Translations under genes and position numbers: made by a program
Shown here: positions 1 to 64,000 of the stretch, piece by piece
Position numbering within the stretch: position 1 is the first letter of the stretch
Layout: every line of letters begins with the position of its first letter
Notes under the pieces: model-generated
Database searches by the model: none
Told to the model about the DNA's origin: nothing
The model's input: the letters and a program-made list of their open reading frames with translations, nothing else
NCBI RefSeq assembly: GCF_018141425.1
Contig: NZ_CP058561.1
Location: forward strand, 1,364,001-1,428,000
DNA from: Vallitalea guaymasensis
GTDB lineage: Bacteria > Bacillota > Clostridia > Lachnospirales > Vallitaleaceae
Length of the DNA stretch: 64,000 nucleotides
Reading direction: 5' to 3'

Positions 1-631
1 AAGGAGTCTTTCTTGCATCAAAAGCTATTAAGCTTAATCTATCGTATAAACCTTTAAATTTATAATACTCTTTATTTCTTACAAGAATTGTAGGACTAAA
101 ATCTGTTGCGACAATATAATTCTTTGTTTCCTTTAATAGTTTTTCAATAAGGTATCCTTTACCACTTGCAATATCTATAATGGGTTCATTGTCTTTTATT
201 TCCTCCACTATATAATCCATTTGAGCTTTCCAACCATTAATATAATCGTCATTGTATATTTTTTGAAAAGCACTTTCAAACATTCTAGAACTTGTAATAA
301 AATCTCTCTTCATTTCAAAGTAAGATGCTTTGTACCAATAATCAGCACCATTTAATTCATTCTCAGGCGAATTCATCAATTTTTTATAAACATCTGGATT
401 TTCTCTTAAATATTTTTCTAACCCACTTTCAGTCTTTTCCCATAAGTCGTTTCTAGATAAAGATGCAGTCAGAAATACTGCAATCTCATCTCTAATTTCG
501 TATTCTGCCTGACATGATGAACACTTTATGTCTGCATTAACTACCCTGTCCTTATTATCTTCTTTTATATGCCATTCTAATTCATTATGACATAAAGGAC
601 ATATAAGCATATCCATATATTGTTTATGCAT
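1..631 (-). CDS. SAM-dependent methyltransferase with N-terminal zinc-ribbon (partial, runs off left edge)
   Basis: The start is at 629-631, with GGAGG 8-9 bases upstream; the 3' end lies outside the window. The N-terminus carries two Cys-x-x-Cys pairs (CPLC near residue 11, CSSC near residue 37), as in Trm112/YbaR-type zinc ribbons fused to methyltransferases. A glycine-rich SAM motif (IDIASGKG) follows, then ATDFSP with the acidic ribose-binding residue. It probably methylates a small molecule or RNA; the substrate cannot be told. It is the left-most gene of the minus-strand cassette series. Confidence 0.75.
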   Translation of the reverse strand, partial: MHKQYMDMLICPLCHNELEWHIKEDNKDRVVNADIKCSSCQAEYEIRDEIAVFLTASLSRNDLWEKTESGLEKYLRENPDVYKKLMNSPENELNGADYWYKASYFEMKRDFITSSRMFESAFQKIYNDDYINGWKAQMDYIVEEIKDNEPIIDIASGKGYLIEKLLKETKNYIVATDFSPTILVRNKEYYKFKGLYDRLSLIAFDARKTP

Positions 632-648
632 TTTTTCATGCCTCCAAA

Positions 649-1104
649 TTATAATTTAATTAGCTTCTTCAGTTCATTATATAGTTGTTCCTTTAATCTA
701 TTTAACTCTTCCATAGATGGCTTTGTTTTTTCTGAATACATTTTGTTCTTATCAGTCCACCAAACTGGTCCTCTCACATTCTCCTCATCTTTTCTTCTAG
801 GAAATATATGCCAATGAAGATGAGCATCTCCATTACCTAATAACTCATAATTTAATTTTTGGGGTGTAAACGCATTATATACTGCTTCACCAACAATACT
901 CATTTCATACAAAAACTTCTCCTTAAAGTCCTTTTCTAAGAAATGTAATTCTGTACTATGTTCCTTACATAAAAACAAAGTATATCCTCTAAAAAATTGG
1001 TGATCACCAATAACAACATAACCTGTTTCCAGTTCTGCGACAAAATATGGATTTGTATTATCTTTTATCATCTTGATTCTGTCACATATCAAACAATCAT
1101 TCAT
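649..1104 (-). CDS. HIT family nucleotide hydrolase/transferase
   Basis: This 151-residue protein has the histidine triad HLHWH (H95, H97, H99) and an N-terminal CLIC pair (C4, C7), the usual layout of HIT hydrolases acting on nucleoside phosphoramidates or dinucleoside polyphosphates. The middle His is the expected nucleophile. Length and motif order match the family. It follows the downstream partial methyltransferase gene by only 17 bases, so the two may share a transcript. The exact substrate is unknown. Confidence 0.9.
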   Translation of the reverse strand: MNDCLICDRIKMIKDNTNPYFVAELETGYVVIGDHQFFRGYTLFLCKEHSTELHFLEKDFKEKFLYEMSIVGEAVYNAFTPQKLNYELLGNGDAHLHWHIFPRRKDEENVRGPVWWTDKNKMYSEKTKPSMEELNRLKEQLYNELKKLIKL

Positions 1105-1168
1105 TAATCTATTACCTCCTGTAGTTTAATTCATATTCCATATGATACATCTATATAATATTTGTTAT

Positions 1169-1846
1169 TTAACTTAAAGCTGATTGTTTGGTCTTATTTT
1201 CTTTTATCTCCATATATATAATTGTAAACATTATAGTCAAGTAATTTAATATAAGTACTCCAAAATACTGTACCATTATAATAAATCCTTTCTCCAAATA
1301 TTCCATTTTTATTGGAAGCAAATTTATTAGAGCCATCATAATGAGAACCCCAAAATACATCATTATATACTTTATAACCTTATTTATATTACTAAATACT
1401 ACTGAAACACTTACGGTAAAAACCTCAAGTTTTCTTTTATTATCAATTAAGTAAACTTGCCATACAAATACCAATAATGCCTGTACTATAATAGTTGATA
1501 TAATTGGTATAGTAAACAAAGAGACTATTATTAAGATAATAAACTGAATAGCATATACACATAAAATTTGCTTAATATCACTTAATGAATCTATTATAAA
1601 TTCTTTTAAATTTACAGTCTTGCCTGTAATATTTTGCATACTTATATAGATTATTACTAAAGATATCCATAGGTTTATGAATCCCTTAATAAGATTATAT
1701 ATGGTTTTTATTATTGTATAATTTAAATGATTGTAATCAGTTGTATAGATAATTTGATCGACAATAAATATCGTTGTAATTATAAGTACTAAGTAAATTA
1801 TTTCTTTCTTATTTTTTCTAAGAATATCTTTTGCTTGCTTATTCAT
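1169..1846 (-). CDS. Polytopic membrane protein, unknown function
   Basis: The start is taken at 1844-1846 because AAGGAG lies 8 bases upstream; a GTG three codons earlier would overlap that site. The protein is rich in Ile, Leu and Val with about six predicted membrane spans and a basic N-terminus. The layout resembles the small DUF-type integral membrane proteins common in clostridia. No catalytic motif is visible. The 64-base gap to the HIT gene holds AT-rich sequence with no convincing attC. Confidence 0.6.
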   Translation of the reverse strand: MNKQAKDILRKNKKEIIYLVLIITTIFIVDQIIYTTDYNHLNYTIIKTIYNLIKGFINLWISLVIIYISMQNITGKTVNLKEFIIDSLSDIKQILCVYAIQFIILIIVSLFTIPIISTIIVQALLVFVWQVYLIDNKRKLEVFTVSVSVVFSNINKVIKYIMMYFGVLIMMALINLLPIKMEYLEKGFIIMVQYFGVLILNYLTIMFTIIYMEIKENKTKQSALS

Positions 1847-1951
1847 TTTTAACACTCCTTAAAAATCTACCGCTCCCATCTCATTTTTCTATTCTAGTAA
1901 TGTACGTTGAGTACAGTAATATTATATTATTTATGTTGTCCATTAACTATC

Positions 1952-2605
1952 CTATACTAGTTTCAATTTCAAATCATTATCTATAAAATCTAATGTTTTA
2001 TCTAAAAAACTGTTCATTTCTTCTTTAGTTAAATATTTATATTCTCTATCTAGATTTTCAGATGGATTTTGATAGAATTCTGTTATATATTTTATTCTTT
2101 GTATTATTGCTCCTTTAGGATAATAGTCTAAATAATCAGGAAAATATTTAATATTTTGAAATACCCTAAAAAATATACTTTCTGGATTATCCCTGAAATA
2201 CAAATGATCCAAATCGTACCAATCTTCTTTTATTGTCCATATAAATTTTTTATCTGTTTTTAACCTTTGGTAATTAACATCCTCCTTTTGTTTCTTTGAA
2301 ACTAATTTCTTAAATTCAATATCGGTTAAAAGATGGGTATAGTATCCGAATAGAAATGACTTCTCTTTCCTATCATTCACTTCCTTATCTAAATATGCAT
2401 TATAGAACTTATCTGCAAATATATTCTTTTTCCCTTTATCACTCCAATGCGAAACTTCTGTAGGAGGTTCAAACTTACTCCAATCTTCGTTAGGCATTCC
2501 ACAATCAGGTCCGATATTTCCTACTAAAAAACTTTCTTCATCAAAATCATAACCTCTATTTAATAATCCTTCAGCAATTCTTATATGTAATCCCCATGTA
2601 GCCAT
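1952..2605 (-). CDS. Zinc-dependent phospholipase C-like protein
   Basis: The 217-residue protein begins with WGLHIRIAEGLL and continues with FLVGNIGPDCG, VSHW and GYYTHLLTDI. These His/Asp segments match the metal-binding pattern of the zinc-dependent phospholipase C/S1-P1 nuclease-like family (PF00882). In this family they coordinate zinc and cleave phosphodiesters; no signal peptide is seen, so this member is probably cytoplasmic. The downstream 18-base gap to the phosphoesterase gene suggests cotranscription. Confidence 0.65.
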   Translation of the reverse strand: MATWGLHIRIAEGLLNRGYDFDEESFLVGNIGPDCGMPNEDWSKFEPPTEVSHWSDKGKKNIFADKFYNAYLDKEVNDRKEKSFLFGYYTHLLTDIEFKKLVSKKQKEDVNYQRLKTDKKFIWTIKEDWYDLDHLYFRDNPESIFFRVFQNIKYFPDYLDYYPKGAIIQRIKYITEFYQNPSENLDREYKYLTKEEMNSFLDKTLDFIDNDLKLKLV

Positions 2606-2623
2606 AATCCATACCCCCTATTT

Positions 2624-3361
2624 TTATCTACTATATACAGCCGTTTTCAATTCTCTTATGTACGACTCCATCTTAGGTAAATTAGTTTTTCTTGCATGTT
2701 CTATTGATAATTCTATATTATAGGATACTCTTTGAAATTGAATTGAAAAATTTGATCTTATTTTATCATTCAGCTCACCCTCCATAATAACATATGAAGC
2801 CATTGTAATGTGATCACATGGATTACCAACACTTCCTACATTAAACAATATTCTACCTTTACCCATTGTTTCAATGAATGTGCTATGAATATCTCCATAT
2901 CCTACCATATCTGCCTTAATACTATCGGTTTCTATACTTTTTATCCTTGGAATATCAAACATTTCTTCCTTTTCTTCAATTGAACTATTTTTGAATATTC
3001 TCTTAAATACATTATGTGGATGAGCATGAAAAAGTCTTAAATATCTTCCACTTATATAAAAACCTATAACTTCAGGTAAATCTCGTAAATAATTTAATCT
3101 TTGTTTTCCGATTTGTTGCCTGTACCAACTAACATCTCCTGCTTTATCATTATTAGCTAAGTACTTGTCCCAATTTCCAGCTATAATAGTATCACATTTT
3201 TCTTTGCAAATATCTATCACTTCTAAAGAATTAGGACCTTTGCCAACCAAATCACCTAAACATATAACTTTTTCAATTGATCGTTTCTTAATATCTTTTA
3301 ATACTGATTCTAGAGCTGGTAAATTACCATGTATATCTGAAATTATAGCTATTTTTTGCAT
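2624..3361 (-). CDS. Calcineurin-like metallophosphoesterase (YfcE/MJ0936-like)
   Basis: The start at 3359-3361 is preferred: GGAGTT lies 5 bases upstream, and a start five codons earlier would overlap it. All metallophosphoesterase motifs are present in order: SDIHGN, GDLVGKGP, GNWD, HAHPHN, GDIHS and NVGSVG. This implies a two-metal phosphodiesterase or phosphatase. A second, divergent member is encoded at 8932-9648, so the array carries two paralogues. Confidence 0.85.
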   Translation of the reverse strand: MQKIAIISDIHGNLPALESVLKDIKKRSIEKVICLGDLVGKGPNSLEVIDICKEKCDTIIAGNWDKYLANNDKAGDVSWYRQQIGKQRLNYLRDLPEVIGFYISGRYLRLFHAHPHNVFKRIFKNSSIEEKEEMFDIPRIKSIETDSIKADMVGYGDIHSTFIETMGKGRILFNVGSVGNPCDHITMASYVIMEGELNDKIRSNFSIQFQRVSYNIELSIEHARKTNLPKMESYIRELKTAVYSR

Positions 3362-3407
3362 TATAACTCCTTCCATAACATACTACATTGCTTTATACTA
3401 TAAGTAA

Positions 3408-3872
3408 TTATTGCCTTGACCAATTCTGAATTTCTACAAAATTCCCTTCTGGATCTTTTGCATACACCACGGTTAGTAATCCAATTCCATCATAATCCTT
3501 TTTTACAATTTCTCCGATTTGAGATCCTCCATGCTTTAATAAATTCTCTAGCACTTCTTCAACTGAATCAACATGAAATGCAATATGAGTGAAGCCCTTG
3601 CAATTAATTGATTGTGTTCTTTCGTTCTTATCTTCTGGCTTATACTCAAATATCTCAAGTGTTGGACCCTCTTCACTTCCAGGAAGACGTAAATGTATAC
3701 CTGTCACCCTGACACCGTCTATTTCTGTCAGTCTATCAATCCATTCACCAGACAGATCTCTTTCTGGTAGAACTGGTTCGCAATTGAATACTTCACAGTA
3801 AAACTCTGCAAGTTTTTTCCAATCCTCCGCAATTATGTTAGTGTGGATGTATTTAATATTATTATCATTCAT
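3408..3872 (-). CDS. VOC/glyoxalase-bleomycin-resistance family protein
   Basis: The 154-residue protein has two beta-alpha-beta-beta-beta modules of the vicinal oxygen chelate fold: IHTNIIAEDWKKLAEFYCEVF at the start and FTHIAFHVDSVEEVLENL in the second half, ending in KDPEGNFVEIQ. Candidate metal ligands are H10, H99 or H103 and the C-terminal Glu. Family members are lyases, dioxygenases or drug-binding resistance proteins; the ligand cannot be assigned. An attC-like half box (ACATAAC, 3923-3929) lies just upstream of the start. Confidence 0.8.
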   Translation of the reverse strand: MNDNNIKYIHTNIIAEDWKKLAEFYCEVFNCEPVLPERDLSGEWIDRLTEIDGVRVTGIHLRLPGSEEGPTLEIFEYKPEDKNERTQSINCKGFTHIAFHVDSVEEVLENLLKHGGSQIGEIVKKDYDGIGLLTVVYAKDPEGNFVEIQNWSRQ

Positions 3873-3963
3873 AATTATTTTTTAATTCCCCTTTCAAATG
3901 TACTTATAATAATTATAATATCACATAACGTTTAGGTGTAAAATTTCTATATAGATGCTTCAT

Positions 3964-4621
3964 CTATCCTTTTATCCCATAGGAAATAAGTGTACACGAT
4001 GGCTTTAATATATACACTGAATCTTTATTATCTATTACATGGTCACATATACTTGAATGACCATCAGCAAAAAGTTCAGCTTCTCCTTTTGTAAGACCTC
4101 TATTAACAAGGTTAGTAGTCATTTTTTCTTTGTCCTCATTTAATAACCGTTTTTTCCAGTCCCATGCTGTAGTTATTTCGTTATATTCCTTAGTATGTTT
4201 ATCACTATCACCATAAGGATTGATAAATTTCACTCTATCATTAAGACGGACATCTACATTCTTCAACCCTAGTTCTTGCATATATATTGGTATCTTTATA
4301 CCAACTCTATAATCTCTACCACCATTATTTAATTCGTGCCTATACATTTTTCTGTATAATGATGTCATTCCAGTGCCTATATAATCAAAATCGCTAAAAT
4401 ATTGGATGGTCTTTTCAATCTCTAAATCACCTTCCATACAGATTACCATACCACCTTCTGTAACTGAATTGATTATTTTACCGAGGATGTCTTTGGCATT
4501 AGGAAGGTTTATCAATCTTCCATACTTTGTCTACAAGAAATTTAATATAATCATCATTACACCATCCACTACGGATGGATTTTAAAAACTCTAACTTATT
4601 ATTCCAATAAGAGTCATTCAT
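3964..4621 (-). pseudogene. SAM methyltransferase pseudogene with internal deletion, paralogue of 61076-61966
   Basis: The start at 4619-4621 opens MNDSYWNNKLEFLKS, almost the same as the start of the intact methyltransferase at 61076-61966. After about 38 codons the frame meets a TAA, and the sequence jumps to the part equivalent to codons near HIPNAKSIL of the intact copy, shifted in frame. About 80-90 codons holding the glycine-rich SAM motif are missing. The remaining C-terminal 180 codons stay open and are closely similar. The junction has a few bases of microhomology (CCT). The protein cannot bind SAM, so this is a relic. Confidence 0.85.
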
Positions 4622-4667
4622 GCTCTACCTCCAGTAACTATGTTCAATTGCTGTTCCAACATCTCTA

Positions 4668-6290
4668 CTAATTTTTCTCATCTTCAGTTAAACATTGTAT
4701 ACCTATCAATAAATTATCTTCGCTATTATTGATAGTATATTTTCTATTATTTCTATACTCTATTAATGGTATGTTTGTTATATTATACCATTCTTTAATT
4801 AGATTTGTTGCATCATCTTTTTGTAACATAGTATTATCTGTTTGAATTATTGCAATCAGATAAGGTGAAATTTTATTATCCCAATCTACCTCTTCTATAT
4901 TATTAATTATTATTGTTATATTAATTATTTGCTCCGAATTGTAAACACAAATAAACTGAATGTGCTCCTCTTTATCTAAATATATACTTGAATATGTTTT
5001 CTCTTCTACATTCAAACCATCGGGAATATATAGCCCATTTTCCATTAGATTATTATGCAAGTTTTGAAGAAAAGCTTCTGGTTCATCATGAAGCGGTAAT
5101 TGATTATATAAACTAGTCAAACCTTTCTCTATACCATTATAATTGTTAATATTAATATATGGTACCACAAGTACTATGCTTGTATAAATAAATACTATAA
5201 TTACTAAAATCAATGATGATATAATTATATTTTTAGATACCTTATTTGATAAGGAAAATTTCCATGTTATCGGATAATTTATAGTTGGTATATCTTTTAT
5301 ATCGCCTAATTTATTTTTGTCCTTTGAATTAAACTTGATTGTGTTTAACAACTTATCAAATTTTTTTTGGATCTTCTCATCAGGTAGTTTTTCAAGAACC
5401 CACTCATATAAGCATAATAATTGAATATATCCTGACTTCTTATTTTTCTTTCTTATATGTTTGTTAAATAATGCTTCTTCAATGTTATTTATATGAAGTA
5501 ATACATCATTAAAATCAGACTGCTCACCAGTATGTTTATAACTATATGTAAAAATTCTAGTCAATATATTTTCTATATTTATTATATAAAATCCATTTTT
5601 ATCGTTTTCAGTAAGGTTATTTCTCAATTTAGTAACATTAGTCAATATATTTCCTAAGTAAGATATATCACTGGTTATATTATAAGCTTTAAACATTAAA
5701 TTACATCTACATATTTCATAATTATAGTAATCAGTATAGCTACTATCATTTTTTACTAATTCAATCATTTCATCAATATTATTTAATATAGTTTTAAATA
5801 AATCTATATTACTATACTCATATGTTTTTTTATATAAATCCAATAGATTTTCTGCTTTCATGAAATAATAATTGATTCTATGCTCTCTAGTTAAATTAGG
5901 ATTTCTTAAACCGTCTTCAATCTGTTTAAGTATTTTATTTGTACCTTCCATATTAAAATTATTTATATTTGTCTTGTGTTCAATAATTGTCTTATAGTAA
6001 TCATAAGTTACTCTTGTATGAATATCCTCTTTATTATATTTTTTACTAATAATGTTATATGCTTTTGAATATTTATTATTACTAATTAAGTATAATAGGT
6101 AGCTACTATTATTAGATATCATCTTTATATATAAAATGCCTATGTAAACTAAATAACATCCAATAATTGCTAAGCTTGTAATACATAATACTTTTAATAT
6201 CTGTAGTGTAAGTGTAAAATCAGAGTAAAATCCTAGTATAATTAACAAACATAAATATACAAGTATTTTCACTTTTTTGGGTCTTCTCAT
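4668..6290 (-). CDS. Large membrane-anchored protein, unknown function
   Basis: The 540-residue protein has two hydrophobic segments in the first 55 residues and a further one near residues 350-380 (IIISSLILVIIVFIYTSIVL). The intervening ~300 residues are helical and rich in Asn, Lys, Tyr and Ile, with spacing that could be TPR-like but is too diverged to call. The C-terminal ~150 residues would be extracellular. I do not recognise the family. It is one of the longest genes in the array. Confidence 0.6.
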   Translation of the reverse strand: MRRPKKVKILVYLCLLIILGFYSDFTLTLQILKVLCITSLAIIGCYLVYIGILYIKMISNNSSYLLYLISNNKYSKAYNIISKKYNKEDIHTRVTYDYYKTIIEHKTNINNFNMEGTNKILKQIEDGLRNPNLTREHRINYYFMKAENLLDLYKKTYEYSNIDLFKTILNNIDEMIELVKNDSSYTDYYNYEICRCNLMFKAYNITSDISYLGNILTNVTKLRNNLTENDKNGFYIINIENILTRIFTYSYKHTGEQSDFNDVLLHINNIEEALFNKHIRKKNKKSGYIQLLCLYEWVLEKLPDEKIQKKFDKLLNTIKFNSKDKNKLGDIKDIPTINYPITWKFSLSNKVSKNIIISSLILVIIVFIYTSIVLVVPYININNYNGIEKGLTSLYNQLPLHDEPEAFLQNLHNNLMENGLYIPDGLNVEEKTYSSIYLDKEEHIQFICVYNSEQIINITIIINNIEEVDWDNKISPYLIAIIQTDNTMLQKDDATNLIKEWYNITNIPLIEYRNNRKYTINNSEDNLLIGIQCLTEDEKN

Positions 6291-6392
6291 TTAATCAAAT
6301 CCTTATTTGGGTAATGAAACTTATTTTAATAATCTTAGTAGCCTCTTTGATATGTAAATTAGATTATTTTAACATAATCTATATTTATTCAA

Positions 6393-6791
6393 TTAAAAAT
6401 CGTCTATAATTTCTACAACTTCAATCCTTCCATTAATTAGAATTTCAGGAAGCTCATTATAAACATTACCATTCCAATATTGTCTAGCTTCTTCTATCTT
6501 TTTTGAAAAACTAACTCCATTCTCTTTTGGTAATAGATTGCCATCACCTTCAAAATAATTACCTACTACTTGAAGTTTAACAATCTGCAAGACTTTGCGA
6601 TTATATGAGTCAAATATTTCTTTCCATTTCAAAACATCTTCATAGCTTTTGGCTGCATATAGACATGATAATCGTGAAGGATATTCTGGATGTTCTTCTA
6701 ATCTTACCATCTCAACAATAACTTCTCTTATTGCTCTCATTGTTTGATCCATATATTTAATAGCAACATCCGCATCTTCTTTATGTAGCAT
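6393..6791 (-). CDS. DUF2441-like protein, probably N-terminally truncated
   Basis: The 132-residue protein contains [20 protein letters not shown] and [17 protein letters not shown], then an ARQYWNG stretch and a C-terminal [10 protein letters not shown] strand. I associate this pattern with DUF2441, whose function is not known. The usual first strand and the first ~25 residues of that family seem absent: the reading frame upstream is closed by the TAA that ends the next gene. An ancestral deletion may have removed the 5' end together with any attC. Confidence 0.45.
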
Positions 6792-6815
6792 GAGTCCATC
6801 ATTAGTATAATTTCT

Positions 6816-7133
6816 TTATATTGATTCATTATTCCACTTATCTAACCATTCTTTTTCACCTAATTCCTTTAGTTGATATTGATTAAGAATCAAGTCTTGA
6901 CCAAGCTTCATCCAGCTTTCCGAAAACTTCTTGAATCTACTACAAGGAAAAGACTTACACTCATAACAATAATTATGGTTCTTTTTTTCTTTACAACATA
7001 CATAGATTCCTTTACACTTTCTATGCTTACAGTGTTCTTCAGCTCCTAAGCAAGGATTTTTCTCTCTTAGATATCTTGAGCATTCCCCACAATAAATGCC
7101 ACACGGAGGTATGAATCCATTATATTTTTTCAT
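6816..7133 (-). CDS. Cys-rich DUF3795 family protein
   Basis: The start at 7131-7133 has GGGAG ten bases upstream; an ATG seven codons earlier lacks a good site. The protein carries CGIYCGEC, then CLG, CKHRKCKG, VCCKEK, CYECKSFPC: a dense cysteine pattern typical of DUF3795, which probably binds zinc or an iron-sulfur cluster. Its biochemical role is unknown. The downstream gene starts only 24 bases after its stop. Confidence 0.75.
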   Translation of the reverse strand: MKKYNGFIPPCGIYCGECSRYLREKNPCLGAEEHCKHRKCKGIYVCCKEKKNHNYCYECKSFPCSRFKKFSESWMKLGQDLILNQYQLKELGEKEWLDKWNNESI

Positions 7134-7216
7134 GTAAATAATTTCTCCCTTCATAATAGGTATAAAAGAATAATTACTGATTAATTAACGTAAATTTCAA
7201 GTATAATATATTTTTT

Positions 7217-8167
7217 TTAATACAACTCTAAACCCTTTAATATCTCTAAAGTAATCTCTTTAGCTTTTGATCCAGTTGCATTATCATCTGCTACAATATT
7301 GGTGGCGAAATAAAATGTTTTATCATCTCGTTGTATGGTTCCAACAAACCAACCAATCTTAGAATAACCTGCTGTCCCTGTTTTTCCAGATAATATATAT
7401 TCATCTGTTGATTCTAATGTAATTATATCCCTTACTATAGTCATATTTTTTTTACTAAACGGAAGATTATCATGATATAAATTATATAATAAATCTACTT
7501 GTTCTCGGGCACTAACTTCAAAAGATGATGTTAACCAAAACTTAGTTATTCCACCTGATATATCCTTATTACCATAATCTAGCATATCTAAATATTTTTG
7601 CATTTGTTCTACCCCTACTTCAGAAGCTAGTCTTTCATAGTACCAAACTACGGAATTAGCTATTGCACTAGCTAAAGTGTGGTCTTGATTCCATGATTCA
7701 AAAGGGTATTTCTTTCCATCCCATTTATACACGTGTTCCTTGCCTTCAATAACACCTGTTTCAAGTCCAATAAGTGAATTTAATATCTTAAATGTTGAGC
7801 AAGGAGATATACGTTCATTAACTTGTTCTTTATTATAGATTAGATAGTTTGTTGATATCTCATCATACATAACAAAGCAACCATCATAGTTTTCAAAGAA
7901 CTTATCATACGATTCAATAATAATATTAGTTGAGTCTTTATTTTTATCCATTAGACTTTTTGATGCAATTTCACCCTTATCAGAATCAATATTACTTTCA
8001 CTTGGTCCTTTGTTTTCATCTATCAAAGTACTAGCAACATCTTCACTATCATTAGAATCAATACTATTATCACTTGATTCAATTTTATTATCCTCTAAGT
8101 TACTTGAACATGCCGTTAGTATACTGATTATTATTAACGTTAAAAAAACTAATTTCCTAATGTTCAT
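7217..8167 (-). CDS. Class D (OXA-type) beta-lactamase, lipoprotein
   Basis: A lipoprotein signal ends in LTAC (C20), followed by a ~65-residue acidic, Ser/Asp-rich linker and a class D beta-lactamase domain. All motifs are seen: S124-T-F-K127 (acylation Ser and carboxylatable Lys), S172-V-V174, Y198-G-N200 and K262-T-G264. Family members hydrolyse penicillins and sometimes oxacillin or carbapenems; the spectrum cannot be told here. The lipid anchor would hold the enzyme on the outer face of a Gram-positive membrane. The kinase-like gene upstream is 24 bases away. A resistance gene fits the cassette setting. Confidence 0.93.
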   Translation of the reverse strand: MNIRKLVFLTLIIISILTACSSNLEDNKIESSDNSIDSNDSEDVASTLIDENKGPSESNIDSDKGEIASKSLMDKNKDSTNIIIESYDKFFENYDGCFVMYDEISTNYLIYNKEQVNERISPCSTFKILNSLIGLETGVIEGKEHVYKWDGKKYPFESWNQDHTLASAIANSVVWYYERLASEVGVEQMQKYLDMLDYGNKDISGGITKFWLTSSFEVSAREQVDLLYNLYHDNLPFSKKNMTIVRDIITLESTDEYILSGKTGTAGYSKIGWFVGTIQRDDKTFYFATNIVADDNATGSKAKEITLEILKGLELY

Positions 8168-8191
8168 TTCTCTAATCCTCCACCATTGAAA

Positions 8192-8743
8192 TCATAAATC
8201 AAATCGTTCTTTTATCATTTTAGCAACAAGTTCTGCCGAAATATTGGAGTTATCAATTTTAAAATAGTTGTCAAACTGAACTTCACCATCATTACTAACA
8301 CAACGATATTTACTATCATCATTGATTAGTCTTTGATTAGATATTTCAATATCCCGTTTTGAAGCCTTATGTCTTAAACGATTTTCAGTAATATTTCTTT
8401 GCAATCTTATTTCTTGAGATGCAACTATTTCCACATAATAAACGTCAGCACCATTCTTTTTAAAGATATTAGTTACATGCTCAACATAATCCCAATCTGA
8501 TTTTTGGTCAAAAGCCCACATATATGTAAATATCAATCCGTAATTATCTGATGCAGCAAATTCTTCAAATATAATTTCTCTTAATCTACTTATTGATTTC
8601 CCATGAAAATAGCCGAATACTTCAATAACTGGTTCAATAGTCATATGATTATGGAACAAACGTAAATCTGTAATTTTCATAAGTTCTTGTCCAACTGTCA
8701 TTTTTCCTACAGCTGCGTCACCAATTAAAAACACTAACTTCAT
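8192..8743 (-). CDS. P-loop kinase-like protein (shikimate kinase/AAA type)
   Basis: A Walker A variant, GDAAVGKMT, sits at residues 8-16 after a hydrophobic strand. A Walker B-like LIFTYMWAFD follows, and a LID-like basic stretch RLQRNITENRLRHKASKRD. This is the layout of small-molecule kinases of the AAA_18/shikimate-kinase fold. Length (183 residues) fits. The substrate is unknown. It lies just upstream of the beta-lactamase gene and may be cotranscribed with it. Confidence 0.7.
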   Translation of the reverse strand: MKLVFLIGDAAVGKMTVGQELMKITDLRLFHNHMTIEPVIEVFGYFHGKSISRLREIIFEEFAASDNYGLIFTYMWAFDQKSDWDYVEHVTNIFKKNGADVYYVEIVASQEIRLQRNITENRLRHKASKRDIEISNQRLINDDSKYRCVSNDGEVQFDNYFKIDNSNISAELVAKMIKERFDL

Positions 8744-8931
8744 TAAAATTCCCCCTTAAATTCAAAGTTTTACATAATTGATAAATGCATATACTAAATT
8801 TTACAGAAAACTTATGAATCTAGTATTATTATTTTAGAATTAATTTAGTATATTTCTAAGATTATATTATAAAAATATTTATTAGTCAAAAATAATGAAT
8901 TATTTATCAAAACATATACCATTACACTACA

Positions 8932-9648
8932 CTAATCGCTTGTTTTCATAAACTTTTCAAACAACTCTATATTTGGTAGACCCTTCTCTTTTGCTAAATC
9001 CATAGCAACTTGATGGTCATAATCTAACTTCCTAAATTCTACATTAACATTATTTTCAAATTCTATAATAGCATATGATGCTCTACTATCCCCATAGCAA
9101 TTACAAAACCCTACTGTTCCTGGGTTAATAATAATTTTATTAAATACTTTTCTGACATATGGTTGATGAATATGTCCTGATAAAATAATATCCTCTGTTA
9201 CACCATCCAAAATTTCTTTTAATTCATCCTCAGTTGCTTCTGGTAATAGGTCTTCATCTACTTTTCTAGGAGAACCATGTACACACAATATGTTATATTT
9301 ACCTATCACTAAGGTTTGTTTTTCTGGTAATTTTTTAATTGATTCTATATCTTTATCTGTTAAACTATCTAAAATATAATTATAATTATTATAAAGATAC
9401 TTTTCCATCACTGTTTTAGGTTGCCATTTCTCTAGATTCTCGTCAAACCATGTATCTGTATTACCTTTAATCCATACCATTGGTTTAATCTTTAGTAATT
9501 TATCAAAAACACCTTTTGGATCAGGTCCCTTTGATACCAAATCCCCAAGAAATATTACCCCTTCAACATTTTGAATATTGATATCATCTATGACTCTATC
9601 AAATGCTACAGAATTGCCATGAATATCCGAAATTACTGCTATCCTCAT
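8932..9648 (-). CDS. Calcineurin-like metallophosphoesterase
   Basis: Motifs SDIHGN (8-13), GDLVSKGP, GNTD, HGSPR, SGHIHQP and NPGTVG are all in order, as in YfcE/MJ0936 phosphodiesterases. It is a diverged paralogue of 2624-3361. The 188-base gap to the next gene downstream is very AT-rich; at 8840-8893 it holds an imperfect palindrome whose right arm ends AAATATTTATTAGTC, which may be an eroded attC. Confidence 0.85.
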   Translation of the reverse strand: MRIAVISDIHGNSVAFDRVIDDINIQNVEGVIFLGDLVSKGPDPKGVFDKLLKIKPMVWIKGNTDTWFDENLEKWQPKTVMEKYLYNNYNYILDSLTDKDIESIKKLPEKQTLVIGKYNILCVHGSPRKVDEDLLPEATEDELKEILDGVTEDIILSGHIHQPYVRKVFNKIIINPGTVGFCNCYGDSRASYAIIEFENNVNVEFRKLDYDHQVAMDLAKEKGLPNIELFEKFMKTSD

Positions 9649-9678
9649 GGTATATTATTCCCCACTTTCTTTACATCA

Positions 9679-10185
9679 TTAATCGTCTATAATTTCAATG
9701 AACTCTTGTTCATTCTCTTGAAAATATTTCTCTAACAAATCTATTACACTTGGATTGCATTCATAATACTTATTATCCCATTTTAAAATATATTGTTCAA
9801 ATAATTCTTCTTTTTTTTCATCTTTAAACGTATAATCATATCCCACTAGTACCCTGCTAATAAATTCCTCTTTAGTACTTATATCTTCTAATTTTAAATC
9901 ATTATTAAGATTTGTAAAAGACTGTAATATCTCCATCTGATTTATTGCACCAATCTCTACCAAAGCAATTAGTGTTTCATGTAAGTATGTCGCTTTAAAG
10001 TTAGTAAAATATTGTATATGTCCTCCATTATGTACTTCTGAATCATACCGTAAACAAAAAGCCATATTTTTTTGAATTCGGGTCATATCGTCAATTTCTG
10101 TATTGGAAATTAGCTCCAACATTGAATTCCATTTTTCATATGGTCTTGATTCTACAAGGCTCTTTAAGATTTTATTACGCTTCAT
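9679..10185 (-). CDS. DUF4375 (DMP19-like) protein
   Basis: The 168-residue protein has the segment YDSEVHNGGHIQYF, matching the NGGFxQYF signature of DUF4375/DMP19-like proteins, and an acidic C-terminus. DMP19 family proteins have been described as DNA-mimic or immunity-like proteins; the role of this one is unknown. It sits 30 bases from the phosphoesterase gene with no attC between them. Confidence 0.6.
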   Translation of the reverse strand: MKRNKILKSLVESRPYEKWNSMLELISNTEIDDMTRIQKNMAFCLRYDSEVHNGGHIQYFTNFKATYLHETLIALVEIGAINQMEILQSFTNLNNDLKLEDISTKEEFISRVLVGYDYTFKDEKKEELFEQYILKWDNKYYECNPSVIDLLEKYFQENEQEFIEIIDD

Positions 10186-10246
10186 ATTAATAATCTCCTT
10201 CTAAACATTCGACGTTCTCATCATTCTGGCTATCTACTACTATATA

Positions 10247-10393
10247 TTATTTAGGCATTCTAGATGACCTGCATAACTTGATTAAATGGGTTTTTCCTAC
10301 ATAATAGCCAAAAATACAGAGAAACATTGGTAATATAAATGTTGTTACTAAGAGCATGCTTAAAATAAATCCAAAATGATTGATAATACTCAT
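10247..10393 (-). CDS. Small membrane protein (48 residues)
   Basis: An open frame with ATG at 10391-10393 encodes one or two hydrophobic spans (FILSMLLVTTFILPMFLCIFGYYVG) and a basic tail ending SSRMPK. A weak purine-rich GGATGTGATAATGAG stretch lies in front. Nothing identifies a function. The AT-rich sequence that follows (10190-10246) includes CATTCGACGTTC, a possible trace of an attC arm. Confidence 0.4.
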   Translation of the reverse strand: MSIINHFGFILSMLLVTTFILPMFLCIFGYYVGKTHLIKLCRSSRMPK

Positions 10394-10400
10394 CTCATTA

Positions 10401-11315
10401 TCACATCCTATATCCTACTAAAGTATCTATTAATTTAATAACTAATTGATTAGTATTCCCGTTTGTATCATCCTCTGGACTATATTCAACTATATCTGCT
10501 CCCATAAATTTCTTAGACTGGGATACATAATCTATTATCTGTATAGCTTCTCTTGCAGTTAGACCTCCTACTTCCGGTGTAGCACAGCCTCTATAAACTC
10601 CTCCGTCACATGCATCAATATCAAACGATAAGAATATCCCATCGGTAGTTTCTTCAAGTTTGCTAACTATTTCTTTTATAACTTCTCGTATTCCAGACTT
10701 ATCAATTTTATCCATGCCATATAACGATATATTTTTATTTTGAATAGTCACATATTCATTTGGCATTAAATCTCTTATCCCTATGTACATTATATTTTTT
10801 GTATCAATTACATCTGTAAGATTTGATAATTTAAACATATCTTGATATACGTATCCTAAAGATATTGCTACACTTTTCCCATGAATATTACCATTTTCAA
10901 GATTATTTAAATCTGCATGAGCATCAACCCATATAAGTCCTAAGTTACTTTTGCTATTTGTTTCCTTAAGATACCTGGAAGCAGCAGATACAGTACCAAC
11001 AGATATTGAATGATCTCCACCGATTATGATAGGAGTTTTACCTCTTACATAAGAGTTATAGACGCAATCATTAAGTTTTTCACAATATAATTTTACTGCT
11101 TCTAATGTTTTCTCACTTTTATATAACTCATTAATTTGGGAATCTACTTCTACATTACCAAAATCCTCAATATCTGACCCCCAAAATTCATTAGTTCGTT
11201 GTCGAATCTTTATATTTAGCCCATTCTCCCTTAAATAATCAGGTGCTGTTCTACTACCACTTTTATTGGCAGCAAAACCAAATGGTGCTCCAATAATTTC
11301 ATAAGCTCTTTTCAT
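10401..11315 (-). CDS. Arginase/agmatinase family ureohydrolase
   Basis: The start at 11313-11315 has AAAGGATG 8 bases upstream; an earlier ATG (11339) does not. Manganese-binding motifs are complete: GGDHS, DAHADLN, and SFDIDACD, with a late EYSPEDD. This is the arginase fold, hydrolysing arginine, agmatine or a related guanidino compound to urea. The N-terminal GAPFGFAANKSGSRTAP resembles arginases more than agmatinases. It follows the alpha/beta-hydrolase gene by about 40 bases. Confidence 0.85.
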   Translation of the reverse strand: MKRAYEIIGAPFGFAANKSGSRTAPDYLRENGLNIKIRQRTNEFWGSDIEDFGNVEVDSQINELYKSEKTLEAVKLYCEKLNDCVYNSYVRGKTPIIIGGDHSISVGTVSAASRYLKETNSKSNLGLIWVDAHADLNNLENGNIHGKSVAISLGYVYQDMFKLSNLTDVIDTKNIMYIGIRDLMPNEYVTIQNKNISLYGMDKIDKSGIREVIKEIVSKLEETTDGIFLSFDIDACDGGVYRGCATPEVGGLTAREAIQIIDYVSQSKKFMGADIVEYSPEDDTNGNTNQLVIKLIDTLVGYRM

Positions 11316-11354
11316 ATTAAATTCATCCTTTTCTATCATATTGAATATGTAAAA

Positions 11355-12350
11355 CTAATTTTTCACTTTATCCTTGGTTACAGTTGATATAAATTTTAAT
11401 ATTTTATCACAATACTCTTTGTCCTGTTCCATATTGATGAAATCGCAATCTTTAATTATAAAGTGTTCCCTAGAATCTCTTAACCACCATTCACATTTAC
11501 TTGATGCTTTTTTTAACAATCGTTGCATATTCTCTGCTTGTACTTCAGAATCACTGGTACATGCAATAAGAAAAGCTGATCTATCGTCAATATTTTCTAT
11601 CTGGTTAATTGGTCTCATATCTTTAAACTTCTCACCAAAAACTAATGTGAGATAAAAATTTGTTATGCTTCTTTCAATTTGGCAGATGAAAGCTGGAATA
11701 TTATATCCTATCATTGTGTCATAGACCACATCTTCAAAACTGGAGTAAGCAGACATAGCAATAAGCCCATCTATATCTTTCAATGAACCAAATGAATTAA
11801 TTGCCACGGCACCGCCCATGGATACTCCCTGAACAATGATTGGTATATTATCATACTTTTTTTGTCCTTTAATGTAATCAACTACTGCTTTAACATCTAA
11901 TACCTCTTTATAACCTAAACAAATGTCATTCCCTCCACTATTTCCATGTCCTCTTACTTCTAATAATATGGATGCATACCCCTTATCTTTCATCCATTTA
12001 GAATGACCATAGAAATAAGTAACCGATGGTTGTCTTATTCCTGTTAAGTAAATAATAATTCCTTTTGGATTAGGAGTTAATACTTCTGATACCCATACCT
12101 TCACCCCATCATCCGTTGTTAGCTTCATCTCATTAACATCTAAATCAAAGTCATTTGGATCATATATATGTTGTAAAGGATGTTCAGATAAGTTCCCTTC
12201 ATATGTAACTTTTTGTTTTACTTGACTTATAATTATTATAGGTATTATAAGTAATACAATTATTGATAAAACTAATACACCTATAAATATATTTTTCATT
12301 CTTTTGAACCATATCGTTCGAAATATTGAATCATCCAATTTATTTTTCAT
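11355..12350 (-). CDS. Membrane-anchored alpha/beta hydrolase
   Basis: One transmembrane segment (residues 18-43, Ile/Leu-rich) anchors an alpha/beta-hydrolase domain. The nucleophile elbow is GVSMGG, preceded by the oxyanion-type strand IIIYLTG and by EVRGHGNSGG. A catalytic His is likely in REHFI near the C-terminus and an Asp in CTSDSEVQ. The catalytic domain probably faces outside. The substrate is not evident; family members are esterases, lipases or peptidases. Confidence 0.8.
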   Translation of the reverse strand: MKNKLDDSIFRTIWFKRMKNIFIGVLVLSIIVLLIIPIIIISQVKQKVTYEGNLSEHPLQHIYDPNDFDLDVNEMKLTTDDGVKVWVSEVLTPNPKGIIIYLTGIRQPSVTYFYGHSKWMKDKGYASILLEVRGHGNSGGNDICLGYKEVLDVKAVVDYIKGQKKYDNIPIIVQGVSMGGAVAINSFGSLKDIDGLIAMSAYSSFEDVVYDTMIGYNIPAFICQIERSITNFYLTLVFGEKFKDMRPINQIENIDDRSAFLIACTSDSEVQAENMQRLLKKASSKCEWWLRDSREHFIIKDCDFINMEQDKEYCDKILKFISTVTKDKVKN

Positions 12351-12414
12351 TTTAAGTATTCCTTTTCATATATACTTCTATTAAATTAATATACTGGTTA
12401 TACGAAACACACTA

Positions 12415-13215
12415 TTACTGACCTTTTATTAATGTTGATAATTTTTGAATTTCTTTTTCAGGATATTCAAACCAGTGCTGTTCAAATCCTTTACATCCTA
12501 ACTTATTAATAATTCTTCTATATAAATTCAAAAACTCTTTGATACATTCATAGATATTAACATTACAAGAAAAAAGTAACTTATCAGATTCCTTGCAAAG
12601 TTCCTCATCATTAATAAATGCTATTTTATACGACTCTTTAGATGTATCATATACTTCTATAGTAATAGTTTCATCATTATGACTTAATTTCATAATATTT
12701 GCACCTGGTTCATCACTCCAACATATCCATCTTTCATGTTTCAAATCCTGTTTTTCTATAAATGAAATTAGTACATTTAATAATTTTTTAGGTGCATCAC
12801 AACTTACATAGTTTGATTCCGTAATAAAACATTCTTCGTTATTCTTAAGCATAAAAAACTCAAACCAACCATGATTTACATTATATAACTCTATTACAAA
12901 ATTTCCTGTAAGATTAATCCTACTTGCATTTTTTTCATCCTCTACTATGCTCTGATAATCAACATTGCAATCATTTAATGTACAATTCTCAAATGTATTA
13001 TTGGCATATGAAATTAAACGGAGACGAGATTTATTAAAAGTGCAATCTATAAATACAGTTTTTATTAACGACATTCCTGATAAATCTGCTTCAAAGATAC
13101 AATAATCAAATTCTATCCCTTCAAATTCATTAAGATAGAAGTCTCCGCTTATTGTTTCATTTACGAATTTGCTTTTCTTATTTTTTAATGCACTTATGAA
13201 TTCATCTCTATTCAT
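12415..13215 (-). CDS. Pentapeptide-repeat-like protein with unknown C-terminal domain
   Basis: Residues 25-90 show A(D/N)LxF-type spacing (FDYCIFEADLSGMSLIKTVF, FIDCTFNKSRL, FENCTLNDCNV), as in pentapeptide repeats that form right-handed beta helices. The C-terminal ~150 residues are not recognised and contain a WFEYP stretch near the end. Function unknown; short pentapeptide proteins sometimes mimic DNA, but nothing here shows that. Confidence 0.6.
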   Translation of the reverse strand: MNRDEFISALKNKKSKFVNETISGDFYLNEFEGIEFDYCIFEADLSGMSLIKTVFIDCTFNKSRLRLISYANNTFENCTLNDCNVDYQSIVEDEKNASRINLTGNFVIELYNVNHGWFEFFMLKNNEECFITESNYVSCDAPKKLLNVLISFIEKQDLKHERWICWSDEPGANIMKLSHNDETITIEVYDTSKESYKIAFINDEELCKESDKLLFSCNVNIYECIKEFLNLYRRIINKLGCKGFEQHWFEYPEKEIQKLSTLIKGQ

Positions 13216-13397
13216 AATTTAATATCATCCTCACTAAACAATTAATTTTTTTATGACGTTCTGTGTTTGTATATCTATCAAGATTATTAACTTCATATAT
13301 TATAATGAATAGAATTCATAAGTGCTCAATCATAATTTAACTTCATACTTATAGCTTCTACATTTCCATAGCTTAATATTGAAATTAGACATAATAA

Positions 13398-14267
13398 TTA
13401 TGCATTTGTCTTTTTCTCTATAGGAATCCATATCTCACAAAAACAATCTGTCTCAAGATCTTGTGAGTACAATTCAAAATCAGTATCATCAATCATATTA
13501 TACTCTGAACCTGGAAGAAACTCAGAAAAGATCTTGCCCCATGTTTCCCCTATACAATCCGGAGTTTCACCAATACATTTAAACACAGCCCATAATGTAG
13601 GTTTTACCTCCCATATGCCATATCCTTCAGGTACATTACCACAACTAAATTTCATACCAATACCATAATCAAAATGTTTACTTTCTTTTGATATAGGTGC
13701 ACAAACTCCATAAATATCATGCTCATTAGTATTTTGTTTCAAAACTTCAAATGTACCATTGGCACCACATTCTTTCCAAAAATCTGGAATTTCAGTATTT
13801 TCCTCTTCTGAGATTGATTCATTCCTAAACTTCCTAATCTTAGCCAATAATTTAAATTCTTCTCTCTTTTCAATTCTGTAATCCATAACAGTACCACCTT
13901 CCAATTTTATTTTAATGAGAAGGCGATTAAATGATTTTAATTTCATACCTGCACGTCTTGCCACATTAGGCGTAATACCATGAAATCTAGTAAATGCCTT
14001 TGTAAAACTCTCAGGCGAATTATAACCATATTTTAAAGCAATATCAATTACCTTTGCATTAGATAAAGAGATTTCCTGCCCTGCCATAGACAATCTTCTA
14101 TTTCTAATATACTCATTGGCTGTGATACCAGTCACTAAACTAAATGTTCTATGAAAATGGTACCCTGATACGTAGATATGCTTTGCAACATCTTCATAGG
14201 TAATGGGTTCTAATATATGCTCTTCCATATAGTTAATTGCTCTTTGTAAATTTTGAATATAATTCAT
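13398..14267 (-). CDS. AraC-family regulator with GyrI-like effector domain
   Basis: Residues 1-105 form the two helix-turn-helix units of AraC proteins (YEDVAKHIYVSGYHFHRTF and VIDIALKYGYNSPESFTKAF, then RFHGITPN). Residues 125-289 match the GyrI-like/SOUL ligand-binding domain (MDYRIEKREEF and WVP-type ending IWIPIEKK). Such Rob/TipA-like proteins sense small toxic compounds and activate defence genes. A paralogue lies at 19665-20558. The 31 bases before the start include AGGGAGGTG. Confidence 0.88.
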   Translation of the reverse strand: MNYIQNLQRAINYMEEHILEPITYEDVAKHIYVSGYHFHRTFSLVTGITANEYIRNRRLSMAGQEISLSNAKVIDIALKYGYNSPESFTKAFTRFHGITPNVARRAGMKLKSFNRLLIKIKLEGGTVMDYRIEKREEFKLLAKIRKFRNESISEEENTEIPDFWKECGANGTFEVLKQNTNEHDIYGVCAPISKESKHFDYGIGMKFSCGNVPEGYGIWEVKPTLWAVFKCIGETPDCIGETWGKIFSEFLPGSEYNMIDDTDFELYSQDLETDCFCEIWIPIEKKTNA

Positions 14268-14391
14268 CTAATTCACCTCCCTATATAAATTGTACTAAAA
14301 TAAAACTGTTGTTTCCTATCCTACCTTGCTTACTTTTGTCTTAAAGCCAAATAGCTGTACATAGGTAAGGAAATACATGCAATGAAATCAG

Positions 14392-15003
14392 TTAAATAAT
14401 ATTAAACATTACAGCAATAGAAGCAGTAAAATTACCTAACCCATGTAATACCCAACTTGATATAATTGAACCACCTGACTGTTTTTCATTAATCCATCCA
14501 CTTACCCATCCTGACATACCAGTTAAAACAATAATAATTATAGTTCCTATTACTCCAGCTATCCAAAAAAAGAAGATTCCATGCATTAATCCAAATAATA
14601 ATCCTTGAACAATATTCCCAATTCTAAATCCAAATTTATTTATAAGCCTTTTAGCTAGAAATCCTCTAAAAAATATTTCTTCTGATAGACCTGTTTGTAT
14701 AAAAGAATATATTATAACAGGTATTAAGACCGAAAAACCTTTACTTGCAAACTGTGATGTCGCATTGTTGGAAGTATCAATATATAAAGGAATTATATAG
14801 AATACTGTTATAATCGAAAGAAGTAACATACCAAATATTGATAGTATATATTTTTTATAATCTTTTACCATAACTTTTCTAAAGCCTAGCCAATGTAAAA
14901 AAGTTGAATTTTTTCTATCACTTATTATCCACCAGATAAATGGTATTATTGAAAATATTATGACCTGAACAATAGCACTTATAAGGCGATTAAAATTGTC
15001 CAT
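14392..15003 (-). CDS. CPBP family intramembrane metalloprotease (CAAX protease-like)
   Basis: The 203-residue polytopic protein has the CPBP motifs: SEEIFFRGFLAKR (EExxxR), FGLMHGIFF (FxxxH) and SWVLHGLGN (HxxxN). These are the conserved zinc-site residues of Abi/CAAX-type proteases (PF02517). Members process prenyl-type or bacteriocin precursors or confer self-immunity. Two damaged relatives occur at 49803-50397 and 58378-58490. The gap before the AraC gene (14268-14391) holds an imperfect palindrome (TTTCCTATCCTA / TAGGTAAGGAAA) that could be an eroded attC. Confidence 0.85.
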   Translation of the reverse strand: MDNFNRLISAIVQVIIFSIIPFIWWIISDRKNSTFLHWLGFRKVMVKDYKKYILSIFGMLLLSIITVFYIIPLYIDTSNNATSQFASKGFSVLIPVIIYSFIQTGLSEEIFFRGFLAKRLINKFGFRIGNIVQGLLFGLMHGIFFFWIAGVIGTIIIIVLTGMSGWVSGWINEKQSGGSIISSWVLHGLGNFTASIAVMFNII

Positions 15004-15064
15004 TTTATCATCTCCAATTTCTATATATTATAATCCAGAACTCATACCCTGATTAAAACCTCAT

Positions 15065-15226
15065 TTAGATTTTTTGAATTATATAATCTATAAAACCTAA
15101 TGTTATTTTTATATCTTCTCGTGCATAACCTTCTCTAATTCTATTCTCTTTGTAGATAACCTTAAAACCGTCAAAATAATTTTCAGCTTGGCTAATCCCC
15201 CTATAGGTAATACTCTGTATATCTCT
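15065..15226 (-). pseudogene. 5'-truncated gene fragment, unknown family
   Basis: A 53-codon open frame with no start codon ends at 15065. Its peptide contains GISQAENYFDGFKVIYK and GFIDYIIQKI, a plausible protein C-terminus. The frame is closed upstream by a TAA two codons before, next to the stop of the deaminase gene. It looks like the tail of a lost cassette gene fused to the deaminase unit by a deletion. The rest of 15004-15064 shows nothing. Confidence 0.4.
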
Positions 15227-15236
15227 TTAATTGCCT

Positions 15237-16181
15237 TTAATTTAACCCATTTAATCTAATAATATCTAACTCTGTTGCTGTAAATACTCCACCTTGAAAA
15301 AGCTTTATATACTCTTCCGAAACAGGACTATTAAAAATAAGAACATCATCTGAATTTATGGTTACCTTAATACCATTATCAAATAACTTTCTAATTGGAT
15401 GCTTTGCGATTGACTCTACGCGACCTAACATTACATTACTCGTAGGGCAAACATTAAGCTGTATATTATGATCACTTAACCAATTCATAACTTGTTGAGA
15501 TTGACTTGCTGAAATTCCGTGCTGAACCTCATCTAATTCTAGCTCTGAAACAGCTCTTTTTACCGAATCAGCATCTCCCCATTCTCCTACATGAGCTTTC
15601 AAAATTAATCCTTTTTCCTTAGCCTTACGATAAATTCCTTTAAAACGCTCAATAGGTTGAGCCATTTCATCCCCATATAAATCAATGGAATAAAAACAAT
15701 CATAATCCCAAAACGGTTCAATCCATTCTTCTAAGTCTTTAATCTTACAGTGACGAGATAATCCTATCTGTAACCTTAAATCTATATTAGCCGCAATCAT
15801 ATTATGTATTGAATTGAACACATTTAATAATTCTTCTACATTATTATCATAAAAATAACCATTAGCCCAAATATCCTCACCAATTTCTAAAATTGTAATT
15901 CCGTCGTGTATTGCTTGAGCAAAACTGGCTTCTAATGCTAATATCCTACCTTTTTTACCTTCAAAAACATTACCTATATTTTTATTAACCCAGCTATGCA
16001 TTTCATCCATACTATTGAGTTTATAATTTAAAGAAGGAATCTTTTTGCCAGTCTTTTTATATATGTACTCTTTATTACCTCCAAGATAAAAGTGATTATG
16101 TAAGTCAGCCTTTGGTATTCTTCTCAAAGCTTCTATGTTATTCACTTTTAATGATCTTATAAATTTTTCACTATGATTCAT
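15237..16181 (-). CDS. Adenosine deaminase-like metallo-hydrolase, short C-terminus
   Basis: The start at 16179-16181 has GAGGAG 9 bases upstream; the longer frame (16220) has no such site. Motifs of the adenosine/AMP deaminase family are present: KADLHNHFYLGG (HxH), HVGEWGD (His and catalytic Glu), HGISA, CPTSNVMLG and INSDDVLIF (Asp-Asp). The enzyme probably deaminates a purine nucleoside or base. The C-terminus stops earlier than usual and is followed directly by a fragment of another gene, so the end may be lost. Confidence 0.8.
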   Translation of the reverse strand: MNHSEKFIRSLKVNNIEALRRIPKADLHNHFYLGGNKEYIYKKTGKKIPSLNYKLNSMDEMHSWVNKNIGNVFEGKKGRILALEASFAQAIHDGITILEIGEDIWANGYFYDNNVEELLNVFNSIHNMIAANIDLRLQIGLSRHCKIKDLEEWIEPFWDYDCFYSIDLYGDEMAQPIERFKGIYRKAKEKGLILKAHVGEWGDADSVKRAVSELELDEVQHGISASQSQQVMNWLSDHNIQLNVCPTSNVMLGRVESIAKHPIRKLFDNGIKVTINSDDVLIFNSPVSEEYIKLFQGGVFTATELDIIRLNGLN

Positions 16182-16224
16182 ACATTTTAACTCCTCAATA
16201 ATAAAATCAATATTAAGCATACTA

Positions 16225-16262
16225 CGCTTTAAAATAAATATTTACGAAAGATTTATTTTAGA
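16225..16262 (-). terminator. Inverted repeat between GNAT and deaminase genes
   Basis: AAAATAAAT and ATTTATTTT flank an 11-base loop at 16231-16260, immediately after the stop of the GNAT gene. It is AT-only with no clear T-run on the minus strand, so it may be a weak terminator or a very short cassette palindrome. Confidence 0.35.
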
Positions 16263-16796
16263 CTACCTTATCTCTTTAAAATCCTTCAGTAAGATACTAA
16301 ATCTTAATCTATCAATATACTCTCCATGTCGAAATCTATCTTCTCTTAAAATCCCTTCACTAATAAAACCTATTCTAGTATAACATTTAATTGCATTTTC
16401 GTTATCATAGTCAACACGCAACCAAATTTTATTAAGTTTCAATTCTACAAAACCTATCTGTAACATAGCAGTTATAGCAGCAGCACCATATCCCTTACCC
16501 CAAAAGTCTTTATTTCCAATTGTTATTCCTAATTCTGCATTACTATTAACATCATCAAAATTTTTCAAATCTACCCATCCAATATGTACATTATCTTCTG
16601 TTAATATAGCTTTTTGTAAATAACCATTAGTTCTGTCAATACACATTTTAATCCATACCTTAGTTTCTTCTCTAGTGAATGGAGGATATTTGTTTGGAAT
16701 AGATAGATGTTTTGTAACTTCCTTATCTAAAGACCACTTATATCTATCCTCTAAATCATCTAAAATTAAATCTCTTAATATTACTTTAGGTATCAT
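16263..16796 (-). CDS. GNAT N-acetyltransferase (RimJ/RimL type)
   Basis: The start at 16794-16796 follows GATGAGGTG with good spacing. The protein begins VILRDLILDDLEDRYKW and has GITIGNKDFWGKGYG (acetyl-CoA pyrophosphate loop, Q/RxxGxG-like) and LRVDYDNENAIKCYTRIGFISEG, as in RimJ/RimL-type acetyltransferases. Targets may be a ribosomal protein N-terminus or a small amine; no more can be said. Upstream, GTTAAAT at 16832-16838 overlaps the stop of the next gene and looks like a lone attC R'' box. Confidence 0.85.
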   Translation of the reverse strand: MIPKVILRDLILDDLEDRYKWSLDKEVTKHLSIPNKYPPFTREETKVWIKMCIDRTNGYLQKAILTEDNVHIGWVDLKNFDDVNSNAELGITIGNKDFWGKGYGAAAITAMLQIGFVELKLNKIWLRVDYDNENAIKCYTRIGFISEGILREDRFRHGEYIDRLRFSILLKDFKEIR

Positions 16797-16832
16797 AAAA
16801 AACACCTCATCTCTATTCTTTTATATTAGTTG

Positions 16833-17909
16833 TTAAATAATCTCTACCTTCATATTTGTTCCAACTTGTCCCTCTCTTGCATTCTTAATTGGTAAAAAAT
16901 ATATAAACATATTAGAATTACACTTACGGTGATTCTCGAAACTTATATTAACACTAATATAAGTTTTGATTAGTATCTTAAAGTCCTTCTGGGTTTGTGG
17001 ATAATCAATATTGCAACTATTTGGAATAACCAAGTCCGAAAAATCACACACATAACCATTCGTACCGTTTTGTAATGTAGCTTTCCAAAATTTCTTGTTT
17101 AAACTTATATCATCAACACTCAATTGACAATCACTAACTGATATAAAACCTGAATTGATTGCTTCACCACATATTATAACCTGAAAACCTACTGATGACT
17201 TCCCAAGATTCTTTACTGTAAATTTATATGATTTATTATTACCAATATTAGATTTATACTCCATATAATAACTTACAAATTGTAATTTAGTCTGATCTAA
17301 TTCCGTATCTTCCTGGTCTTCTTTTGCATTCTTGAAAAATAATGTAATTGCAGAATTCAAATCTAACTCATGTAAATGCCTATGGCTTAGAAGGCATAAT
17401 GAATTATCTATAGAAAATGTATTAGCGAATTCACTAATCTTATCATCTAAAAAGACTGTGTTTTTACTGAAAATTGATTTTATAGTTTTACTGTCAATTT
17501 CTTCACCGCAATTAATCCATGCCTTTATATTCTTATAACTGACAGTACTCATTTCATTTAAATTTGTTATGTTAGCTTTCATCTTCCCATCTCTAAATAA
17601 TTCAATATTAAAGTAGTCACTATCAATGACACTTATACAGAGGATTTCCGTATCTATTACCTTACCTAAAGAGATAGCCATATCTGTTGACAGTTCAATA
17701 TTTGAGGCATCAAGATTACTATCAAAGAGTGACATCCATTTAGAATCTGGTCGTGCAATTAATGTAATCTTCCTATCAAAATCATATGATTCAGCTTCTA
17801 CATAACCTGAATTCTTCATCATTACAGAAATAGCATCTACAACAGTATCAGTATCAGTATCAATAGATTTTTTTCTTTTTAATTGTAAATTTGAACAAAA
17901 CGTACCCAT
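16833..17909 (-). CDS. Protein of unknown function with TerD-like features
   Basis: The start at 17907-17909 has AAAGGAGGAAGA directly upstream. The ~358-residue protein is beta-rich; the C-terminal ~120 residues (NKSYKFTVKNLGKSSVGFQV and onward) look like an immunoglobulin-like or beta-sandwich module. I do not recognise the family. Its TAA stop lies inside an ATTTAAC box on the minus strand, the same place an attC R'' box occupies in other cassettes. Confidence 0.5.
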   Translation of the reverse strand: MGTFCSNLQLKRKKSIDTDTDTVVDAISVMMKNSGYVEAESYDFDRKITLIARPDSKWMSLFDSNLDASNIELSTDMAISLGKVIDTEILCISVIDSDYFNIELFRDGKMKANITNLNEMSTVSYKNIKAWINCGEEIDSKTIKSIFSKNTVFLDDKISEFANTFSIDNSLCLLSHRHLHELDLNSAITLFFKNAKEDQEDTELDQTKLQFVSYYMEYKSNIGNNKSYKFTVKNLGKSSVGFQVIICGEAINSGFISVSDCQLSVDDISLNKKFWKATLQNGTNGYVCDFSDLVIPNSCNIDYPQTQKDFKILIKTYISVNISFENHRKCNSNMFIYFLPIKNAREGQVGTNMKVEII

Positions 17910-18029
17910 TCTTCCTCCTTTAAACATTAGTAAAATGTATTTCCATAACCTATCTAATTATTAACTAACGTTACACTATTTCCTGTGTTCCCCCTGAAAA
18001 GAGATCCTTTATTTTCTTAAACTAAATTT

Positions 18030-18632
18030 CTATTTATCATAATTTATATACTCTAACAAAATATATTTTTCTTCTACCTTCTTTATAATGCTTCTATTAT
18101 AGCTTTTAATATGAATTGAATCATCATATATATATTCAATATAGTTTGTTGAGTAAATTGTATATATTCCATCTCCGTTATTTAGTATATTATCAACTTC
18201 ACTATACAATCCAAATGATTCCGGCATTTGAATTTCAGATATATCATATTTATTATCAGCATAATCTACTAATTCATCAATACTTTGGTGCTTACCTATT
18301 GACTTACCAAAGAAATTAAGGCTTGTTTCGCTCACTAGTTCATCAGTTACATATCTATCTACTTTATCATTATACCAAAGATTATAAAATAAACCGAAGG
18401 TAATTAAATTAACATCAGATACATTATTTTGTTCAAAAGATTGTTGCTCGACTCTTGCAAATATTGATAAATAATCATTTAATCTTTCAATTTCATCATC
18501 TTCAATTGCGATACATTCTTTATCTAATTCTTCTTTTTCATAATCATTTAGATTTCTATCTTTGAAATGATAAATAAGTACTAAGCCTAAAATTACTATT
18601 AATAAGCAACCAGTGAAAATATTTTTTTTCAT
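18030..18632 (-). CDS. Membrane-anchored protein, unknown function
   Basis: The 200-residue protein has one N-terminal hydrophobic segment (IFTGCLLIVILGLVLIYHF) and an otherwise acidic extracellular part rich in Asp, Tyr and Asn. No lipobox is convincing. No family is recognised. The preceding gap 17928-18029 contains AACTAACGTTACACTATTTCC (17963-17983), similar to the R' arm of array attC sites. Confidence 0.5.
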   Translation of the reverse strand: MKKNIFTGCLLIVILGLVLIYHFKDRNLNDYEKEELDKECIAIEDDEIERLNDYLSIFARVEQQSFEQNNVSDVNLITFGLFYNLWYNDKVDRYVTDELVSETSLNFFGKSIGKHQSIDELVDYADNKYDISEIQMPESFGLYSEVDNILNNGDGIYTIYSTNYIEYIYDDSIHIKSYNRSIIKKVEEKYILLEYINYDK

Positions 18633-18670
18633 ATAATCTACTCCGTTTAACCAAATTTATTTATAAACTC

Positions 18671-18775
18671 TTTACAACGTAAGAAATACCCATCTTCTAA
18701 ACCTATATATTAATTCTATTTCAATGATATGTTTTTCTAGGTCTTATTAGTAGATGTTTCATTTTTATTTCTTTT
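18671..18775 (-). repeat. Degenerate attC-like palindrome
   Basis: AAGAAATA pairs with TATTTCTT, and inside it ATCT pairs with AGAT and CCTA with TAGG, an imperfect hairpin with internal loops. TTACAAC at 18671-18677 would be the R' box (GTTGTAA on the minus strand); the R'' box is not conserved. Position and form fit an eroded cassette site. Confidence 0.4.
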
Positions 18776-18778
18776 AAT

Positions 18779-19483
18779 CTATAACTTTCTAGCTATTATT
18801 GATACCAAATTAAAATAATTACCACCTTCAGCATTTAACATTTTAATATCTTCCTTAGCATAAATATTATCAGTGGAAAGCCAGTCATTCCATGCATCTT
18901 TTAAGCAATTCATTTCAGTACAATCTTCAATACTAACTAATTCCGATTTGCTCCATAGGTTATACCACCATTCACAAGAATGAAAATTCATATCTTCAGT
19001 TAAGTATGGATTTAATTCTTCTGGTATTCCATTGGTAAATTCTTTTTTTATCCCAGGAATTGCTACTGCAATTTGTCCATCTTTTTTTACAAGTGGAGCT
19101 AAGTAATTTGTTAAATAGTCTTTTGTACAACCAAAATAATGATATGCATCTACACTTATTGCTACATCAAAGTACTCTTTAGCGTACGGTAGATTATAAG
19201 CATCTGCGTGTATTGGTATTATTTTATCTTCCAAATGCAAAGCTTTTATTCTTTCAAAATTATCTGATGCACTAATCCATAAATCTGTTGCATAAACAGT
19301 TACACCATATTCCTTAGCTAAATATATTGAAGTTAAACCTTTTCCACATCCGAGGTCAAGTACTCTCATTCCTTTTTCTAATTTTAATGATTTTGCCAAC
19401 TCTGAAATAATCCTCATTGAGTTAGGACCCATCATGTTGCTCTTAATGAACTCTTCATTATAATTATAACTATTTTTAAACAT
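18779..19483 (-). CDS. Class I SAM-dependent methyltransferase
   Basis: The 234-residue protein has the SAM motif I VLDLGCGKGLTS, motif II YATDLW, and a post-I HADAYNLPYA segment, then SVDAYHYFG. The order and length match small-molecule methyltransferases of the UbiE/cyclopropane-synthase-like type. The substrate is not known. Confidence 0.85.
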   Translation of the reverse strand: MFKNSYNYNEEFIKSNMMGPNSMRIISELAKSLKLEKGMRVLDLGCGKGLTSIYLAKEYGVTVYATDLWISASDNFERIKALHLEDKIIPIHADAYNLPYAKEYFDVAISVDAYHYFGCTKDYLTNYLAPLVKKDGQIAVAIPGIKKEFTNGIPEELNPYLTEDMNFHSCEWWYNLWSKSELVSIEDCTEMNCLKDAWNDWLSTDNIYAKEDIKMLNAEGGNYFNLVSIIARKL

Positions 19484-19533
19484 AGAACCTTACCTACCTT
19501 CCTAATCTTTTGCTCATTATGCTAAACTTTAGT

Positions 19534-19650
19534 ACCTATAATACGTTTTACTTCTAATACATCCATAACATCCACCTTGTTCTTTTAGTGGTTGTTATGG
19601 ATGTATTGATTATGGTCTTTACTCACTCTTGATGAAAAACTCTGTTAGGT
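19534..19650 (-). repeat. attC site (short perfect inner stem)
   Basis: On the minus strand this begins ACCTAAC (R'') and ends TATAGGT (R' with a changed core). The outer arms ACCTATAATACGTTTT / AAAACTCTGTTAGGT pair imperfectly, and the inner stem AATACATCCATAACA / TGTTATGGATGTATT is nearly perfect. This clear palindrome shows that the left half of the window also consists of cassettes. Confidence 0.6.
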
Positions 19651-19664
19651 AGATGTGATAATAA

Positions 19665-20558
19665 TTATTTCTTTATGATAGGATACCACAGTTCAATATA
19701 TCCATATTTCTCTGTACCGCCATAAATTTCAAAATTTGCGCTATCAGCTCTTTCATAATTAGCTGTTGGTAGCCATTCACTATAAAATCTTTTCTGCAAA
19801 GTAGTTAGCACTTTGAAGAATTCATCTCCCCATTTAAATTTTGGTGATTCTAAAACAACATATGTCTGTGCAGGAATATGAATAGTTTTATATCCCTTTG
19901 TGTTACTGCTTTTTGATACAAATGAACATAGCATATACGGGAAAGTATTTTCTTCTGTCTTACGATAATATTCTGCCCCATGTATTTTGCATAAGTCTTG
20001 AGGTAGAAAAGTTGGCAAATCCCCAGCATTTGAAAGAAGTCTATCATACTCTCCATTTTTTTGACATGTCTGCCAGAGCTCTGCTGGACTTAAATATCCA
20101 TTTTCTCCTGTTAATGATACTATTGTTTCAATACCGAAAATATCAAAAGCCTCTTTGGTTTCAATCCTGTAATCCATTTCTTTATCTCCTTTAATTGAAA
20201 TTTGAAAGGAAATTTTAGGAAAGGCTTTCAATTTTACACCATCTTGTTTAGATTGGGTTGGAGTTAATCCATGAAGTGCTTTAAAAGTTCTTGCAAAAGA
20301 TGTTGCGGAATCATATCCATATTTTATAGCTACATCAATTACTTTACTGTTGGAATTTTGTAATTCCAATGCCGCTTGTGTCATTCTTCTTCGTCTAATA
20401 TATTCAGCCAATGAAATATCAGTTATGAATGCAAACATACGTTGGAAATTATAAGATGAACAGCAAGCTCTCATAGCAACTTCATTGAAATTTATATCTT
20501 GTGTTAAGTTTTCTTCAATGTAATCAATTGCCAAATTCATTTTTGTTAGCCAATCCAT
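19665..20558 (-). CDS. AraC-family regulator with GyrI-like effector domain
   Basis: Two helix-turn-helix units fill residues 1-110 (NFNEVAMRACCSSYNFQRMF and VIDVAIKYGYDSATSFARTF). The remainder, from MDYRIETKEAF, is a GyrI-like ligand-binding domain that ends ELWYPIIKK. It shares layout with 13398-14267, so the array holds two copies of this multidrug-sensing type. The next gap (20559-20793) shows only AT-rich sequence. Confidence 0.87.
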   Translation of the reverse strand: MDWLTKMNLAIDYIEENLTQDINFNEVAMRACCSSYNFQRMFAFITDISLAEYIRRRRMTQAALELQNSNSKVIDVAIKYGYDSATSFARTFKALHGLTPTQSKQDGVKLKAFPKISFQISIKGDKEMDYRIETKEAFDIFGIETIVSLTGENGYLSPAELWQTCQKNGEYDRLLSNAGDLPTFLPQDLCKIHGAEYYRKTEENTFPYMLCSFVSKSSNTKGYKTIHIPAQTYVVLESPKFKWGDEFFKVLTTLQKRFYSEWLPTANYERADSANFEIYGGTEKYGYIELWYPIIKK

Positions 20559-20793
20559 ATTAATCCCTCCTCAATTAAAGAATATTATATATAAAATTTT
20601 AATTAGCAACTTTTTATGCACAATTTTGTTTACTTGCTAAAACTTAGTTAAATGAAATTCATTTGTTAAATTATATTTATAAATACATTTATGCCAACTT
20701 CTACCTACCCCTTATAGCCTTTATTCATCTAGAATAAATGTACGTACTAACGTCATCATTGTGTTAAATAAGGCTTAGGTAAACATAATTTTT

Positions 20794-20852
20794 ATCTAAC
20801 GACATATAATATTTCCTATGTTTCTAACTAAGTTTATATGCTTTAGTTAGAT
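20794..20852 (-). repeat. attC site, 59 bp
   Basis: The minus strand starts ATCTAAC (R'') and ends GTTAGAT (R'), exact complements. CATATAA/TTATATG pairs inside. The 59-bp length is that of the shortest typical integron attC sites. R'' lies inside the next gene: its last two codons, TCT AAC, come from the box and are followed by TAA. Confidence 0.75.
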
Positions 20853-21619
20853 TTGTAAACTATGAAAAATAGACGTTTAAATGGAAATAAAACTCTTCCA
20901 TCAAGTTGTATTCTATAGCTCTTTGTAATTCTCTCTAGTACTTCTTTTTCAAAACTCAATCTATCTTCTTCACATTCGAGTTTTTCTAGATATGGCTTCA
21001 TACCCGTGGACTTATACCAATCAATAATATTTTGATGATTATCCATAATATGATAATAATCTGTTTCCCATAAATTAATTTCTTTACTTAATTCAGCACA
21101 TATACTGTAGTAATAATCCATCTTATCATAATTAAATTCTGAACTTTTATTAAATCTATGACTCCATTTCACATTCATCGCTGTTTCTTCAACTGCTCTT
21201 TGTATTGCCATACTACTAACTTCTGGTAGTTGTATAGCTAATACCCCATTATTATTAAGTAATTCATAAAATTTAGTAATTAATTCTCTATGATTAGGCA
21301 TCCATTGAATTGCGGCATTTGAAAATACCAAGTCAAATTTTCCATGATTACTTAAATCTTCATTAGCATCTATTAATTCAAATCTTATACTTGGTAAACG
21401 TACCTTTGCCTGTTCAATCATATTAAGTGAACTATCAATACCAATAATCTTAGCGTTATTCCATCTTCTAGCTAATTCTTCAGTACTGTTGCCTGGACCG
21501 CATCCTATGTCTAAGACACTATTGACTTGTTCTAATTCAATACTGTGAATCAAATCTTTAACTGGTTGCGTTCTTTGCTTTTCAAATCTTTTATACAAAT
21601 AAGGATTCCAATCCCCCAT
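20843..21619 (-). CDS. Trans-aconitate methyltransferase-like SAM methyltransferase
   Basis: The protein opens WNPYLYKRFEKQRTQP and has SVLDIGCGPGNSTEELARRW, IGIDSS and LVFSNAAIQWMPNH, the signature order of trans-aconitate 2-methyltransferase (Tam). In the family the enzyme esterifies trans-aconitate or related acids. 258 residues matches the usual length. The last two residues before the stop come from the attC R'' box. Confidence 0.75.
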   Translation of the reverse strand: MGDWNPYLYKRFEKQRTQPVKDLIHSIELEQVNSVLDIGCGPGNSTEELARRWNNAKIIGIDSSLNMIEQAKVRLPSIRFELIDANEDLSNHGKFDLVFSNAAIQWMPNHRELITKFYELLNNNGVLAIQLPEVSSMAIQRAVEETAMNVKWSHRFNKSSEFNYDKMDYYYSICAELSKEINLWETDYYHIMDNHQNIIDWYKSTGMKPYLEKLECEEDRLSFEKEVLERITKSYRIQLDGRVLFPFKRLFFIVYKSN

Positions 21620-21886
21620 ACTTCATCTCTCCTTATAAATTGGTATTTTGTTGTTTTATAATTTGTGTCACATGATTCTATTTTATAATTGATGCTAAAT
21701 ATACTTTTATTTTATCATTAGCCAAATACCATCAATCACCAAAACATACATCATACAAAAAAGTAAAACTTGTACTAGTTCATTGATATTCTTCTTAAAA
21801 ATATATTTATTTAACCCTCTATACAAACTTATATTTATAGTACAGTATATTTAAATCCAACTTCTTTTTCTTTATCAAACAGCCAA
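21620..21886. other. Intergenic region, nothing recognised
   Basis: 267 very AT-rich bases hold no open frame of substance and no convincing attC. A loose hairpin (TTGATG ... CATCAA around 21690-21737) is the only structure seen. Confidence 0.4.
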
Positions 21887-22594
21887 TTATTTTGATATCA
21901 CTTTAATCAATTTAGCTTCATTAATAACATCTGATTCTAATAAGTCAATATAGTATTCATCAATAATTATTGTAATTTCTCCACTATCTCCATATTCCTC
22001 TAACATATTAACCGCTTCATCATAATTACTGAACCTAAACCATAATGTACGCATATCACCTTTTGCTCTTGGTAAAACATCAGATAGCTTATCATCAATA
22101 CTAAATGTTACAATATTACCCAAATAATAATCATCTTTGATAATGGAATACTTGCCAGTTAATTGCTTCTGTCCAGAGAACTGTATCTGCATTCCTTTGC
22201 GACTTGTAATATCTGTAACAATCATTTCATTAACATTATCTCCAACTTTAATTTTATTTCGATCAAATAATGATCTTCCCCATATCATTGATTCAATAAA
22301 GTTTATATTAAGTTCTACATCTTCTATAGTTGACATTAACTCATCAATTGCATCTTGAGGAAGGTCTTCTTCATTCTTATTTTTGCTATTTATGGTTTTT
22401 TCAACTTCTGAAATCTTATATTCAATTGATTCTAATCTTTTTATTATTTCTTCAGATTTTCTATTATTAATTTCCTCAATTTCACTAATCCTATTAGATA
22501 ATACTGTAACTTCAGATGGCTTAGCTGTACATCCATTAATACTTATAACTACAACTGTAACAATGATTATTAAATACTTAGGATATTTCTTCAT
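21887..22594 (-). CDS. Lipoprotein with coiled-coil region, unknown function
   Basis: A short signal ends with the lipobox-like SINGC (C22). Residues 30-90 have heptad spacing rich in Glu, Ile and Lys (EIEEINNRKSEEIIKRLESIEYKI), a likely coiled coil. The C-terminal ~120 residues carry MIVTDITSRKGM, resembling the conserved core of uncharacterised clostridial lipoproteins. It follows the next gene by 33 bases and probably shares its transcript. Confidence 0.6.
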   Translation of the reverse strand: MKKYPKYLIIIVTVVVISINGCTAKPSEVTVLSNRISEIEEINNRKSEEIIKRLESIEYKISEVEKTINSKNKNEEDLPQDAIDELMSTIEDVELNINFIESMIWGRSLFDRNKIKVGDNVNEMIVTDITSRKGMQIQFSGQKQLTGKYSIIKDDYYLGNIVTFSIDDKLSDVLPRAKGDMRTLWFRFSNYDEAVNMLEEYGDSGEITIIIDEYYIDLLESDVINEAKLIKVISK

Positions 22595-22627
22595 AATAAA
22601 TCCTTTCTCTAATAGTCTTCTCTTCCT

Positions 22628-23434
22628 CTACTTATCTTCTTTATTCAACTCAAAATCTACCCAAATAGGTTTATCTTTATTTTTTTGAACTTCCCATAAT
22701 TCCCAGAAAGCCTTCTCTTCAACCTGTTTTTCAGATATAAAATAAATCGTCTTGAGTTCACCGTTTGAATCCTCTTCAGTATCCATTCGAACGATATTAT
22801 GCTGTGAATATGAATCTTCATTAAAGGATAATTGATAATAACCATTATAAGCTGCACCACCTGAGGCATGATAAGTTCCATCTCTTTTAATATCACTCAT
22901 CTGTCTATGACTAAACTCATGACCAATTACTCTTCCATCATACTTTCTCAAAACTAATATAAATCCTGCTGATTTATCAATACTTCCTTCAATCACAATC
23001 TCTGGAACCTTATTATTATTCATATCTATAAAGCTAAAATGATTAGGTATAAACTTATATTCATCGTAGGATATATCATTTAGATAATATTCATTTTCAG
23101 ATTCTGCTAATAAAAATTTAAAAGAAAAAGGCATTTCACTAAGAAGTACTTGACTATACATTTTACATAATTCAGCATCAAAATACTCTGAATCTAAATT
23201 ATTCTCAATGTAATCATTTATCCTTTGACTTAAACTACTAGATTCACTATTTATGTTTTCTATGGGTTTTTCTATTGACTTTTCTATATGACTAGTTTCA
23301 TTTACTTCGCCTTTCTCTTTTTCTATAATACTATTTGTTGAAGGACTATCTTCTACTGAAGCAGTTTTTATGATATTCCCTTTCCAAGCAACTAAAATAA
23401 GAAAGATGCTCAGTATAATAAATATTTTTTTCAT
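22628..23434 (-). CDS. Secreted/membrane-anchored protein, unknown function
   Basis: An N-terminal hydrophobic segment (KKIFIILSIFLILVAW) is followed by a Ser/Glu-rich linker and a ~190-residue domain with FSFIDMNNNKVPEIVIEG, a calcium-loop or FG-GAP-like stretch often found in extracellular clostridial proteins. Function unknown. It lies directly upstream of a lipoprotein gene. Confidence 0.55.
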   Translation of the reverse strand: MKKIFIILSIFLILVAWKGNIIKTASVEDSPSTNSIIEKEKGEVNETSHIEKSIEKPIENINSESSSLSQRINDYIENNLDSEYFDAELCKMYSQVLLSEMPFSFKFLLAESENEYYLNDISYDEYKFIPNHFSFIDMNNNKVPEIVIEGSIDKSAGFILVLRKYDGRVIGHEFSHRQMSDIKRDGTYHASGGAAYNGYYQLSFNEDSYSQHNIVRMDTEEDSNGELKTIYFISEKQVEEKAFWELWEVQKNKDKPIWVDFELNKEDK

Positions 23435-23568
23435 TATAATTTCTCCCCTAATTGATTAATGTATCAAAAAAATTGTACTTACTTATTATTCGGTTTATAT
23501 TCCGAATCTATAATAAAAATTATTACTTTACACATACCATTTTGTATTTGACATCTCTGAATGGTCAC

Positions 23569-24129
23569 TCAGGTCTTTACCTTTCTCAGTAAAGGTTCAT
23601 CATCCCATATTTGTACCTCTATATATCTTTCAGGACCAAATGCACCATCTTGATTCCAATCCTGAGGCAACCCATATTTCTCCATAATCTTTATTATTTC
23701 ATTAAAGGTATATATTTGTTTTCTATATTCCTTATTATCAGTAACACGTGGACTAAAAGTAGGAAACATATCTCCATATGAAAATGAAATAGTATCTAAA
23801 TCAAATTGAGACAAATGGATTCTTATGTATTCACCTTCATTATACCAAGTTTGAAGCCAATCACATTTACCAACAACCATATAATGTGGTGATTTTCTAA
23901 CTGGCTTTCCACCTTTGGAAATAAATATTTCTCTAGCCATTTGTTCTAACTCTTTTCTTCTCTCAAGATATCCTTTATATCTATGAACCGCCATGACTTT
24001 ATTCTCTTGCTTTATTCTATCTAGTATCTTTTGAGCTTGTGGTATGTCTAAATCTGATAAGTTTAAGAAAGGTCCTCTGTCTTTTTCATAATAATGATAT
24101 AAATACTTAATACTTTTATCCTTTTCCAT
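23569..24129 (-). CDS. Conserved hypothetical protein
   Basis: The 186-residue soluble protein begins KDKSIKYLYHYYEKDRGPFLNLSDL and has YMVVGKCDWLQTWY and SYGDMFPTFSPR in the middle, strongly patterned and therefore probably a real conserved family. I do not recognise a known fold. The gap before it (23435-23568) contains a hairpin ATTCGG/CCGAAT at 23491-23510. Confidence 0.55.
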   Translation of the reverse strand: MEKDKSIKYLYHYYEKDRGPFLNLSDLDIPQAQKILDRIKQENKVMAVHRYKGYLERRKELEQMAREIFISKGGKPVRKSPHYMVVGKCDWLQTWYNEGEYIRIHLSQFDLDTISFSYGDMFPTFSPRVTDNKEYRKQIYTFNEIIKIMEKYGLPQDWNQDGAFGPERYIEVQIWDDEPLLRKVKT

Positions 24130-24205
24130 AGATTTTACCCCTTACTAATTATTGCGGTTATACTTAGCCCCTACTGCTAATACCTTGTTTCTTTATACAT
24201 TTTTG

Positions 24206-24372
24206 TTAACTTTCAACTTGATATGCAAATGGTAAAAGTTCTTTTGCAGACACCTTGCAAATACCATTTTCATATTCAACAATCACTTGACACTGTGGCG
24301 CATAATCAGAAAGCATTTGCCTGCAATTACCACATGGGTGTAAAATTAATCTTTTTCATCTAATTTTTGCAT
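24206..24372 (-). pseudogene. Cytidine deaminase relic with internal deletion
   Basis: A start with GGAGG at 24370-24372 gives only eight codons before a stop. The following 40 codons, in another frame, read HPCGNCRQMLSDY and VSAKELLPFAY, the C-terminal zinc-binding half (PCxxC) of cytidine or blasticidin deaminases. The N-terminal half with the HAE motif is gone, so the protein cannot be active. The TAA stop overlaps an AGTTAAC box (24205-24211), the expected position of attC R''. Confidence 0.75.
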
Positions 24373-24402
24373 TCTAATTTCCTCCAATTGACCATATAAC
24401 CT

Positions 24403-25383
24403 TTAATAATTATTACTTATATTTTTAATGAATTCAACTATTTCAGATACCACAATTTCTTTGTGTGACCAGTGAAGATAGTGTTTAGAATCTATTATTG
24501 TTCTCTGAGTGCTATCATTTGACCAATTTAATAATTCCAGCTGTACTTTCTCCCATTCATTCCCACTATCAGATGAGAGTATGAGTAAAGGAATATCTTG
24601 TAAATATCCATTATCAATAACTATCTTAGCATTTTCGTTTATATGTTTTAGTACATCAAGATTACTATTATTACCTATAAACTTATAATACATTGCTTCG
24701 TCAATATTCTTAATATCTTCTGGAAGTGATTCATATCTTATGTTCTCACCTATAAATGGTAGTTTAATACCAATATTGCCCAAAGCCCTATTTATACCAG
24801 TTACTCTTAAAATAGCACTGAATCTGTTTAGTATTAATGATTTAATTTCTAAATCATTTACATAATATTGGGGACTTCCACCATCCAATAAAATTATGCC
24901 TTGAATTTCATCAGGATACACTTGAGCATATCTTATTGCTTCTAATGAAGCAAGAGAGTGGGCAACTAAAATATATGGTGGTGATTCATTCGATTTATTA
25001 AATAACTCGTGTAAATCACTCACCAAATTGTCAACTGTTCTAGGCGAATCAGTACTTTTGCTCCATCCAAATCCAGCATGGTCAAAACTAAGGGTTTTAG
25101 CATATTGTTGTAGCTCATTTTGCAAATAATAGAAATCAGTATAAGAGTTTGGTGTACCTGAACCTGAAATAAATACTATTGTATTATTACCATTACCCAA
25201 TCTATATAAATGCATATCATGTGAATTTATATCAAGCACTTCTCCAACAGGTGTATACATTTTCATTTCTTTTGCTTCCATAATAACTTGCCAAATCCCA
25301 CCTATGATTAATAATATGGAAAATGATATACCAATTTTAGCAATATTTCTTTTATAAGTTCTCTTTTTTTTGTGTATTTTCAT
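24403..25383 (-). CDS. Membrane-anchored alpha/beta hydrolase
   Basis: A basic N-terminus and one transmembrane segment (residues 13-35) lead into an alpha/beta-hydrolase domain: FISGSGTPNSY (oxyanion hole), DHAGFGWS, VAHSLASLEA (nucleophile Ser) and a terminal SKHYLHWS His. The pattern fits the proline-iminopeptidase or esterase branch. The catalytic part is probably extracellular. Confidence 0.8.
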   Translation of the reverse strand: MKIHKKKRTYKRNIAKIGISFSILLIIGGIWQVIMEAKEMKMYTPVGEVLDINSHDMHLYRLGNGNNTIVFISGSGTPNSYTDFYYLQNELQQYAKTLSFDHAGFGWSKSTDSPRTVDNLVSDLHELFNKSNESPPYILVAHSLASLEAIRYAQVYPDEIQGIILLDGGSPQYYVNDLEIKSLILNRFSAILRVTGINRALGNIGIKLPFIGENIRYESLPEDIKNIDEAMYYKFIGNNSNLDVLKHINENAKIVIDNGYLQDIPLLILSSDSGNEWEKVQLELLNWSNDSTQRTIIDSKHYLHWSHKEIVVSEIVEFIKNISNNY

Positions 25384-25435
25384 ATTCCAGCCTTCCTATA
25401 ACATGATGACTTATGAAGTGCATTATTCTCGACAT

Positions 25436-25945
25436 TTACTTTAGATGCATAATATCCTTATAGATTGTATCCACTATTTTATTTAAACTTAATTCCTCAT
25501 GTAATAATACTTCAGGAATAATATCTAATAAATCTTTTTCGTTCCACCATTCTTTCATTTCTTTTTCTCCAAATTCATGGGCATTAGGCTTTTGTTGATG
25601 TCTATTTAAAGTTTCTTCAAAAGGTATATCAAAGTAATATGCAAAGATTTTATCTTTGAATACATTATGTAAATTTTCAAATAAATTTTTATACCACTTT
25701 GAATTTAAAATACCTTCTAATATAATTATATTACAATTGTTTTTTCCATATAGCGCAAGTTCAAATAATAACTGGCTAGCTTCTGTATCAGGTCCATCTT
25801 TTACATATAGCATTTCTCTTCTAACTACATCTTGTGAAATTAGCATTGTACCATGTCCAAATTTTCTTTGTAAAGCTTTACCAGTCGTAGTCTTACCACT
25901 TCCTGAATTACCTCTCAGTATTATCAACTTCGCCTCTCTATCCAT
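25436..25945 (-). CDS. P-loop kinase (AAA_33/zeta-like)
   Basis: Walker A GNSGSGKTT lies at residues 12-20. Then come SQDVVRREML, a Walker B-like IIILEGIL and a late helix with RHQQKPNAHEFGEKEMKEWW. This is the layout of uridine-kinase-like and chloramphenicol-phosphotransferase-like small kinases. Size 169 residues. It could phosphorylate a drug or nucleoside; nothing decides. Confidence 0.75.
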   Translation of the reverse strand: MDREAKLIILRGNSGSGKTTTGKALQRKFGHGTMLISQDVVRREMLYVKDGPDTEASQLLFELALYGKNNCNIIILEGILNSKWYKNLFENLHNVFKDKIFAYYFDIPFEETLNRHQQKPNAHEFGEKEMKEWWNEKDLLDIIPEVLLHEELSLNKIVDTIYKDIMHLK

Positions 25946-26093
25946 AAAATATCATCCTTTTTAATTGACAAACCATTATTTATCTACATATGATTATCCT
26001 TGCTTTGCACTTATTATTATATCATTAGTGTATAGAATATTTTTACCAAAGTATATATATCACTAGTAATCCATACTTTTTCTTGCCTACCTC

Positions 26094-26930
26094 TTATAAT
26101 TTATTCATGTCAGCATATGATATCATTCCGCCATCCATCATATAAAGCTTACTATCCTTCATAGTCATATTCCAAGTTGCTTTATTAATTGTTTTATATA
26201 AAGAGTGATTAGAAATATCCCAAATTTTTGTTTCACCACAAGGAACGCTTGCTGTAATCATAAAATTTTTCCATTTACCTACTAAATAAAACATTTTTTT
26301 ATGACAGTTTTTATATTTATCAATACATTCAATAGTTTTTCTATCTATAATTCCAAGTGATAAATCCTGTGACCCAGTATATATATATTCTTTTGTGAGT
26401 AACATACTTTTTAGATTTTTCTTATGTATATTTGTATATTTTATTAATTGGTAAGATACCTTATCAATTTTTAGCATTTGCCCATTCACGTTTCCTGCAT
26501 AAATGAAGTCATCTGCTTTTATTGTCCATATACTACTATCAGACACATTATAATATTTTAATTGACCTGTTTTTTTGTTAATAATGGCTAAAGGACCATT
26601 TCTTATCCCTGCATAAAAGTTGATGTCATCAGTACAAATACCGCATATATCAGTTCTCAAATCATTACCTAATTTCCATTCGTTCATAATAGTCAGTGTA
26701 TCACTATCTATCCTATAGCAGGTACAAAATTCTCGGAAATATATAAAATCACCGTCAATTATAAAATCTCTTGACTTCCCGTTCTTTGGAAATACTTTCT
26801 TACAATCTATTACATTACTAGTATTTTTATCTATTTTAATAATGTTTTTATCTGAGCAAACATAAATTATATTACCGTCTATTTTCATTATATTATTTGT
26901 ACCATTTAATTGAAAAACATTTTTGAACAT
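26094..26930 (-). CDS. Beta-propeller (WD40/PQQ-like) repeat protein
   Basis: Repeating blades of ~40 residues are seen (IYVCSDKNIIKIDKNT, IYFREFCTCYRIDSDT, FYAGIRNGPLAIINKKT, IYAGNVNGQMLKIDK, IYTGSQDLSLGIIDRKT, KIWDISNHSL): a six- or seven-bladed propeller without a signal peptide. A cytoplasmic scaffold or ligand-binding role is likely; function unknown. Confidence 0.7.
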   Translation of the reverse strand: MFKNVFQLNGTNNIMKIDGNIIYVCSDKNIIKIDKNTSNVIDCKKVFPKNGKSRDFIIDGDFIYFREFCTCYRIDSDTLTIMNEWKLGNDLRTDICGICTDDINFYAGIRNGPLAIINKKTGQLKYYNVSDSSIWTIKADDFIYAGNVNGQMLKIDKVSYQLIKYTNIHKKNLKSMLLTKEYIYTGSQDLSLGIIDRKTIECIDKYKNCHKKMFYLVGKWKNFMITASVPCGETKIWDISNHSLYKTINKATWNMTMKDSKLYMMDGGMISYADMNKL

Positions 26931-27013
26931 AATGATTTCCCCTTTTTTATGAACTTATATTTTCAACATATTGTTATATGACGTATACTTACTTAATTTA
27001 TAAAATTTCGTTA

Positions 27014-27769
27014 TTATGTGATAGTCTCTGATTTCTGATTACAATTGCTAAGTTTAAAAAATACTTTTGCCAACAATACACAAAAAATATACCAAGGAAT
27101 TAAAGATACTAAAGAAAAAATGATACCTATATAGCCGAAATTTGCTGGAATCATCATAAAAAATGCTGAAATCAATCCAACAATTGCTATCAATTTACTA
27201 TAAATAGAACTGTTCAACATAGAAATTGAAATAAGGTAAAGTGCTATACAATTTAATATATAGTAAATTACATAGGCGGTTCCTTTCCACTCTAATATCA
27301 TATTTTTAGCTGAGGATAATAATATATTTTGTTGTATATCGCTGGATGCCAAATAATATTCTTTACTTATAAATAACATTTCAATTGCTTTATTGGATGA
27401 GAGATATGAAGCTATTCCTAGAAAGCCAAGTATTAAAGCTAATGTAATCAATGTCAGATTTCTCTTTTTTAAGGTTAAATAAACAGAAAAATATATAACA
27501 GCTAATATCACATTATTAATAATATATAATATATCAAAATGAACTAATCCTAAAATCCAACTATTTTCAAATAGTTCTAGCCACCCTTCAACAGTTTTTG
27601 GGTGAGGAGAAAGAGCGAATATTATAACTTGTACTGGAATAATTATTAACATGATTATTATAAGAATTCCTGTAATCCTATATATAGATTTCCATTTTTT
27701 GGGATTTGCTTCTTGTATCATCGCTGTTGTATTTGTTTTCATAAGTTCCTCCATAATATTTTCACTCAT
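27014..27769 (-). CDS. DUF4386-like polytopic membrane protein
   Basis: Six or seven hydrophobic spans occupy the 251 residues after a 25-residue cytoplasmic lead. The sequence YRITGILIIIMLIIIPVQVIIF and the general layout resemble DUF4386 proteins, of unknown role. Its ATG overlaps the stop of the GNAT gene upstream by 4 bases, so the two are translated together. Confidence 0.55.
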   Translation of the reverse strand: MSENIMEELMKTNTTAMIQEANPKKWKSIYRITGILIIIMLIIIPVQVIIFALSPHPKTVEGWLELFENSWILGLVHFDILYIINNVILAVIYFSVYLTLKKRNLTLITLALILGFLGIASYLSSNKAIEMLFISKEYYLASSDIQQNILLSSAKNMILEWKGTAYVIYYILNCIALYLISISMLNSSIYSKLIAIVGLISAFFMMIPANFGYIGIIFSLVSLIPWYIFCVLLAKVFFKLSNCNQKSETIT

Positions 27770-28245
27770 ACTAAAAACTTCTTATAAAAAATACATTCAT
27801 CTTTTATATGAGATTTATTGAACCTCAAAGCAATATGTACTTTTTGGCTTATTATATTCTCTAATTCTACATCTGATGCGATTTCTTTACAATTCTTACT
27901 TTTAATCCACTTTTCTGCTACTTTAACAAGATTTCTACCAATACCTTGCATTCTCAGATCTTCATCAATATACAATCCTTCAATGTAACCAACAGGTTTT
28001 GAATCACAAAAGTCTAACTCTGGATATATTGTTATTTCAATAAACCCACCTAACATTCCATTTTCGCGTACAACAACAAAAACTGTCCATGATAACTCAT
28101 TTCTATAAAAATTCTTTCCTTTTAGTATTAGTTCCATCTCATCTAGTAATTCTTTTTCCGTGTGGTGTGGCCATAAAGAATATCGCATTCTATGGTACTC
28201 TTTATTTTCGATTTCACTCTCTTCTATTTTTCTATACTTAAGCAT
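27766..28245 (-). CDS. GNAT N-acetyltransferase (aminoglycoside 6'-N-acetyltransferase-like)
   Basis: The protein begins YRKIEESEIENKEYHRMRYSLWPHH and has LYIDEDLRMQGIGRNLVKVAEKW, the acetyl-CoA binding R/QxxGxG loop, then CKEIASDVELEN. The N-terminal RxxLWP and EGLYVDPxxRxxGIG pattern is that of AAC(6')-type enzymes, so aminoglycoside acetylation is plausible but unproven. The 4-base overlap with the following membrane gene shows a two-gene unit. Confidence 0.75.
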   Translation of the reverse strand: MLKYRKIEESEIENKEYHRMRYSLWPHHTEKELLDEMELILKGKNFYRNELSWTVFVVVRENGMLGGFIEITIYPELDFCDSKPVGYIEGLYIDEDLRMQGIGRNLVKVAEKWIKSKNCKEIASDVELENIISQKVHIALRFNKSHIKDECIFYKKFLV

Positions 28246-28318
28246 TATATTTCCCCTAACAATAATTATAACTTATTAATAACAACCATTAGCTTACATA
28301 ATATTACGATCTATTGTC

Positions 28319-28462
28319 TTATTCCTCAACTAATTCCTTTTTTAGATTTTTTTCTTCAAATGCATCACTTAACAACTCATCTTTTATAGATTTAATACTT
28401 CTTTCTACAATACTAATATGGTCTTTTGAATAACTTATAAAGCTTCCCTTATTATCATTCAT
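28319..28462 (-). CDS. Small protein (47 residues) overlapping the nucleotidyltransferase gene
   Basis: The start at 28460-28462 lies inside the 3' end of the upstream gene (8-base overlap) with GAAAGGG ahead of it, so it is translationally coupled. The peptide is charged and helical (VERSIKSIKDELLSDAFEEKN). A small coupled partner of a nucleotidyltransferase recalls an antitoxin or regulatory subunit, but no known family is recognised. Confidence 0.5.
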   Translation of the reverse strand: MNDNKGSFISYSKDHISIVERSIKSIKDELLSDAFEEKNLKKELVEE

Positions 28463-29036
28463 TTTTTACCCTTTCAAGTATGTTAGCATACAATTTTAAT
28501 ATTCCTTCAATTTTATCTCTTACTAATTTGGGTAACTCTTTACTTAATGCTTTTTCTAAAAAAGCGGGATTCTCTATTCCATTTGTTAATAAATATTTTT
28601 CTATCATATTTACTTTTTTCTCTCTGTTAGGAATTAATTGATATATTACATACCAGTCCTCTAAAGAAGTTAATGGAATATTCACTCCATTAATTTTCTT
28701 AATATCTGTAATTGAATTTTTATCAAAGTCATATTTATATATGCCGTCTGCATGATTAATTTTTAATCCAGCCATTACATCAACATCAAATCCATCTACT
28801 ACATATTCATAAAAATAAGTTGTAGAATATGTATCTGTTTTTACCCTAGTCTTTTTATCTCCAATTTCTCTTAGAATTAAATCCAATTTTTCAATATTCT
28901 TAATATCTACTAGAATATCAATATCGTTAGGTTTATCTATAAGACCATAATTATTTAATAATATAGAAGCACCAATACCCCATACAATACTTTCTTCATT
29001 AAGTTTCTTACCTATGTAACTTAAAGTATCAAACAT
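28455..29036 (-). CDS. Nucleotidyltransferase-fold protein
   Basis: The start at 29034-29036 is preferred over a GTG four codons upstream because GAGGTG is 9 bases away. The motif GIGASILLNN then NDIDILVD matches the G-S ... DxD signature of the NTase superfamily; a later FDVDVM could give the third Asp. Such proteins transfer nucleotides to drugs, RNA or proteins. The coupled small gene downstream may be its partner. Confidence 0.7.
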   Translation of the reverse strand: MFDTLSYIGKKLNEESIVWGIGASILLNNYGLIDKPNDIDILVDIKNIEKLDLILREIGDKKTRVKTDTYSTTYFYEYVVDGFDVDVMAGLKINHADGIYKYDFDKNSITDIKKINGVNIPLTSLEDWYVIYQLIPNREKKVNMIEKYLLTNGIENPAFLEKALSKELPKLVRDKIEGILKLYANILERVKNE

Positions 29037-29219
29037 TTTTAACTTCACCTCAGCTTTTTATATATTTTGTGTATATTAATAATAAACATATCCATACTCC
29101 TTATCATAATATAACTCTTCTGGTTATAAAAGATATTGGCTACCAATTAAATGGTTCTTCATTTTGTATTCTTTGAGTATTAGTAATAAGTAAAATACGT
29201 CAAAATTCTTTCAAGATAG

Positions 29220-29242
29220 AAGATTTACTTAACAGTAAATCT
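29220..29242 (-). terminator. Perfect hairpin directly after methyltransferase relic
   Basis: AGATTTACT and AGTAAATCT flank a 4-base loop (29221-29242), adjacent to the stop codon of the relic. There is no T-run on the minus strand. It may be a cassette-type hairpin or a weak terminator. The remainder of 29049-29219 holds no recognised element. Confidence 0.35.
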
Positions 29243-29606
29243 TTATTTTCTACCAATAATTAAACAATGATTACTTGATCCTAAAATACTTCTTTCTCTA
29301 CAAACAGAATAATGATAATCACACCATACTTTAAATTCACTCTCAGTCAATGCGTCAATTTTATCACTAATAAAAGGGGATATTCCATCTGATGCAAGAT
29401 GATCTAGTACCTTTAATCCATTTTGTATCATATACGATTCTATCTTTCATTATTGATACATGTCGTGGTGTTAAATCTAATGCTGTTACCTCATGTCCTT
29501 CATGTGCTAACTCAAAAGAATATATCCCTGTTCCCGCAGCACAATCTAATATTTTAGCCTTTTTATTAAAATTATATGGTCCATTCTCTTCATCTCCGAT
29601 TAACAT
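29243..29606 (-). pseudogene. SAM methyltransferase pseudogene (deleted and frameshifted)
   Basis: The 5' part (29606 leftward) reads NFNKKAKILDCAAGTGIYSFELA and VTALDLTPRHV, the SAM-binding half. Near 29440 the frame changes and the C-terminus continues as GLKVLDHLASDGISPFI ... HYSVCRERSILGSSNH ... IGRK, the conserved end of clostridial methyltransferases. Around 100 middle codons are missing. The 5' end also lacks the normal first helix and abuts a lone attC R'' box (GTTAAAT, 29616-29622). Confidence 0.8.
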
Positions 29607-29636
29607 ATATTAAATATTGTTAAATGATAAAACTCA

Positions 29637-30182
29637 TTATTTCCATTCCTCTTTAAATAATCTATATTTAACTCTATCATAAAGTTGCGTATGTAACACT
29701 ATTTGCCTTTTATAGTCTATTTCTTTTATCATACCTAATTTAATCATTACTCTTTCTGAACCTTTATTATCTTCAATACAGCCTGTTTCAATCTTTATAG
29801 TATTAAGATTTTCAAATGCGTAATTAATTACAGCTTTAGAAGCTTCTGTCACAATCCCCTTACCCCAAAATATTTCTTTTATAAAATAACCTAAATCCAT
29901 TACGTTACCATATTTATTTTCATTTAATTTTGTTAATCCAATTTCACCAATATAACTATTAGTAAATCTATCCGTAATTGCAAAGAAAAACTTACTTCTA
30001 TTAGTAGAACTCGCCTCATCAATAGCAATTTGTAAGTTTTCTTTTGATTCGTTAAGATTTTTAGTTCTTATTTCTGGTAAATAGAACATAGTTTTTTCAC
30101 TAGAAAGTAATTCGTGCATTGTTTTCAGGTCTTCTTCAATATGATCTCTAATTAGTAATCTATCACTTATAATTCTAATCAT
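29637..30182 (-). CDS. GNAT N-acetyltransferase (RimJ/RimL type)
   Basis: The start at 30180-30182 has GGTGGATTATAAG before it; longer frames run into the attC site and are rejected. The protein opens IRIISDRLLIRDHIEEDLKTM and has MDLGYFIKEIFWGKGIVTEASKAVINYAF and KIETGCIEDNKGSERVMIKLGM, typical of ribosomal-protein-type acetyltransferases. The target is unknown. Confidence 0.85.
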   Translation of the reverse strand: MIRIISDRLLIRDHIEEDLKTMHELLSSEKTMFYLPEIRTKNLNESKENLQIAIDEASSTNRSKFFFAITDRFTNSYIGEIGLTKLNENKYGNVMDLGYFIKEIFWGKGIVTEASKAVINYAFENLNTIKIETGCIEDNKGSERVMIKLGMIKEIDYKRQIVLHTQLYDRVKYRLFKEEWK

Positions 30183-30212
30183 CTTATAATCCACCACCAT
30201 GTCAGTAATTTC

Positions 30213-30303
30213 ATTTAACGTTCTATATTTTACTTTATAATAACAGACTGTAGTCGTTAAGTTTATTACACCCAAGCAAAACAAAGGGAATATATTGTTA
30301 ACT
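30213..30303 (-). repeat. attC site, 91 bp
   Basis: The minus strand begins AGTTAAC (R'') and ends GTTAAAT (R'). The right arm (GGGAATATATTG) and left arm (AACGTTCTATATTTTAC) match the positions and composition of the better kept attC arms further right. It lies between the stop of 30317-30730 and the start of the GNAT gene. Confidence 0.65.
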
Positions 30304-30316
30304 GACGAATTGATTA

Positions 30317-30730
30317 TTACTTAACTTTCCTTTGTATTTGTATGTAACCAGGTGCCAAAATAATACCATTAAATAATATAACTATCTGTAATGAAGATGT
30401 TGCAAACCCTAAAGGAATTCTGATTCCTATTATATTACATATGAATATAACTATCCAAATAATAAAACTCAAAATATAATTAACAACTAATAGTTGTCTA
30501 GTGTTAACTAATAATATATTCCATTCATCAATCTCAAGTTTATCACCCTTAAACCATTTTTTTAGAACTCCATATACACCTGATATTTTTCTCAATACTA
30601 CCAAATACACTATATTAATAATTATTAAGACAAATACCAAAAAACTAATTGTATCAGGATGCAAATACACTCTTCTCAAAAACATTATTATTATGTTAAA
30701 AACAGCTAATAAAATAGCTATGAATCCCAT
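30317..30730 (-). CDS. Small polytopic membrane protein
   Basis: Four hydrophobic segments in 137 residues (starting GFIAILLAVFNIIIMFL) with a short basic loop after the second. A good ribosome site (AAGGAGG) lies 8-9 bases before the ATG. No family is recognised. Confidence 0.5.
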   Translation of the reverse strand: MGFIAILLAVFNIIIMFLRRVYLHPDTISFLVFVLIIINIVYLVVLRKISGVYGVLKKWFKGDKLEIDEWNILLVNTRQLLVVNYILSFIIWIVIFICNIIGIRIPLGFATSSLQIVILFNGIILAPGYIQIQRKVK

Positions 30731-30779
30731 ATCTATTATCCTCCTTATAAAATTTGTGCTTTAATATATATTTATAAGA

Positions 30780-31394
30780 CTAACTAGATGAACACGATGA
30801 AAATAAAAATATAATACCTGCAATGCAACCAATAACTCCACCTATCTTAACTAGTGTTAAATATAGTTCACTTGGTTCTGCCTTTTTATACATCCATCCT
30901 CTATTCAAAAACCATGTGGTTTCTGGACTCACAATTGATATAACACCTAGTATAAATAATACTATACCAAATAACAATTGAGATCCATCAAACCTCCCCC
31001 CTTGATTAGATAAAAAAAATCTAAATTCATCAATTGGTGGATAATCTAATATTCTTCTTACATCTCCACTTACAGTTATTACCCCTTGCTTAAATTCACT
31101 GGATATCTCTACATTATTCGGATATATAACAGAAAAATTATTTTTATCTCCATCAATTATATATTCTCTATAATTATATATTATAATTATTCTATCGTCC
31201 TTTTCTCTTATAATCAAATCATAAGATTCCCCTGCACTTATGCTTCCGAATTCTCGGCTATATAATCTACCATTAGAATCATTCGATTTTAATTTATATT
31301 TATTCCCATTAAATCGTACCATATTTGGACTACTATAAGAACAAGATGTTAATATCAATATAATCCCTAAAACCATTATTATTTTTACTTTCAT
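30780..31394 (-). CDS. Lipoprotein with C-terminal membrane segments, unknown function
   Basis: The start at 31392-31394 follows AGGAGGATTTA. A lipobox LTSC (C18) ends the signal. A beta-rich extracellular part (residues 25-120) is followed by two hydrophobic segments (LLFGIVLFILGVISI, IGGVIGCIAGIIFLFS). This mix of lipidated N-terminus and membrane spans is unusual; function unknown. Confidence 0.5.
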   Translation of the reverse strand: MKVKIIMVLGIILILTSCSYSSPNMVRFNGNKYKLKSNDSNGRLYSREFGSISAGESYDLIIREKDDRIIIIYNYREYIIDGDKNNFSVIYPNNVEISSEFKQGVITVSGDVRRILDYPPIDEFRFFLSNQGGRFDGSQLLFGIVLFILGVISIVSPETTWFLNRGWMYKKAEPSELYLTLVKIGGVIGCIAGIIFLFSSCSSS

Positions 31395-31524
31395 TAAATC
31401 CTCCTGATACATCAAAAATCACATTTATATTACTATCTGTTAACCTCAATAAACATCTACTTAGTACTATAAGAAACTTTGCCATCTATTCTATTATACT
31501 TATCATTTTATAATTTTCTTTACT

Positions 31525-31620
31525 AGGCTAATACGATGGCTGTCCCGACTGACTTAGGTACTAGAATATGTGAGATATACCTAAAAGAATATACTTCCCG
31601 AACAGATGGAAATAATTGAG
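31525..31620 (-). repeat. Degenerate attC (family II remnant)
   Basis: The segment GGCTAATACGATGGCTGTC ... GACTTAGGTA ... AATATGTGAGA ... CCCGAACAGATGGAAATAAT follows the order of the better sites at 49427-49565 and 54914-55072. Both terminal boxes are damaged (TTGAGTT instead of GTTxxxx at the right; no R' box at the left). It joins the right-hand attC family to the left half of the array. Confidence 0.55.
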
Positions 31621-31639
31621 TTCTTTAAGATTATTGTAA

Positions 31640-32137
31640 TCACATGCTGAATTGAGTTTTCTCTAATTGAAATTCTCTACAATTATACTCCCAACTATAT
31701 TCTATCTCTTCAAAACCTAATTTACTTAATAACTTAATTGAGTTAATATTTTTAGCATGAGTTTCAGCATATACATTATCATTATTTCTCTTAAAATATT
31801 CTATTAATAATAGATTACAAGCTTCGCTACAATAACCTCTTCCCCAATGTATATCCAATAACCTATAACCAAGTTCAATACGGTTATTATCTTTTCTTAC
31901 AAGGAATATTAGTCCTACTGGTACTTTATTCTCACGGAGTTCTATTAAATAAACATTGAGTAAATCATTGTTATATCTAGAATTCCAATTATTAATTTGC
32001 TCAATACAAAAATCCATAGTTCTCTCATCAGTTGATCTAAACTTATTAACAACTTTATTATTATCTAGTTCATATAAAAAATCTCTATCAATTAATTTAA
32101 ATGTTCTTAGATTTAATCTTTCTGTTGTAATAATAAT
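31640..32137 (-). CDS. GNAT N-acetyltransferase with a probable ATT start
   Basis: The frame is open far upstream of the first ATG (32015-32017) and the extension reads IITTERLNLRTFKLIDRDFLY, the normal N-terminus of this family. At 32131-32140 stand ATA ATT ATT ATT, 6-9 bases after AAGGGGG, so ATT (or a mutated ATG) must start translation. The rest carries LGYRLLDIHWGRGYCSEACNLLLIEYF (acetyl-CoA loop) and AETHAKNINSIKLLSKLGF. If ATT is not used, the gene is inactive. Confidence 0.7.
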   Translation of the reverse strand: MIITTERLNLRTFKLIDRDFLYELDNNKVVNKFRSTDERTMDFCIEQINNWNSRYNNDLLNVYLIELRENKVPVGLIFLVRKDNNRIELGYRLLDIHWGRGYCSEACNLLLIEYFKRNNDNVYAETHAKNINSIKLLSKLGFEEIEYSWEYNCREFQLEKTQFSM

Positions 32138-32171
32138 TATTCCCCCTTTTAGAAATTAACCTAATTAATTC

Positions 32172-32882
32172 TTATAGATACTTTTCCCCAATATAGGTTA
32201 TCCATTTCTCTTGTAACTGATTTTTTGTTAATCCAAAAACTTCTAAATACATAGTTGGTGATTGAATAAACTCTTTCAACTTATCATACCCAAACTCTGT
32301 AACAATAAATTCTACAATGGTATATGAATATTGATAACCATCTCTATTGAAAAAAGTTTCAAAATCATCACCAGTATCTAAGTCTTTAAATCTAGGAATA
32401 TTATTATTTTCCAATCCATTTTTAATCGTCTTTATAATCCATTCTGGATTATTATCTTTAGCTTCATAAGAGGCAATCCCTTCATTTAACCATCTAGGTA
32501 TATTATTATTTATTTTATTTACAATTATATGAACGAACTCATGAACCGCAGTATTTACCACACCATCAAAATCTGTACCATATGGTGGATTTAATGGTGA
32601 CGCAATTAAAATCTTACCAACTCCAATTCCACCTCTAACCCATTTAGGTGCATTAGGAAATCCTAAAGCATTAAGTAGTTCAGTATGTTCTGAATAAATC
32701 TCAACAACTAATTTTTTTTCAAGCTTTTGATTAAATCTATTAGTAATTCTATCATAGCTATCTTCAAGCATATATGAAACTTTTTCAATACAACTCTTAT
32801 CTGTTTCAGCATAGTAAATTATAAATTGTTTAGTTTCTTTACTCAGATTTAATTTGTAATTACCTTTTATATTTTTATCCAT
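32172..32882 (-). CDS. Peptidase MA-like metalloprotease (HExxH)
   Basis: The start at 32880-32882 follows GGAGAAAATCAA. The zinc motif HEFVH is followed 16 residues later by NEGIASYEA (third ligand Glu), the gluzincin pattern of peptidase-MA-like proteins. FNRDGYQYSYTIVEFIV and the C-terminal LQEKWITYI helix also fit. There is no signal peptide, so it is probably cytoplasmic. Part of its 3' end is duplicated at 36743-36925. Confidence 0.8.
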   Translation of the reverse strand: MDKNIKGNYKLNLSKETKQFIIYYAETDKSCIEKVSYMLEDSYDRITNRFNQKLEKKLVVEIYSEHTELLNALGFPNAPKWVRGGIGVGKILIASPLNPPYGTDFDGVVNTAVHEFVHIIVNKINNNIPRWLNEGIASYEAKDNNPEWIIKTIKNGLENNNIPRFKDLDTGDDFETFFNRDGYQYSYTIVEFIVTEFGYDKLKEFIQSPTMYLEVFGLTKNQLQEKWITYIGEKYL

Positions 32883-32913
32883 TTGATTTTCTCCTTTTAA
32901 ATTATTATTCTTC

Positions 32914-32965
32914 ACATAACGTTCTGTATCTATAATATCCATCAGATTAATTATTCTTGTTGCCT
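32914..32965 (-). repeat. attC right-arm remnant upstream of the protease gene
   Basis: ACATAAC followed by GTTCTGTATCTATAAT has the layout of the R' arm of array attC sites. A possible R'' box, GTTGCCT, is at 32959-32965, but the two arms do not pair well. 32966-33089 holds nothing recognised. Confidence 0.35.
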
Positions 32966-33089
32966 ACTTTCCAAAATTGAACCCTAAAAGCCATTATTCA
33001 TATCATCATTTTCTCCATTATACCACATCAAAGTGAGATGTGAATATAAACCATCAGCATATAAATTACTTACCTATACTATTTCTTAC

Positions 33090-33677
33090 TCACTCATCTT
33101 TTAACCTATCCATAACAATATCTCTAAAATTCTCTTTATCAGTATTGATATCAATTACATCAATGTATTTATACGTATTTTTTATGTACTCCAGTATAAT
33201 TTCATAGCTTTCCTGCTGTTTAATACTATTATCTACATTAAACTCTATACTTAAGTGTCTAGGTTTATCTTTCCTATCATTTTCTAAAAACCTTTCCCTA
33301 AATTTATCAGCATCACTTACCTTTAGGTTAATAATTACTATTTCAAAATTACCCCTTCTGCCTAGCTCATTTAATCTCTTAATATATTCTTTTCCTTTAT
33401 CTGCAAACATATATTTTCTATAACCACACATGCAATATACCATCTCGGTAATAAAAGTTCTATCAAACAATAAATTTATGTCACTATTTTCTAGTTTCTC
33501 GACATAATCCATCAATGCATCATACATTTTAATAGACTTTTCTCTTCCATTTTTACTATTATCATTGTGCCCTGTTAACCTATATAAATTAGTATACACC
33601 TTATTCTCTCTTATCCAATTACTTACAGTAGTCTTTCCACTTCCCTGAGCACCCTCAACTATAATAATACTATTCAT
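33090..33677 (-). CDS. P-loop nucleoside/nucleotide kinase-like protein
   Basis: The start at 33675-33677 has GGAG 7 bases ahead. Walker A EGAQGSGKTT lies at residues 8-17; LLFDRTFITEMVYC provides the DR(T/S) pattern of thymidylate and deoxynucleoside kinases, and RHLSIEFN follows. It is probably a nucleoside kinase or an RNA-repair-like kinase. 195 residues fits. Confidence 0.7.
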   Translation of the reverse strand: MNSIIIVEGAQGSGKTTVSNWIRENKVYTNLYRLTGHNDNSKNGREKSIKMYDALMDYVEKLENSDINLLFDRTFITEMVYCMCGYRKYMFADKGKEYIKRLNELGRRGNFEIVIINLKVSDADKFRERFLENDRKDKPRHLSIEFNVDNSIKQQESYEIILEYIKNTYKYIDVIDINTDKENFRDIVMDRLKDE

Positions 33678-33864
33678 CAAACCACTCCAATCTTCTCTTT
33701 CCCAATCTCATATCTAATGCTTTTTCATTTCTTGTATTATAAGGTAATAATATCCATTACACAAGTCCCTTAAAACTTAATTTTAAATCTAATAATGATA
33801 AGACTTTATCGATATTATATAACTTTAAATTTATTCTGCTTTGGAGTCTTTCTCTAACTTTTTT

Positions 33865-34043
33865 CTAATATTCATAGACATCTCCATTATTAAATGTAAT
33901 AATTACCTTAAAGCTATAATCAGGATAATCATTATATTCCACAGGCGTGCCAGTTTCTGAATGTAAAATAGTTACCATATAATTGCCATATTCATCACCA
34001 TTTTCATCTGTAGAAATTCCGTTATACTCTAATGAACCATATA
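33865..34043 (-). pseudogene. 5'-truncated fragment of an unknown gene
   Basis: A ~58-codon frame without a start ends at a TAG (33865-33867). Its peptide reads ISTDENGDEYGNYMVTI and YSFKVIITFNNGDVYEY, the look of a secreted beta-strand protein end. It directly abuts the stop of the GNAT gene upstream, so a deletion removed its 5' end and the attC. 33681-33864 holds nothing else recognised. Confidence 0.4.
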
Positions 34044-34526
34044 TTATTCTAGTAGTTTAACAAATACTTGAACAGGATGTGGATATCCTTCCTCTTCCAT
34101 CAATATATCTTTACCTACAAATCCTTGTTTTTTATAAAAATTTCGTGCCGCCTTTCCATACTCATCATCGTACAAAAAAGTTTTAACTCGTATCTCTTTG
34201 GCATTAGCCAATTCACCTAACATATGTTTCATCAGTGAAGAGGCTACTCCTCTTTTTCTATAATCTGGATGTACTGCAAGCCAACTAATATGATTTTGAT
34301 TTTGTGAATATGTCATAGCACCAATAATAGGTGTATCAGTTCTTATATAATCCTCCACATATATAGCTGTTCCTCTCTTCATATTCTTTATCATTGCAGA
34401 ACGATAGTTATCATCATTTATTAAATCAATATTACAAAAATCTGGTTGTACAATAGCTGTTAAAGAAAACCATCTTTCCGCATCATCTAAAGTTGCATTT
34501 TTCACTATCCATTTACTTTCGCTCAT
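34044..34526 (-). CDS. GNAT N-acetyltransferase
   Basis: The 160-residue protein begins SKWIVKNATLDDAERWFSLTAIV and has ISWLAVHPDYRKRGVASSLMKHML, a canonical V-(x)-P-x-x-(R/Q)-x-x-G-x-(G/A) acetyl-CoA site, then AARNFYKKQGF. A small-molecule acetyltransferase is likely. Confidence 0.85.
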   Translation of the reverse strand: MSESKWIVKNATLDDAERWFSLTAIVQPDFCNIDLINDDNYRSAMIKNMKRGTAIYVEDYIRTDTPIIGAMTYSQNQNHISWLAVHPDYRKRGVASSLMKHMLGELANAKEIRVKTFLYDDEYGKAARNFYKKQGFVGKDILMEEEGYPHPVQVFVKLLE

Positions 34527-34548
34527 TTAAACACCTCATTTCGATTCT

Positions 34549-34578
34549 GCTCAACGTAATGTTTATTTCGTGTTATCA
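34549..34578 (-). repeat. Collapsed attC (both boxes, inner part deleted)
   Basis: GCTCAAC, then GTAATGTTTATTTCG and directly GTTATCA. This corresponds to the right arm of a normal site joined straight to its R'' box, leaving 30 bp. It shows deletion inside attC sites. Confidence 0.5.
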
Positions 34579-34859
34579 TTTTTCACAATATTTTTTAGAA
34601 ATTTGGTAAGAATATATCATTAAAACAATACCATCTACTATAATGATTGTAAGCATTATAATAGTAGATTTTAAACCACCAATAATTGCGGATTCTAAGA
34701 TTATAAATAATCCTGATATAATTAGAGAGATTCCTCCAAATCGATTGCTTTTAGCCCAAGTTATATCACTTTTTATACTCCAAACAGTCTCCTTACACCT
34801 ACAATACTGTTTCGCCTTAAGGGATCTGACAGCACTTTAAAGGTATCAGTCAAGCCCAT
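34576..34859 (-). pseudogene. SdpR-SdpI fusion relic (C-terminal half of SdpI)
   Basis: From the ATG at 34857-34859 the peptide GLTDTFKVLSDPLRR is the N-terminus of an ArsR-type regulator of the SdpR kind. It then runs into NSIVGVR and, after a frameshift, WSIKSDITWAKSNRFGGISLII and two membrane spans: the C-terminal half of an SdpI/YhfL-like immunity membrane protein. In bacteria sdpR and sdpI are neighbours, so a deletion seems to have fused them. The missing N-terminal half of a related SdpI occurs at 37676-37827. Confidence 0.65.
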
Positions 34860-34911
34860 TCAACCACCACCTATTAAAAATTTTATTTAAATAGATTATA
34901 ATATGTAAAAA

Positions 34912-34962
34912 CAAAAAATCAATAGCTATTAAAAAACATTTTCAAATAGCTATTGATTTTTT
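34912..34962 (-). terminator. Rho-independent terminator-like hairpin
   Basis: AAAAAATCAATAGCTATT and AATAGCTATTGATTTTTT form a perfect stem around a 14-base loop, followed by T residues on the minus strand and placed at the stop of the 52-residue gene. A good terminator inside a cassette is unusual in this array. Confidence 0.65.
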
Positions 34963-35119
34963 ATAATTTAACTTTGTATTTACATGTTCTGAACTTACCC
35001 TCAATCCAAAATGTTGCTTCATTCGTGATAAACCTTAATAAGAAGCATTTAGAATCCTCTACACCTTTTTTAAAGAAATTCCTATCACAATATTTATCAA
35101 ACTCTTTTTTAATATTCAT
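34961..35119 (-). CDS. Fragment of a pyridoxamine-5'-phosphate-oxidase-like protein (52 residues)
   Basis: The short frame reads FDKYCDRNFFKKGVEDSKC and NEATFWIEGKFRTCKYKV, matching the C-terminal part of the general-stress/pyridoxamine-oxidase-like flavin-binding family (usually ~140-160 residues). The N-terminal half is missing and there is no ribosome site; an attC box (GTTAGATAAC) lies 3-4 bases before the ATG. Probably a truncated cassette gene. Confidence 0.5.
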   Translation of the reverse strand: MNIKKEFDKYCDRNFFKKGVEDSKCFLLRFITNEATFWIEGKFRTCKYKVKL

Positions 35120-35125
35120 GTTGTT

Positions 35126-35190
35126 AGATAACGTTCCGTGTTCACGACGTTTCTCAACCTTAGAAGAATGTATGAAATAAATACTTGATT
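35126..35190 (-). repeat. Truncated attC
   Basis: AGATAAC is followed by GTTCCGTGTTCACGACGT and CCTTAGAAG, the R' arm of family II sites. The right side (AATAAATACTTGATTTAAT) resembles AAATATTTTGTTAGAT with several changes. A second box, GTTAGAT, overlaps the R' box at 35123-35129, suggesting two sites joined here. Confidence 0.55.
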
Positions 35191-35209
35191 TAATCCATAT
35201 GCTTAAATT

Positions 35210-35731
35210 TTATGAGTTCACATATAAGATAATTTCCTCTATGTTTTTCTTTTTAGTGAAATCTACAGGAACAGTATATGAAGCTAACATTCCTCTTTCA
35301 TCAGGCATTAATGTTTTTTTCATTTTCAGCTTCCATTTTAATATTTTCATTAGAAGTTTATCCCCTAAGTTAAGTTTTTTGTAATCGAACCCACCTCTCA
35401 AATAAAAAAATTGTAGTTGTTTCTGTTGTTCTTTCGTGAAATTCTTATTTTTAACTTTTTCTATATCATCTTTTCTAGGAGGAGTTGCACCTGATGCAAA
35501 AACAACTATTCTTTTGTCTTTTAATCTATTTAAGTTTTTGGTAATTAGTTTTATTCCATTTATACCGACTGTATACAATCCACCGCCATAAATTATGGTG
35601 TCATAAGATTCAAGTTCTTTAATAGTAACTTTAGAATATTCCAATAGATCTGCTTCTAACTCTTCTGCAATCCATGTGGCATATTTTTTAACAAAGCCTG
35701 ATTTAGACTTAAATACTACTATAGTCTTCAT
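35210..35731 (-). CDS. Flavodoxin domain protein
   Basis: The first strand and phosphate-binding loop, KTIVVFKSKSGFVKKYATWIAEEL, then YDTIIYGGGLYTVGINGIKLI, match the FMN-binding loops of short flavodoxins and HemG-like proteins. 173 residues fits. An electron-carrier or oxidoreductase role is likely. The ribosome site AGGAGG is 7 bases upstream. Confidence 0.8.
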   Translation of the reverse strand: MKTIVVFKSKSGFVKKYATWIAEELEADLLEYSKVTIKELESYDTIIYGGGLYTVGINGIKLITKNLNRLKDKRIVVFASGATPPRKDDIEKVKNKNFTKEQQKQLQFFYLRGGFDYKKLNLGDKLLMKILKWKLKMKKTLMPDERGMLASYTVPVDFTKKKNIEEIILYVNS

Positions 35732-35810
35732 AATGTCAACCTCCTAGTTTATATATGTAAATAAAATACACTGTATCTCTGCGTCAAAAGAAGTATAAAA
35801 GTTTACAAAA

Positions 35811-36092
35811 TTATCTGTTGCCTAACAGTTCTTCAATGGTCTTTCCTTGATACTTATCGCCATAAAATGTCTTACTTACTTGAATCTCTCCTATTATATG
35901 GCTATTAAACTCATTTAATTCCTCCGCTGGAACCCACATCTCTTGATGTATATTTCCTCCAACCACTTCTACCTTAAATTTACTGACGTAGCTATCATCA
36001 ATCTCAAACTTCAATACTATACCAATGAAGTCTGATATTGCATCCTTAGTGTTCCAATTTGAAGCAATCTCAGTAGCATATTCTTCATTCAA
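35811..36092 (-). CDS. Conserved hypothetical protein, 5' end uncertain
   Basis: From ATG the protein has 93 residues (NEEYATEIASNWNTKDAISDF ... EMWVPAEELNEFNSHIIGEI). The frame stays open for ~18 codons upstream and reads FDGCFFYPVLNEEYA, which looks like the natural beginning, but no ATG/GTG with a ribosome site is present there. The gene may have lost its start. Function unknown. Confidence 0.5.
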   Translation of the reverse strand: MNEEYATEIASNWNTKDAISDFIGIVLKFEIDDSYVSKFKVEVVGGNIHQEMWVPAEELNEFNSHIIGEIQVSKTFYGDKYQGKTIEELLGNR

Positions 36093-36175
36093 TACTGGAT
36101 AAAAGAAACAACCATCAAATAATATTTCTAATTGATATATATATATTAATTACGGAAGCTATTAAACCTCTAGTG

Positions 36176-36682
36176 CTAACTCAATATTTGTTCAATGGAA
36201 CTCTTGAATTCATCAGAAATATAAATATTATAGAAGTATTCAACTTCTTCCCCTTCATACTTTTCTGATTCAGGTCTTCCCTCGAAAATTGAAGAGAGAT
36301 AATCCGACATCTTCAAATACTTTTGATAAGATTCATCATCAACATCTTCTAGAGATTCTGGTGTAATCATTCTGATATTAGACATTTGAGAGGCATATCT
36401 TATCTTCATAGTAGTATTACAGATTCCCCTTATCATATCTTGATGTTCTTTCAATGAGACTTCATCAATATCCCCTCTATCATACATATATTGATAACGT
36501 TTTAACTCCCCATTTAGCAAATTCATAGCCATGTACGTTGCTTGTACATCTCGCTCCAATTGATTTTGCTCCAATTTCAATTTTTGATTGTAAGCCCATA
36601 TGGCAACTGTTGAAGTAACAACCAATAATATCATACCTATCAAAATTGTAATCCTACACTTATCTCTTTTAAATGATGTCAA
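36176..36682 (-). CDS. Membrane-anchored protein, unknown function
   Basis: A single hydrophobic segment (ITILIGMILLVVTSTVAIWA, residues 11-30) is followed by a helical extracellular domain of ~135 residues rich in Tyr, Glu and Met. AGGAGG precedes the ATG. No family is recognised. Confidence 0.5.
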   Translation of the reverse strand: MTSFKRDKCRITILIGMILLVVTSTVAIWAYNQKLKLEQNQLERDVQATYMAMNLLNGELKRYQYMYDRGDIDEVSLKEHQDMIRGICNTTMKIRYASQMSNIRMITPESLEDVDDESYQKYLKMSDYLSSIFEGRPESEKYEGEEVEYFYNIYISDEFKSSIEQILS

Positions 36683-36702
36683 TTTATATGTTCCTCCTTA
36701 TG

Positions 36703-36724
36703 CGGTTAGTGAGTCACTAACCAG
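36703..36724. repeat. Short perfect palindrome GGTTAGTGAGTCACTAACC
   Basis: A 19-base perfect inverted repeat just upstream of the 36176-36682 gene. It contains GTTAGTG and CACTAAC, i.e. attC-type boxes in reverse order. It could be the joint of two collapsed sites or an operator. Confidence 0.35.
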
Positions 36725-36742
36725 ATATCTTGTAAAACTATT

Positions 36743-36925
36743 AGTTATAGATACTTCTCCCCAAGATAGGTTATGAATTTTTCTTGTAACTGATTTTTTT
36801 GTTAATCCAAAAACTTCTAAATACATAGTTGGTGATTGAATAAACTCCTACAACTTATCATACCCAAACTCTGTAACAATAAATTCTACAATGGTATATG
36901 AATATTGATAACCATGTCTATTGAA
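36743..36925 (-). pseudogene. Duplicated 3' fragment of the peptidase MA-like gene
   Basis: This stretch is about 90-95% identical to 32182-32349, the last ~55 codons of the 32172-32882 protease (including the segments for LQEKW-like, SPTMYLEVFGLTKNQLQ and GYQYSYTIVEFI), with frame errors. It has no start. 36926-37044 shows nothing; 37045-37051 is a lone GTTACAT box preceded by AATATTTT, an attC R'' remnant. Confidence 0.75.
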
Positions 36926-37070
36926 TTATTTTCAGTACTCAATAGAATCATTATATCACATTAGAGAAACATCACCTATTATACATTATTTTTTCTATAA
37001 GTTCTTTTAAAAAGATATGAAGCTTATCATTCATCTAATATTTTGTTACATGACCTATAACCCACCTATT

Positions 37071-37613
37071 TTATAGATATTGAACATGTTCTGGTAACCC
37101 ATCAGTTTCCTTATGCTGGTAAATAATATCTTCAATTAACTTCCTAAGATCAAAGAGATTTCTTACTTTTTCATAATTTTCTTCATTTCCTTCTAAAGGA
37201 GTTATCTTACCTTCATTTACATTTATTGAATATGGACCAAGACTTTCAGTTGTCCAACTAATAGTATTCTCCTTACCATTTAATGTATAATTAAATGTAC
37301 ATTTTTCACATGGATTTATAACTAATCCTTTACTATTTCCAATATAACCTTTTTCCTTTGTAATCCGTCTATCTATTATAAATCTTTTAACCTTATCTTT
37401 TTCCTCTTTAGTTAATTCTAGATTAATAACTTTAATACCATCAACAGTATGCACTCGAAAACTATTGTCAAATGTAGAAATCTTATCATCTCCATTTACT
37501 GAAAATACAAGCGAAAATTCAAATTCATCTGATGAGCGTTTATTTTTTATAAATATTAACACAAGTATTATTATTGCCAAACATATTATTATTGTATATT
37601 TCTTAAATTTCAT
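37071..37613 (-). CDS. Membrane-anchored protein, unknown function
   Basis: An N-terminal span (YTIIICLAIIILVLIFI) is followed by a ~150-residue extracellular domain, beta-rich, with NPCEKCTFNYTLNGK (a Cys pair). The pattern resembles small clostridial cell-surface proteins. Function unknown. Confidence 0.5.
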   Translation of the reverse strand: MKFKKYTIIICLAIIILVLIFIKNKRSSDEFEFSLVFSVNGDDKISTFDNSFRVHTVDGIKVINLELTKEEKDKVKRFIIDRRITKEKGYIGNSKGLVINPCEKCTFNYTLNGKENTISWTTESLGPYSINVNEGKITPLEGNEENYEKVRNLFDLRKLIEDIIYQHKETDGLPEHVQYL

Positions 37614-37675
37614 ACTAATTCCTCTCCTATCTCTTTAGAAAAAAGCATTAAATTTACTTAGTATTATCCTCTTTA

Positions 37676-37827
37676 TTGATTGCTTTTTGCCCAAGTTATA
37701 TCACTATACTCCAAACATTACGTACACCTACAATACTGTTCCTCCTACTTTTAGGCATAATATTGCCAATAACAATTAATAATACACCTACAACAAAATT
37801 TGTGACTAAATTTATATCAATTGCCAT
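37676..37827 (-). pseudogene. N-terminal half of an SdpI-like membrane protein
   Basis: From 37825-37827 the peptide reads DINLVTNFVVGVLLIVIGN and PKSRRNSIVGVRNVWSI, the first spans and the conserved NxxVGVR loop of SdpI-type immunity proteins, then stops. Its 3' end overlaps in sequence with the beginning of the other SdpI relic at 34576-34859 (CAGTATTGTAGGTGTA ... AACTTGGGC), so the two pieces are complementary halves of related genes. Confidence 0.6.
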
Positions 37828-37860
37828 ATTATTTTTTTGTTTCAATATTCATATAAGATT

Positions 37861-38226
37861 TTATATGTAATCTACTACCTTTCGTCCTATTCTAAATAAA
37901 ATAGGTAGTATAGCTAGCATAATACCACCAACTATTACTGTAGAGACTAAAACTTCAGTCAATGATATAACGTTACTTTTTACTGCAAAAGATATTAATA
38001 GACTATAGCACGGTACATTAAGTAATATTCCAGTTATTACCCCAGGAGCATACTGCCTTAATACTATTGTAGCAATTAAATGCAGAAAAATTGCGTTCAG
38101 TATCATTGCTCCAACAAAACCAAAATACACATATCTAATTATTCCATTATTAGCATAAAGCATATATAAAAATGAAAATAAATATGCTAAGAGTGTTATA
38201 CATATCAATGCAAAAATAGAATTCAT
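37861..38226 (-). CDS. Small polytopic membrane protein
   Basis: Four hydrophobic spans fill 121 residues (IFALICITLLAYLFSFLYML; YVYFGFVGAMILNAIFLHLI; GVITGILLNVPCYSLLISFAV; VLVSTVIVGGIMLAILPILF). No motif identifies it. The ATG has only a weak ribosome site. Confidence 0.5.
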   Translation of the reverse strand: MNSIFALICITLLAYLFSFLYMLYANNGIIRYVYFGFVGAMILNAIFLHLIATIVLRQYAPGVITGILLNVPCYSLLISFAVKSNVISLTEVLVSTVIVGGIMLAILPILFRIGRKVVDYI

Positions 38227-38299
38227 TTTTACCTACTGGTTTATGATACCGCTTCACTTTTTGAGACCAACTTGGTAACCATAAGGCCTCTTCAATATT

Positions 38300-38419
38300 A
38301 TGTAATGTAATTGTTAACGGGAAAATCCAACTTAAATAATAAACTTATTTAAGTTAGCTGTAACTTATATATAGCGTCTTTTATTTCTTAATTCTCACTG
38401 GACTCGCCATGCCCTTTAC
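38300..38419. other. Hairpins between membrane and flavin-reductase genes
   Basis: A perfect palindrome AACTTAAATAA/TTATTTAAGTT (38329-38355, 5-base loop) sits between GTTAACG (38313-38319) and CTGTAAC (38359-38365). These might be a decayed R'' and R' pair of two joined attC sites. CTCACTGGACTCGCCATGCCC at 38395-38415 resembles the inner part of family I sites. Confidence 0.35.
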
Positions 38420-39070
38420 TTACATTTTACAGTGATATTCAATAGTACCAACTCCACCTCCAAAGTATTCACCTGTGTAGGGATTTTGAGGGTTATGAAG
38501 ATTAAACATAAAGCTATCTTTTCCGTACTTTTGGTTAGTTTGTACTTTTGCAAAATTCTCATTTATAGAAATATGTTTCACTTTACCACATATAGTGATA
38601 TTAAAACTATTAGGACAAAGTTCTTTTTCCCACTCGTATTCACATTCAAGTTTTAAGAAACTCTCTTTAATTCTTGGTGCAGTAATTGCTTTTGATTTCT
38701 CAACTGTGAATCCCGATGATGTGATTTCATCTATATCTACATCATGCTTCTTTATTGTTTTCCAGCAACTGTCAAGATATTTTATATTCAAAAAATTGAT
38801 ACAGAATTCTTTATTCCGTTTGATATTTTCATAAGTATGGGTATGTTTCATTATACCCGACATTATAACATAGTAATTATCTCCTTCTCCAGTAAAACTC
38901 GACCAACTCTGAAATGAAGCATTAGGTAGTCCATTTCCCTTAAAGGTTGTAACCATAAACATAACATGTGGTATTGCACATACAAATTCCAACCAAGAAA
39001 ATACTTTCCACTTACCTTCCCAATTTTCCTTAAAATAATCTGGTTTAATATTACTATGTTCAAAATCCAT
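38420..39070 (-). CDS. Flavin reductase family protein
   Basis: The protein has the FMN-binding split barrel layout: AIPHVMFMVTTFKGNGLPNASFQSW near residue 35 and KHTHTYENIKRNKEFCINFL, then LKLECEYEWEKEL and a C-terminal GGGVGTIEYH. These are hallmarks of flavin reductase-like/HpaC-type domains. 216 residues fits. It probably binds FMN and reduces flavin or acts as an oxidoreductase. Confidence 0.75.
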   Translation of the reverse strand: MDFEHSNIKPDYFKENWEGKWKVFSWLEFVCAIPHVMFMVTTFKGNGLPNASFQSWSSFTGEGDNYYVIMSGIMKHTHTYENIKRNKEFCINFLNIKYLDSCWKTIKKHDVDIDEITSSGFTVEKSKAITAPRIKESFLKLECEYEWEKELCPNSFNITICGKVKHISINENFAKVQTNQKYGKDSFMFNLHNPQNPYTGEYFGGGVGTIEYHCKM

Positions 39071-39094
39071 TATACTTTACCTCCTTATTTGGGT

Positions 39095-39766
39095 TCACAT
39101 TAGAAGCATCTCTACAAACTTCTTAAAGCTATCTGCAATTGGTTCTTGGAACGATGCATTATATATTCTGCCATTATCAGGTCTAAGAAAAATGGTACCA
39201 TCAATATCATTGCAAAAGATTTCTAGAAATCCATAGCGAAAATGTTCCTTCCCTATATTCTGCTCGGCTATATCTATAGAGGGCATATCATTATGAATCC
39301 CGTAAATGGGGTCACCATGTATCTCTGCATAATTCATCTCTTGTAGATATGCTACAAAATCCTCAGGTAAGCTAACATTCAACTTCTTCTCTAAATCACG
39401 GATTCTAACCAGTTCTACACCAGAACCAATATTCTCTTCACTATGTGCCTTCAACTTATCAAACTTATACGCTCTCCGTCCTACTCTTAAATCATAATAA
39501 CTATAAGTACTATTACTTCTATGCCAGATCAATGAACCACAATCAGGACATTCATATAAACTTCCACTCAAATTAACCACCAACTTGTCAGCTTCTATTA
39601 GCTTACCACATTCTTCTGAATCCTTAGATATTAAGTGACTCTTGTCCCGAAAAACCTCATCTTCAATATACCGTTCATAATCATAATTGCGTATTACGAC
39701 ATAGCCTTCATCTGGAATAGGCGTCAAATCAAATATATAGCCACAAATACATCTTAACTTTGGCAT
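39095..39766 (-). CDS. SMI1/KNR4 domain protein with zinc-ribbon N-terminus
   Basis: Residues 1-85 contain paired cysteines (CICG; ECPDCGSLIWHR), a zinc ribbon. Residues 120-223 have IRDLEKKLNVSLPEDFVAYLQEMNYAE and FLEIFCNDIDGTIFLRPDNGRIY, the SMI1/KNR4 fold found in immunity proteins against polymorphic toxins and in cell-wall regulators. An immunity role without a neighbouring toxin gene would suit an orphan cassette. Confidence 0.7.
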   Translation of the reverse strand: MPKLRCICGYIFDLTPIPDEGYVVIRNYDYERYIEDEVFRDKSHLISKDSEECGKLIEADKLVVNLSGSLYECPDCGSLIWHRSNSTYSYYDLRVGRRAYKFDKLKAHSEENIGSGVELVRIRDLEKKLNVSLPEDFVAYLQEMNYAEIHGDPIYGIHNDMPSIDIAEQNIGKEHFRYGFLEIFCNDIDGTIFLRPDNGRIYNASFQEPIADSFKKFVEMLLM

Positions 39767-39800
39767 AAAACTCCTCCTTGTTATTAAGTACAGTTATGTC

Positions 39801-40030
39801 TTCTAACGTCTCGTATATTTCTCTAACACAAAATTTATCCTTAATGTTTACTAAAACAGAACCCTTTGCTCCCTTATCAAATGCAATTAGCTTTAACTAA
39901 AATTTAATAGTTTATTTCTCGCAAAAAGCATATATTACAGACATCTTGATATAAATCACGTTCACACTGACCCTCATTGCTTTCCCTAAAGAGAGTGAAG
40001 GTACGTAGCGAACGGAAATATTTGTTATAT
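39801..40030 (-). repeat. attC site with long, altered interior
   Basis: On the minus strand R'' is ATATAAC and R' is GTTAGAA. The right arm GGTACGTAGCGAACGGAAATATTTG matches the family I arm, and the left arm CTAACGTCTCGTATATTTC also matches. The interior is longer than in other sites and AT-rich, perhaps from an insertion or a join of two sites. 40031-40267 shows nothing recognisable. Confidence 0.65.
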
Positions 40031-40267
40031 GATACAAGCGTAATAATTCGCTCATTATTAATTAATACCTAAGAGCTAATCCATAGCTAAATAAATCTAT
40101 TTTCTTGTTCATACATTAATACATCTTTCTGGTAATAATTTGCAAAACAACACTTTTTAACGAATAAATGTTTACAACACTTATGTCATAGATGTCTTTA
40201 TATCATTTAAGACGTACATTGAAATCTTTTCATTATGCATCTCAATTTGTAAAATCAAGAAAAATCC

Positions 40268-40735
40268 TTAATATGTAATCCTCAGTAATATTCCTAAAAA
40301 CAGGCTGAATAAAATACTGTACATAACCATTTCTAATTGAAATTTTACAATTATATTCTTCTTGATATACTGTTTTTTAAAGTATACAAATCCTTCTATG
40401 TTATCAATGAATGGTGATACAGCAGAAATATGGGTATAAATAAACATTAGACTGCAAAAAAAGGTTACTTGTAATACAAATGATAGTTCTAATAGACTGT
40501 TCAATATTGGCAATAGAACAATTGACATCAGAAATCCTCTTAAAATTTGAGCTGGTAAAAAACACTTTGAAACATACATACTCTCTTCTTTATTTGACAT
40601 ATCTCTTAAGAAATCACAATGTCTGGTTTTGTTTTCATAAATCTCTTTGCTTACCTTTAGTGCTATAACTCCTGCAAATGTATAAGCTACCACATGACTA
40701 AAAATAAATAGTAAACTAAATTTTACGTATTCCAC
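40268..40735 (-). CDS. Polytopic membrane protein, GTG start
   Basis: The start GTG at 40733-40735 follows AGGAGGTAATATA. Four hydrophobic spans in 155 residues (FSLLFIFSHVVAYTFAGVIAL and others). Unknown function. Its leader (40755-40896) copies the leader of the integrase gene, see separate entry. Confidence 0.55.
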   Translation of the reverse strand: MEYVKFSLLFIFSHVVAYTFAGVIALKVSKEIYENKTRHCDFLRDMSNKEESMYVSKCFLPAQILRGFLMSIVLLPILNSLLELSFVLQVTFFCSLMFIYTHISAVSPFIDNIEGFVYFKKQYIKKNIIVKFQLEMVMYSILFSLFLGILLRITY

Positions 40736-40754
40736 TATATTACCTCCTTTTTTT

Positions 40755-40896
40755 AAATATCATCATCCTTTTTATAATATCTAGAAAAAATCTCCTCTAA
40801 TTATATGTCAGTTATAATAAATTTAATTTAATTTTATGTATCAACTAATATTTTGTTTATTATTTGCCAATTCACTAGAAACTGTAATTAAATTAC
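40755..40896 (-). repeat. Copy of the integrase-gene leader/promoter region
   Basis: This stretch aligns over its length with 62975-63108, the upstream region of the integrase gene, with about 80% identity by eye (AACTAATATTTTGT, GTTATAATAAAT, CATCATCCTT and others). In this copy the -35 and -10 boxes have changed (TAAACA, TAAAAT). It ends at the point of the integrase start codon and is followed by the ribosome site of the membrane gene. Confidence 0.75.
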
Positions 40897-40920
40897 CTTA
40901 TCTTCGCAAATAATTAAATG

Positions 40921-41070
40921 CTATTCAAATAGTGTTCCTAAAGTGCTATGCTTACTACCATCATCTTCAGGTTAATGAAAATCATCTAAAATTTCAACAT
41001 CACAAAATCTTTCAAGACACTCTGATAACTTCTTATTTGCCTTAAAATACTTAATATATGTTCCAACCTT
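40921..41070 (-). pseudogene. Gene fragment of unknown family
   Basis: A frame open from 41070, with one internal TAA, gives TYIKYFKANKKLSECLERF and EDDGSKHSTLGTLFE, a plausible protein tail. It has no start and no ribosome site. 41071-41184 shows no gene or clear attC. Confidence 0.4.
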
Positions 41071-41184
41071 TCAGTTCGTATTATATAATCTTCATAATAC
41101 ACCCAATTAATTATTTTTTATTTAGTGTACTATTATCAGTTAACTCAAAAAGCTCTTAGCCTTAACAAATTTAGTCAAATGTGT

Positions 41185-41514
41185 CTATTCTATATTTTCA
41201 TACATCATATTAACTTCCCTGAGTCGATGTGCTAATAAAGGAATGGCTTGTCTCTTCCAAAATTCAGGGCTTATACCTCCACTTGACATACCACCATAAG
41301 CATACTTTTCAATATATACATTTTTTTCATTATCTATAGATTGACCAGTTTTCTCTTCAAAAAGACTAACTATATCATTAATAAATTGAGCCTGATCATA
41401 CGGTAGAAATACATCACGAAACTCTTCTCTTATATCATCCCATAGATATGGGTCACCTCTCAACCCCCATTTATCAGGTCTTAAATCAAATACTGATGTA
41501 ATACTTATTCTCAA
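41185..41514 (-). CDS. Conserved hypothetical protein (109 residues)
   Basis: The protein reads SVFDLRPDKWGLRGDPYLWDDI and ends with ISPEFWKRQAIPLLAHRLRE. The RPDKWGLRGDPYLW block is strongly patterned, and I recall it from uncharacterised small proteins of several phyla, possibly immunity-like. Function unknown. Confidence 0.55.
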   Translation of the reverse strand: MRISITSVFDLRPDKWGLRGDPYLWDDIREEFRDVFLPYDQAQFINDIVSLFEEKTGQSIDNEKNVYIEKYAYGGMSSGGISPEFWKRQAIPLLAHRLREVNMMYENIE

Positions 41515-41561
41515 ATTATCATCACCCCTATCAAATTCATACTAAAAACTAGTAAATAATA

Positions 41562-41918
41562 TTACCCAATTCTTGAATCTTGATTAAATAATAGTTTCAG
41601 CTTATCATTATCGTTAACCCAAAGAGATGATACCCTAAATATTCCAGATATGCTTGGGTCTGGACATTTAACTTTAGCAAGATAGTTTACCAAAATAGTA
41701 TTAGCACTAATTTCTTTAACAAAAAAATCACTCACTTAATAATCTTGTAATCTAATTTGCTCTATAATTTTTGCATATTCAGTTCCACTTGTCTTATATC
41801 CTCCACAAATCATTATCGCTTCATCAGACACTAGTTGAGCAAATGTAGTTGAATCACCATTAGAAAATGCTTCCCACATATTCTTTTCCATATTAATAAC
41901 TTTTTCGTCTAATAACAT
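41562..41918 (-). pseudogene. DUF4440/SnoaL-like gene with in-frame stop
   Basis: From 41918 the frame reads LDEKVINMEKNMWEAFSNGD, FAQLVSDEAIMICGG, the start of a DUF4440/NTF2-like protein. A TAA at 41736-41738 interrupts it after LQDY. The same frame goes on with VSDFFVKEISANTILVNYLAKVK and SSLWVNDNDKLKLLFNQ, the normal second half, to a stop at 41562. A single nonsense change has therefore broken an otherwise full-length 118-codon gene. Confidence 0.75.
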
Positions 41919-41997
41919 ATTCCTTCCCCCTTTATTTAAAACCTACATCTAGTGCCTATTCTATCTTCTGATACTCTAATCTACCTACAAGGACCAG

Positions 41998-42438
41998 TTA
42001 GAAATCCATATCAAAAACTCGAGAATTACGCTCGTCTAGTTGCTCACTATAAAAAACTGAGCAAGCATCATCAAAGGATGGCTCTAGCTTCTTATAAGTG
42101 TCTTTCTCAATATCAATATATCTATACTTACCAAGCTTATTCAGAATCCAATATGCTGACCAAACCGATGAATGAGGTATAAAACTATCATCTTCATAGA
42201 AAATCTCAATTAACTCAACTCCCTGATCGATCTCTCGATAGACTATATATGAGAGTCCATACTTAATTAGTGATTTAGAGCCAAGTCGGAGTGCGAAAAC
42301 CAAATAGTTATCCATCATTACACAATCTCGAATATCAACTGAAGCTTCTGCATTCATAAGTCTACTAAATGATAATTCTTCAATTGAATCAAAAAAATCC
42401 TGTCTATTTACTTCAACAATTAGTTCAATTGACAACAT
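41998..42438 (-). CDS. Conserved hypothetical protein (146 residues)
   Basis: A soluble acidic protein with YLVFALRLGSKSLIKYGLSYIVYREIDQ-type strands and a late SSVWSAYWILNKLGKY stretch. GAGAGG precedes the start. It is not assigned to a family; the size and composition suggest an immunity-type or ligand-binding protein. Confidence 0.45.
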   Translation of the reverse strand: MLSIELIVEVNRQDFFDSIEELSFSRLMNAEASVDIRDCVMMDNYLVFALRLGSKSLIKYGLSYIVYREIDQGVELIEIFYEDDSFIPHSSVWSAYWILNKLGKYRYIDIEKDTYKKLEPSFDDACSVFYSEQLDERNSRVFDMDF

Positions 42439-42489
42439 AGCAAAACCTCTCTTCCACTACATCCTTAAACTAGTCTATTCTTTCCTTTA

Positions 42490-42552
42490 ACATACCTTAT
42501 CATGTTGTTAGAAAACATTAATGTCGTCCCCATTGAGCCGACTCTAGGTCAT
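42490..42552 (-). repeat. Degenerate attC remnant
   Basis: CTTTAAC (R'-like), then GTTAGAAAAC and AATGTCGTCCCC ... GACTCTAGG, parts that resemble scrambled family II inner sequence. No full palindrome can be drawn. Confidence 0.35.
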
Positions 42553-42821
42553 ACCTATCTATATTTTTTGTATTCCTTTAGTGCTAATGACCATTCCATA
42601 AAGAAATTAATATCGTCAATTGCATCAAGAATCGTGGATCGGTTCACATAATTGTATCTGAGTTCTCTCAAAACAATAGGCTTTACCACTCTCTTATCTA
42701 GTTTTTGCTTAGTCCTGGCTATATGAGCCAGTCCAAAAATGGCATTAGCTCTTACTATAGCATCATCATTATCTGCTAACTTCAGGCAAATATCTTGAGC
42801 AAACTTCCAATCTGAATCCTT
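42553..42821 (-). pseudogene. 5'-truncated HEAT-repeat protein gene
   Basis: A 89-codon frame with no start reads DSDWKFAQDICLKLADNDD, RANAIFGLAHIARTKQKLDKR and LDAIDDINFFMEWSLA, clear HEAT-type helices at the C-terminus of a known group of ~130-150-residue proteins. Upstream an in-frame TAG overlaps TTCTAAC (42820-42826), an attC R' box, so the first ~40 codons were lost at an attC joint. Confidence 0.65.
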
Positions 42822-42854
42822 CTAACCGGAAACCATCACATAATTCAAGTGAGT

Positions 42855-43619
42855 CTAAAGCTCTAAACACGCTTCAACAGCTAACCAGAAAATGCGTTCC
42901 CTAATCTCTGTTTGATTATTCCAATCTCTTGCATCCCATTCTTCACAATCAACTAGGTCTCCTCCATATAGTATCTGTGCAAATATAACATCTCTAAAAT
43001 TGGCAACTGCACAAAAAGCAGAGCATTCCATTTCAACAGCCAAACACCCCTCTGTTTTCCTTAGTTTTACTTTATCATAAGTTTCCCTATAGATTGCATC
43101 TGTTGTCCATGTTTTTGATAGAATGTATTTACACTTATGCTTAGTTAAAACCTTTTCTATTGCTTCTACACCAACTTTATCAACTGATATTTCTCTACTT
43201 GGAGATATGTAATGATAAGATGTCCCTTCATCCCTTATAGCTGATGTTGGTACTATTACATGCCCTACTGCAACTTTTTCATCTAAAACTCCAGCTCCTC
43301 CACATGCAATAAACTTCCTAGCTCCTAATGCGATAACTTCTTCAAACATACCTGCTGCAAGTGGTGCTCCTACCCCTGGATGAAAAACGGTCACTTTTTC
43401 ACCTAAATACTCTAGTTCATATATTGGATTAGGACCAATTTCTGTTCTTATGTTTTGAATCAAACGAACCTTTCCCTTAACCCTTAAATCTTCCAAAACA
43501 TCATTAAAAAAACATATCACTGCTTTAATTGGAATATCAATTGGTTTAATTAATATTGTTGGATCAATTACTGATTTTGTATTACTATCAAATTCTAAAA
43601 TAGGATATTCTTTTTTCAT
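42855..43619 (-). CDS. Purine/uridine phosphorylase family protein
   Basis: The PNP/UDP phosphorylase fold is seen: VTVFHPGVGAPLAAGMFEEVIALGARKFIACGGAG (phosphate-binding and ribose-binding strands), YRETYDKV and the EMECSAF motif (ribose-contacting Met-Glu), followed by GGDLVDCEEWD. 254 residues is the normal length. It would split nucleosides with phosphate; the base preference is open. Confidence 0.88.
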   Translation of the reverse strand: MKKEYPILEFDSNTKSVIDPTILIKPIDIPIKAVICFFNDVLEDLRVKGKVRLIQNIRTEIGPNPIYELEYLGEKVTVFHPGVGAPLAAGMFEEVIALGARKFIACGGAGVLDEKVAVGHVIVPTSAIRDEGTSYHYISPSREISVDKVGVEAIEKVLTKHKCKYILSKTWTTDAIYRETYDKVKLRKTEGCLAVEMECSAFCAVANFRDVIFAQILYGGDLVDCEEWDARDWNNQTEIRERIFWLAVEACLEL

Positions 43620-43674
43620 ATGCTCTCCTTCTCAATAATTAACTTTACAACTACTAGCCTAGGTTTGAAGTTTT

Positions 43675-43790
43675 ACATAACGTTCCTTGTTTCTGACGTC
43701 TCTGAACTGGACTCACATAGCCCTTCTCCGTAGGCAGTACTTGCACCTGGTGAAGAGATGTGCGTAGCGAACAGAAATATTTTGTTAGGC
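43675..43790 (-). repeat. attC site, family I, 116 bp
   Basis: Minus strand: R'' GCCTAAC, R' GTTATGT. The arms TTTCTGACGTC and GCGTAGCGAACAGAAATAT pair, as do inner CTTCTCC/GGTGAAGAG blocks. Inner sequence TCTGAACTGG ... GCTTGCACCTGG defines family I together with 48334-48449, 57235-57349 and 60921-61035. Confidence 0.88.
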
Positions 43791-43877
43791 GATTGGATAA
43801 TACTGAAATAACCTATAGCCACCTATTACAAATATATACTTACTTTAAGAGTTTATATTAAGTCAGCCCATTAGTTC

Positions 43878-44441
43878 CTATTGTACCCACTTACCCTTAT
43901 TGCTAAATGTCTCAAAATTATATTCTGATATATAATCAAATTCATTATTGTTTTTCTTTTCATAAGCCTCGTGTGCAATATATAACAATGCCTCAAATTC
44001 TATATCCTTAGGCATTTCTTTAGGGTTATTAATAACATTATAATAATAATCTCTACCATTGGCAACTACCACACACCTAGTATACAGAAACCAATCTACT
44101 GAAAAATAACTATTTTTATTCTTATATGAATATGTACCAATGTTCTGTGCATATTCAATTCCATCTAAATCATAAAGCAATCTTGAAAGTATATCATGAA
44201 ATCTATAAATATCTTCGTTAGATTTTTCAGATAAATAGTTAATAGCACTATTAAGGACTTTATCTTCATCACCTTCATATTTCCAATTAAACATTGATAT
44301 TATATTCCAAAACTCATTTTCATCCATAACTAAATTATTAGATTTTCTTTTTTTATCTTGTTTATTGCTACAACTTATTACAGAAGCAATTATTAATACT
44401 GACAAAAAATATAATATAGAGTGCGTATTTGATTTAGTCAT
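43878..44441 (-). CDS. DUF4240 lipoprotein
   Basis: A signal with lipobox VISC (C24) precedes MDENEFWNIISMFNWKYEGDED, SNEDIYRFHDILSRLLYDLDG and CVVVANGRDYYYNVINNPKEMPKDIEFEALLYIA, the DUF4240 signature (usually cytoplasmic; here lipidated). Function unknown, often seen among immunity-type genes. Confidence 0.7.
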   Translation of the reverse strand: MTKSNTHSILYFLSVLIIASVISCSNKQDKKRKSNNLVMDENEFWNIISMFNWKYEGDEDKVLNSAINYLSEKSNEDIYRFHDILSRLLYDLDGIEYAQNIGTYSYKNKNSYFSVDWFLYTRCVVVANGRDYYYNVINNPKEMPKDIEFEALLYIAHEAYEKKNNNEFDYISEYNFETFSNKGKWVQ

Positions 44442-44545
44442 AATTTATTCCTCCAAATAATCTATGTAATTATTATTATGATGTCCTAATATAACTAATA
44501 TTATTTCTACATCTTTTGTTTTTCACATAAATAGTATTATCTGTT

Positions 44546-44688
44546 ACCTAATGTATCCGACGTTCCAGCATCTTAGAAGGAGAATCGCTCATGCCCTGAT
44601 TAAGGGCTAATGCGATGACTATCACGACGCGCTTAGGTGGTAGGATGTTTGAGGGCATAACCCTAGAGCAAAATTCATATTGTTATCC
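44546..44688 (-). repeat. attC site, family II, 143 bp
   Basis: Minus strand: R'' GGATAAC and a damaged R' ATTAGGT. The interior CAGCATCTTAGAAGG ... CTCATGCCCTGATTAAGGGC ... GACGCGCTTAGG is family II, with CCCTGATTAAGGG as inner hairpin. Confidence 0.75.
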
Positions 44689-44730
44689 TCCTATATATCA
44701 AAATTGATATCAAACCTAATTGCTTATGTC

Positions 44731-44756
44731 TCTTAACGTTTCGTATGTTCATATAA
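44731..44756 (-). repeat. Lone attC right arm
   Basis: TCTTAACGTTTCGTATGTTC matches the R' arm (CTAACGTTTCGTATTTCC). No R'' partner follows before the ASCH gene. It lies just upstream (minus-strand sense) of a full site, so two sites stood side by side here. Confidence 0.5.
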
Positions 44757-44809
44757 AAATTATGTTTTGGCTATAATATTAAAGACTATAATTATGTTTG
44801 TCATAATAT

Positions 44810-45286
44810 CTATACTTGATATACTACTTCAAAATCTTCAAAAATTACTGGCATATCATCCTTAAACTCATATCCAAGTTCCTTACCTTCTTCATTGAAG
44901 AAACGAATATGTCCCTCACGCCAAGATTCTAATGTATCATCCTCACCTTCACGTTTACAAATATCATAAGTAATATCTGAAAATGGAATTATTGTTACTT
45001 GAGTTGTTTCAATAACACAACGTGGTACACCCTCCCAATCAGCAACGATACTTAGATCACCAACCTCTGGTACACGTTCACCTTCAATTTCATACCCCCA
45101 TAAACTACTAGCTGTAGCTTGTTTTTGCCCAATTAACACCAACCGTAATAATTCATTCGCCAATTTTTCAGTTAATTCAAAGTGAAATACTTCTAAGTAT
45201 CTTGTTGTTTCATATCTACCCGTTTTCTTTAAAAATTTTTCCCAAAACAAATTCATTATTTTCTGTGAATTTTTTTTATTTTCCAT
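44810..45286 (-). CDS. ASCH domain protein
   Basis: The 158-residue protein has LVLIGQKQATASSLWGYEIEGE, VGDLSIVADWEGVPRCVIETT and PFSDITYDICKREGEDDTLESWREGH, diagnostic of the ASCH superfamily (PUA-like fold). Members bind RNA or hydrolyse modified nucleosides such as N4-acetylcytidine. 45287-45427 shows no attC. Confidence 0.88.
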   Translation of the reverse strand: MENKKNSQKIMNLFWEKFLKKTGRYETTRYLEVFHFELTEKLANELLRLVLIGQKQATASSLWGYEIEGERVPEVGDLSIVADWEGVPRCVIETTQVTIIPFSDITYDICKREGEDDTLESWREGHIRFFNEEGKELGYEFKDDMPVIFEDFEVVYQV

Positions 45287-45427
45287 TACTGCTATCTCCC
45301 TTGAGTTCTATTATAACTATTTTAAATTAAATAAATAAACTTTACTATATAAAATAGCTTCACTAATTTTTCTTTCATCAGCTTTTAACAATCTATTATG
45401 ATTTTTACTATATAGAAAGAATATTCA

Positions 45428-46186
45428 TCAATATATTTTTTCTAAATTAGTATACTCAACATTTATTCCATTAGATACTGGTGATTGGAAATGTGTACAG
45501 TTTTTTATTCTCAAAGCTACTTCAATACCATTATAAAAATTGTCACCTAATTCGTTTAACAATCCATCTAAATTAACTATCCCTAGTCCCATTCCTTCAA
45601 TAACTTTACTATAATAAGGAATTGGTAATTTTTCTAATTCTTGAGTTTCAAATAAATACGTGTCAACATTACGGTAAAATTCTAATTTACCTTTTATAAT
45701 TTTATCTCCTTGAAAAATTATTTCACAATAATCACTATCTTTATAATAATTAACAACTGTCCAGCCTATAATTTCATCGTTTTTTTTAACTGTATCTTCA
45801 TCGAACCTATTCAATAACTCTACTACTTTTTCACTATCTATTTTTCCTTTATATACCTCTAATATAATATTGTTATAATAATCTTCAATATCCTGTTTAC
45901 CTTTTATTAATTCACCAATTTCATTAGTCATTTGAGTATAATCATACACTAAATCATTATTTTTATTTCTTAGTTCTAAGTTTTTTTCATTTAATTCTCG
46001 AACTTCCTTTATCAAATTATTATATTCGCCAATAGTTTTCTCATGATTCTGACAAAATAAATCATACTTTTCTTCTAAGTTTTTTAATTTATTATCCAAA
46101 GTTTCAATTTCTTCTTTATTAATAGCACTACATGATACTACAATTATACAAATAAAAGCTATTAAAATATATAATAATTTATTCAT
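45428..46186 (-). CDS. Lipoprotein with long coiled coil, unknown function
   Basis: The lipobox VVSC (C19) is followed by ~85 residues with heptad repeats (EIETLDNKLKNLEEKYDLF and IKEVRELNEKNLELRNKN), a clear coiled coil, and a ~130-residue globular end with FDEDTVKKNDEIIGWTVVNYY. Cell-surface location is expected. Layout resembles 21887-22594. Confidence 0.6.
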   Translation of the reverse strand: MNKLLYILIAFICIIVVSCSAINKEEIETLDNKLKNLEEKYDLFCQNHEKTIGEYNNLIKEVRELNEKNLELRNKNNDLVYDYTQMTNEIGELIKGKQDIEDYYNNIILEVYKGKIDSEKVVELLNRFDEDTVKKNDEIIGWTVVNYYKDSDYCEIIFQGDKIIKGKLEFYRNVDTYLFETQELEKLPIPYYSKVIEGMGLGIVNLDGLLNELGDNFYNGIEVALRIKNCTHFQSPVSNGINVEYTNLEKIY

Positions 46187-46288
46187 CCTTCTTACCTTGT
46201 ATACTAAACATATCAGATTGATACATCAGTATACTCTCCTTTCTTATTTCTGTTTTATATTATTTTCCTATATAATATTTAGATAAAC

Positions 46289-46350
46289 GTTGTGGAGTAT
46301 TCCATGTTTTACCTACGGCTCGACCGTTGAATGGAGGGTATACCCACAAC
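46289..46350 (+). ncRNA. Candidate bridge-RNA stem-loop of the IS110 element
   Basis: Three nested stems with internal loops between them: GTTGTGG/CCACAAC (46289-46295 with 46344-46350), TCCAT/ATGGA (46301-46305 with 46331-46335) and ACGG/CCGT (46315-46318 with 46324-46327). Position in the left non-coding end fits the target- or donor-binding loop of IS110 bridge RNAs. It could instead be a DNA hairpin from a disrupted attC. Confidence 0.4.
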
Positions 46351-46461
46351 TATTATTCAAAGGATAAATTAGCTGGTTAACGCTTGACGTTTCATTTACA
46401 AGGTCATCCGAATTTTAGTTTGTGGTCGCACAATGTTTAAATATATCTAGGAGGTCTTAAC

Positions 46462-47633
46462 ATGCTTTTTATTGGCATTGATGTCGCTTCAAAAAAACAT
46501 GATGTAATTATTATTTCAGAGTACGGTGAAATCCTTTCATAGTCTTTTACTATTGAAAACTCTTCTGTTGGATTTAAAAAACTCCATACGGAAATTTCTT
46601 CCCATACGGAGCTTTTTGATAACGTCCATATAGGGCTTGAAGAAACTGGTATTTACTCCAGTAACATCCGTGACTTCTTGCACTCTGCCGGTTTCAACGT
46701 GTATATGATTAACCCCGTTCTAACCCACCACAGTAGAATGGCATATTCACTAAGAAACACAAAAACTGATAAACTTGACTGCCTTGCAATCTGTAGATAT
46801 ATCATGCATAATTTCACGCATCTCAAACCCTATATATCTACACTATACACGACTTCTGAACTTAAGTCATTATCTAGATTACGTCTAGATAAACTTCATA
46901 CCCTTGCAAAGGCCAAAATGGAGTTCACTCGATTGCTCCAGATTACTTTCCCTGAGTTTATCAAACACTTCAAACAGCATTCTCAGTGGGCTATGAATCT
47001 TTTCTCTTCTTATCCAGCTCCTGCTAAGATTGCTCGTATGCATCTTGACACACTTGAAAGCTTTATCAAAATCAAGGGGGATCGTTTTTCTGCTGCTCAA
47101 TTAATCAAAAATCTTGCTAAAAAAACAATTGGTGATACTTCTATTACCAACTCATTTCTTATCGAGTCTATCATCGATGACATCAATCACTACAACAAAC
47201 AGATTGCTATTATCGATAAACATCTTGATGCTCTAATGGCTGATTTTGATTTTATAACAACTATACCAGGTGTTGGTAACGTTATTGGTGCTTCTATCAT
47301 TGGTGAAATCGGTGATATCTCACGCTTTAGTTCACCTTCTCAACTATTAGCATTTGCCGGTCTTGATCCCTCCATCTATGAATCAGGAGAGTTCAAAGGT
47401 AAACGGTGTCGCATATCTAAACGTGGCTCTAAATACCTCAGAACTTCCATCTTACAGCTACACGTGTTGCGTGTGTAGGAAAAGGCAAGAACAATCAATT
47501 CCGTCAGAAATATCATAAGAAAAAACTTCAAGGCAAGCATCATAATTCTGCACTTTGTAATGTGTCCAAAAACATGATAAATACCATTTTCGCTATGCTT
47601 AACAGTAAAGAGGATTTTATATACATTACATAA
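46462..47633 (+). pseudogene. IS110-family transposase, nonsense and frameshift mutated
   Basis: Starts FIGIDVASKKHDVIII (catalytic D7) after AGGAGG; codon 27 is TAG (46540-46542). The frame continues with GLEETGIYS, TKTDKLDC, then the C-terminal transposase_20 domain TTIPGVGNVIGASIIGEIGD and LLAFAGLDPSIYESGEFKGK. Near 47463 one base is missing, so the last ~55 codons (VACVGKGKNNQFRQKYHKKK onward) are in another frame, ending at 47631-47633. The element is inactive. Confidence 0.9.
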
Positions 47634-47845
47634 CTCACAATATAATTTAGGTATTCTTAGCAGTACCTTTATTTATGATGCTCTTTTTTATCTATTCAAT
47701 ATTTTCTTCTTTTATTTCATTTTTTACTTGACTTTTGTATAGCTGGCTCCATTATTAAAATCACCTTTATTGAAACTTATAGCATCGTGCATAAATCTTA
47801 ATTTAAAGATCTATAAAAAATGCTCTGTAATGATGGGATAATTTC
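47634..47845. other. Right flank of the IS110 element, nothing else recognised
   Basis: 212 AT-rich bases hold no gene. AGGTA/TACCT (47648-47667) forms a small stem that may belong to the element's right end. Confidence 0.35.
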
Positions 47846-47917
47846 TTATAACATTAAGTAAATTGACGACGTCGACTCCCTCTTGGCTCTATTGATGTCA
47901 TCAATTGGCTGTTATGC
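47846..47917 (-). repeat. attC site, short type, 72 bp
   Basis: Minus strand: R'' GCATAAC, R' GTTATAA. The arms AATTGACGACGTCGA and ATTGATGTCATCAATT pair with a few wobbles around a short loop. Related in form to 51967-52040 and 59765-59839. Confidence 0.75.
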
Positions 47918-47950
47918 AAAGTCATATATGTCTACTTAGTGATAACTATA

Positions 47951-48294
47951 TTAGTAAAGCTGTCTTTTGCGCCCATCTATTCTAACATGGATATGTGTTC
48001 TCTTATGACCTTCCTGTTCTCTAAAATAACGCTTTGTCAATTCAATATTATTAGTTCTATATCTATAGCCTATATTCTCCAAGAGACTTTGAATTTTTTC
48101 AAATGGGTTAAAAGATTTAACAAAAACTTGAATATCTATAATAGGTTTAGCATCTAAGTAATAATTGAAGTTGAGCCAATATAATCAATTCTTATTGCTG
48201 TATCAACCATAGATTTCCTTATTCTATATCCGATATCATTAAATTCATCTATCCATTTATAGGAATAACATTCAATAATTACTGGATTAGCCAT
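47951..48294 (-). pseudogene. GrpB-family (UPF0157) nucleotidyltransferase gene, broken
   Basis: From 48292-48294 the peptide reads ECYSYKWIDEFNDIGYRIRKS and RIDYIGSTSI, the GrpB start with its GST motif. A frameshift then occurs, and the other frame continues DAKPIIDIQVFVKSFNPFEKI, YRTNNIELTKRYFRE and KRTHIHVR, the middle of the family. The last ~60 residues are missing, cut off close to the attC. The gene has a deletion and a truncated 3' end. Confidence 0.85.
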
Positions 48295-48333
48295 CAATAA
48301 ATCTCCTTTTATTCACAAAAATTAATTTATGTG

Positions 48334-48449
48334 ACTTAACGTTTCCGTATTTCCCACGGCTCTGAACCAGACCTCAGAGCCTTTCTTCGTAGACGGTGCT
48401 TTCACCCGGTTAAGAGATATGTGTAGCAAACGGAAATATTTTGTTAGAA
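48334..48449 (-). repeat. attC site, family I, 116 bp
   Basis: Minus strand: R'' TTCTAAC, R' GTTAAGT. Interior TCTGAACCAGACCTCAGAGCC ... GGTGCTTTCACCCGG is family I. Arms GTTTCCGTATTTCCCACGG and GTAGCAAACGGAAATAT pair. Confidence 0.88.
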
Positions 48450-48477
48450 GATGTTCCCCATGGAAGCTGATATTCAA

Positions 48478-48798
48478 CTACATTATTTTAATTCCCTCTG
48501 CTTCACACCTTGCCTGAAACAAAATTTTATTAGACTCATATTTTAATTCTTCAATTTTTATATCTTTCAATTTTCTTTTTCCGAATCTTCGATTGATAAG
48601 TGCTAACGCCTTAAATACTTCATTCTCGGACTGTATAGCTTCATATATCTCAATACCATCTAGAACTATAGAAGCTCTCCCCCTTTGTTGACTTCCTCCT
48701 TTATGATACCATGTTGAGAAAAGTGTAATTCTATTTTTCAATGAGTTACATGTTAGTTCCTCTATTTTCTTCTTTAACTTATCCCTAGTTATAGTCAA
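48478..48798 (-). CDS. SF0329-like hypothetical protein
   Basis: The 106-residue protein opens TRDKLKKKIEELTCNSLKNRI and has GRASIVLDGIEI and NEVFKALALINRRFGKRKLKDI, a pattern I associate with the SF0329 family (unknown function, often called immunity-like). The start falls right after a half attC (GCGAACTTGTGTGCATTGTTATAA, 48800-48823), so the original 5' end may have been cut and a new start taken. Confidence 0.45.
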   Translation of the reverse strand: MTITRDKLKKKIEELTCNSLKNRITLFSTWYHKGGSQQRGRASIVLDGIEIYEAIQSENEVFKALALINRRFGKRKLKDIKIEELKYESNKILFQARCEAEGIKIM

Positions 48799-48799
48799 A

Positions 48800-48823
48800 G
48801 CGAACTTGTGTGCATTGTTATAA
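48800..48823 (-). repeat. Lone attC left arm (R'' side)
   Basis: GCGAACTTGTGTGCATTGTTATAA corresponds to the GCGAACGGAAATATTTTGTTAxxx end of normal sites. The other arm is absent because the coding region of 48478-48798 begins here. 48824-48925 contains nothing else. Confidence 0.5.
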
Positions 48824-48925
48824 GAAGTTATCTCATTCAGCTTCGAAGCAATCTCTCTAGTCTTCTTCTTTTTACTGTATAATATAATAAATATTATAAA
48901 CTAAAGATTATGCTCATTAGGTTTA

Positions 48926-49312
48926 TCAAATTGCAATCCACCAACACACTCCATATTTATCTATAACAGTCGCACAACATTTGCTCCATGGCACTTCCTG
49001 AATTGGATTAATAATAACACCACCATTACTCAAAATATTAAAGGCGTTACAAACCGCTTCTTCGCTTCCCATCTCAAAAACATTAAACGTCATAGTTTCC
49101 CATTTCACTTTGTGAACTATGTTTACGTCACAAGGATTCGCTGCTTCACTTAATGCTAAAAATCCTTCACCATCTACAGATAATTCACAATGCGCATAAG
49201 CAGTTTTGTCATCATTTTTCACTTCAAATGTAATTTCTGCACCAAAAGCTTTGCAATACATTTCTGCAGCTTCAAAACTATTTTTCACATAAACTTGAGC
49301 ATAATTTTTCAT
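48926..49312 (-). CDS. PhnB-like VOC family protein
   Basis: The 128-residue protein has AQVYVKNSFEAAEMYCKAFGAEI, ELSVDGEGFLALSEA, FNVFEMGSEEAVCNAFNILSNGG and the ending WSKCCATVIDKYGVCWWI, matching PhnB/3-demethylubiquinone-methyltransferase-like VOC proteins, whose role is mostly unknown. AGGAGG precedes the start. Confidence 0.8.
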   Translation of the reverse strand: MKNYAQVYVKNSFEAAEMYCKAFGAEITFEVKNDDKTAYAHCELSVDGEGFLALSEAANPCDVNIVHKVKWETMTFNVFEMGSEEAVCNAFNILSNGGVIINPIQEVPWSKCCATVIDKYGVCWWIAI

Positions 49313-49426
49313 GTTTTCCCTCCTCCTTAAATATAAATAATCTTTATATCTTACAAATGTGAATTGCTATATGTACTAAATAATCTTCATCTCAAAGAAA
49401 TACCCTGAAATGAATGAGGCAATTTC

Positions 49427-49565
49427 TTATAACGTCTCTGTATTTCCGACGTCCCAGCCAGCACCTTAGAAGGAATTGCTTATGCCCTGAATAAGTGCTA
49501 ATTCAATGACTGTCGGTGGGATGTGTGAGACCCCTATCCGAACGAATGGAAATACATTGTTATAT
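49427..49565 (-). repeat. attC site, family II, 139 bp
   Basis: Minus strand: R'' ATATAAC, R' GTTATAA. Arms TGTATTTCCGACGTCCC and GGGATGTGTGAGA ... GAATGGAAATACA pair; interior GCACCTTAGAAGG ... ATGCCCTGAATAAGTGC is family II. Confidence 0.85.
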
Positions 49566-49698
49566 GATATTGACTCATTCAGCTTCGTAACTTTACCCTA
49601 GTTTTTTTAATACTAAATTAAATAAGAACCATACCATAATAATTAAAATTAATATCTTTGACCCCAAAGAAATCTCCTGACATGAATAAGTTACTTTC
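49566..49698. other. Short segment between two attC sites, no gene
   Basis: 133 AT-rich bases. The sequence before the second site (CCCCAAAGAAATCTCCTGACATGAATAAG) is similar to that before the first (CTCAAAGAAATACCCTGAAATGAATGAG), so a geneless cassette remnant or a duplication of the joint is likely. Confidence 0.45.
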
Positions 49699-49790
49699 TT
49701 ATAACGTCCCTTATTTCCGACTTCTCAGCACCTTAGAGGCTCATGCTCTAAATAAGTGCTAATGTGTGCGCCGCCCCGACAGGGCTTAGC
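49699..49790 (-). repeat. Half attC, family II
   Basis: R' box side TTATAACGTCCCTTATTTCCGAC and interior CAGCACCTTAGAGGCTCATGCTC ... GACAGGGCTTAG are present; the R'' arm is missing and the sequence passes into the tail of the CPBP gene. Confidence 0.6.
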
Positions 49791-49802
49791 CGCCATAATT
49801 AA

Positions 49803-50397
49803 TCATCGCAATAATATCAAAAAAATATGTGCTAAAATAACTGGTACTATTCTTCTATACCTAATATAGTATAATGAAAATATAGTAAACATTACTCCTA
49901 AATAAATGAGTGCTATAAATCCTTGATAGATATGTGGAAGGAGCTGTAATATAATACTTAAGATAATAGCAACTAATGAACTATTAGTAAGTGCTTCTAT
50001 CTTTTCGATAAAGAAGGAACGAACTATCAGTTCCTCAAAAAGAGGATTTATAACCATTAATAATACATACCAAACCGTTATTTTAGATCTTTATTTTTAG
50101 GTTGAATATTATAAAAACTTGGAGCAATATAATATATTAGGATACTTACAAAATAGCTACCTAAATAATATAGTAAAATTAAAACAATACTATGCAAATA
50201 TCTATAAATCTAAATGATAACCCAAAGCGCTGTAAATTGGAGTCATCTTTATACATGACATACCACAAGATTAAAATACCACCTAACCTTTCTAATATAG
50301 CCAGTATAAATTGATAATTTGAGTGGAGCGAGCTATATCCATGGATTGTGGGTTCTAAAAGTACAATTACATAAACTACAATGATATTATTAATATT
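49803..50397 (-). pseudogene. CPBP intramembrane protease gene, frameshifted
   Basis: An 84-codon frame ending at 49803 holds NPLFEELIVRSFFIEKI (EExxxR), LLPHIYQG and VPVILAHIF, the CPBP motifs. Upstream, in other frames, the normal N-terminal spans continue: YYLGSYFVSILIYYIAPSFY, NLQRFGLSFRFIDICIVLF and LAILERLGGILILWYVMYK. At least two indels, one in a run of A near 50090, separate them. A piece of the same gene's 3' end recurs at 58378-58490. Confidence 0.8.
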
Positions 50398-50463
50398 TTT
50401 CTACTCTCACACTTCATACTATTTCTTCCCTGTTTATACTCATACATGTAATTAGCAGATGTC

Positions 50464-50540
50464 GTCTAACTTTCTGGCTTCACGACGTCCTGGCTCCTTA
50501 GAGTGATTCCGCTCATACCACCCTCGTGGTGGATAATGTA
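50464..50540 (-). repeat. Half attC
   Basis: R' box GTCTAAC, then TTTCTGGCTTCACGACGTCC and GGCTCCTTAGAGTG ... CTCATACCACC are present. There is no R'' box before the next gene's stop at 50560. Confidence 0.55.
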
Positions 50541-50559
50541 GATTATTTTATCTTAGTCC

Positions 50560-51024
50560 TTAATATTGCATTAATGCAAAAACAATAAATGTTGGCACAT
50601 TTGCACTAAAAGACATTAAAACTGACTGAACACCTAATGCTATGTATGTTTTAGTAGTAGGTTTCTCCATACTAATCCTTCTATATAATAATAGTGATAG
50701 AAGCATTAGTAATGCAATTGGTATTATTCTAAAGACAGATGAAATTAGCATTCCTAAAAATCCATATGTAGTATTAGTCCATGTTTCAAATGGAATAAAT
50801 AAATCTATAATTAAGGCAACTGCTATCATAATCAGTGATGTCAGAAACTGTACCCCTAGCATTCCACCCCACATCTTAAAAATCTTTTTCATTCGCCATT
50901 CTAATTCTTTAGAAATAATAATAAAATTTATAATTAGCGGTAATATAAATACTATAAATATTCCTACAACACTTGCTATAATTATAAATATGAACCCTAG
51001 TAATACAATTGAAAATCCTGCCAT
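50560..51024 (-). CDS. Four-span membrane protein, unknown function
   Basis: Four long hydrophobic spans (FSIVLLGFIFIIIASVVGIFIVF and three more) in 154 residues. The ribosome site GGAG is 8 bases ahead of the ATG. No motif is recognised. Confidence 0.55.
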   Translation of the reverse strand: MAGFSIVLLGFIFIIIASVVGIFIVFILPLIINFIIISKELEWRMKKIFKMWGGMLGVQFLTSLIMIAVALIIDLFIPFETWTNTTYGFLGMLISSVFRIIPIALLMLLSLLLYRRISMEKPTTKTYIALGVQSVLMSFSANVPTFIVFALMQY

Positions 51025-51143
51025 AAAAAATTTTCTCCTTCGCTTTAAGCTTATTAAGTAGAAATTTGATTCTACAACGTATATTTTTTCTCTTTTGTAA
51101 CTTAGAATTTTTATACAAAAATAACTTTCTCAATGAGTATTTC

Positions 51144-51273
51144 ACATAACGTGTATGTGTTTGCGATGTCCCCCAACCTCTAGAAGGAGGTGCTCATGCC
51201 TTGAGTAATGGCTAATGTGCCGACTGTACCTTTAGGTCTTAGGTTGGGGGATGTTGTAAACACAGTGTTATGA
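51144..51273 (-). repeat. attC site, family II variant, 130 bp
   Basis: Minus strand: R'' TCATAAC, R' GTTATGT. A long stem: GTGTTTGCGATGTCCCCCAACCT pairs with AGGTTGGGGGATGTTGTAAACAC. Interior AGAAGGAGGTGCTCATGCCTTGAGTAATGG belongs to family II. Confidence 0.88.
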
Positions 51274-51360
51274 GTCGTTTGACCGTCAGCCTTTACTTCT
51301 GTTTACACATTGCTTCAATTTTGCCAGTACACTTAAAGTTGTAAAATTATCAAACTATCA

Positions 51361-51873
51361 TTATAAGAGTTCAATCCATTTTTTTATACCTTTTTTACCT
51401 TTTAATATAATTACATTTTTACCCATATCCATACTCTCATTAAACAGTTTTTGTCTTCTTTTATCTTTCTTAGGATAATCAAATAAAATATACTTAACAA
51501 TATTAATATCGATTTTTTCTATACACCCCTCTGAAATATCAGGTCGAACACTACCCTTATATTTGAAATATCTTCTTATAAATCTATACAAACATATAAA
51601 TCTGTTTACTTTTAAATATATAATAGTATCACAACAATTAAACCTACCATCTTCTTTACAGTCAGCAAATCTATTTCCTTCATATATCCATTTTCTTTTT
51701 TCTGTTATAGATTTAGTCATCACAATTTGCTTTTCTGTTGAGCGTATCTTCCAATTTCTTTCCCAAAAAATTTTATCATTATAGTGTATTGGAATATTTA
51801 GTTTCTTTCCTACTATATTAGCTAGAGTGGTTTTACCTGAACCCGATGACCCTGTTATCCATATTCTTTCCAT
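51361..51873 (-). CDS. P-loop kinase, DNA topology modulation protein (FlaR)-like
   Basis: Walker A GSSGSGKTT at residues 8-16, then IPIHYNDKIFWERNWK, WIYEGNRF and RFIRRYFKYKGSVRPDISEGC. This is the pattern of FlaR/AAA-type adenylate-kinase-like proteins, usually called topology modulation proteins by homology. Biochemical role unknown; a kinase is expected. Confidence 0.8.
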   Translation of the reverse strand: MERIWITGSSGSGKTTLANIVGKKLNIPIHYNDKIFWERNWKIRSTEKQIVMTKSITEKRKWIYEGNRFADCKEDGRFNCCDTIIYLKVNRFICLYRFIRRYFKYKGSVRPDISEGCIEKIDINIVKYILFDYPKKDKRRQKLFNESMDMGKNVIILKGKKGIKKWIELL

Positions 51874-51966
51874 TTAACACCTCCATACTTAGTCTGCAAA
51901 TATTGCTATAAATTACATCCTAAACCTTATGTCCTAAAACTAAAAATCTGCGATACCGAAAATGAC

Positions 51967-52040
51967 TCATAACGTTACGTGATTTGACGACATGGACATC
52001 CTTCCTTGTTACTATCCATGTCGTCAAATCGCTGTTATGG
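51967..52040 (-). repeat. attC site, short type, 74 bp
   Basis: Minus strand: R'' CCATAAC, R' GTTATGA. A nearly perfect stem, GATTTGACGACATGGA with TCCATGTCGTCAAATC, around a loop ATCCTTCCTTGTTAC. Confidence 0.9.
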
Positions 52041-52065
52041 GACGTACCAGACGGAAACTCCGCAC

Positions 52066-52818
52066 TCATATTAACTTTGCCAATTCCGTCGGATAAAATG
52101 TCTTTATATTGTCTTTGAAATCCTGGACTTTAACCCATACAACTTTAGCCGGTAATAAATCAGCATTCATATCCATCTCATTAATCTTATAGATATCTCC
52201 TGATAGCTTAACTTCATATATATGAGAAATCTCGTGCCCCATCATACCCTTGACTTCAAAGAAATTCTCAAATATGATGAACGGCTCATACTCTACGACA
52301 TGAACACCAAGTTCCTCAAAAGCTTCTCGTTCAAGTGCTTCTTCTATCTTCTCTCGATATTCTATTCCACCGCCAGGTAAATGGTAATATACTTCACCGT
52401 CATCTGATTCCTTAATAACAAGAATCTCATCATCTCGTCTGGCAATCAATCTTGCAGTATTACGTATCGACTGTTTCAAATACTCAAAGCTTATTATCTC
52501 TGTCTCAAAATGACGCTCTGTGAACTCTGTTAGAGCCTTGATCTGATACTTATCATAACTATTCAGTTCTTGAGCAACAACTAACTTATCTTCATCATCG
52601 TCAGCACGTCTGATAATCGCAATAACCTTACCAGTATATCGTTCAACTGGCTCGAACACACCCAAAACATATGCATCTATCTCCTGCCCATCACCAGATA
52701 CAGTGTCAGGAATATATCCATAGTTCAAAGGATAGATCATATTAAATCTGGGGTGCTTTGAACCCAACGGTCTGTCAATTATAACCTCTACATCCTTACC
52801 TAAATAATCATACAACAT
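52066..52818 (-). CDS. Inorganic pyrophosphatase-like / Nudix fusion protein
   Basis: The start at 52816-52818 follows ATAGGGGGACA; an ATG further up (52875) lies inside an attC. Residues 1-100 (DRPLGSKHPRFNMIYPLNYGYIP, GDGQEIDAYVLG, GKVIAIIRRADDDEDKLVV) match the core of family I inorganic pyrophosphatase. Residues 120-250 are a Nudix domain: GGGIEYREKIEEALEREAFEELG. Both halves handle phosphoanhydrides, so the fusion may hydrolyse a nucleotide and its pyrophosphate, but this is inference. Confidence 0.75.
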   Translation of the reverse strand: MLYDYLGKDVEVIIDRPLGSKHPRFNMIYPLNYGYIPDTVSGDGQEIDAYVLGVFEPVERYTGKVIAIIRRADDDEDKLVVAQELNSYDKYQIKALTEFTERHFETEIISFEYLKQSIRNTARLIARRDDEILVIKESDDGEVYYHLPGGGIEYREKIEEALEREAFEELGVHVVEYEPFIIFENFFEVKGMMGHEISHIYEVKLSGDIYKINEMDMNADLLPAKVVWVKVQDFKDNIKTFYPTELAKLI

Positions 52819-52855
52819 TAAATGTCCCCCTATATAAAAACTAGTATGGTATGTC

Positions 52856-53029
52856 CCATAACGTCCTTCGTTCACGACGTACCTACCACTCTAGAGGTGC
52901 TTGCTCATGGCGAACTTGCTTCGTCTAATGCGAGTGCCGTACCGACGGGCTTAGGGGGCTGTATGTGGTCGATATTCTTACTCCAAAGCCGTGCCCTCTG
53001 TCGACCCTTGCGTTAACGTATTGTTAGCT
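52856..53029 (-). repeat. attC site, 174 bp variant
   Basis: Minus strand: R'' AGCTAAC, R' GTTATGG. Left arm TAACGTCCTTCGTTCACGACGTACC; the right part GTCGATATTCTTACTCCAAAGCCGTGCCCTCTGTCGAC is an extra inner hairpin, found again at 58500-58550. Confidence 0.8.
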
Positions 53030-53058
53030 GACGTACTTCAGACAAACGACATAGCACT

Positions 53059-54120
53059 TCAGTTATCACCAAATTGTTCTATAAACTCAAATAGAATATT
53101 TACAAACTTAGTTGGTTGCTCAAAGTGAATATCGTGCCCGGACTTAATCGTAATAAGCTTAGTATCCTTAAACGAATTAACAACTCTACTGGCATCCTCA
53201 TCCGTGTTAGCTGCATACAAGACACCATCCTTACCATAATTAGTTCTAGCTTTAAGATAGATTGAAGGGCATTCAATATCACTAAGTAACTCCTCAATAT
53301 CTATTCCTTCCTTCCATCTACCACTATAAAATGTTTCTGCAAACTTCAAATCAAATTCATCAAGGTATCTGGTACCATGCAACCATTTATAAGGTATATA
53401 CCAAATTTTCAAAGCACTATTCTGATGCTTTAATCGATATTTCCTAGCTGTCTCATATACTAACTTTCTTAAGTCACCAAATAGGTTCCAAAAATAGCCA
53501 TTCAATATGTAATATAAGTCGTAATCTATTTCTGAACCATCAACCAAATACTTATGCACTACTTCAAAACCATCATGCCATACAAATGTATTCTTCATTT
53601 CATTAGGTTTAACTCTAAAGAAAGGTGGATCTTCAAATACTACACCTTTCACATAATCTTTAACATTAACAGTTAACCAAGCAGCTATGATTCCACCAGA
53701 AGAATGACCACAAACGATACAGTCATCTCCAATAACATTCTCAATGAACCACTTGAAATCATTTCCCATAAATTTACAAGTATACTTTAATTCATCATGA
53801 CTGGATTTACCATGACCATGGCAATCAATTGCATATACATGATACTTTTCTTTCAAACTAAGAAGAACATTGGCATAATCTTCCCAACACATTGTCTGGC
53901 CATGAATCAATAACAGTGGTTGCAAATCATTCTTGCATTCAACGTAATTTAAGATTGTACCATCGTCTAAGGCTACACTCTGCTCATTATAAACTCGTCT
54001 AACCTTAAACATTGGAATTCTATCATAATGTAGATTCATATAACAATATCTCAGAAATGCAATAAGTAATGCTAAAATTATTACATATAAAATCATCAAA
54101 TGAATTATGTCATCTAACAT
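53059..54120 (-). CDS. Alpha/beta hydrolase, membrane-anchored; start codon at the attC joint
   Basis: Residues 8-27 form one membrane span. The domain has LLIHGQTMCWEDY (oxyanion hole), DCHGHGKS, VCGHSSGGIIAAW (nucleophile Ser) and SGHDIHFEQP (His). 353 residues fits. The ATG (54118-54120) is the last three bases of the upstream cassette side, and the second codon TTA starts the GTTAGAT core of attC. The next ATG is eight codons on. Neither has a clear ribosome site. Confidence 0.85.
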   Translation of the reverse strand: MLDDIIHLMILYVIILALLIAFLRYCYMNLHYDRIPMFKVRRVYNEQSVALDDGTILNYVECKNDLQPLLLIHGQTMCWEDYANVLLSLKEKYHVYAIDCHGHGKSSHDELKYTCKFMGNDFKWFIENVIGDDCIVCGHSSGGIIAAWLTVNVKDYVKGVVFEDPPFFRVKPNEMKNTFVWHDGFEVVHKYLVDGSEIDYDLYYILNGYFWNLFGDLRKLVYETARKYRLKHQNSALKIWYIPYKWLHGTRYLDEFDLKFAETFYSGRWKEGIDIEELLSDIECPSIYLKARTNYGKDGVLYAANTDEDASRVVNSFKDTKLITIKSGHDIHFEQPTKFVNILFEFIEQFGDN

Positions 54121-54248
54121 TTCTTATTTCCAATGTCCTAGAGCCTTAGAGGGAGTTGCTCATGCCCTTGATAAGGGCTAATGCAACGACTGTCGCGACG
54201 CGCTTAGGCTGTGGAATGTGCGTAGCGAACGTAAATATTTTGTTAGAT
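54112..54248 (-). repeat. attC site, family II, 137 bp
   Basis: Minus strand: R'' ATCTAAC, R' GTTAGAT. Interior GAGCCTTAGAGGGAG ... CCCTTGATAAGGGC ... GACGCGCTTAGGCTGTGG; right arm GCGTAGCGAACGTAAATATTTTG. The usual ACG before the core has become ATG, forming the hydrolase start. Confidence 0.9.
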
Positions 54249-54289
54249 GATGGAAAAAGACGGAATTTACCAGTAGCCGTCCCGTAAGT

Positions 54290-54856
54290 TTAATAATGTC
54301 CTATTTGTGGCTTATCCTTTGACCTGTGTTTACGCTTAGGTTCATATTCCTGCCAATATACTCTTTTATCATTATATCTGGTTCTTGGTTCTTTCTTTTC
54401 TGCAGAATAACCTATATATACTATGCCAAGTGGTGTAACAAAATCAGGTATATTTAGTACTTTCTTCAACATTCTAATTCTATTTTGGACAGGATATATA
54501 CCAATCCATACTGTTCCTAATCCTAAACTTGTTGCAGCAATTAACATGTTCTCTATTGCTGCGCTACAATCTTGAATCCAAAGTTCATGATCAGCACCCT
54601 TTAATGCTAATTTCATATTACCACAAACTACAATTCCTACAGGAGCATTGTATCTTGCATATTTGCACTCTTGTTTTATTTTTGAAAGTTTGTCAGCTTC
54701 ATCGACAACAATAAATTCCCAGGGTTGACAATTTACAGCTGTAGGTGCAGCCATAGCTGTTTTTAATAATGTAATAATTGTCTGTTTATCAACTTGTTTA
54801 TCTAGATATTTACGTATACTTCTTCTTTCATATATTGTTTTGATCACCTCAGTCAT
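54290..54856 (-). CDS. Nitroreductase family protein
   Basis: The protein opens IYERRSIRKYLDKQVDKQTI, then AMAAPTAVNCQPWEFIVVDE, SAAIENMLIAATSLGLGTVWIGIYP and FVTPLGIVYIGYS, the standard FMN-binding nitroreductase pattern. It would reduce nitro compounds or quinones with NAD(P)H. GGGAGGATTATA precedes the ATG. Confidence 0.9.
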   Translation of the reverse strand: MTEVIKTIYERRSIRKYLDKQVDKQTIITLLKTAMAAPTAVNCQPWEFIVVDEADKLSKIKQECKYARYNAPVGIVVCGNMKLALKGADHELWIQDCSAAIENMLIAATSLGLGTVWIGIYPVQNRIRMLKKVLNIPDFVTPLGIVYIGYSAEKKEPRTRYNDKRVYWQEYEPKRKHRSKDKPQIGHY

Positions 54857-54913
54857 TATAATCCTCCCTCATATTATATAATCACTTATATTATTAGAAT
54901 AGTCTTTTTCTGC

Positions 54914-55072
54914 ATCTAACGTTTCCTTATTCCGACGTCCCAGCACCTTAGAAGGAGTTGCTCATGCCCTGATTAAGGGCTAATGCAACGACTGTCGCGA
55001 CGCGCGGGATGTGTAAGGGCATTTCTCAAAAGAATTACCCTTACCCGAACGAATGGCAATACATTGTTAGAT
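54914..55072 (-). repeat. attC site, family II, 159 bp
   Basis: Minus strand: R'' ATCTAAC, R' GTTAGAT. Interior CCCAGCACCTTAGAAGGAGT ... CCCTGATTAAGGG ... GCGGGATGTG, plus a second hairpin GTAAGGGCATT ... AATTACCCTTAC. Confidence 0.9.
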
Positions 55073-55100
55073 GAAGTTATTACCGGAAACTATCACTAGT

Positions 55101-55562
55101 TTACTTGATTCCAGACTTATTTTTAGTATCCCATGATATGTTTTCATTCCAATCTGACCATAATTCTTTCAACTTATTTACCAGCCACAACCCTCCGAAG
55201 GTTGTAGTCCCTTCATGATTCTTATAAATAATCCAATCCTTACTACTGTCAAACCAAAAGCTTTCGTTATTCCAGAAGTATATTTCTGTTTCCCAAAAAT
55301 CATAATCTACAATATTACTTATCTTTGTTGAAATTCCATCTTCTCTAAATTCATAAATATCCATAATCTTTCGATCTCTAAAAATATTCTTTATCTCTAT
55401 AAGTTTAGAATCTGTGTCAAGATATTCTGAATCAAATGCTATCAAATCATTTCTTTTACAATCATACAGTGGATACCAATAATGCCTACTGATGTCCCAA
55501 ATAGAATTTAGTTCTTTTCTAATCTTTGATGCTTCCTCTTTACTCAAGATTGTTTTTTTCAT
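55101..55562 (-). CDS. Conserved hypothetical protein (153 residues)
   Basis: The start at 55560-55562 follows AAAGGAAATATT. A soluble, Trp- and Asp-rich protein: HYWYPLYDCKRNDLIAFDSEYL, YDFWETEIYFWNNESFWFDSSKDW, HEGTTTFGGLWLVNKLKEL. The mix resembles immunity-type cassette proteins. Not assigned. Confidence 0.5.
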   Translation of the reverse strand: MKKTILSKEEASKIRKELNSIWDISRHYWYPLYDCKRNDLIAFDSEYLDTDSKLIEIKNIFRDRKIMDIYEFREDGISTKISNIVDYDFWETEIYFWNNESFWFDSSKDWIIYKNHEGTTTFGGLWLVNKLKELWSDWNENISWDTKNKSGIK

Positions 55563-55602
55563 AATATTTCCTTTCAATGGAGATAAACTAGGTAATAATT
55601 TT

Positions 55603-55808
55603 ATCTAACGTTACGTGTTCCTGACGTCCAAGCACCTTAGAAGCGCACTCTCCTGCTCTGATTAAGTAGCTAATATGGGCGCCGTCCCGTCAGGGCTTAG
55701 GTTGTGGGATGTGCGACTGTATTTCTATCAACTCTAGTTACCAATTACTATGGTAAAGCCTTCAAGTAATTATACCATGTTAGAGCGAACAGGAACATTT
55801 TGTTATAT
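55603..55808 (-). repeat. attC site, family II with extra hairpin, 206 bp
   Basis: Minus strand: R'' ATATAAC, R' GTTAGAT. Usual arms and CTTAG blocks, and a ~75-base insertion (55720-55790) with ACTATGGTA/TACCATGTTAG pairing before the GAGCGAACAGGAACAT arm. Confidence 0.85.
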
Positions 55809-55872
55809 AAAGTAAATCACGGAAACAGCCAATTACAATAATTATTATCATAATTTATAAATAATTAATTTT

Positions 55873-56364
55873 TCATATATACTTTAAACAGTTCAAAAGG
55901 TGCTTTTCACCAATACTTCCACATCGCAACTTTAATATTGCATCATCAAAACTAAACCACTTTAATTCATCTACTTCTATAGATTTTGAAAAGTCACCCT
56001 TCTCAACTTTCATCAAATACCCTAACATTAGCAATTCATGCTTTTCATAATAATAACTCTTGATATATCTCAATTTATCTGATCTTTGCCCAGTTTCCTC
56101 AATAACTTCTCTTATAGCCGTTTCTTCTGCAGTCTCACCTTTCTTTATATACCCAGCAACTAATACCCAGTTAGTCCTTGATACATAGTTTTGTTTCAAT
56201 AGTAAAACCTCATTGCATTCGTTTACTACAGTTACTAGAACACTTTGCCCAACCTTTTCAAAATAAGGCTTCTTACAAGTGTTACAATAAGGTATTAATC
56301 CCTCATCTCCAAGTTCTTTTTCAATTAACATTTCACCACATTCAGGGCAAAATTTATATTTCAT
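55873..56364 (-). CDS. Nudix hydrolase with zinc ribbon (NudC-like)
   Basis: A zinc ribbon, CPECG and CNTCK (C7, C10, C27, C30), precedes a Nudix box: GYIKKGETAEETAIREVIEETG. This combination is typical of NADH-pyrophosphatase-like Nudix enzymes acting on nucleotide derivatives. 163 residues. Substrate unknown. Confidence 0.88.
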   Translation of the reverse strand: MKYKFCPECGEMLIEKELGDEGLIPYCNTCKKPYFEKVGQSVLVTVVNECNEVLLLKQNYVSRTNWVLVAGYIKKGETAEETAIREVIEETGQRSDKLRYIKSYYYEKHELLMLGYLMKVEKGDFSKSIEVDELKWFSFDDAILKLRCGSIGEKHLLNCLKYI

Positions 56365-56397
56365 ATTTCCACCTCAATTCACTAGTGATGTTATTTC

Positions 56398-56608
56398 ATC
56401 AAACGTTTCGTATTTCCGACGTCACAGCGCCTTAGAAGGAGTTGCTCATGCTTGTGAGTTTACGAACAGCTAATGCAACGAGAGTCCAGACTTGGCTTAG
56501 GCGGTGGGATGTGCGGTCAGTGTGGCAATTATTTATATTTCTGAGTATATTCCGTAGTCGTTAAACTCATTATACCATAACAGAGCGAACCGAAATATAT
56601 TGTTATAT
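56398..56608 (-). repeat. attC site, family II with extra hairpin, 211 bp
   Basis: Minus strand: R'' ATATAAC, R' GTTTGAT. Arms TCGTATTTCCGACGTCACAGCGCCTTAG and CTTAGGCGGTGGGATGTGC pair; a ~75-base insertion before GAGCGAACCGAAATATA resembles that of 55603-55808 and of 58255-58349. Confidence 0.85.
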
Positions 56609-56628
56609 GATGTATCAAATTGGACGTC

Positions 56629-57195
56629 TTAGTATACCTTGCGATTAAAATATTCAACTATCAGTTTCTCACCATTATACATCAGCATACTCATACTTCC
56701 CATATGTAATTTCGTTATTCCTGAACCATATTCACCATCTGACAAAGTATACAAAAGTGAATTGATTGCACCGCCATGAGATACAATTAAAATGTTTTTA
56801 TCCTCATATCTTTTAGCCAACTCCAATACCTTATTATTCACTCTTTCTCTCAAGAGCTGCCAGTTTTCCATACCAGCATATTTCCTATCTGGATATTTTT
56901 CCAACCTCTCATCTAGTGTCATCCCGGATGCTTTACCATAGTCTCGTTCAATCAGATCTTCTTCTAGAATAACTTCTTCTTCTCCAATAGTTTCAGCTAT
57001 AACTTTAGCTGTACTTTTTGCTCTTTTCAAAGGACTAGAAAATACTATATCCCAATTATACTTTTTTAGATATTCGCCAACCACTCTAGCTTGTTCTAAT
57101 CCAGTTTTATTTAAATCTATATCTTCTCTGCCCTGAAGTTTAGTAAGCTTATTCCATTCTGTTTCTCCATGTCTAATGATACCTATTTTACCCAT
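56629..57195 (-). CDS. Histidine phosphatase (phosphoglycerate mutase-like)
   Basis: Motif RHGETEWN at residues 8-15 (catalytic His), FSSPLKRAKSTAKVIAE, EDLIERDYGKASG and a second His motif IVSHGGAI: the branch 1 histidine phosphatase layout. 188 residues is usual. It probably removes phosphate from a small metabolite. AGGTTTTC precedes the ATG. Confidence 0.92.
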   Translation of the reverse strand: MGKIGIIRHGETEWNKLTKLQGREDIDLNKTGLEQARVVGEYLKKYNWDIVFSSPLKRAKSTAKVIAETIGEEEVILEEDLIERDYGKASGMTLDERLEKYPDRKYAGMENWQLLRERVNNKVLELAKRYEDKNILIVSHGGAINSLLYTLSDGEYGSGITKLHMGSMSMLMYNGEKLIVEYFNRKVY

Positions 57196-57234
57196 AAGAA
57201 AACCTCCGATTCCAAAAACTAAATTTTATATGTC

Positions 57235-57349
57235 ATCTAACGTCCCGTATTTCCGACGTCTCTGAACTGGACCCTCAAAGCCCTTCTCCCTGGCGGTGCT
57301 TGCACCCAGTGAAGAGATGTGCGTAGCGAACGGAAATATTTTGTTAGAT
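57235..57349 (-). repeat. attC site, family I, 115 bp
   Basis: Minus strand: R'' ATCTAAC, R' GTTAGAT. A textbook family I site: CGTCCCGTATTTCCGACGTC, CTGAACTGGACCCTC, CTTCTCCCTGGCGG, GGTGAAGAG-like and GCGTAGCGAACGGAAATATTTTG. Confidence 0.92.
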
Positions 57350-57401
57350 GATGCAACCACTTGACTCCATTGCATTCATTATCATATAGTCTATATCTTA
57401 A

Positions 57402-58232
57402 CTAAACCCTATAATATGACCCTAATATTTTAATGTCAAATCCTTCGGTTACCTTTATTACTGCATCCTTTACAGCTTCATCCCTTTGGTAGCAACCGTC
57501 AACATCTATAAAGAAATTATAATTCCCTAACCCCGTTTTTCTAGGTCTTGAAATTATAGACCTGAGGTTTATACCTCTATCTGAAAAAATATTTAATATC
57601 TCACACAATAGACCTGGTCTATCTACATCATTACTTACAACAAATAATGTGTTCCAGTCAACACTAACAATATCTTCATCATTAAGTTCTTTAGATAGAA
57701 TTATAAATCTTGTTTCATTATCAATAGAATCTGCTATATCTTCAACTACTAAATCAAATACTTCATTTTTATCTAACATATGACTTGGTATAATCGCAGC
57801 CTCATTTCTATCACCATTTAAAGCTTTTTCATAGGACGTGCTGTTACTAGCTGTTGTTATTATCTCAATTTCCCCCAATTTTTCAATAAGATCTATACAT
57901 TGATTATGTGCTTTAAACTGTGTATAGACTCTAGTAACTTCTTTTATATTATTACAGTTAGCTACTAAAGTAAATCTAATAGGTAAAACAATTTCATGTA
58001 TTATCTTTAAATCTGAATGAGTTAATAAATCCAATATTATCTGTACAAATCCATCTAATGTATTCTCAATTGGAATTACTCCCATCGCACACCCATTTTC
58101 AATAGCTTGAAAGGTACTCCGAATAGACAAATAGTATTCTAACTGCATTTTTATACCTTGTGAAGCTAAATATTTTTTAGTTGCTACTTCTGTAAATGTG
58201 CCCTTTGGTCCTAAGACAGCTATTCTGTTCAT
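57402..58232 (-). CDS. pheA: Prephenate dehydratase with ACT domain
   Basis: The domain has AVLGPKGTFTEVATKKYL, GVIPIENTLDGFVQIILDLL and NSTSYEKAL, then a ETRFIILSKEL end typical of prephenate dehydratase, which makes phenylpyruvate for phenylalanine synthesis. Residues 200-276 form the ACT domain with the GLLCEILNIFSDRGINLRSIISRP (GALV/ESRP-type) regulatory motif. It is full length (276). A biosynthetic enzyme as a stand-alone cassette is unusual. AGGAGG precedes the ATG. Confidence 0.92.
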   Translation of the reverse strand: MNRIAVLGPKGTFTEVATKKYLASQGIKMQLEYYLSIRSTFQAIENGCAMGVIPIENTLDGFVQIILDLLTHSDLKIIHEIVLPIRFTLVANCNNIKEVTRVYTQFKAHNQCIDLIEKLGEIEIITTASNSTSYEKALNGDRNEAAIIPSHMLDKNEVFDLVVEDIADSIDNETRFIILSKELNDEDIVSVDWNTLFVVSNDVDRPGLLCEILNIFSDRGINLRSIISRPRKTGLGNYNFFIDVDGCYQRDEAVKDAVIKVTEGFDIKILGSYYRV

Positions 58233-58254
58233 ATTGACCTCCTAATATTTTCTA

Positions 58255-58349
58255 TTCCGAAAGTGGTAATTAATTATATTTTTGATTACTTTTCCGTAGT
58301 CTATAAACTTATTATATCACACAGAGCGAACGGAAATATATTGTTAGAC
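58255..58349 (-). repeat. Half attC (R'' side)
   Basis: R'' GTCTAAC (minus) and GAGCGAACGGAAATATA arm, together with the AT-rich inner hairpin seen at 56515-56590, are present. The R' arm is missing upstream of the pheA start. Confidence 0.65.
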
Positions 58350-58377
58350 GGCGTCAACTGTTAGCCACTATAATTAA

Positions 58378-58490
58378 TCATCGCTATAATATCAAAAAAC
58401 ATATGTGCTAAAATAACTGGTACTATTCTTCTATACCTAACATAGTATAACGAAAATATAGTAAACATTACTCCTAAATAAATGAGTGCT
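58378..58490 (-). pseudogene. 3' fragment of the CPBP protease gene (duplicate)
   Basis: About 95% identical to 49803-49914, the end of the frameshifted CPBP gene, including the TGA. The fragment stands between two half attC sites, so it travels or was created as a small broken cassette. Confidence 0.85.
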
Positions 58491-58578
58491 CGTTAGACTT
58501 AGGCGGCCGTATTTGGTCAGCATTTTCACTCCAAAGCCGTCCCCTCTGCTGACCCGAAGCAGGAACATGGTGTTATGA
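58491..58578 (-). repeat. Half attC (R'' side)
   Basis: GACTTAGGCGGCCGTATTTGGTCAGCA ... GCCGTCCCCTCTGCTGACC and GTTATGA (R'' TCATAAC on the minus strand) match the right half of the 52856-53029 site. The R' arm was replaced by the CPBP fragment. Confidence 0.65.
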
Positions 58579-58641
58579 GATGTAGCTACGGACTTAAATT
58601 ACGACATCTTTTAATCAATTATGATATCAATAACTTAATAT

Positions 58642-59679
58642 TTATTGCATATTCAAATGCTCATCAACTAACCATTTAATGTGTTCTTTAAAAGATTCAT
58701 GATACTTTGTATAACTATCAGCTTCATGTTGATAAAAATATACACTATTGTCATCATCAACTAATCTTATGCAATAATAGTCACCACCACCATTAGTTCC
58801 AATTGCAAAGTATTCTTTGTCCCTAATTTCTTTCTTCTTTTCTCTTGAATCAAGAGTATTGTATGCTATAAAACTTCGTAATGTGTGAAATAAGCTACTG
58901 TCTTTTCCAAGCCATACCCAATTATCATCATCAGCAGCGTCTTTATAATACAGAGACTCAGGAAAGTCACTTATTAGAAATCGTCTATAAAATTCAGGCA
59001 TTTTCACTCCTAATTCATTCTCTAATAAGTGGATCTTCTCAACTGTGAATCTAGTCCCAGTGAAATTAGGCAATCTTGTATTTACCCAAGGTTGCTTTTC
59101 TTTGGGATCTAGTTTATAACCTGACTTGATATAAACACCTTGTAGGTACTCGCAAATTTCTACTTGTCTATAGGATCGTGCATATGTATATGCATTCGTT
59201 TTCCCGAAGGACTCTGTATCGTATACTTTTGCGACATCCAAACCATTATCAACTAAGTATTTCACCACATGTAAATGCCCACTATTAATTGACTTAAACA
59301 ATGGATTAGATAAAATAGTACTATAATCATACTCAGCCCCATTCTCTCTAAGATATTTGACAACATCTAGGTGTCCTTTATCTGCCGCACTTGCAAGTGG
59401 ACGGCAATTATGTAAAGTTTCATTTTTATTTATATCAGCACCATTTTTGAGTAGTACTTTAACAGCTTCAAGGTTTCCTTTCTTTGCTGCAACATGTAAA
59501 AAAGTGCCAAACACAGTTATAATTCCTAGCATCTCAACATCTTCTTTAATCATCTTCTTAATAAGTTTAGTATCAGAATTATTGATTGCACTGTTAAACA
59601 TTATTACTTTCTCTTTGTCTTCTTCTTCAGCCATTCTCCATAAGATATTGCTCTCTGCTTTTCTTTTAAAAAACTTCAT
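58642..59679 (-). CDS. Ankyrin-repeat protein with C-terminal SMI1/KNR4 domain
   Basis: Residues 30-180 hold at least four ankyrin repeats (GTFLHVAAKKGNLEAVKVLLKNGADIN; RPLASAADKGHLDVVKYLRENGAE; NPLFKSINSGHLHVVKYLVDNG). Residues 210-340 match SMI1/KNR4 (FTVEKIHLLENELGVKMPEFYRRFLI; FAIGTNGGGDYYCIRL). SMI1 domains are frequent immunity proteins; ankyrin fusions are known in that group. 345 residues. Confidence 0.82.
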   Translation of the reverse strand: MKFFKRKAESNILWRMAEEEDKEKVIMFNSAINNSDTKLIKKMIKEDVEMLGIITVFGTFLHVAAKKGNLEAVKVLLKNGADINKNETLHNCRPLASAADKGHLDVVKYLRENGAEYDYSTILSNPLFKSINSGHLHVVKYLVDNGLDVAKVYDTESFGKTNAYTYARSYRQVEICEYLQGVYIKSGYKLDPKEKQPWVNTRLPNFTGTRFTVEKIHLLENELGVKMPEFYRRFLISDFPESLYYKDAADDDNWVWLGKDSSLFHTLRSFIAYNTLDSREKKKEIRDKEYFAIGTNGGGDYYCIRLVDDDNSVYFYQHEADSYTKYHESFKEHIKWLVDEHLNMQ

Positions 59680-59764
59680 AAGTAGTCTCCTAGAATTTTT
59701 CTTTTATCTAATCTAATAGCAAAATTGTACAACTCGCATGGCTCAATAGATGAGTAGCTATTTC

Positions 59765-59839
59765 TCATAACGTCCCGCGAACTAGCGACGTGTGGCATCC
59801 GTCCGATTAAAAGCCCATGTCGCTAGTTCGCTGTTAGCG
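59765..59839 (-). repeat. attC site, short type, 75 bp
   Basis: Minus strand: R'' CGCTAAC, R' GTTATGA. Nearly perfect stem GCGAACTAGCGACGTG with CATGTCGCTAGTTCGC around a short loop. Confidence 0.92.
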
Positions 59840-59865
59840 GAAGTAATCTACGCCAGCTCTGTAAT

Positions 59866-60882
59866 TCACCTCAAAGTTAGAACAGAAGCCTTTAATAATT
59901 CTATCTGTTCATCTAGCATCTTCATTGACTTAATTGTGTCTATAACTTGCTGGTAACCTAAATCACATTCATCTCTAGAATTAACTTCTATACCAATGGA
60001 TCTCTTTAAATTGTATTCAATCCATCCAATCATATTAATATTCAGAGCTCGCCACACATATTGGAGATCATTGAAGTGAATTGGACATACACTGTGATAA
60101 CCCTTTAATACCTCTAAGAATGCATCTATGTTTATTGTGCAGTCCTTACATTCTGACCAATATACCGCCACTTCGACTAGCTCAAATGTTGGATTAACGT
60201 AACCTGCTGCTTCCCAATCAATGATAATTGGTTTACCATCTACTCCCCACATTACATTCTTAGGATCAAGGTCACGATGGCTAATAACTTGACGCTCCAA
60301 TAATTCTAATGCTTTAAGTGATTCTGTCTCAGCTAAATCAATGTAATTAATATCAATATCTTCTAACCTCTTAAGTGTATCTGAGTTATTAGCTTGATCT
60401 AATATACCTTGCCAATCAATCTTACTACGCTTACCATCCTTAATATCAGGATTTTCAATTGATAAAAAATCAATCTGATGTAATTGTCCAAGAAGAACAC
60501 CTACCTTATAGCATTCGACCAAGTTCTCAGGTCTGTGCGTGTAAGAAAGTCCATCTAACCAGTCAAACACCTGATAATACTGTCCATCAATACTGTGTAT
60601 AGTCTTTCCTTCAATCTTCTTCACGGCCGAAGCAGATAGCCCCGTATTTACTGCAATGATTGATACCTCATCTGCAAATAAATGATTCTTCATAGCCGTA
60701 GGCCGCAACATTATCTGGGGATTTAAAGCCTTAATGAAATAATGCCCTTTACTTGTTGCCACATCAAACGACTTATGCAGTAGACCACCAAACACTTGCT
60801 TAGGCTTTTCAACTACCTCCCCCAACTCTAGCATCGTAGCTAACTCATCTATCCGTATGTTATATTCAACATTATTCTCCAA
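59866..60882 (-). CDS. Aminoglycoside phosphotransferase (APH) family kinase
   Basis: The protein-kinase-like APH fold is visible: FGGLLHKSFDVATSKGHYFIKAL (ATP loop and Lys), VISHRDLDPKNVMWG (Brenner HxDxxxxN) and PIIIDWEAAG (metal-binding Asp). 338 residues. Members phosphorylate aminoglycosides, homoserine or sugars, so resistance is possible but not shown. Confidence 0.85.
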   Translation of the reverse strand: MENNVEYNIRIDELATMLELGEVVEKPKQVFGGLLHKSFDVATSKGHYFIKALNPQIMLRPTAMKNHLFADEVSIIAVNTGLSASAVKKIEGKTIHSIDGQYYQVFDWLDGLSYTHRPENLVECYKVGVLLGQLHQIDFLSIENPDIKDGKRSKIDWQGILDQANNSDTLKRLEDIDINYIDLAETESLKALELLERQVISHRDLDPKNVMWGVDGKPIIIDWEAAGYVNPTFELVEVAVYWSECKDCTINIDAFLEVLKGYHSVCPIHFNDLQYVWRALNINMIGWIEYNLKRSIGIEVNSRDECDLGYQQVIDTIKSMKMLDEQIELLKASVLTLR

Positions 60883-60920
60883 ATTCTATACCTCTTTCTA
60901 ATTACCAAGTAGATTATTTC

Positions 60921-61035
60921 CGCTAACGTTTCGTATTTCCGATGTCTCTGAACCGGACCCTCAGCGCTCTTCTCCCTGGCGGTGCTTGTACCCGGTGAAG
61001 AGATATGCGCAGCGAACGGAAATATATTGTTATAT
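60921..61035 (-). repeat. attC site of the first cassette, family I, 115 bp
   Basis: Minus strand: R'' ATATAAC, R' GTTAGCG. Arms CGTATTTCCGATGTC and GCGCAGCGAACGGAAATATATTG; interior CTGAACCGGACCCTCAGCGC ... GTGCTTGTACCCGGTG. It closes the cassette that starts at attI. Confidence 0.92.
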
Positions 61036-61075
61036 GACGTAAATTCTTGACCCCTTTGTATATATTAAAAAGGAG

Positions 61076-61966
61076 CTATTTGATCCCATACGATATAAGT
61101 GTACACGACGGCTTTAATATATACACTGTATCTTTATTATCTATTACATGGTCACATATACTCGCATGACTATCACTAAAAATTTTAGCTTCTCCTTTTG
61201 TAAGACCTCTGTCAACAAGAGTCTTCTTCATTTTTTCTTTATCCTCATATGATAGCCTTTTATTCCAGTCCCATGCTGTTGTTATTTCGTCATATTCCTT
61301 ACTATGTTTAGCACTATCACCATATGGATTGATAAATTTTACTCTGTCATTAAGACGGACATCTACATTCTTCAAACCTAGTTCTTGCATATATATTGGT
61401 ATCTTTATACCAACTCTATAATCTCTACCACCTTGATTCAATTCATTTCTATATATCTTTCTATATAAGGGTGTCATTCCAGTCCCAATGTAATCAAAAC
61501 CGCTAAAATATTGGACGGTCTTTTCAATCTCTAAATCACCTTCCAAACAGATGACCATACCACCTTTTATGACTGAATGTATCATTTTATTGAGAATGCT
61601 TTTGGCATTAGGAATATGTCGTAGAACTGCCTGTGAAATTGCTATGTCATATTTTTCTTCTGGTAAAAACTCATTCAAATCGCACTTAATAAAATTAGTA
61701 TCGTACTCAAGTTCTGTAAAAATATGTCGTGCATCATTCAACAATGTATCGCTAATATCAACTCCTGTATATGTACTACCCTCAGGTAGAATAGGTAAAA
61801 GCAATAAACCTATATAACCAAAACCACACCCATAATCAATTATCTTTACAGGTTTCTCAATCTTCCATACTTTGTCTACAAGAAATTCAATGTAATCATC
61901 ATTGCACCATCCATTGCGGATTGCTTTTAAAAACTCCAACCTATCATCCCAATATGAATCATTCAT
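61076..61966 (-). CDS. SAM-dependent methyltransferase (first cassette)
   Basis: Motif I IDYGCGFGYIGLLLLP, motif II GVDISDTLL and ISQAVLRHIPNAKSIL are in order, as in class I methyltransferases; GGMVICLEGDLEIEKT and the basic KMKKTLVDRG end follow. Substrate unknown. GGGAGG precedes the ATG. A paralogue with a deletion of the SAM-binding part lies at 3964-4621, almost 57 kb further from the integrase. Confidence 0.85.
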   Translation of the reverse strand: MNDSYWDDRLEFLKAIRNGWCNDDYIEFLVDKVWKIEKPVKIIDYGCGFGYIGLLLLPILPEGSTYTGVDISDTLLNDARHIFTELEYDTNFIKCDLNEFLPEEKYDIAISQAVLRHIPNAKSILNKMIHSVIKGGMVICLEGDLEIEKTVQYFSGFDYIGTGMTPLYRKIYRNELNQGGRDYRVGIKIPIYMQELGLKNVDVRLNDRVKFINPYGDSAKHSKEYDEITTAWDWNKRLSYEDKEKMKKTLVDRGLTKGEAKIFSDSHASICDHVIDNKDTVYILKPSCTLISYGIK

Positions 61967-62035
61967 GTTCTACCTCCCATATCTATAATTTGAGTTCTGT
62001 CAATACATAAACTGATCTACTTAGAAAGAATTTAT

Positions 62036-62109
62036 GTTATATAACTACAATATTTCCGAATGTCGCTAATACCTCCAAATCAGATGTATTACCGAACGTC
62101 GTAAATACT
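62036..62109 (-). other. Probable attI site
   Basis: ATATAAC (62039-62045) gives GTTATAT on the minus strand, and beside it is TATTTCCGAATGTCG, the same order as the R' arm of attC (core, spacer, TATTTCCGACGTC). Two direct repeats follow: 62050-62073 and 62086-62109 (about 18 of 24 bases equal), the layout of DR1/DR2 in known attI sites. It lies between the integrase stop and the first cassette gene. GTTATATAAC is itself palindromic. Confidence 0.75.
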
Positions 62110-62130
62110 TACTATCCCTTACTCTTCCCT

Positions 62131-62976
62131 TCACATAATATCATCCAACGGACTCTTAATACTCATAATATTCTTATTTGTAACATGTGTATATATTTCT
62201 GTGGTTTTTGAACTTGAATGACCTAATAATTCTTGTATATATCTAATATCTGTTCCACTTTCCAACAAATGAGTTGCAAAACTATGTCTAAGACTATGTA
62301 CAGATACTTTTTTCATTACACATCCTTTTTCACATGCATTTTTAAATATTCTTTGTACAGTTCTTTCTGTTATATGCTTATCTTTATCAGCACCTTCAAA
62401 TAACCATTTATTTGGTCTATATTCCTTATAATACTTCCTTAATTGTAACAAAATACTTTCTGATAACATAACATATCTATCTTTGTTACCCTTACCTTGC
62501 TCTATCTTAATCAGCATTCTTTGACTATCTATATCATTTATTTTTAATTTTACTACTTCACCAACTCTTAATCCTGAAGAATATATTAATGCTAATAAAG
62601 TTTTATGTTTATTATTTTGTAATGATGCCAAAATACTTTTTACTTCTTTTTTACTTAATACATTTGGCAATTTTCTTTCTTTTTTTGGTCTTTCAACATA
62701 TACCGTTAACTTTAATTTATGTAATACATGTTCATTCAGAAACTTTATACTGCTGATTGTTTGATTAACATAACTATGTGAACATTCTTTTTCCATAAGA
62801 TAACTTAAATACATTTTCACATCTGTCTCAGTAATTTCAATAATATCCTTTTTAATATAATCAATAAACCGTTTAATATGACTTATATAACATTTTTTAG
62901 TCTTACTTGAATAACCTTGTATAGTTAACTCTTGGGTATATTTCCTTATTATATTATCATTACTATCTGTTATCAA
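62131..62976 (-). CDS. Tyrosine recombinase, integron-like integrase without the IntI insertion
   Basis: The start is TTG (62974-62976) with AGGATG 9 bases ahead; no in-frame ATG lies upstream. Residues 6-90 form the core-binding SAM-like domain; residues 105-281 the catalytic domain with R137 (SSGLRVGE), K162 (GKGNKDR), H227 and R230 (HSLRH), H253 (LGHSS) and Y262 (YTHV). The C-terminus IKSPLDDIM resembles IntI ends. From GKG to HxLRH there are 71 residues; in IntI1, about 110. So the IntI-specific extra domain is absent. Likely acts on the attC/attI sites; this is inference. Confidence 0.85.
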   Translation of the reverse strand: MITDSNDNIIRKYTQELTIQGYSSKTKKCYISHIKRFIDYIKKDIIEITETDVKMYLSYLMEKECSHSYVNQTISSIKFLNEHVLHKLKLTVYVERPKKERKLPNVLSKKEVKSILASLQNNKHKTLLALIYSSGLRVGEVVKLKINDIDSQRMLIKIEQGKGNKDRYVMLSESILLQLRKYYKEYRPNKWLFEGADKDKHITERTVQRIFKNACEKGCVMKKVSVHSLRHSFATHLLESGTDIRYIQELLGHSSSKTTEIYTHVTNKNIMSIKSPLDDIM

Positions 62977-63108
62977 ATGTCATCATCCTTCTAAGTAAGA
63001 ATCTCCCCTAATTATACCTTAGCTATAATAAATCTAATTTAAATTATATGTATTAACTAATATTTTGTCAATTAGTTACAAATTCAATAGAAAACTGTAA
63101 TAATTTAT
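62975..63108 (-). repeat. Integrase leader, duplicated at 40755-40896
   Basis: Covers the 5' untranslated region and promoter of the integrase gene. About 80% identical by eye to 40755-40896. Confidence 0.75.
63043..63071 (-). promoter_or_regulatory. Sigma-A promoter of the integrase gene
   Basis: TTGACA (63066-63071) and TATAAT (63043-63048) with a 17-base spacer on the minus strand, a perfect consensus. Start of transcription would lie near 63036, giving an untranslated leader of about 60 bases. Since cassettes follow in the same direction, the transcript may reach them. No LexA-type box is seen in the leader. Confidence 0.8.
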
Positions 63109-63187
63109 TTCTTACCCTTTTCATACATTAAATACTAGCTTTCATATATCATTACTAAATAGCATCCAAATAACTAAATTATCTTAA

Positions 63188-63478
63188 CTAAATCACTTTA
63201 AAATGCTTCAATAATAGAATACCATCATATATTCCTTCTCTATACATATCACAAAACATTACGCTGTTCAAAAAATTATTAAGACTTAAATAATTATCTA
63301 TGATTGATCTATCCTTTTCATCTAATCTATCAAACAAATCTTTGAATTCATGATCATATTCCTCCATCAAATTCTTTTGTTCTACTATCTCTTTATTATT
63401 TTCATTACTTAACTTTAATTTTTCATCAACTACATCATGAATTAAATTATTAATTGCTTTAGAATATAAATCTATCAT
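63188..63478 (-). CDS. Small helical protein, unknown function
   Basis: 96 residues, mostly helix, with Glu/Lys/Asp-rich LKLSNENNKEIVEQKNLMEEY and a C-terminal FLNSVMFCDMYREGIYDGI. AAAGGTG precedes the ATG. It is divergent from the Xre regulator and shares its operators. Its position upstream of the integrase may be regulatory, but nothing links them. 62977-63187 holds only the integrase leader. Confidence 0.5.
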   Translation of the reverse strand: MIDLYSKAINNLIHDVVDEKLKLSNENNKEIVEQKNLMEEYDHEFKDLFDRLDEKDRSIIDNYLSLNNFLNSVMFCDMYREGIYDGILLLKHFKVI

Positions 63479-63533
63479 TTTTCCATTTCACCTTTCTACA
63501 AAATATTTTTTTTATTATAATACTTTCAATATT

Positions 63534-63562
63534 ATTTTATGGGAATTTCCCATAAAAGTCAA
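63534..63562 (-). promoter_or_regulatory. Promoter of the small gene 63188-63478
   Basis: TTGACT (63557-63562) and TAAAAT (63534-63539), 17-base spacer, minus strand. The first operator lies exactly in the spacer, so a bound repressor would block it. Confidence 0.65.
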
Positions 63563-63581
63563 TATGGGAATCCCCCATATT
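63537..63581. promoter_or_regulatory. Two palindromic operators for the Xre regulator
   Basis: TTATGGGAATTTCCCATAA (63537-63555) and AATATGGGAATCCCCCATATT (63561-63581) share the half-site TATGGGAA. Centre-to-centre distance is about 25 bases. They fill the space between two divergent genes, a classic repressor arrangement. Confidence 0.7.
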
Positions 63582-63606
63582 ATAGAATAGCACTGAGGTG
63601 ATAAAA

Positions 63607-63810
63607 ATGATTTTTCCAAGAGTAAGACACTTAAGAGAAGATTTAGATTTAAAACAAAAGGATATTGCAAGTATAATTGGTATTGACCAAAGTACATATT
63701 CAGATTATGAAACTGGCAAACTAAATATCCCAATTGAGACTTTTATAAAATTAGCTGATTACTACAATACCAGTATTGATTTTCTAGTTGGTAGAACTGA
63801 TAAAAAGTGA
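63607..63810 (+). CDS. Xre/Cro-type transcriptional regulator
   Basis: The ATG at 63607-63609 has GAGGTG 6-8 bases ahead (a GTG at 63598 is in frame but overlaps the ribosome site). The 67-residue protein is a single HTH_3 domain: LREDLDLKQKDIASIIGIDQSTYSDYETGK, then LADYYNTSIDFLVGRTD. It likely represses itself and the divergent gene through the two operators. Confidence 0.9.
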   Translation: MIFPRVRHLREDLDLKQKDIASIIGIDQSTYSDYETGKLNIPIETFIKLADYYNTSIDFLVGRTDKK

Positions 63811-63865
63811 AATAGCGATAAAAAAGACCTTATTTCCCCATCTTTTAGGTTCGTTCTGATCACAC

Positions 63866-63940
63866 TAAAATAGACTCTATCTAGCAATATCAAACCTTCA
63901 AGCCTGACACAAAGGGGTAGCTAAACAGAGTCTATCTTTT
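63866..63940. repeat. Long imperfect hairpin of unknown role
   Basis: ATAGACTCT/AGAGTCTAT outer stem, TAGC/GCTA inner stem and CCTT/AAGG third stem, with internal loops, then CTTTT on the plus strand. It may terminate the Xre transcript or be a structured RNA or DNA element. Confidence 0.45.
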
Positions 63941-64000
63941 CAATAATAAACTAATAATCTATTTAATTTTCTTCAAATACTTACACCTAACACAATACCT

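Follow-up and report, generated by a model that had tools for sequence, protein, structure and literature searches.

The gain of the I2 helix by a recombinase has been described as the event that made integrons possible, with intermediates lacking, and the same paper holds I2 to be necessary for cassette capture and not to be known in any other protein (PMC7790495). The IntI-specific additional domain (I2) also serves as the criterion for integrons in searches, according to PMC9668308, and such searches would miss recombinases that lack it. IntegronFinder 2.0 reported one complete Firmicutes integron, in Limnochorda pilosa, and added one from the Bacteroidetes, in Salinibacter ruber, that was new (PMC9024848); a review counts Firmicutes and Bacteroidota among the integron-bearing phyla (PMC8618304). 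Because of these reports the phyla discussed below are already known for integrons, and what is new is the type of recombinase. No description of integrons without I2 appeared among the listings from searches of an open-access library, which does not cover bioRxiv.

The window is a stretch of 64,000 nucleotides from Vallitalea guaymasensis (NZ_CP058561.1, positions 1,364,001 to 1,428,000). A sequence-only reading had proposed that it holds a chromosomal integron-like array of about 60 kb in a low-GC Gram-positive bacterium, starting beside a tyrosine recombinase and an attI-like site, and this starting point was confirmed. The array probably (about 85%) captures genes in the manner of an integron, by means of a tyrosine recombinase, P0001, that is without the IntI-specific I2 helix. 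The case as read from sequence consists of box matching at the cassette ends, a conserved attI behind which the first cassette changes, and one cassette whose place differs between sister genomes. The features at the head of the array are as follows.

63043 to 63071, minus strand: perfect sigma-70-type promoter match (TTGACA-17-TATAAT) upstream of the recombinase, a consensus match only
62131 to 62976, minus strand: tyrosine recombinase P0001, 281 residues
62045 to 62130, minus strand: attI-like region directly 3' of the recombinase, ending ...TCGGAAATATTGTAG^TTA with the G at 62045
43674 to 62044, minus strand: array with recognisable sites
60927 to 62044, minus strand: cassette 1, methyltransferase ORF 61076-61966

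Sites of the TTGACA-17-TATAAT type number 24 in the region, against 21.8 expected. Among ORFs of at least 80 residues in the window 72 of 83 are on the minus strand, and the 11 plus-strand ones all overlap a minus-strand ORF except for an IS110-type transposase (46678-47478); this bears out the statement that nearly all genes lie on one strand. The products encoded in 43674 to 62044 include an APH-type kinase, ankyrin/SUKH proteins, a prephenate dehydratase, a histidine phosphatase, NUDIX, nitroreductase and alpha/beta hydrolase proteins, ASCH and DUF4240. In the leftmost ~26 kb of the window the motif scan found no clear attC-like sites. However, this part may be an old array remnant, because two genomes of the same genus carry 74-85% relatives of the genes at 15,242-16,174 and 22,647-23,470 within or next to arrays that bear attC, and because a gapped 87-88% copy of the cassette 1 methyltransferase lies at 3,970-4,641. 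Of the proposed 60 kb, the recognisable array takes up ~18 kb, to which decayed remnants are added, and the full length is not proven. A Spo0A match is present in the window's genome and, among 14 controls, in Bacillus subtilis only, so a Gram-positive host fits. The host of the array is a spore-forming bacterium.

P0001 matches PF00589 with 145.9 bits (cut-off 27.1), and thus a tyrosine recombinase gene adjoins the array. Residues R137, K162, H227, R230, H253 and Y262, which we take to be the catalytic residues, are invariant across 30 aligned sequences. The top NCBIfam match of P0001 is the integron integrase family TIGR02249, at 232.7 bits and below the cut-off of 265, while XerA-type NF040815 passes its cut-off of 220 with 230.8 bits, which places P0001 in the XerA sequence family. 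The TIGR02249 match would suit a canonical integron in which the alignment had missed a divergent I2 helix of IntI. This is very improbable, as the entire I2 segment has 26 residues in P0001 and 66-67 in 46 IntI rows, and no length between 32 and 66 occurs among 198 rows (196 of 210 ORFs of at least 230 residues without a stop, plus P0001 and IntI1; L120 is IntI1 again). IntI4 aligns to P0001 in two pieces, 15-179 and 240-318, and the structural model of P0001 covers 251 of the 317 IntI4 residues. The IntI-specific domain around patch III is absent, and because P0001 lacks this insert it is no integron integrase as now defined.

The sequence-only reading had also stated that palindromes separate many of the genes. 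Near the recombinase, imperfect palindromes with NNNNNAAC...GTTNNNNN ends do lie between genes, and many fit RYYYAAC/GTTRRRY, but sites with both ends, 14 on the minus strand, are confined to the part from 61,036 to 43,674, and remnants reach to ~27 kb. The sites have the R''/L''/L'/R' architecture of attC with RYYYAAC...GTTRRRY ends, the boxes frequently being one base off the consensus. They are listed here with the remnants and one cassette discussed below.

60920 to 61036, minus strand: attC-like site; R' GTTAGCGG and the R'' CCGCTAAC of the next cassette are exact reverse complements
59764 to 59840, minus strand: short attC-like hairpin, 77 nt; folding z -5.6 on the plus strand
58331 to 58579, minus strand: two left half-sites (58579, 58350), right halves not found
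57234 to 57350, minus strand: attC-like site
56397 to 56609, minus strand: long attC-like site, 213 nt
55602 to 55809, minus strand: long attC-like site, 208 nt
54913 to 55073, minus strand: attC-like site
54111 to 54249, minus strand: attC-like site
52855 to 53030, minus strand: attC-like site; R' GTTATGGG exactly matches the next R'' CCCATAAC
51966 to 52041, minus strand: short attC-like hairpin, 76 nt, with an ungapped 18-pair stem; folding z -8.3 on the plus strand
51143 to 51274, minus strand: attC-like site, bulge-free over 24 stem positions
49426 to 49566, minus strand: attC-like site; R' GTTATAAG opens the cassette that heads the array in sister genome G003
48777 to 49433, minus strand: cassette, ORF 48926-49312, with 96% identity to the cassette that comes first in G003
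48334 to 48450, minus strand: attC-like site
47845 to 47918, minus strand: weak short attC-like site
43674 to 43791, minus strand: leftmost two-ended attC-like site
35126 to 35149, minus strand: isolated right half-site, decayed (motif scan)
26961 to 30304, minus strand: two decayed left half-sites, at 30304 and 26980 (motif scan)

The motif scan, which was trained on sites chosen by eye in the same window, gave, for positions 1-62200, 16 left and 15 right half-sites on the minus and 4 and 1 on the plus strand; in the 100 kb left flank it found 0 left and 3 right on the minus strand and 3 and 0 on the plus strand. The half-sites in the window are more than chance. Decayed ones lie near 35.1, 30.3 and 27.0 kb, with a doubtful one at 10.7 kb. 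When folded as single-stranded DNA, only 6 of the 14 sites reach z <= -3 on either strand; those at 56609, 55809, 53030 and 43791 are unremarkable. In the window no match to an Rfam family reached the family's threshold. An initial structural scan required R''-R' pairing within one site and did no better on the minus strand than on the plus strand; such pairing is not expected, because R' belongs to the next cassette. Near-palindromes appear on both strands.

The boxes follow a rule. The box at the end of a cassette (R'') and the GTT box that opens the same cassette are reverse complements of each other; the GTT box that follows is not matched in this way. For the 22 cassettes in five same-genus genomes whose start, end and following box were all found, full matches to the start box number 12 and to the own-end box 3. 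In permutations the start score was reached in 0 of 20,000 and the own-end score in 14,128 of 20,000. Across 32 array loci of the wider family, with at most 12 sites per locus and some doubtful ones retained, non-first sites match 5/5 at the start in 43 of 58 cases and at the end in 4 of 58. Matching boxes at both cassette ends are the logic of a circular cassette, and judged by its sequence the array works like an integron, although it fails a membership test based on IntI.

Comparison with related strains points to the attI as the insertion point. The attI-like region is almost identical in sister genomes, and the sequences diverge after GTTA; for example G013 and G017 have a near-identical attI in common and differ beyond it, so that the same attI is followed by different first cassettes. 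G003 has kept the attI and a recombinase remnant. Its first cassette is joined at GTTATAAG, a GTT junction, and the counterpart of this cassette lies deep in the window's array. That many cassettes have decayed, and that the leftmost 26 kb of the window has no clear sites, might be expected if unrelated genes were interspersed with palindromic repeats (REP-like or terminator-like) and no integron were present at all. This moved cassette and the permutations contradict such an explanation, as does the lack of left half-sites on the minus strand of the left flank, and we give it hardly any credence.

I2-less relatives of P0001 head arrays in Bacteroidota, Bacillota, Spirochaetota, Nitrospirota and one deltaproteobacterium. 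The list of relatives holds the best 80 of 583 confirmed. A key and hairpin test, for an attI-like key and a first site matching it, succeeded without gaps downstream of the recombinase in 32 of 57 loci; on upstream sides the figure was 0 of 54, and with keys swapped it was 114 of 3192. With bulges allowed it succeeded in 37 of 57, compared with 2 of 82 upstream controls, and failed in 20. The I2 segment of 31 measurable loci among the 32 has 25-26 residues in 29 and 30 in L082 and L100. The Oceanirhabdus locus L063 failed the key test. For viral homologs, 5 of 80 loci were put to it and one (L153) passed. G042 has no chained array in 36 kb, with one attC-like site of the window's type, and the chain in G019 has two convincing sites and a doubtful third. 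A TIGR02249 search of 59 relatives gave no match anywhere, the controls being silent as well.

It could be argued that the array is a CALIN, a cluster of attC sites with no integrase of its own, its cassettes moved by a canonical IntI encoded elsewhere or since lost, and that the neighbouring recombinase is incidental. Two Nitrospirota genomes with I2-less recombinases do hold a full-length IntI relative, one of them with an internal stop, and the deltaproteobacterial genome has a partial, broken IntI match. However, an IntI1 search of 29 genomes from the best 80 of 583 relatives, 24 of them with a locus that passes the ungapped key test, gave no match at E <= 1e-20 in 22. In the window's own genome P0001 matches only itself at E <= 1e-30, that is, no second IntI-like gene at this threshold; the sensitivity of the search was such that IntI1 was found at 6e-43 even in 7.3 billion bases. 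The 37 key-matched loci and the form of the sites also speak against a CALIN: canonical attC sites have left-arm bulges near positions 8-9 and 14-17 in 6 of 6 cases, and the regular one-sided extrahelical bases are absent from the new type, in which 23 of 36 key sites (one per locus, bulges allowed) are bulge-free and the others are bulged on either side. A CALIN is thus quite unlikely. Beside 11 canonical IntIs an ungapped scan found no site matching the previous box above 3/5, and a bulge-tolerant scan yielded 5 linked sites, spread over 3 of 10 neighbourhoods (L239 excluded).

If P0001 itself moves the cassettes, as we favour, it would join the attI directly 3' of its own gene to the attC-like site of a circularised cassette, with crossover at G^TT, and new cassettes would enter beside the attI in the reading direction of the recombinase. 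The attC would act as a folded single strand, and the strand would be chosen by an asymmetric central spacer rather than by extrahelical bases. In the seven sites of array L061 the left arms are 35% identical, and positions pair at 86% within a site and 32% between sites. The same divergence of arm sequences with preserved pairing inside one array is seen in L093 and L056. The central spacer is asymmetric in a single direction in 71 of 71 sites found by the stem criterion, which found most sites in the structure counts and favours paired arms, and likewise in 34 of 36 key sites when bulges are allowed. L118 was excluded from these counts, its apparent attI being a group II intron end.

An alternative would be that P0001 moves cassettes on double-stranded attC by two strand exchanges, as in Xer systems. 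The absence of I2 is in keeping with this, and XerA (4a8e) is the top structural match of the P0001 model (Z 24.0, and 22.1 for IntI4). In addition, many L' boxes and the attI of the window's genus have TCGGAAATA before GTT, and this likeness makes recognition by sequence possible. Preserved pairing between diverging arms and the one-directional spacer argue against it, and we regard it as unlikely, though deserving some weight.

In the tree the canonical IntIs branch near clostridial I2-less forms (support 91/79). The grouping of 29 array recombinases as one clade was rejected (AU p 1e-62), but that test was badly posed because unrecognised arrays fell outside the group. A better-posed AU test, in which 39 I2-less integron-type rows were set against IntI and other rows, gave p 0.036, which is weak because the test was set up after the tree had been seen. 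Integrons without the I2 helix may form a large class that has mostly gone unrecognised, frequent in Bacteroidota and found also in Bacillota, Spirochaetota, Nitrospirota and others. In them folded attC would be recombined with another strand mark, namely the asymmetry of the central spacer, and canonical IntI integrons would have arisen from among them by gain of I2; we hold the odds for and against all this to be even. If true, I2-less integrons would be living intermediates of the kind that published work calls lacking. The family also makes the statement that I2 is necessary, as worded in PMC7790495, directly testable.

Several described systems resemble the one in the window. L122, an IS91-associated recombinase of a Dinoroseobacter plasmid, is of the same superfamily and without I2, but adjoins an IS91 transposase, lies on a different tree branch and is outside the 57 key-tested loci. 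XerA-type recombinases (NF040815; PDB 4a8e, 5hxy), which act in chromosome dimer resolution, share protein length and fold with P0001, whereas P0001 heads a cassette array with an attI. The 'XerD'/TnpF protein beside tet(X3)/tet(X5) on Acinetobacter plasmids is 53% identical over residues 48-278 and is followed by an attI-like site ending GTTATGTG ahead of tet(X); in the two records examined no matching attC was found after tet(X). I2-less recombinases may thus bear on the mobilisation of tet(X3)/tet(X5). Closest in layout are the chromosomal integrons with IntI, in particular the reverse-oriented ones of Spirochaetota. Like them, the locus has a recombinase beside an attI, mostly one-gene unidirectional cassettes, RYYYAAC/GTTRRRY attC ends and GTT junctions. 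The sequence-only reading of an integron-like array in a Gram-positive stands on the box rule, the conserved attI with varying first cassettes, the like-built relatives and, for the Gram-positive host, Spo0A, and has to be amended in that its recombinase, without I2, is not an integron integrase as now defined. Unlike the IntI integrons, the window's array has a recombinase without I2 and sites without regular one-sided bulges that carry an asymmetric spacer.

The V. guaymasensis genome is a single contig of 5.6 Mb, of which the window makes up 64 kb, and the GC content is 30.7% across the 184 kb examined around it. Spo0A is present in this genome; among 14 controls it was detected in Bacillus subtilis only. 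On the 3' side of the recombinase (P0001) comes the attI-like region, beyond which lie genes with the same (minus) orientation; palindromes of 74-213 nt with outer boxes NNNNNAAC...GTTNNNNN separate the genes near the recombinase. The main features are the following.

62131-62976, minus strand: tyrosine recombinase, 281 aa
61,036 to 43,674, minus strand: 14 two-ended attC-like sites, picked by hand

Half-sites and remnants continue beyond the two-ended sites, as far as about 27 kb. An IS110-type element lies within the array on the opposite strand (46192-47755), and five more copies at 99% identity are found elsewhere in the genome among the matches listed. The methyltransferase gene of cassette 1 has a gapped copy (87-88%) 57 kb away, at 3970-4641 in the left part, where sites are few. 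To the left of the window (genome 1275804-1300547), an ORF of 8247 aa stands beside ORFs of 4097 and 1330 aa; guessing from size only, these are probably a large multi-modular synthetase cluster.

In an integron cassette the opening box (TTRRRY after the crossover) and the closing R'' box (RYYYAAC) derive from one circular molecule and should therefore match each other, and the GTT box after a cassette is a property of the next one. The window gives examples of this rule. The site at 61036 ends with GTTAGCGG and the following cassette closes with CCGCTAAC; the site at 59840 ends with GTTATGAG, with CTCATAAC as the next R''; for the site at 53030 the pair is GTTATGGG and CCCATAAC. At the four variable bases in 22 cassettes from five same-genus genomes, R'' matches the box at the cassette start fully in 12/22, with one mismatch in 7/22 and with two in 3/22, whereas it fully matches the box at its own end in 3/22. 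Permutations as good as the observed match numbered 0 of 20,000 for the start and 14,128 of 20,000 for the own end.

Comparison with same-genus genomes points to cassette movement. The sister genome G003 shares the window's right flank in colinear order (86-91% identity in the first 8.8 kb) and has a nearly identical attI. Its first cassette, which opens with GTTATAAG, shares 96% identity with window 48777-49433; in the window this GTTATAAG is preceded by an attC-like site, in G003 by attI. The recombinase there is a shortened remnant (locus L246, about 17353-17710) with attI and the array still present and, judged from the sequence, G003 is a natural loss of the recombinase. A second relative, G005, has a recombinase 91% identical to P0001, nearly the same attI and a different first cassette again. 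The left part of the window, poor in sites, may be old array sequence, since genes in it have relatives in or beside the arrays of G005 and a third genome, G001.

A scan of genome contigs gave at least 583 confirmed relatives. The best 80 of the 583 and five plasmid loci make up 85 loci, 57 of them with at least 1 kb beyond the recombinase. A GTT 8-mer lying no more than 300 nt from the stop codon was taken as a key, its exact reverse complement being expected to open a hairpin site farther downstream. This exact test was passed by 32/57 loci versus 0/54 upstream sides, and by 114/3192 when keys were exchanged between loci. With bulges permitted, 37/57 loci passed versus 2/82 upstream controls, and 26/57 versus 1/82 with a stricter stem. 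Flavobacterium difficile has 12 consecutive sites, the 11 after the first each agreeing 5/5 at the cassette start. G017, from the same family as the window's genome, has 12 sites in series matching 4 or 5 of 5; beyond them lie 8 more stem matches, agreeing only at 0-2. IntI1 was searched for in 29 genomes of the contig-scan loci, 24 with a locus passing the exact test, and no match (E <= 1e-20) was found in 22/29. Two genomes, both Nitrospirota, have a full-length match, one with an internal stop; in the deltaproteobacterial genome the match is partial and contains stops, and 4/29 have matches at E 1e-21 to 1e-26 covering the N-terminal two thirds only.

The family also occurs on plasmids. A Chryseobacterium plasmid array of the I2-less type (lacking the IntI-specific helix I2) contains a group II intron reverse transcriptase (L118, 14534-15850); stems resembling group II intron ends imitate attC in the scan. 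On a Dinoroseobacter plasmid (L122, 2971-5058) a related I2-less recombinase lies directly upstream of an IS91 transposase, another partnership of the same enzyme family. The recombinase adjoining tet(X3)/tet(X5) on Acinetobacter plasmids (L115, 3560-3822; L117, 4043-4898) is related to P0001 (53% over residues 48-278), and an attI-like site ending GTTATGTG lies between it and tet(X), directly before the latter. A matching attC after tet(X) was not found in these plasmid records. It is possible that tet(X) is a first cassette that was left stranded.

Three features are named in the literature as marks for selecting the bottom strand of attC: extrahelical bases, the terminal structure and a central spacer that is left unpaired (PMC8946536). 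In the canonical set (the dfrA1 attC plus five linked sites next to canonical IntIs) all six sites carry single-base bulges on the left arm, close to positions 8-9 and 14-17, and their spacers differ by no more than 1 nt. In contrast, the right spacer exceeds the left in 71/71 distinct chain-verified I2-less-type sites, by 4 nt in 36. No bulge is present in 55/71, a count biased because these sites were found with an ungapped stem. With bulges permitted and one site taken per locus, the right spacer is 2-4 longer in 34/36, and 23/36 are without a bulge, bulges occurring on either side. The right spacer is longer in 13 of the window's 14 sites and the order is reversed in one (48450). Within each of the arrays L061, L093 and L056, different sites share 35-43% identity in their arms, and arm pairing is 86-88% within a site versus 32-38% between sites; the sites of L071 (F. 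difficile) are alike (76%) and thus uninformative on shape versus sequence. Pairing kept despite divergent arms fits recognition by shape, and we infer a link to the helix: the recombinase that reads these sites would be one lacking the helix by which extrahelical bases are recognised.

P0001 scores 232.7 against the integron-integrase profile, under the cut-off of 265, and 230.8 against the XerA profile, over the cut-off of 220. Across 198 aligned rows, the segment in which I2 lies measures 66-67 residues in 46 (IntI1 twice, IntI2, and IntI1 relatives from genomes and from viral contigs); the remaining 152 all have 24-32, P0001 among them with 26. The AlphaFold model of P0001 has a mean pLDDT of 86.8, with values below 50 around the catalytic tyrosine (residues 255-266). 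It matches XerA 4a8e with a Z of 24.0 and an rmsd of 8.5 over 259, and IntI4 2a3v with a Z of 22.1 and an rmsd of 3.5 (251/317 residues). In a tree of 72 rows, canonical IntIs form one side of a branch with support 100/100. They group with I2-less recombinases of clostridial, spirochaetal and nitrospiral origin, as well as with IS91-type rows and some others, at a support (91/79) under the tree tool's firm-branch threshold; most Bacteroidota array recombinases fall outside. A tree constrained to keep integron-type rows without I2 in one group, separate from IntI, was mildly rejected (p 0.036, a test chosen once the tree had been seen). As the stem leading to IntI is long and the tree has no inferred root, it favours but does not show that I2 was gained within the I2-less integrons. 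The sequence-only reading had called the array integron-like. Under the definition by the IntI domain it is not an integron; bulges apart, it appears from sequence comparison to work like one by the other features tested.

Follow-up and report, generated by a model that had tools for sequence, protein, structure and literature searches.

Recombinase gene, attI-like site and cassette array

The window, i.e., the whole stretch of 64,000 nucleotides analysed here, covers positions 1,364,001-1,428,000 of the single-contig 5.6-Mb genome of Vallitalea guaymasensis. Among its ORFs of at least 80 aa, 73 of 84 lie on the minus strand, which is the direction of an integrase gene whose stop codon TGA (62131-62133) adjoins a site of attI type. 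The features of this part of the window are the following:

62039-62110, minus strand: putative attI, with the R site GTTATAT, the crossover G|TT between 62045 and 62044, the L arm and the second repeat
62051-62074, plus strand: attI direct repeat 1, sharing the attC L-box TATTTCCGA and identical to repeat 2 at 19 of 24 positions
62087-62110, plus strand: attI direct repeat 2, the best 24-mer partner of the repeat at 62051
62131-62976, minus strand: tyrosine recombinase (integrase) of 281 aa with a TTG start and no IntI additional domain (profile searches, alignment)
63043-63071, minus strand: consensus promoter-like site TTGACA-17-TATAAT (12/12) upstream of the integrase, a consensus match only

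Read along the plus strand, the site is made of ATATAAC (62039-62045), TACAA, TATTTCCGAATGTCG (62051-62065) and the second repeat from 62087. A first-pass annotation made from the sequence alone had interpreted 62036-62109 as an attI placed beside the integrase stop, with two direct repeats of about 24 bp, 36 bp apart, resembling DR1/DR2. This reading is supported and both the placing and the repeats held, with integrase binding being inferred. Indeed, the 24-mers starting at 62051 and 62087 form the best pair, and their 19 identities compare with at most 17 in 1000 dinucleotide-preserving shuffles of 62036-62131 (0/1000 as good), so that chance repeats can be ruled out. Both spacers given by the annotation were one nucleotide too small, as five nucleotides rather than four follow ATATAAC, and six rather than five separate the TAAC core from the L box in all four window attCs measured. 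In one and the same palindrome scan, the two attI repeats of the sister genome G005 counted as imperfect palindromes as well, and neither of those of the window did.

The R site of integron attIs has the consensus GTTRRRY. That of the window (GTTATAT) fits this G|TTRRRY kind save for one base. The annotation had also claimed that attI shares the attC arm. This held in the window, where the L arm of attI clearly resembles the attC arm, but not in G017 and G013, in which no such likeness was seen by eye. The expected co-variation of the attI L arm with the attCs of the same genome was not seen by eye in these two genomes, and the part shared by attI and attC is a general GTCG-like box. In a search for a cassette promoter Pc, 10 promoter-like sites were found in the region for a shuffle mean of 11.1, i.e., not above chance.

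Between 28001 and 62131, the attC detector made 15 calls on the cassette strand, all located between 43675 and 61035 and two of them weak or doubtful; the opposite strand and three shuffles yielded none. Left of 43675, only attC-like fragments occur, to about 30 kb. The first cassette and the detector calls are listed below:

60927-62044, minus strand: first cassette, beginning with TTATAT and ending at the G of its attC, with a methyltransferase-like gene at 61076-61966
60921-61035, minus strand: attC 1
59765-59839, minus strand: attC of the short type, whose R'' CGCTAAC pairs with R' GTTAGCG of the preceding attC; in the covariation test
57235-57349, minus strand: attC
56398-56608, minus strand: attC
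55603-55808, minus strand: attC
54914-55072, minus strand: attC
54112-54248, minus strand: attC, weak (score 20.8)
52856-53029, minus strand: attC
51967-52040, minus strand: attC of the short type with a long hairpin; in the covariation test
51144-51273, minus strand: attC with a long hairpin
50464-50654, minus strand: attC with a doubtful left arm
49427-49565, minus strand: attC
48334-48449, minus strand: attC
47846-47917, minus strand: attC of the short type; in the covariation test
43675-43790, minus strand: last attC called

The R'' of the first cassette's attC (ATATAAC) is complementary to the start of that cassette. A Pfam scan of ten array ORFs revealed domains in nine and none in one, the domains being methyltransferase, APH-type phosphotransferase (cassette gene at 59866-60882), ankyrin/SUKH, prephenate dehydratase, histidine phosphatase, NUDIX (twice), nitroreductase and alpha/beta hydrolase. 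No Rfam match reached the gathering score. PADLOC yielded only weak or generic matches (mad2, PDC-M72A, PDC-S07) on ten array proteins, with the ORF 58642-59679 among them, and no defence system is claimed. Near-identical repeats, possibly duplicated cassette pieces, are found at 49819-49914/58395-58490 (97%) and 32221-32351/36795-36925 (98%).

attC sites, pairing rule and cassette movement

The detector scores the R' arm together with the stem; its motifs come from the same arrays and its thresholds were set by the analyst. In ten stretches taken 3' of the integrase, 15 attCs were called in the window, 16 in G019, 13 in G017, nine in G013, nine in G599, one in G561, one in G610, 16 in G616, eight in G444 and four in G042. 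No attC was called on either strand of the five control stretches, which lie on the other side of the integrase, and 45 shuffles (three per each of 15 stretches) gave two in total. Opposite-strand calls were limited to six in G019 and three in G017, the other eight stretches having none. In G561 (L082) and G610 (L083), the integrase and an attI-like site are present along with the single attC call. Long near-identical direct repeats are contained in both these stretches.

Other detection strategies were less successful. Strict palindrome scans missed most window attCs because the L boxes have mismatches. A first PWM loop, which drifted to noise, was dropped, its last round giving 30 matches in real sequence vs 36, 44 and 33 in shuffles. 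A simple search for hairpins returned up to 11 matches per array and was also positive in controls (2, 2, 0, 0 and 1), which is the reason why the motif-plus-stem detector was used.

In integrons, the R'' box pairs with the R' triplet starting the same cassette, a triplet that belongs, in an array, to the preceding site. The corresponding R'(k-1)/R''(k) triplets are perfect in 53 of 81 adjacent pairs, one G019 call located before attI being omitted from the count, for a permuted mean of 9.5 and a permuted maximum of 19. Elsewhere, perfect triplets amount to 12/91 within the same attC and 56/947 in non-adjacent pairs. Perfect pairing between the triplet following the G|TT of attI and the R'' box of the first attC is seen in seven of nine arrays, including that of the window. 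In these nine arrays attI was placed by eye, and G042 was left out as no attI was located. The two misses are G444, with two of three bases, and G610, which results from a wrongly placed attI string and was counted as a miss. For the window taken by itself, perfect triplets are restricted to 5 of 14 adjacent pairs, and the array is therefore partly degraded or some attCs were missed.

Covariation was assessed on 20 short attCs from four genomes, picked from the calls and sequence-aligned, with a 16-pair stem drawn from them. In this stem, 89.3% of cells pair and 13 of the 16 pairs change on both sides. The covariation score is 0.472 vs 0.152 in shuffles (0/500) and does not exceed 0.10 when the stem is slid, although such scores are favoured by the relatedness of the rows and by the derivation of the stem from these very rows. 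Covariation across the loop still argues for a folded strand.

The first cassette boundary had been placed at 62039-62045 by the first-pass annotation, a claim to be given up if the boundary mapped elsewhere in relatives. The claim held, as no such displacement is observed in two genome pairs. Aligned with G005, whose integrase is 91% identical, the window displays 72 identities, 6 mismatches and 4 gap positions over the 80 nt before G|TT vs 55 identities, 36 mismatches and 18 gap positions over the next 100 nt. The platform is thus common to both genomes and the first cassette differs. In the second pair, G017 and G013 are identical at 298 of 300 nt before G|TT and then carry a different cassette; their integrase and attI are 98.7% identical over 1382 bp and the sequences diverge at G|TTA. 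The first cassette of G013, located at attI, is present in two copies within the array of G017 (96.3% and 94.8% over 534 columns). Likewise, an 835-bp cassette with a G|TTA joint at both ends is 99.88% identical in both genomes and has different neighbours in each. Cassettes therefore move as units, as shown by the comparison of G013 and G017, which does not extend to the window's own species. In addition, the contigs of the draft genomes G375 and G567 (L064, L067) stop exactly at the G of attI, which suggests, by inference, that the sampled population is mixed for the next cassette.

A recombinase family without I2

The window recombinase, whose closest named relative is the integrase of a Vallitalea MAG (91% identical), is composed of a SAM-like N-terminal domain and a phage-integrase domain. 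Its catalytic residues are R136, K161, H226, R229, H252 and Y261, the R-K-H-R-H-Y set being present in 21/21 aligned sequences. The TIGR02249 profile scores 232.7 bits on this protein, below the cut-off of 265, and matches in two stretches that leave profile positions ~180-233 uncovered, whereas the XerA-type NF040815 profile exceeds its cut-off (230.8 vs 220 bits). The best PDB sequence match is IntI4, which is also the top Foldseek match (2a3v, E 1.1e-17) of the AlphaFold2 model (12 sequences, mean pLDDT 87.8, pTM 0.65). With VIA-align, Z reaches 23.1 for XerA, 21.1 for IntI4 and 21.0 for XerH, with a large rmsd for the top two (13.3 and 7.2, respectively). Since both Xer and IntI structures match, the fold does not decide.

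The insertion characterizing IntI (I2, near patch III) is empty in 18/18 family members aligned with three IntI. Consistently, the KDR-to-HxLRH distance is 58-60 residues in 37/37 family members, two of which have identical sequences, vs 99-100 residues in five of six IntI, the sixth being not measured. In the neighbouring tree branch, it is 58-65 residues in 16 of 18 sequences. The 37 members were assigned by similarity and tree, and arrays were scanned beside ten only. The window recombinase is thus not an IntI by the accepted criterion, as it is devoid of I2 and stays below the TIGR02249 cut-off. Neither this lack of the IntI-defining domain nor the membership in a widespread family had been mentioned in the first-pass annotation. 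No TIGR02249 match over the cut-off was detected in the ten genomes scanned, six of them being single-contig. Among 398 Bacillota genomes, this profile gave six matches at 1e-40, two of them over the cut-off; three of the four others (G704, G781, G1035) are I2-less family members.

In the tree, the 37 family members stand on one side of a branch with a support of 96/90 (94/85 after removal of two long rows), and the six IntI form a separate group (100/99). The neighbouring branch is the sister group of the family, with weak support (91/47). The rooting of the integrase tree is unsure because long Xer branches meet and the AU test does not reject family and IntI as one clade (p 0.082).

Regarding distribution, the family occurs in Clostridia, in other Bacillota and on plasmids of Bacteroidota. 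Genome counts include the window's own genome. An integrase match was obtained at 1e-60 in 14/59 genomes searched as relatives, at 1e-68 in 12/295 genomes of the order, and in 20/391 genomes of the class. According to the tree and the downstream DNA, ten of the 12 order genomes read as family and two (G055, G197) as neighbouring branch. By eye, many genera show an attI-like site with G|TT behind the recombinase stop, and most of the post-stop sequences have a G|TTA joint behind repeats, with L031, L033, L039 and L062 unclear or interrupted. Measurement of 29 post-stop regions, for which a mechanical boundary was used that is wrong for some rows, revealed two or more palindromes in 16/29 (47 in all vs 23.5 expected). 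A direct repeat matched by no more than one of 40 shuffles occurs in 14/29, so that it is not significant in every member. On plasmids, relatives of the recombinase, considered without any attC search, are 47.7-48.3% identical in Chryseobacterium, Rufibacter and Persicobacter and 44.7% in Pontibacter; behind the integrase, the Rufibacter plasmid carries eight same-strand ORFs.

At least 16 family members (L062, L064, L066, L074-L076, L078-L080, L031, L035, L095, L096, L098, L100 and L105) possess about 75 extra N-terminal residues with the core W-x6-W-x2-P. Of these 16 N-termini, eight match HARP (PF07443) with an E-value of 1 or lower (best 1.4e-6); the listed match has 16.9 bits vs a cut-off of 25, and a separate HARP search of two proteins gave 13.9 bits in one and nothing in the other. 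DUF5710 matches 4/16 (best 3.5e-4), and the nearest solved chain, the SMARCAL1-like HARP 4o66, is not significant (E 0.055). A HARP-like nature of the extra domain is thus no more than a possibility. This domain is not essential since it is missing in the window protein as well as in G005 and G001, the two relatives closest to it.

Alternative explanations and relation to known integrons

Very likely, an integron-like platform has its attI at 62039-62110 and is served by the adjacent recombinase (62131-62976), with recombination and catalysis being inferred. It may be objected that the array is a CALIN built in trans by a canonical IntI, with the adjacent recombinase being a bystander of XerA kind. 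In favour of this view, the recombinase passes the NF040815 cut-off and fails TIGR02249, and I2 has been called necessary for cassette capture (PMC7790495). However, none of the ten genomes, six of which are single-contig, contains an over-cut-off TIGR02249 match, attI-like G|TT sites follow the recombinase stop in many genera, as judged by eye, and the triplet of the first cassette pairs with the first attC in 7/9 arrays. The bystander hypothesis was rejected on the attC calls, the pairing rule and the lack of IntI over cut-off in the ten genomes, and a CALIN built in trans is very improbable. Even less room is left for an ordinary chromosomal integron with a true IntI. This explanation relies on the anatomy of attI and attC and on IntI4 as best Foldseek match, but it is practically excluded by the 58-60 residues between motifs in all 37 members, compared with 99-100 in five of six IntI, and by the separate tree groups formed by family and IntI (96/90 and 100/99).

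The recombinase might also act in an Xer-like manner on double-stranded sites, in which case attC palindromes would be duplex sites and the hairpin would have no role. The lack of an I2 helix to hold extrahelical bases and the highest VIA-align Z obtained for XerA, though with a large rmsd, speak for it. Conversely, the R''/R' and L''/L' boxes of one cassette, ~60-210 nt apart once folded together, covary, which fits a folded strand and not two independent duplex sites. Use of duplex sites hence appears unlikely.

Under the preferred reading of an integron-like platform, the recombinase 62131-62976 would insert circular gene cassettes at G|TT (62045/62044), and the array would run from attI toward lower coordinates. 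Each cassette would carry at its end an attC that folds into a hairpin by pairing of R''/L'' with L'/R', the folded strand being most likely the recombination substrate, as in integrons. As integrase and cassettes are transcribed the same way, the integrase gene has attI at its 3' end. The in silico evidence shows the site and its boundary, the cassette rule, the displacement between two related genomes, the attC covariation, the absence of I2 and the absence of an over-cut-off IntI in ten genomes, whereas catalysis by this enzyme, the use of single-stranded attCs and I2-free hairpin recognition are inferred. Because of its integron-like anatomy without I2, the locus is filed as an integron-like system with a non-IntI integrase. 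A bolder reading, toward which the balance does not quite tip, is that a second, IntI-independent recombinase lineage runs I2-less integrons in Clostridia, other Bacillota and Bacteroidota. Hairpin recombination would then have evolved separately or would predate I2, and the N-terminal, perhaps HARP-like, domain may read the folded attC in the place of I2 in many members.

The platform shares with IntI integrons (class 1, Vibrio and other sedentary chromosomal ones) an attI with G|TT and repeats, attCs with R''/L''/L'/R', one-direction cassettes, the boundary rule and a tyrosine recombinase beside attI. Unlike in these integrons, the Vallitalea recombinase lacks I2 and its gene runs toward attI, and at least 16 members of its family carry the extra N-terminal domain. 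Transcription of intI toward attI is also a feature of Treponema integrons (PMC3607928), and archaeal integrons have attI immediately downstream of intI (PMC9668308). Nevertheless, in contrast with the Vallitalea protein, archaeal IntI is reported with the IntI-specific domain (PMC9668308), and T. denticola belongs to a set selected for matching the IntI domain (PMC3108266). Tyrosine recombinases of the neighbouring branch, 34-45% identical to the Vallitalea protein, are likewise devoid of I2. Unlike the Vallitalea platform, the six genes inspected (L037, L040-L044) run straight into an ORF without attI, an ORF which we take, by eye, to encode an IS91-like transposase. XerA/NF040815 proteins resemble the Vallitalea recombinase in fold and in the family score that it attains (230.8 vs 220), but differ in that the latter adjoins an attI and a cassette array.

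Escudero et al. (2020) described I2 as necessary for cassette capture and as present in no other protein (PMC7790495). Selection for the IntI domain was applied by Nemergut (2008, PMC2426708) and Cambray (2011, PMC3108266), and, according to Ghaly et al. (2022), IntegronFinder requires the IntI-specific domain profile (PMC9668308). Integron searches relying on I2 would therefore miss platforms of this family. With IntegronFinder 2.0, one complete integron was found in Firmicutes, that of Limnochorda pilosa, plus a few CALIN (PMC9024848). The nearest hint to I2-less integrases in the literature searched is given by Smyshlyaev et al. (2021), for whom the insertion is not fully conserved in an integron-like subgroup, yet essential (PMC8138268). 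No description of I2-less integron integrases with arrays in Clostridia was found in the open-access literature searched (titles and abstract starts, preprints and most subscription journals being outside), which does not show their absence from print. If the family works, the rule of I2 necessity for cassette capture is wrong, the count of one complete integron in Firmicutes is an underestimate, and a comparison of I2-bearing with I2-free enzymes would make it possible to test how single-strand cassette recombination arose.

The family may also bear on the spread of some resistance genes because a relative adjoins tet(X3) on the plasmid pHH1107, which is only a lead. On this plasmid (L104, 2543-4564), a shorter recombinase relative annotated as TnpF, 53% identical where matching, stands directly before tet(X3), and the gap between both genes contains an attI-like palindrome and a G|TTA joint. 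Entry of tet(X3) as a cassette of such a platform is conceivable, again as a lead only. Among the plasmid records matched, 48 of 64 are from Acinetobacter.

Follow-up and report, generated by a model that had tools for sequence, protein, structure and literature searches.

A probable chromosomal integron of a distinct type in Vallitalea guaymasensis, headed by an integrase without the I2 helix

The locus described here raises the question of whether a recombinase that lacks the domain characteristic of IntI can head an integron, and, if so, what kind of integron that would be. The locus lies in a 64 000 nt stretch (bases 1364001-1428000) of the closed 5.63 Mb chromosome of V. guaymasensis, hereafter called the window, and comprises some 15 complete hairpin sites together with single-gene cassettes that share one orientation, headed by a tyrosine recombinase without the IntI-specific insert (insert-less). 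On the evidence of its sequence and that of its relatives, we consider it highly probable that the locus represents a distinct type of sedentary chromosomal integron, one that operates in the absence of the I2 helix. The features of the window are listed in Table 1.

The integrase gene encodes an intact protein of 281 aa, with a TTG start as listed, in which the catalytic residues R137, K162, H227-R230-H231, H253 and Y262 are conserved. The IntI-specific additional domain (the I2 helix), located between the K and HxLRH motifs, is absent. By direct count, 63 residues separate GKG (161-163) from HSLRH (227), compared with approximately 104 in IntI1. When a single motif-to-motif rule was applied to all proteins, the spacing was 67 in the window integrase and 66-67 in its relatives (71 in one), against 108 in IntI1 and five other canonical IntIs. 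An earlier note on this DNA had described an integrase without the IntI-specific domain and given spacings of 71 and about 110; the figures were slightly off, but the absence of the domain is borne out by the residue counts and by the TIGR02249 integron-integrase profile. This profile matched the window integrase in two pieces (profile positions 2-179 and 234-314) that leave out the IntI-specific stretch between them; the score of 232.7 bits fell below the cut-off of 265. The protein ends in ...KSPLDDIM, and a 29-sequence structure model (pLDDT 86) had VchIntIA (2a3v) as its top PDB match, followed by an archaeal Xer. In many relatives (L030, L031, L042, L055, L078 and others), an extra N-terminal region of ~70-300 aa in open frame precedes the core-binding domain; this region is absent from the window enzyme.

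To the left of the integrase, the genes of the window are on the minus strand with hairpin sites between them, from 61031 down to approximately 43675 with a trace at 39994, and the repeated sites are confined to a single strand. At the putative attI, 10 of 12 outer bases are complementary to the first attC in its 5′ arm. Inspected by eye, the starts of cassettes 1 and 3 each pair with the outer arm of their attC at 10 of 12 positions, and cassettes 1-3 all mismatch at position 8. Clear end matching in the window was confined to these three cassettes, which are nearest to attI; the deeper cassettes are partly scrambled. The attC sites were detected with a scored stem finder, using upstream and shuffled controls. 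A strict perfect-palindrome finder recovered only some sites together with false ones, and was dropped. An Rfam search of the window gave no match.

It should be noted that an IS110-like transposase gene, seemingly interrupted by a stop, sits inside the cassette array (46440-47640). A 96 bp stretch is found twice in the window (49819-49914 and 58395-58490, 97 % identity) beside partial attC sites, and is perhaps a duplicated cassette fragment. Far from the array, and on the opposite strand, the chromosome carries two attC copies (G000:C1:4697591-4697709 and 4749876-4749994, at 4.70 and 4.75 Mb) that are 71-80 % identical to one window site and could represent solitary cassettes.

Table 1. Coordinates of the window locus and of resistance-gene regions
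Feature	Position	Strand	Remarks
Perfect sigma-70 consensus TTGACA-N17-TATAAT, directed at integrase and array	63043-63071	-	Pattern match only
Insert-less integron-type tyrosine recombinase, 281 aa	62131-62976	-	Motifs, profile, structure model
Putative attI: two GACRTTCGGWAATA-type repeats followed by GTT, the crossover core (62045-62043)	62043-62110	-	86 bp past integrase stop
Cassette 1: methyltransferase	61076-61966	-	
attC 1 (AAC...GTT)	60925-61031	-	
Cassette 2: APH-family phosphotransferase	59866-60882	-	
attC 2, short form	59769-59835	-	Outer arm vs cassette 2 start 11/12, sole mismatch at position 8, by eye
Cassette 3: ankyrin repeats and SUKH domain	58642-59679	-	
Partial attC, 5′ arm with adjoining sequence	58498-58574	-	
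Partial attC, 5′ arm	58263-58357	-	
Cassette gene: prephenate dehydratase	57402-58232	-	
attC	57239-57345	-	
Cassette gene: histidine phosphatase	56629-57195	-	
attC	56402-56604	-	
Cassette gene: NUDIX hydrolase	55873-56364	-	
attC	55607-55804	-	
Cassette gene: unknown protein	55101-55577	-	No Pfam family
attC	54918-55068	-	
Cassette gene: nitroreductase	54290-54856	-	
attC	54116-54244	-	
Cassette gene: alpha/beta hydrolase	53059-54120	-	
attC	52860-53025	-	
Cassette gene: pyrophosphatase-NUDIX fusion	52066-52875	-	
attC, short near-perfect hairpin	51971-52036	-	
Cassette gene: P-loop kinase-like	51361-51873	-	By eye
attC	51148-51269	-	
Partial attC	49695-49789	-	
attC	49431-49561	-	
attC	48338-48445	-	
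attC, short form	47850-47913	-	
attC, R′ end degenerate	44538-44695	-	
attC	43675-43791	-	
Partial attC, leftmost array trace	39994-40037	-	
blaVEB regions	L214:4001-5790, L217:1201-2260		
tet(X3) regions	L126:1468-3693, L128:4968-7230, L216:3001-4986		

Circular cassettes closing at G^TT would be expected to carry an attC whose 5′ arm pairs with the start of the same cassette, which is the stretch following the previous GTT. In 33 loci with 138 pairs of adjacent sites, the attC 5′ arm matched the nine-base stretch behind the previous GTT at a mean of 5.9 positions, compared with 3.6/9 for its own downstream bases and 3.3/9 for other sites (p=7e-31). Alignments placed a boundary at the same point: the sister genomes G011 and G012 share 99 % identity as far as the attI GTT and 54 % past it, and for the window and a related locus (L028) the corresponding values are 89 % and 44 %. 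Since cassettes have been swapped at 99 % flank identity, the insertions are recent. These comparisons indicate that the cassettes are circles of one gene each that insert at G^TT.

Relatives of the window integrase at 45-91 % identity were identified in four phyla (Bacillota, Bacteroidota, Spirochaetota and Nitrospirota); none has the insert, and most head similar arrays. Integrases at 45-91 % identity within the same family share the arrangement of the window. The scan of named genomes yielded 80 loci, from Halanaerobiales, Fusibacter, Paenibacillaceae, many Bacteroidota, Spirochaetota, Nitrospirota and others, and no relatives were found in a scan of viral_contigs. Repeats of ~80-200 bp at a spacing of 0.5-2 kb lie downstream of the integrase and rarely upstream; in a stem-based scan across relatives, hairpin density reached 6.3 per 10 kb on the downstream side, compared with 1.3 on the upstream side and 1.4 in shuffled sequence. 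An attI core, located by its pairing with the first attC, lies 38-119 nt past the integrase stop in 30 loci. Among Bacteroidota, 79 of 296 evenly drawn genomes carried a relative at E 1e-60 or better, a count that includes array-less members. Loci without a detectable array exist (for example L045, L054, L085, L091 and L092), so not every member of the family is an active integron. Two relatives (L076 and L119) come from a contig set with a putative assignment to an Undinarchaeales archaeal MAG. Draft contigs often stop within a few hundred bases past the integrase, in many of the 80 loci, as expected if attC repeats break assemblies.

The conserved arrangement bears on the alternative that the array is an attC cluster moved by some other recombinase, either the host XerC/XerD or an IntI acting in trans, with the window enzyme being an unrelated passenger or a transposon recombinase. 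The window genome does contain a XerD-type protein (L001) that scores over its cut-off, and related recombinases at four loci (L037, L083, L124 and L125) are tied to IS91-type transposases. However, there is no IS91-type transposase beside the window enzyme, and the linkage of integrase, attI and downstream array is kept across phyla. The attI directly follows the integrase gene, and the first cassette of the sister genomes diverges exactly at the attI GTT. Canonical IntI exceeded the TIGR02249 cut-off in none of 16 array-bearing genomes (the window genome and 15 others) and in 2 of 398 Bacillota genomes. The earlier note held that a true IntI elsewhere in the genome, with a matching attI, would speak against its reading, and none over the cut-off was present in the window genome. 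We regard movement by another recombinase as very unlikely, and favour an insert-less enzyme that serves its own array.

The absence of the I2 helix raises the question of how such an enzyme would recognize its sites. In the outer arm, 7 paired bases after GTT are followed at position 8 by C.A on the top strand (G.T on the bottom) in 105 of 124 sites, after which pairing resumes; true sites were chosen partly by outer pairing, with position 8 excluded from the selection. The inner stems of 133 sites contained 264 mismatches that are A.C on the top strand (G.T on the bottom), compared with 29 that are G.T on the top; the scoring of the inner stem treats A.C and G.T alike. In 129 of 133 sites the bottom strand folded more stably than the top, compared with 54 of 131 control segments; in the window sites the energy difference is small (0.2-2.3 kcal/mol). 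The central spacer is one-sided, typically 1 + 5 or 3 + 6 nt. When canonical attC sites (15 sites from three genomes) were scored in the same way, they averaged 2.6 bulges, chiefly an additional C and A in the left arm, which are the known extrahelical bases; the insert-less attC sites averaged 0.47. An enzyme that lacks the helix for reading extrahelical bases is, therefore, paired with sites that are nearly without them. Because extrahelical bases are what IntI reads, recognition must differ, and the proposal that single-stranded hairpins are recognized differently here gains support from the near-absence of such bases.

These features are consistent with a model in which the insert-less recombinase binds an attI of its own, located just 3′ of the integrase gene, and integrates single-gene circles at that site. 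The cassettes would enter as folded bottom-strand attC hairpins, with the crossover at G^TT. Strand choice in the absence of the I2 helix may be made by the G.T pairs that complete the bottom-strand stem, where the top strand has A.C mismatches, and a one-sided bulge of ~4 nt adjoining the cut site may also contribute. We infer the role of the window enzyme and its function in the cell on this basis: it would catalyse cassette exchange, and the bottom strand would be its substrate.

A tree of recombinases placed the insert-less array integrases in one clade (SH-aLRT 82-87), with catalytic residues intact across several phyla. The sampled canonical IntIs formed a separate clade with a support of 100, with the window integrase outside it, and the IS91-linked recombinases fell between the two. 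Together the three groups made up one superclade against Xer (support 96.7). This topology is relevant to the possibility that the locus is a degenerate canonical integron, in which an IntI lost both insert and activity and left a fossil array. Several window attC sites are partial, the IS110-like element breaks the array, and integrases of both kinds end in SPLD and share YAAC/GTTR cores, all of which speak for this possibility. Nevertheless, the separate clades, the intact catalytic residues, the recent cassette insertions and the systematic difference in attC structure all argue against degeneration, which we consider extremely improbable.

The preferred reading of a distinct type agrees with the earlier note, which had proposed a distinct, independently evolved integron system: the type is distinct, given that canonical IntI exceeded the cut-off in 0/16 genomes and that the attC sites differ. 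As to the second part of that proposal, a clade of both integron types apart from the IS91 group was neither supported nor rejected (p-AU 0.60), so that independent evolution is no more than a possibility. The YAAC/GTTR core sites common to both types argue for some common ancestry.

Acquisition of I2 has been treated as the origin of IntI from a Xer-like recombinase, with intermediates lacking (PMC7790495), and naturally insert-less integrons make this claim directly testable. Integron surveys select for the additional domain (PMC2426708, PMC9668308), and the methods stated there support the suggestion that searches based on the IntI domain would miss the window integrase. IntegronFinder 2.0 reported a single complete integron in Bacteroidetes proper, in Salinibacter, and a single one in Firmicutes, in Limnochorda (PMC9024848); insert-less integrons help to explain why Bacteroidota and Bacillota have looked nearly free of integrons. 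We found no paper on a general insert-less integron system in a search that extended to neither preprint servers nor subscription journals. One report on a related organism speaks of 'integrons' (PMC6647913), but uses the word for integrated plasmids and is not a prior mention. By its organization, sites and apparent cassette traffic the locus is an integron, and its integrase and attC sites both fail the tests that define the canonical kind.

Insert-less integrons also appear to be a source of resistance cassettes. The blaVEB-3 gene of the Klebsiella plasmid pC39-334kb lies behind an insert-less integrase with a truncated N-terminus and an attI, after the sequence TTAGGGA followed by GTTAGCGGTAATTTAACC, and in pMS2H5VEB-1 the blaVEB-1 cassette begins at the identical G^TT, between cmlA5 and aadB, which are class 1 type cassettes. 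The attC of blaVEB-1 (125 nt) is of the insert-less type: 7 bases pair with the start of its own cassette, position 8 is C.A and the bottom strand folds better. Its closest matches among the compared loci were attC sites from Bacteroidota, at two loci that have insert-less integrases (L059 and L155), which suggests that this ESBL cassette is of Bacteroidota origin. On Acinetobacter plasmids, tet(X3) lies directly after an N-truncated insert-less integrase (73 % to L055), annotated as xerD/tpnF in the literature, and an attI-like GTT. Although tet(X3) has a fitting boundary next to attI, the attC-like sequence that follows the gene has a 5′ arm that does not match the gene start, so the status of tet(X3) as a cassette is only suggestive.

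Taken more broadly, these loci may represent a second widespread type of integron that acts on bottom-strand single-stranded hairpins without I2 and selects the strand by G.T pairs rather than extrahelical bases. Such a type would be common in Bacteroidota, would have fed blaVEB-like cassettes into class 1 integrons and may preserve a state that preceded IntI. We judge the chances of this wider proposal to be about even.

Among known systems, the rAID loci of Bacteroidales come close enough that the window locus could itself be a rAID-type system. Their hallmarks are a tyrosine recombinase, short genes that share one orientation and intergenic motifs that are conserved (PMC12247911). The window likewise has a recombinase upstream of short co-oriented genes, and one of its cassettes carries a SUKH domain. 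A rAID-like locus on a Bacteroides ovatus plasmid (L215:4695-10774) has an insert-less recombinase, an immunity-type array and compact repeated intergenic hairpins. Its recombinase is 51 % identical to the L055 integrase, and it heads SMI1/KNR4, Imm26 and PoNe genes. In contrast, rAID genes are mainly immunity genes, whereas the window has one SUKH protein among ten cassettes, which are mostly metabolic or enzyme genes. By eye, the L215 intergenic hairpins look unlike those of the window, and the insert-less family is far wider than Bacteroidales. The published description, which does not mention integrons, sets rAID loci apart as Bacteroidales-only and without attI or attC (PMC12247911). We consider it unlikely that the window locus is a rAID-type system; the rAID loci are probably one branch of the insert-less family and not its definition.

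Other recombinases resemble the window enzyme in part. In a subgroup of integron-like simple tyrosine recombinases, the insertion is reported as not fully conserved; in the accessible part of that report, however, it is called essential for integron function, and no arrays or attI are reported for insert-less members (PMC8138268). The IS91-linked recombinases belong to the same superclade, and two of them (L037 and L083) end in SPLD and have no insert, but they adjoin an IS91-type transposase and have no array. XerA and XerD share the fold and the length of the catalytic domain with the window enzyme but lie outside the integron/IS91 superclade; they act at a single dif-type double-stranded site and have no cassettes. 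Canonical integrons (IntI1 and VchIntIA, class 1 and sedentary chromosomal) are alike in having an integrase beside attI, single-gene co-oriented cassettes, attC hairpins with YAAC/GTTR cores and a G^TT crossover; VchIntIA is the top structural match, and blaVEB cassettes occur in both types. Unlike them, the window type has no I2 insert (67 vs 108 residues), its attC sites are nearly free of extrahelical bases, and their outer arm has 7 paired bases, the conserved C.A at position 8 and then further pairs. The insert-less integrase also reads in the same direction as its cassettes, with attI after the 3′ end of its gene.
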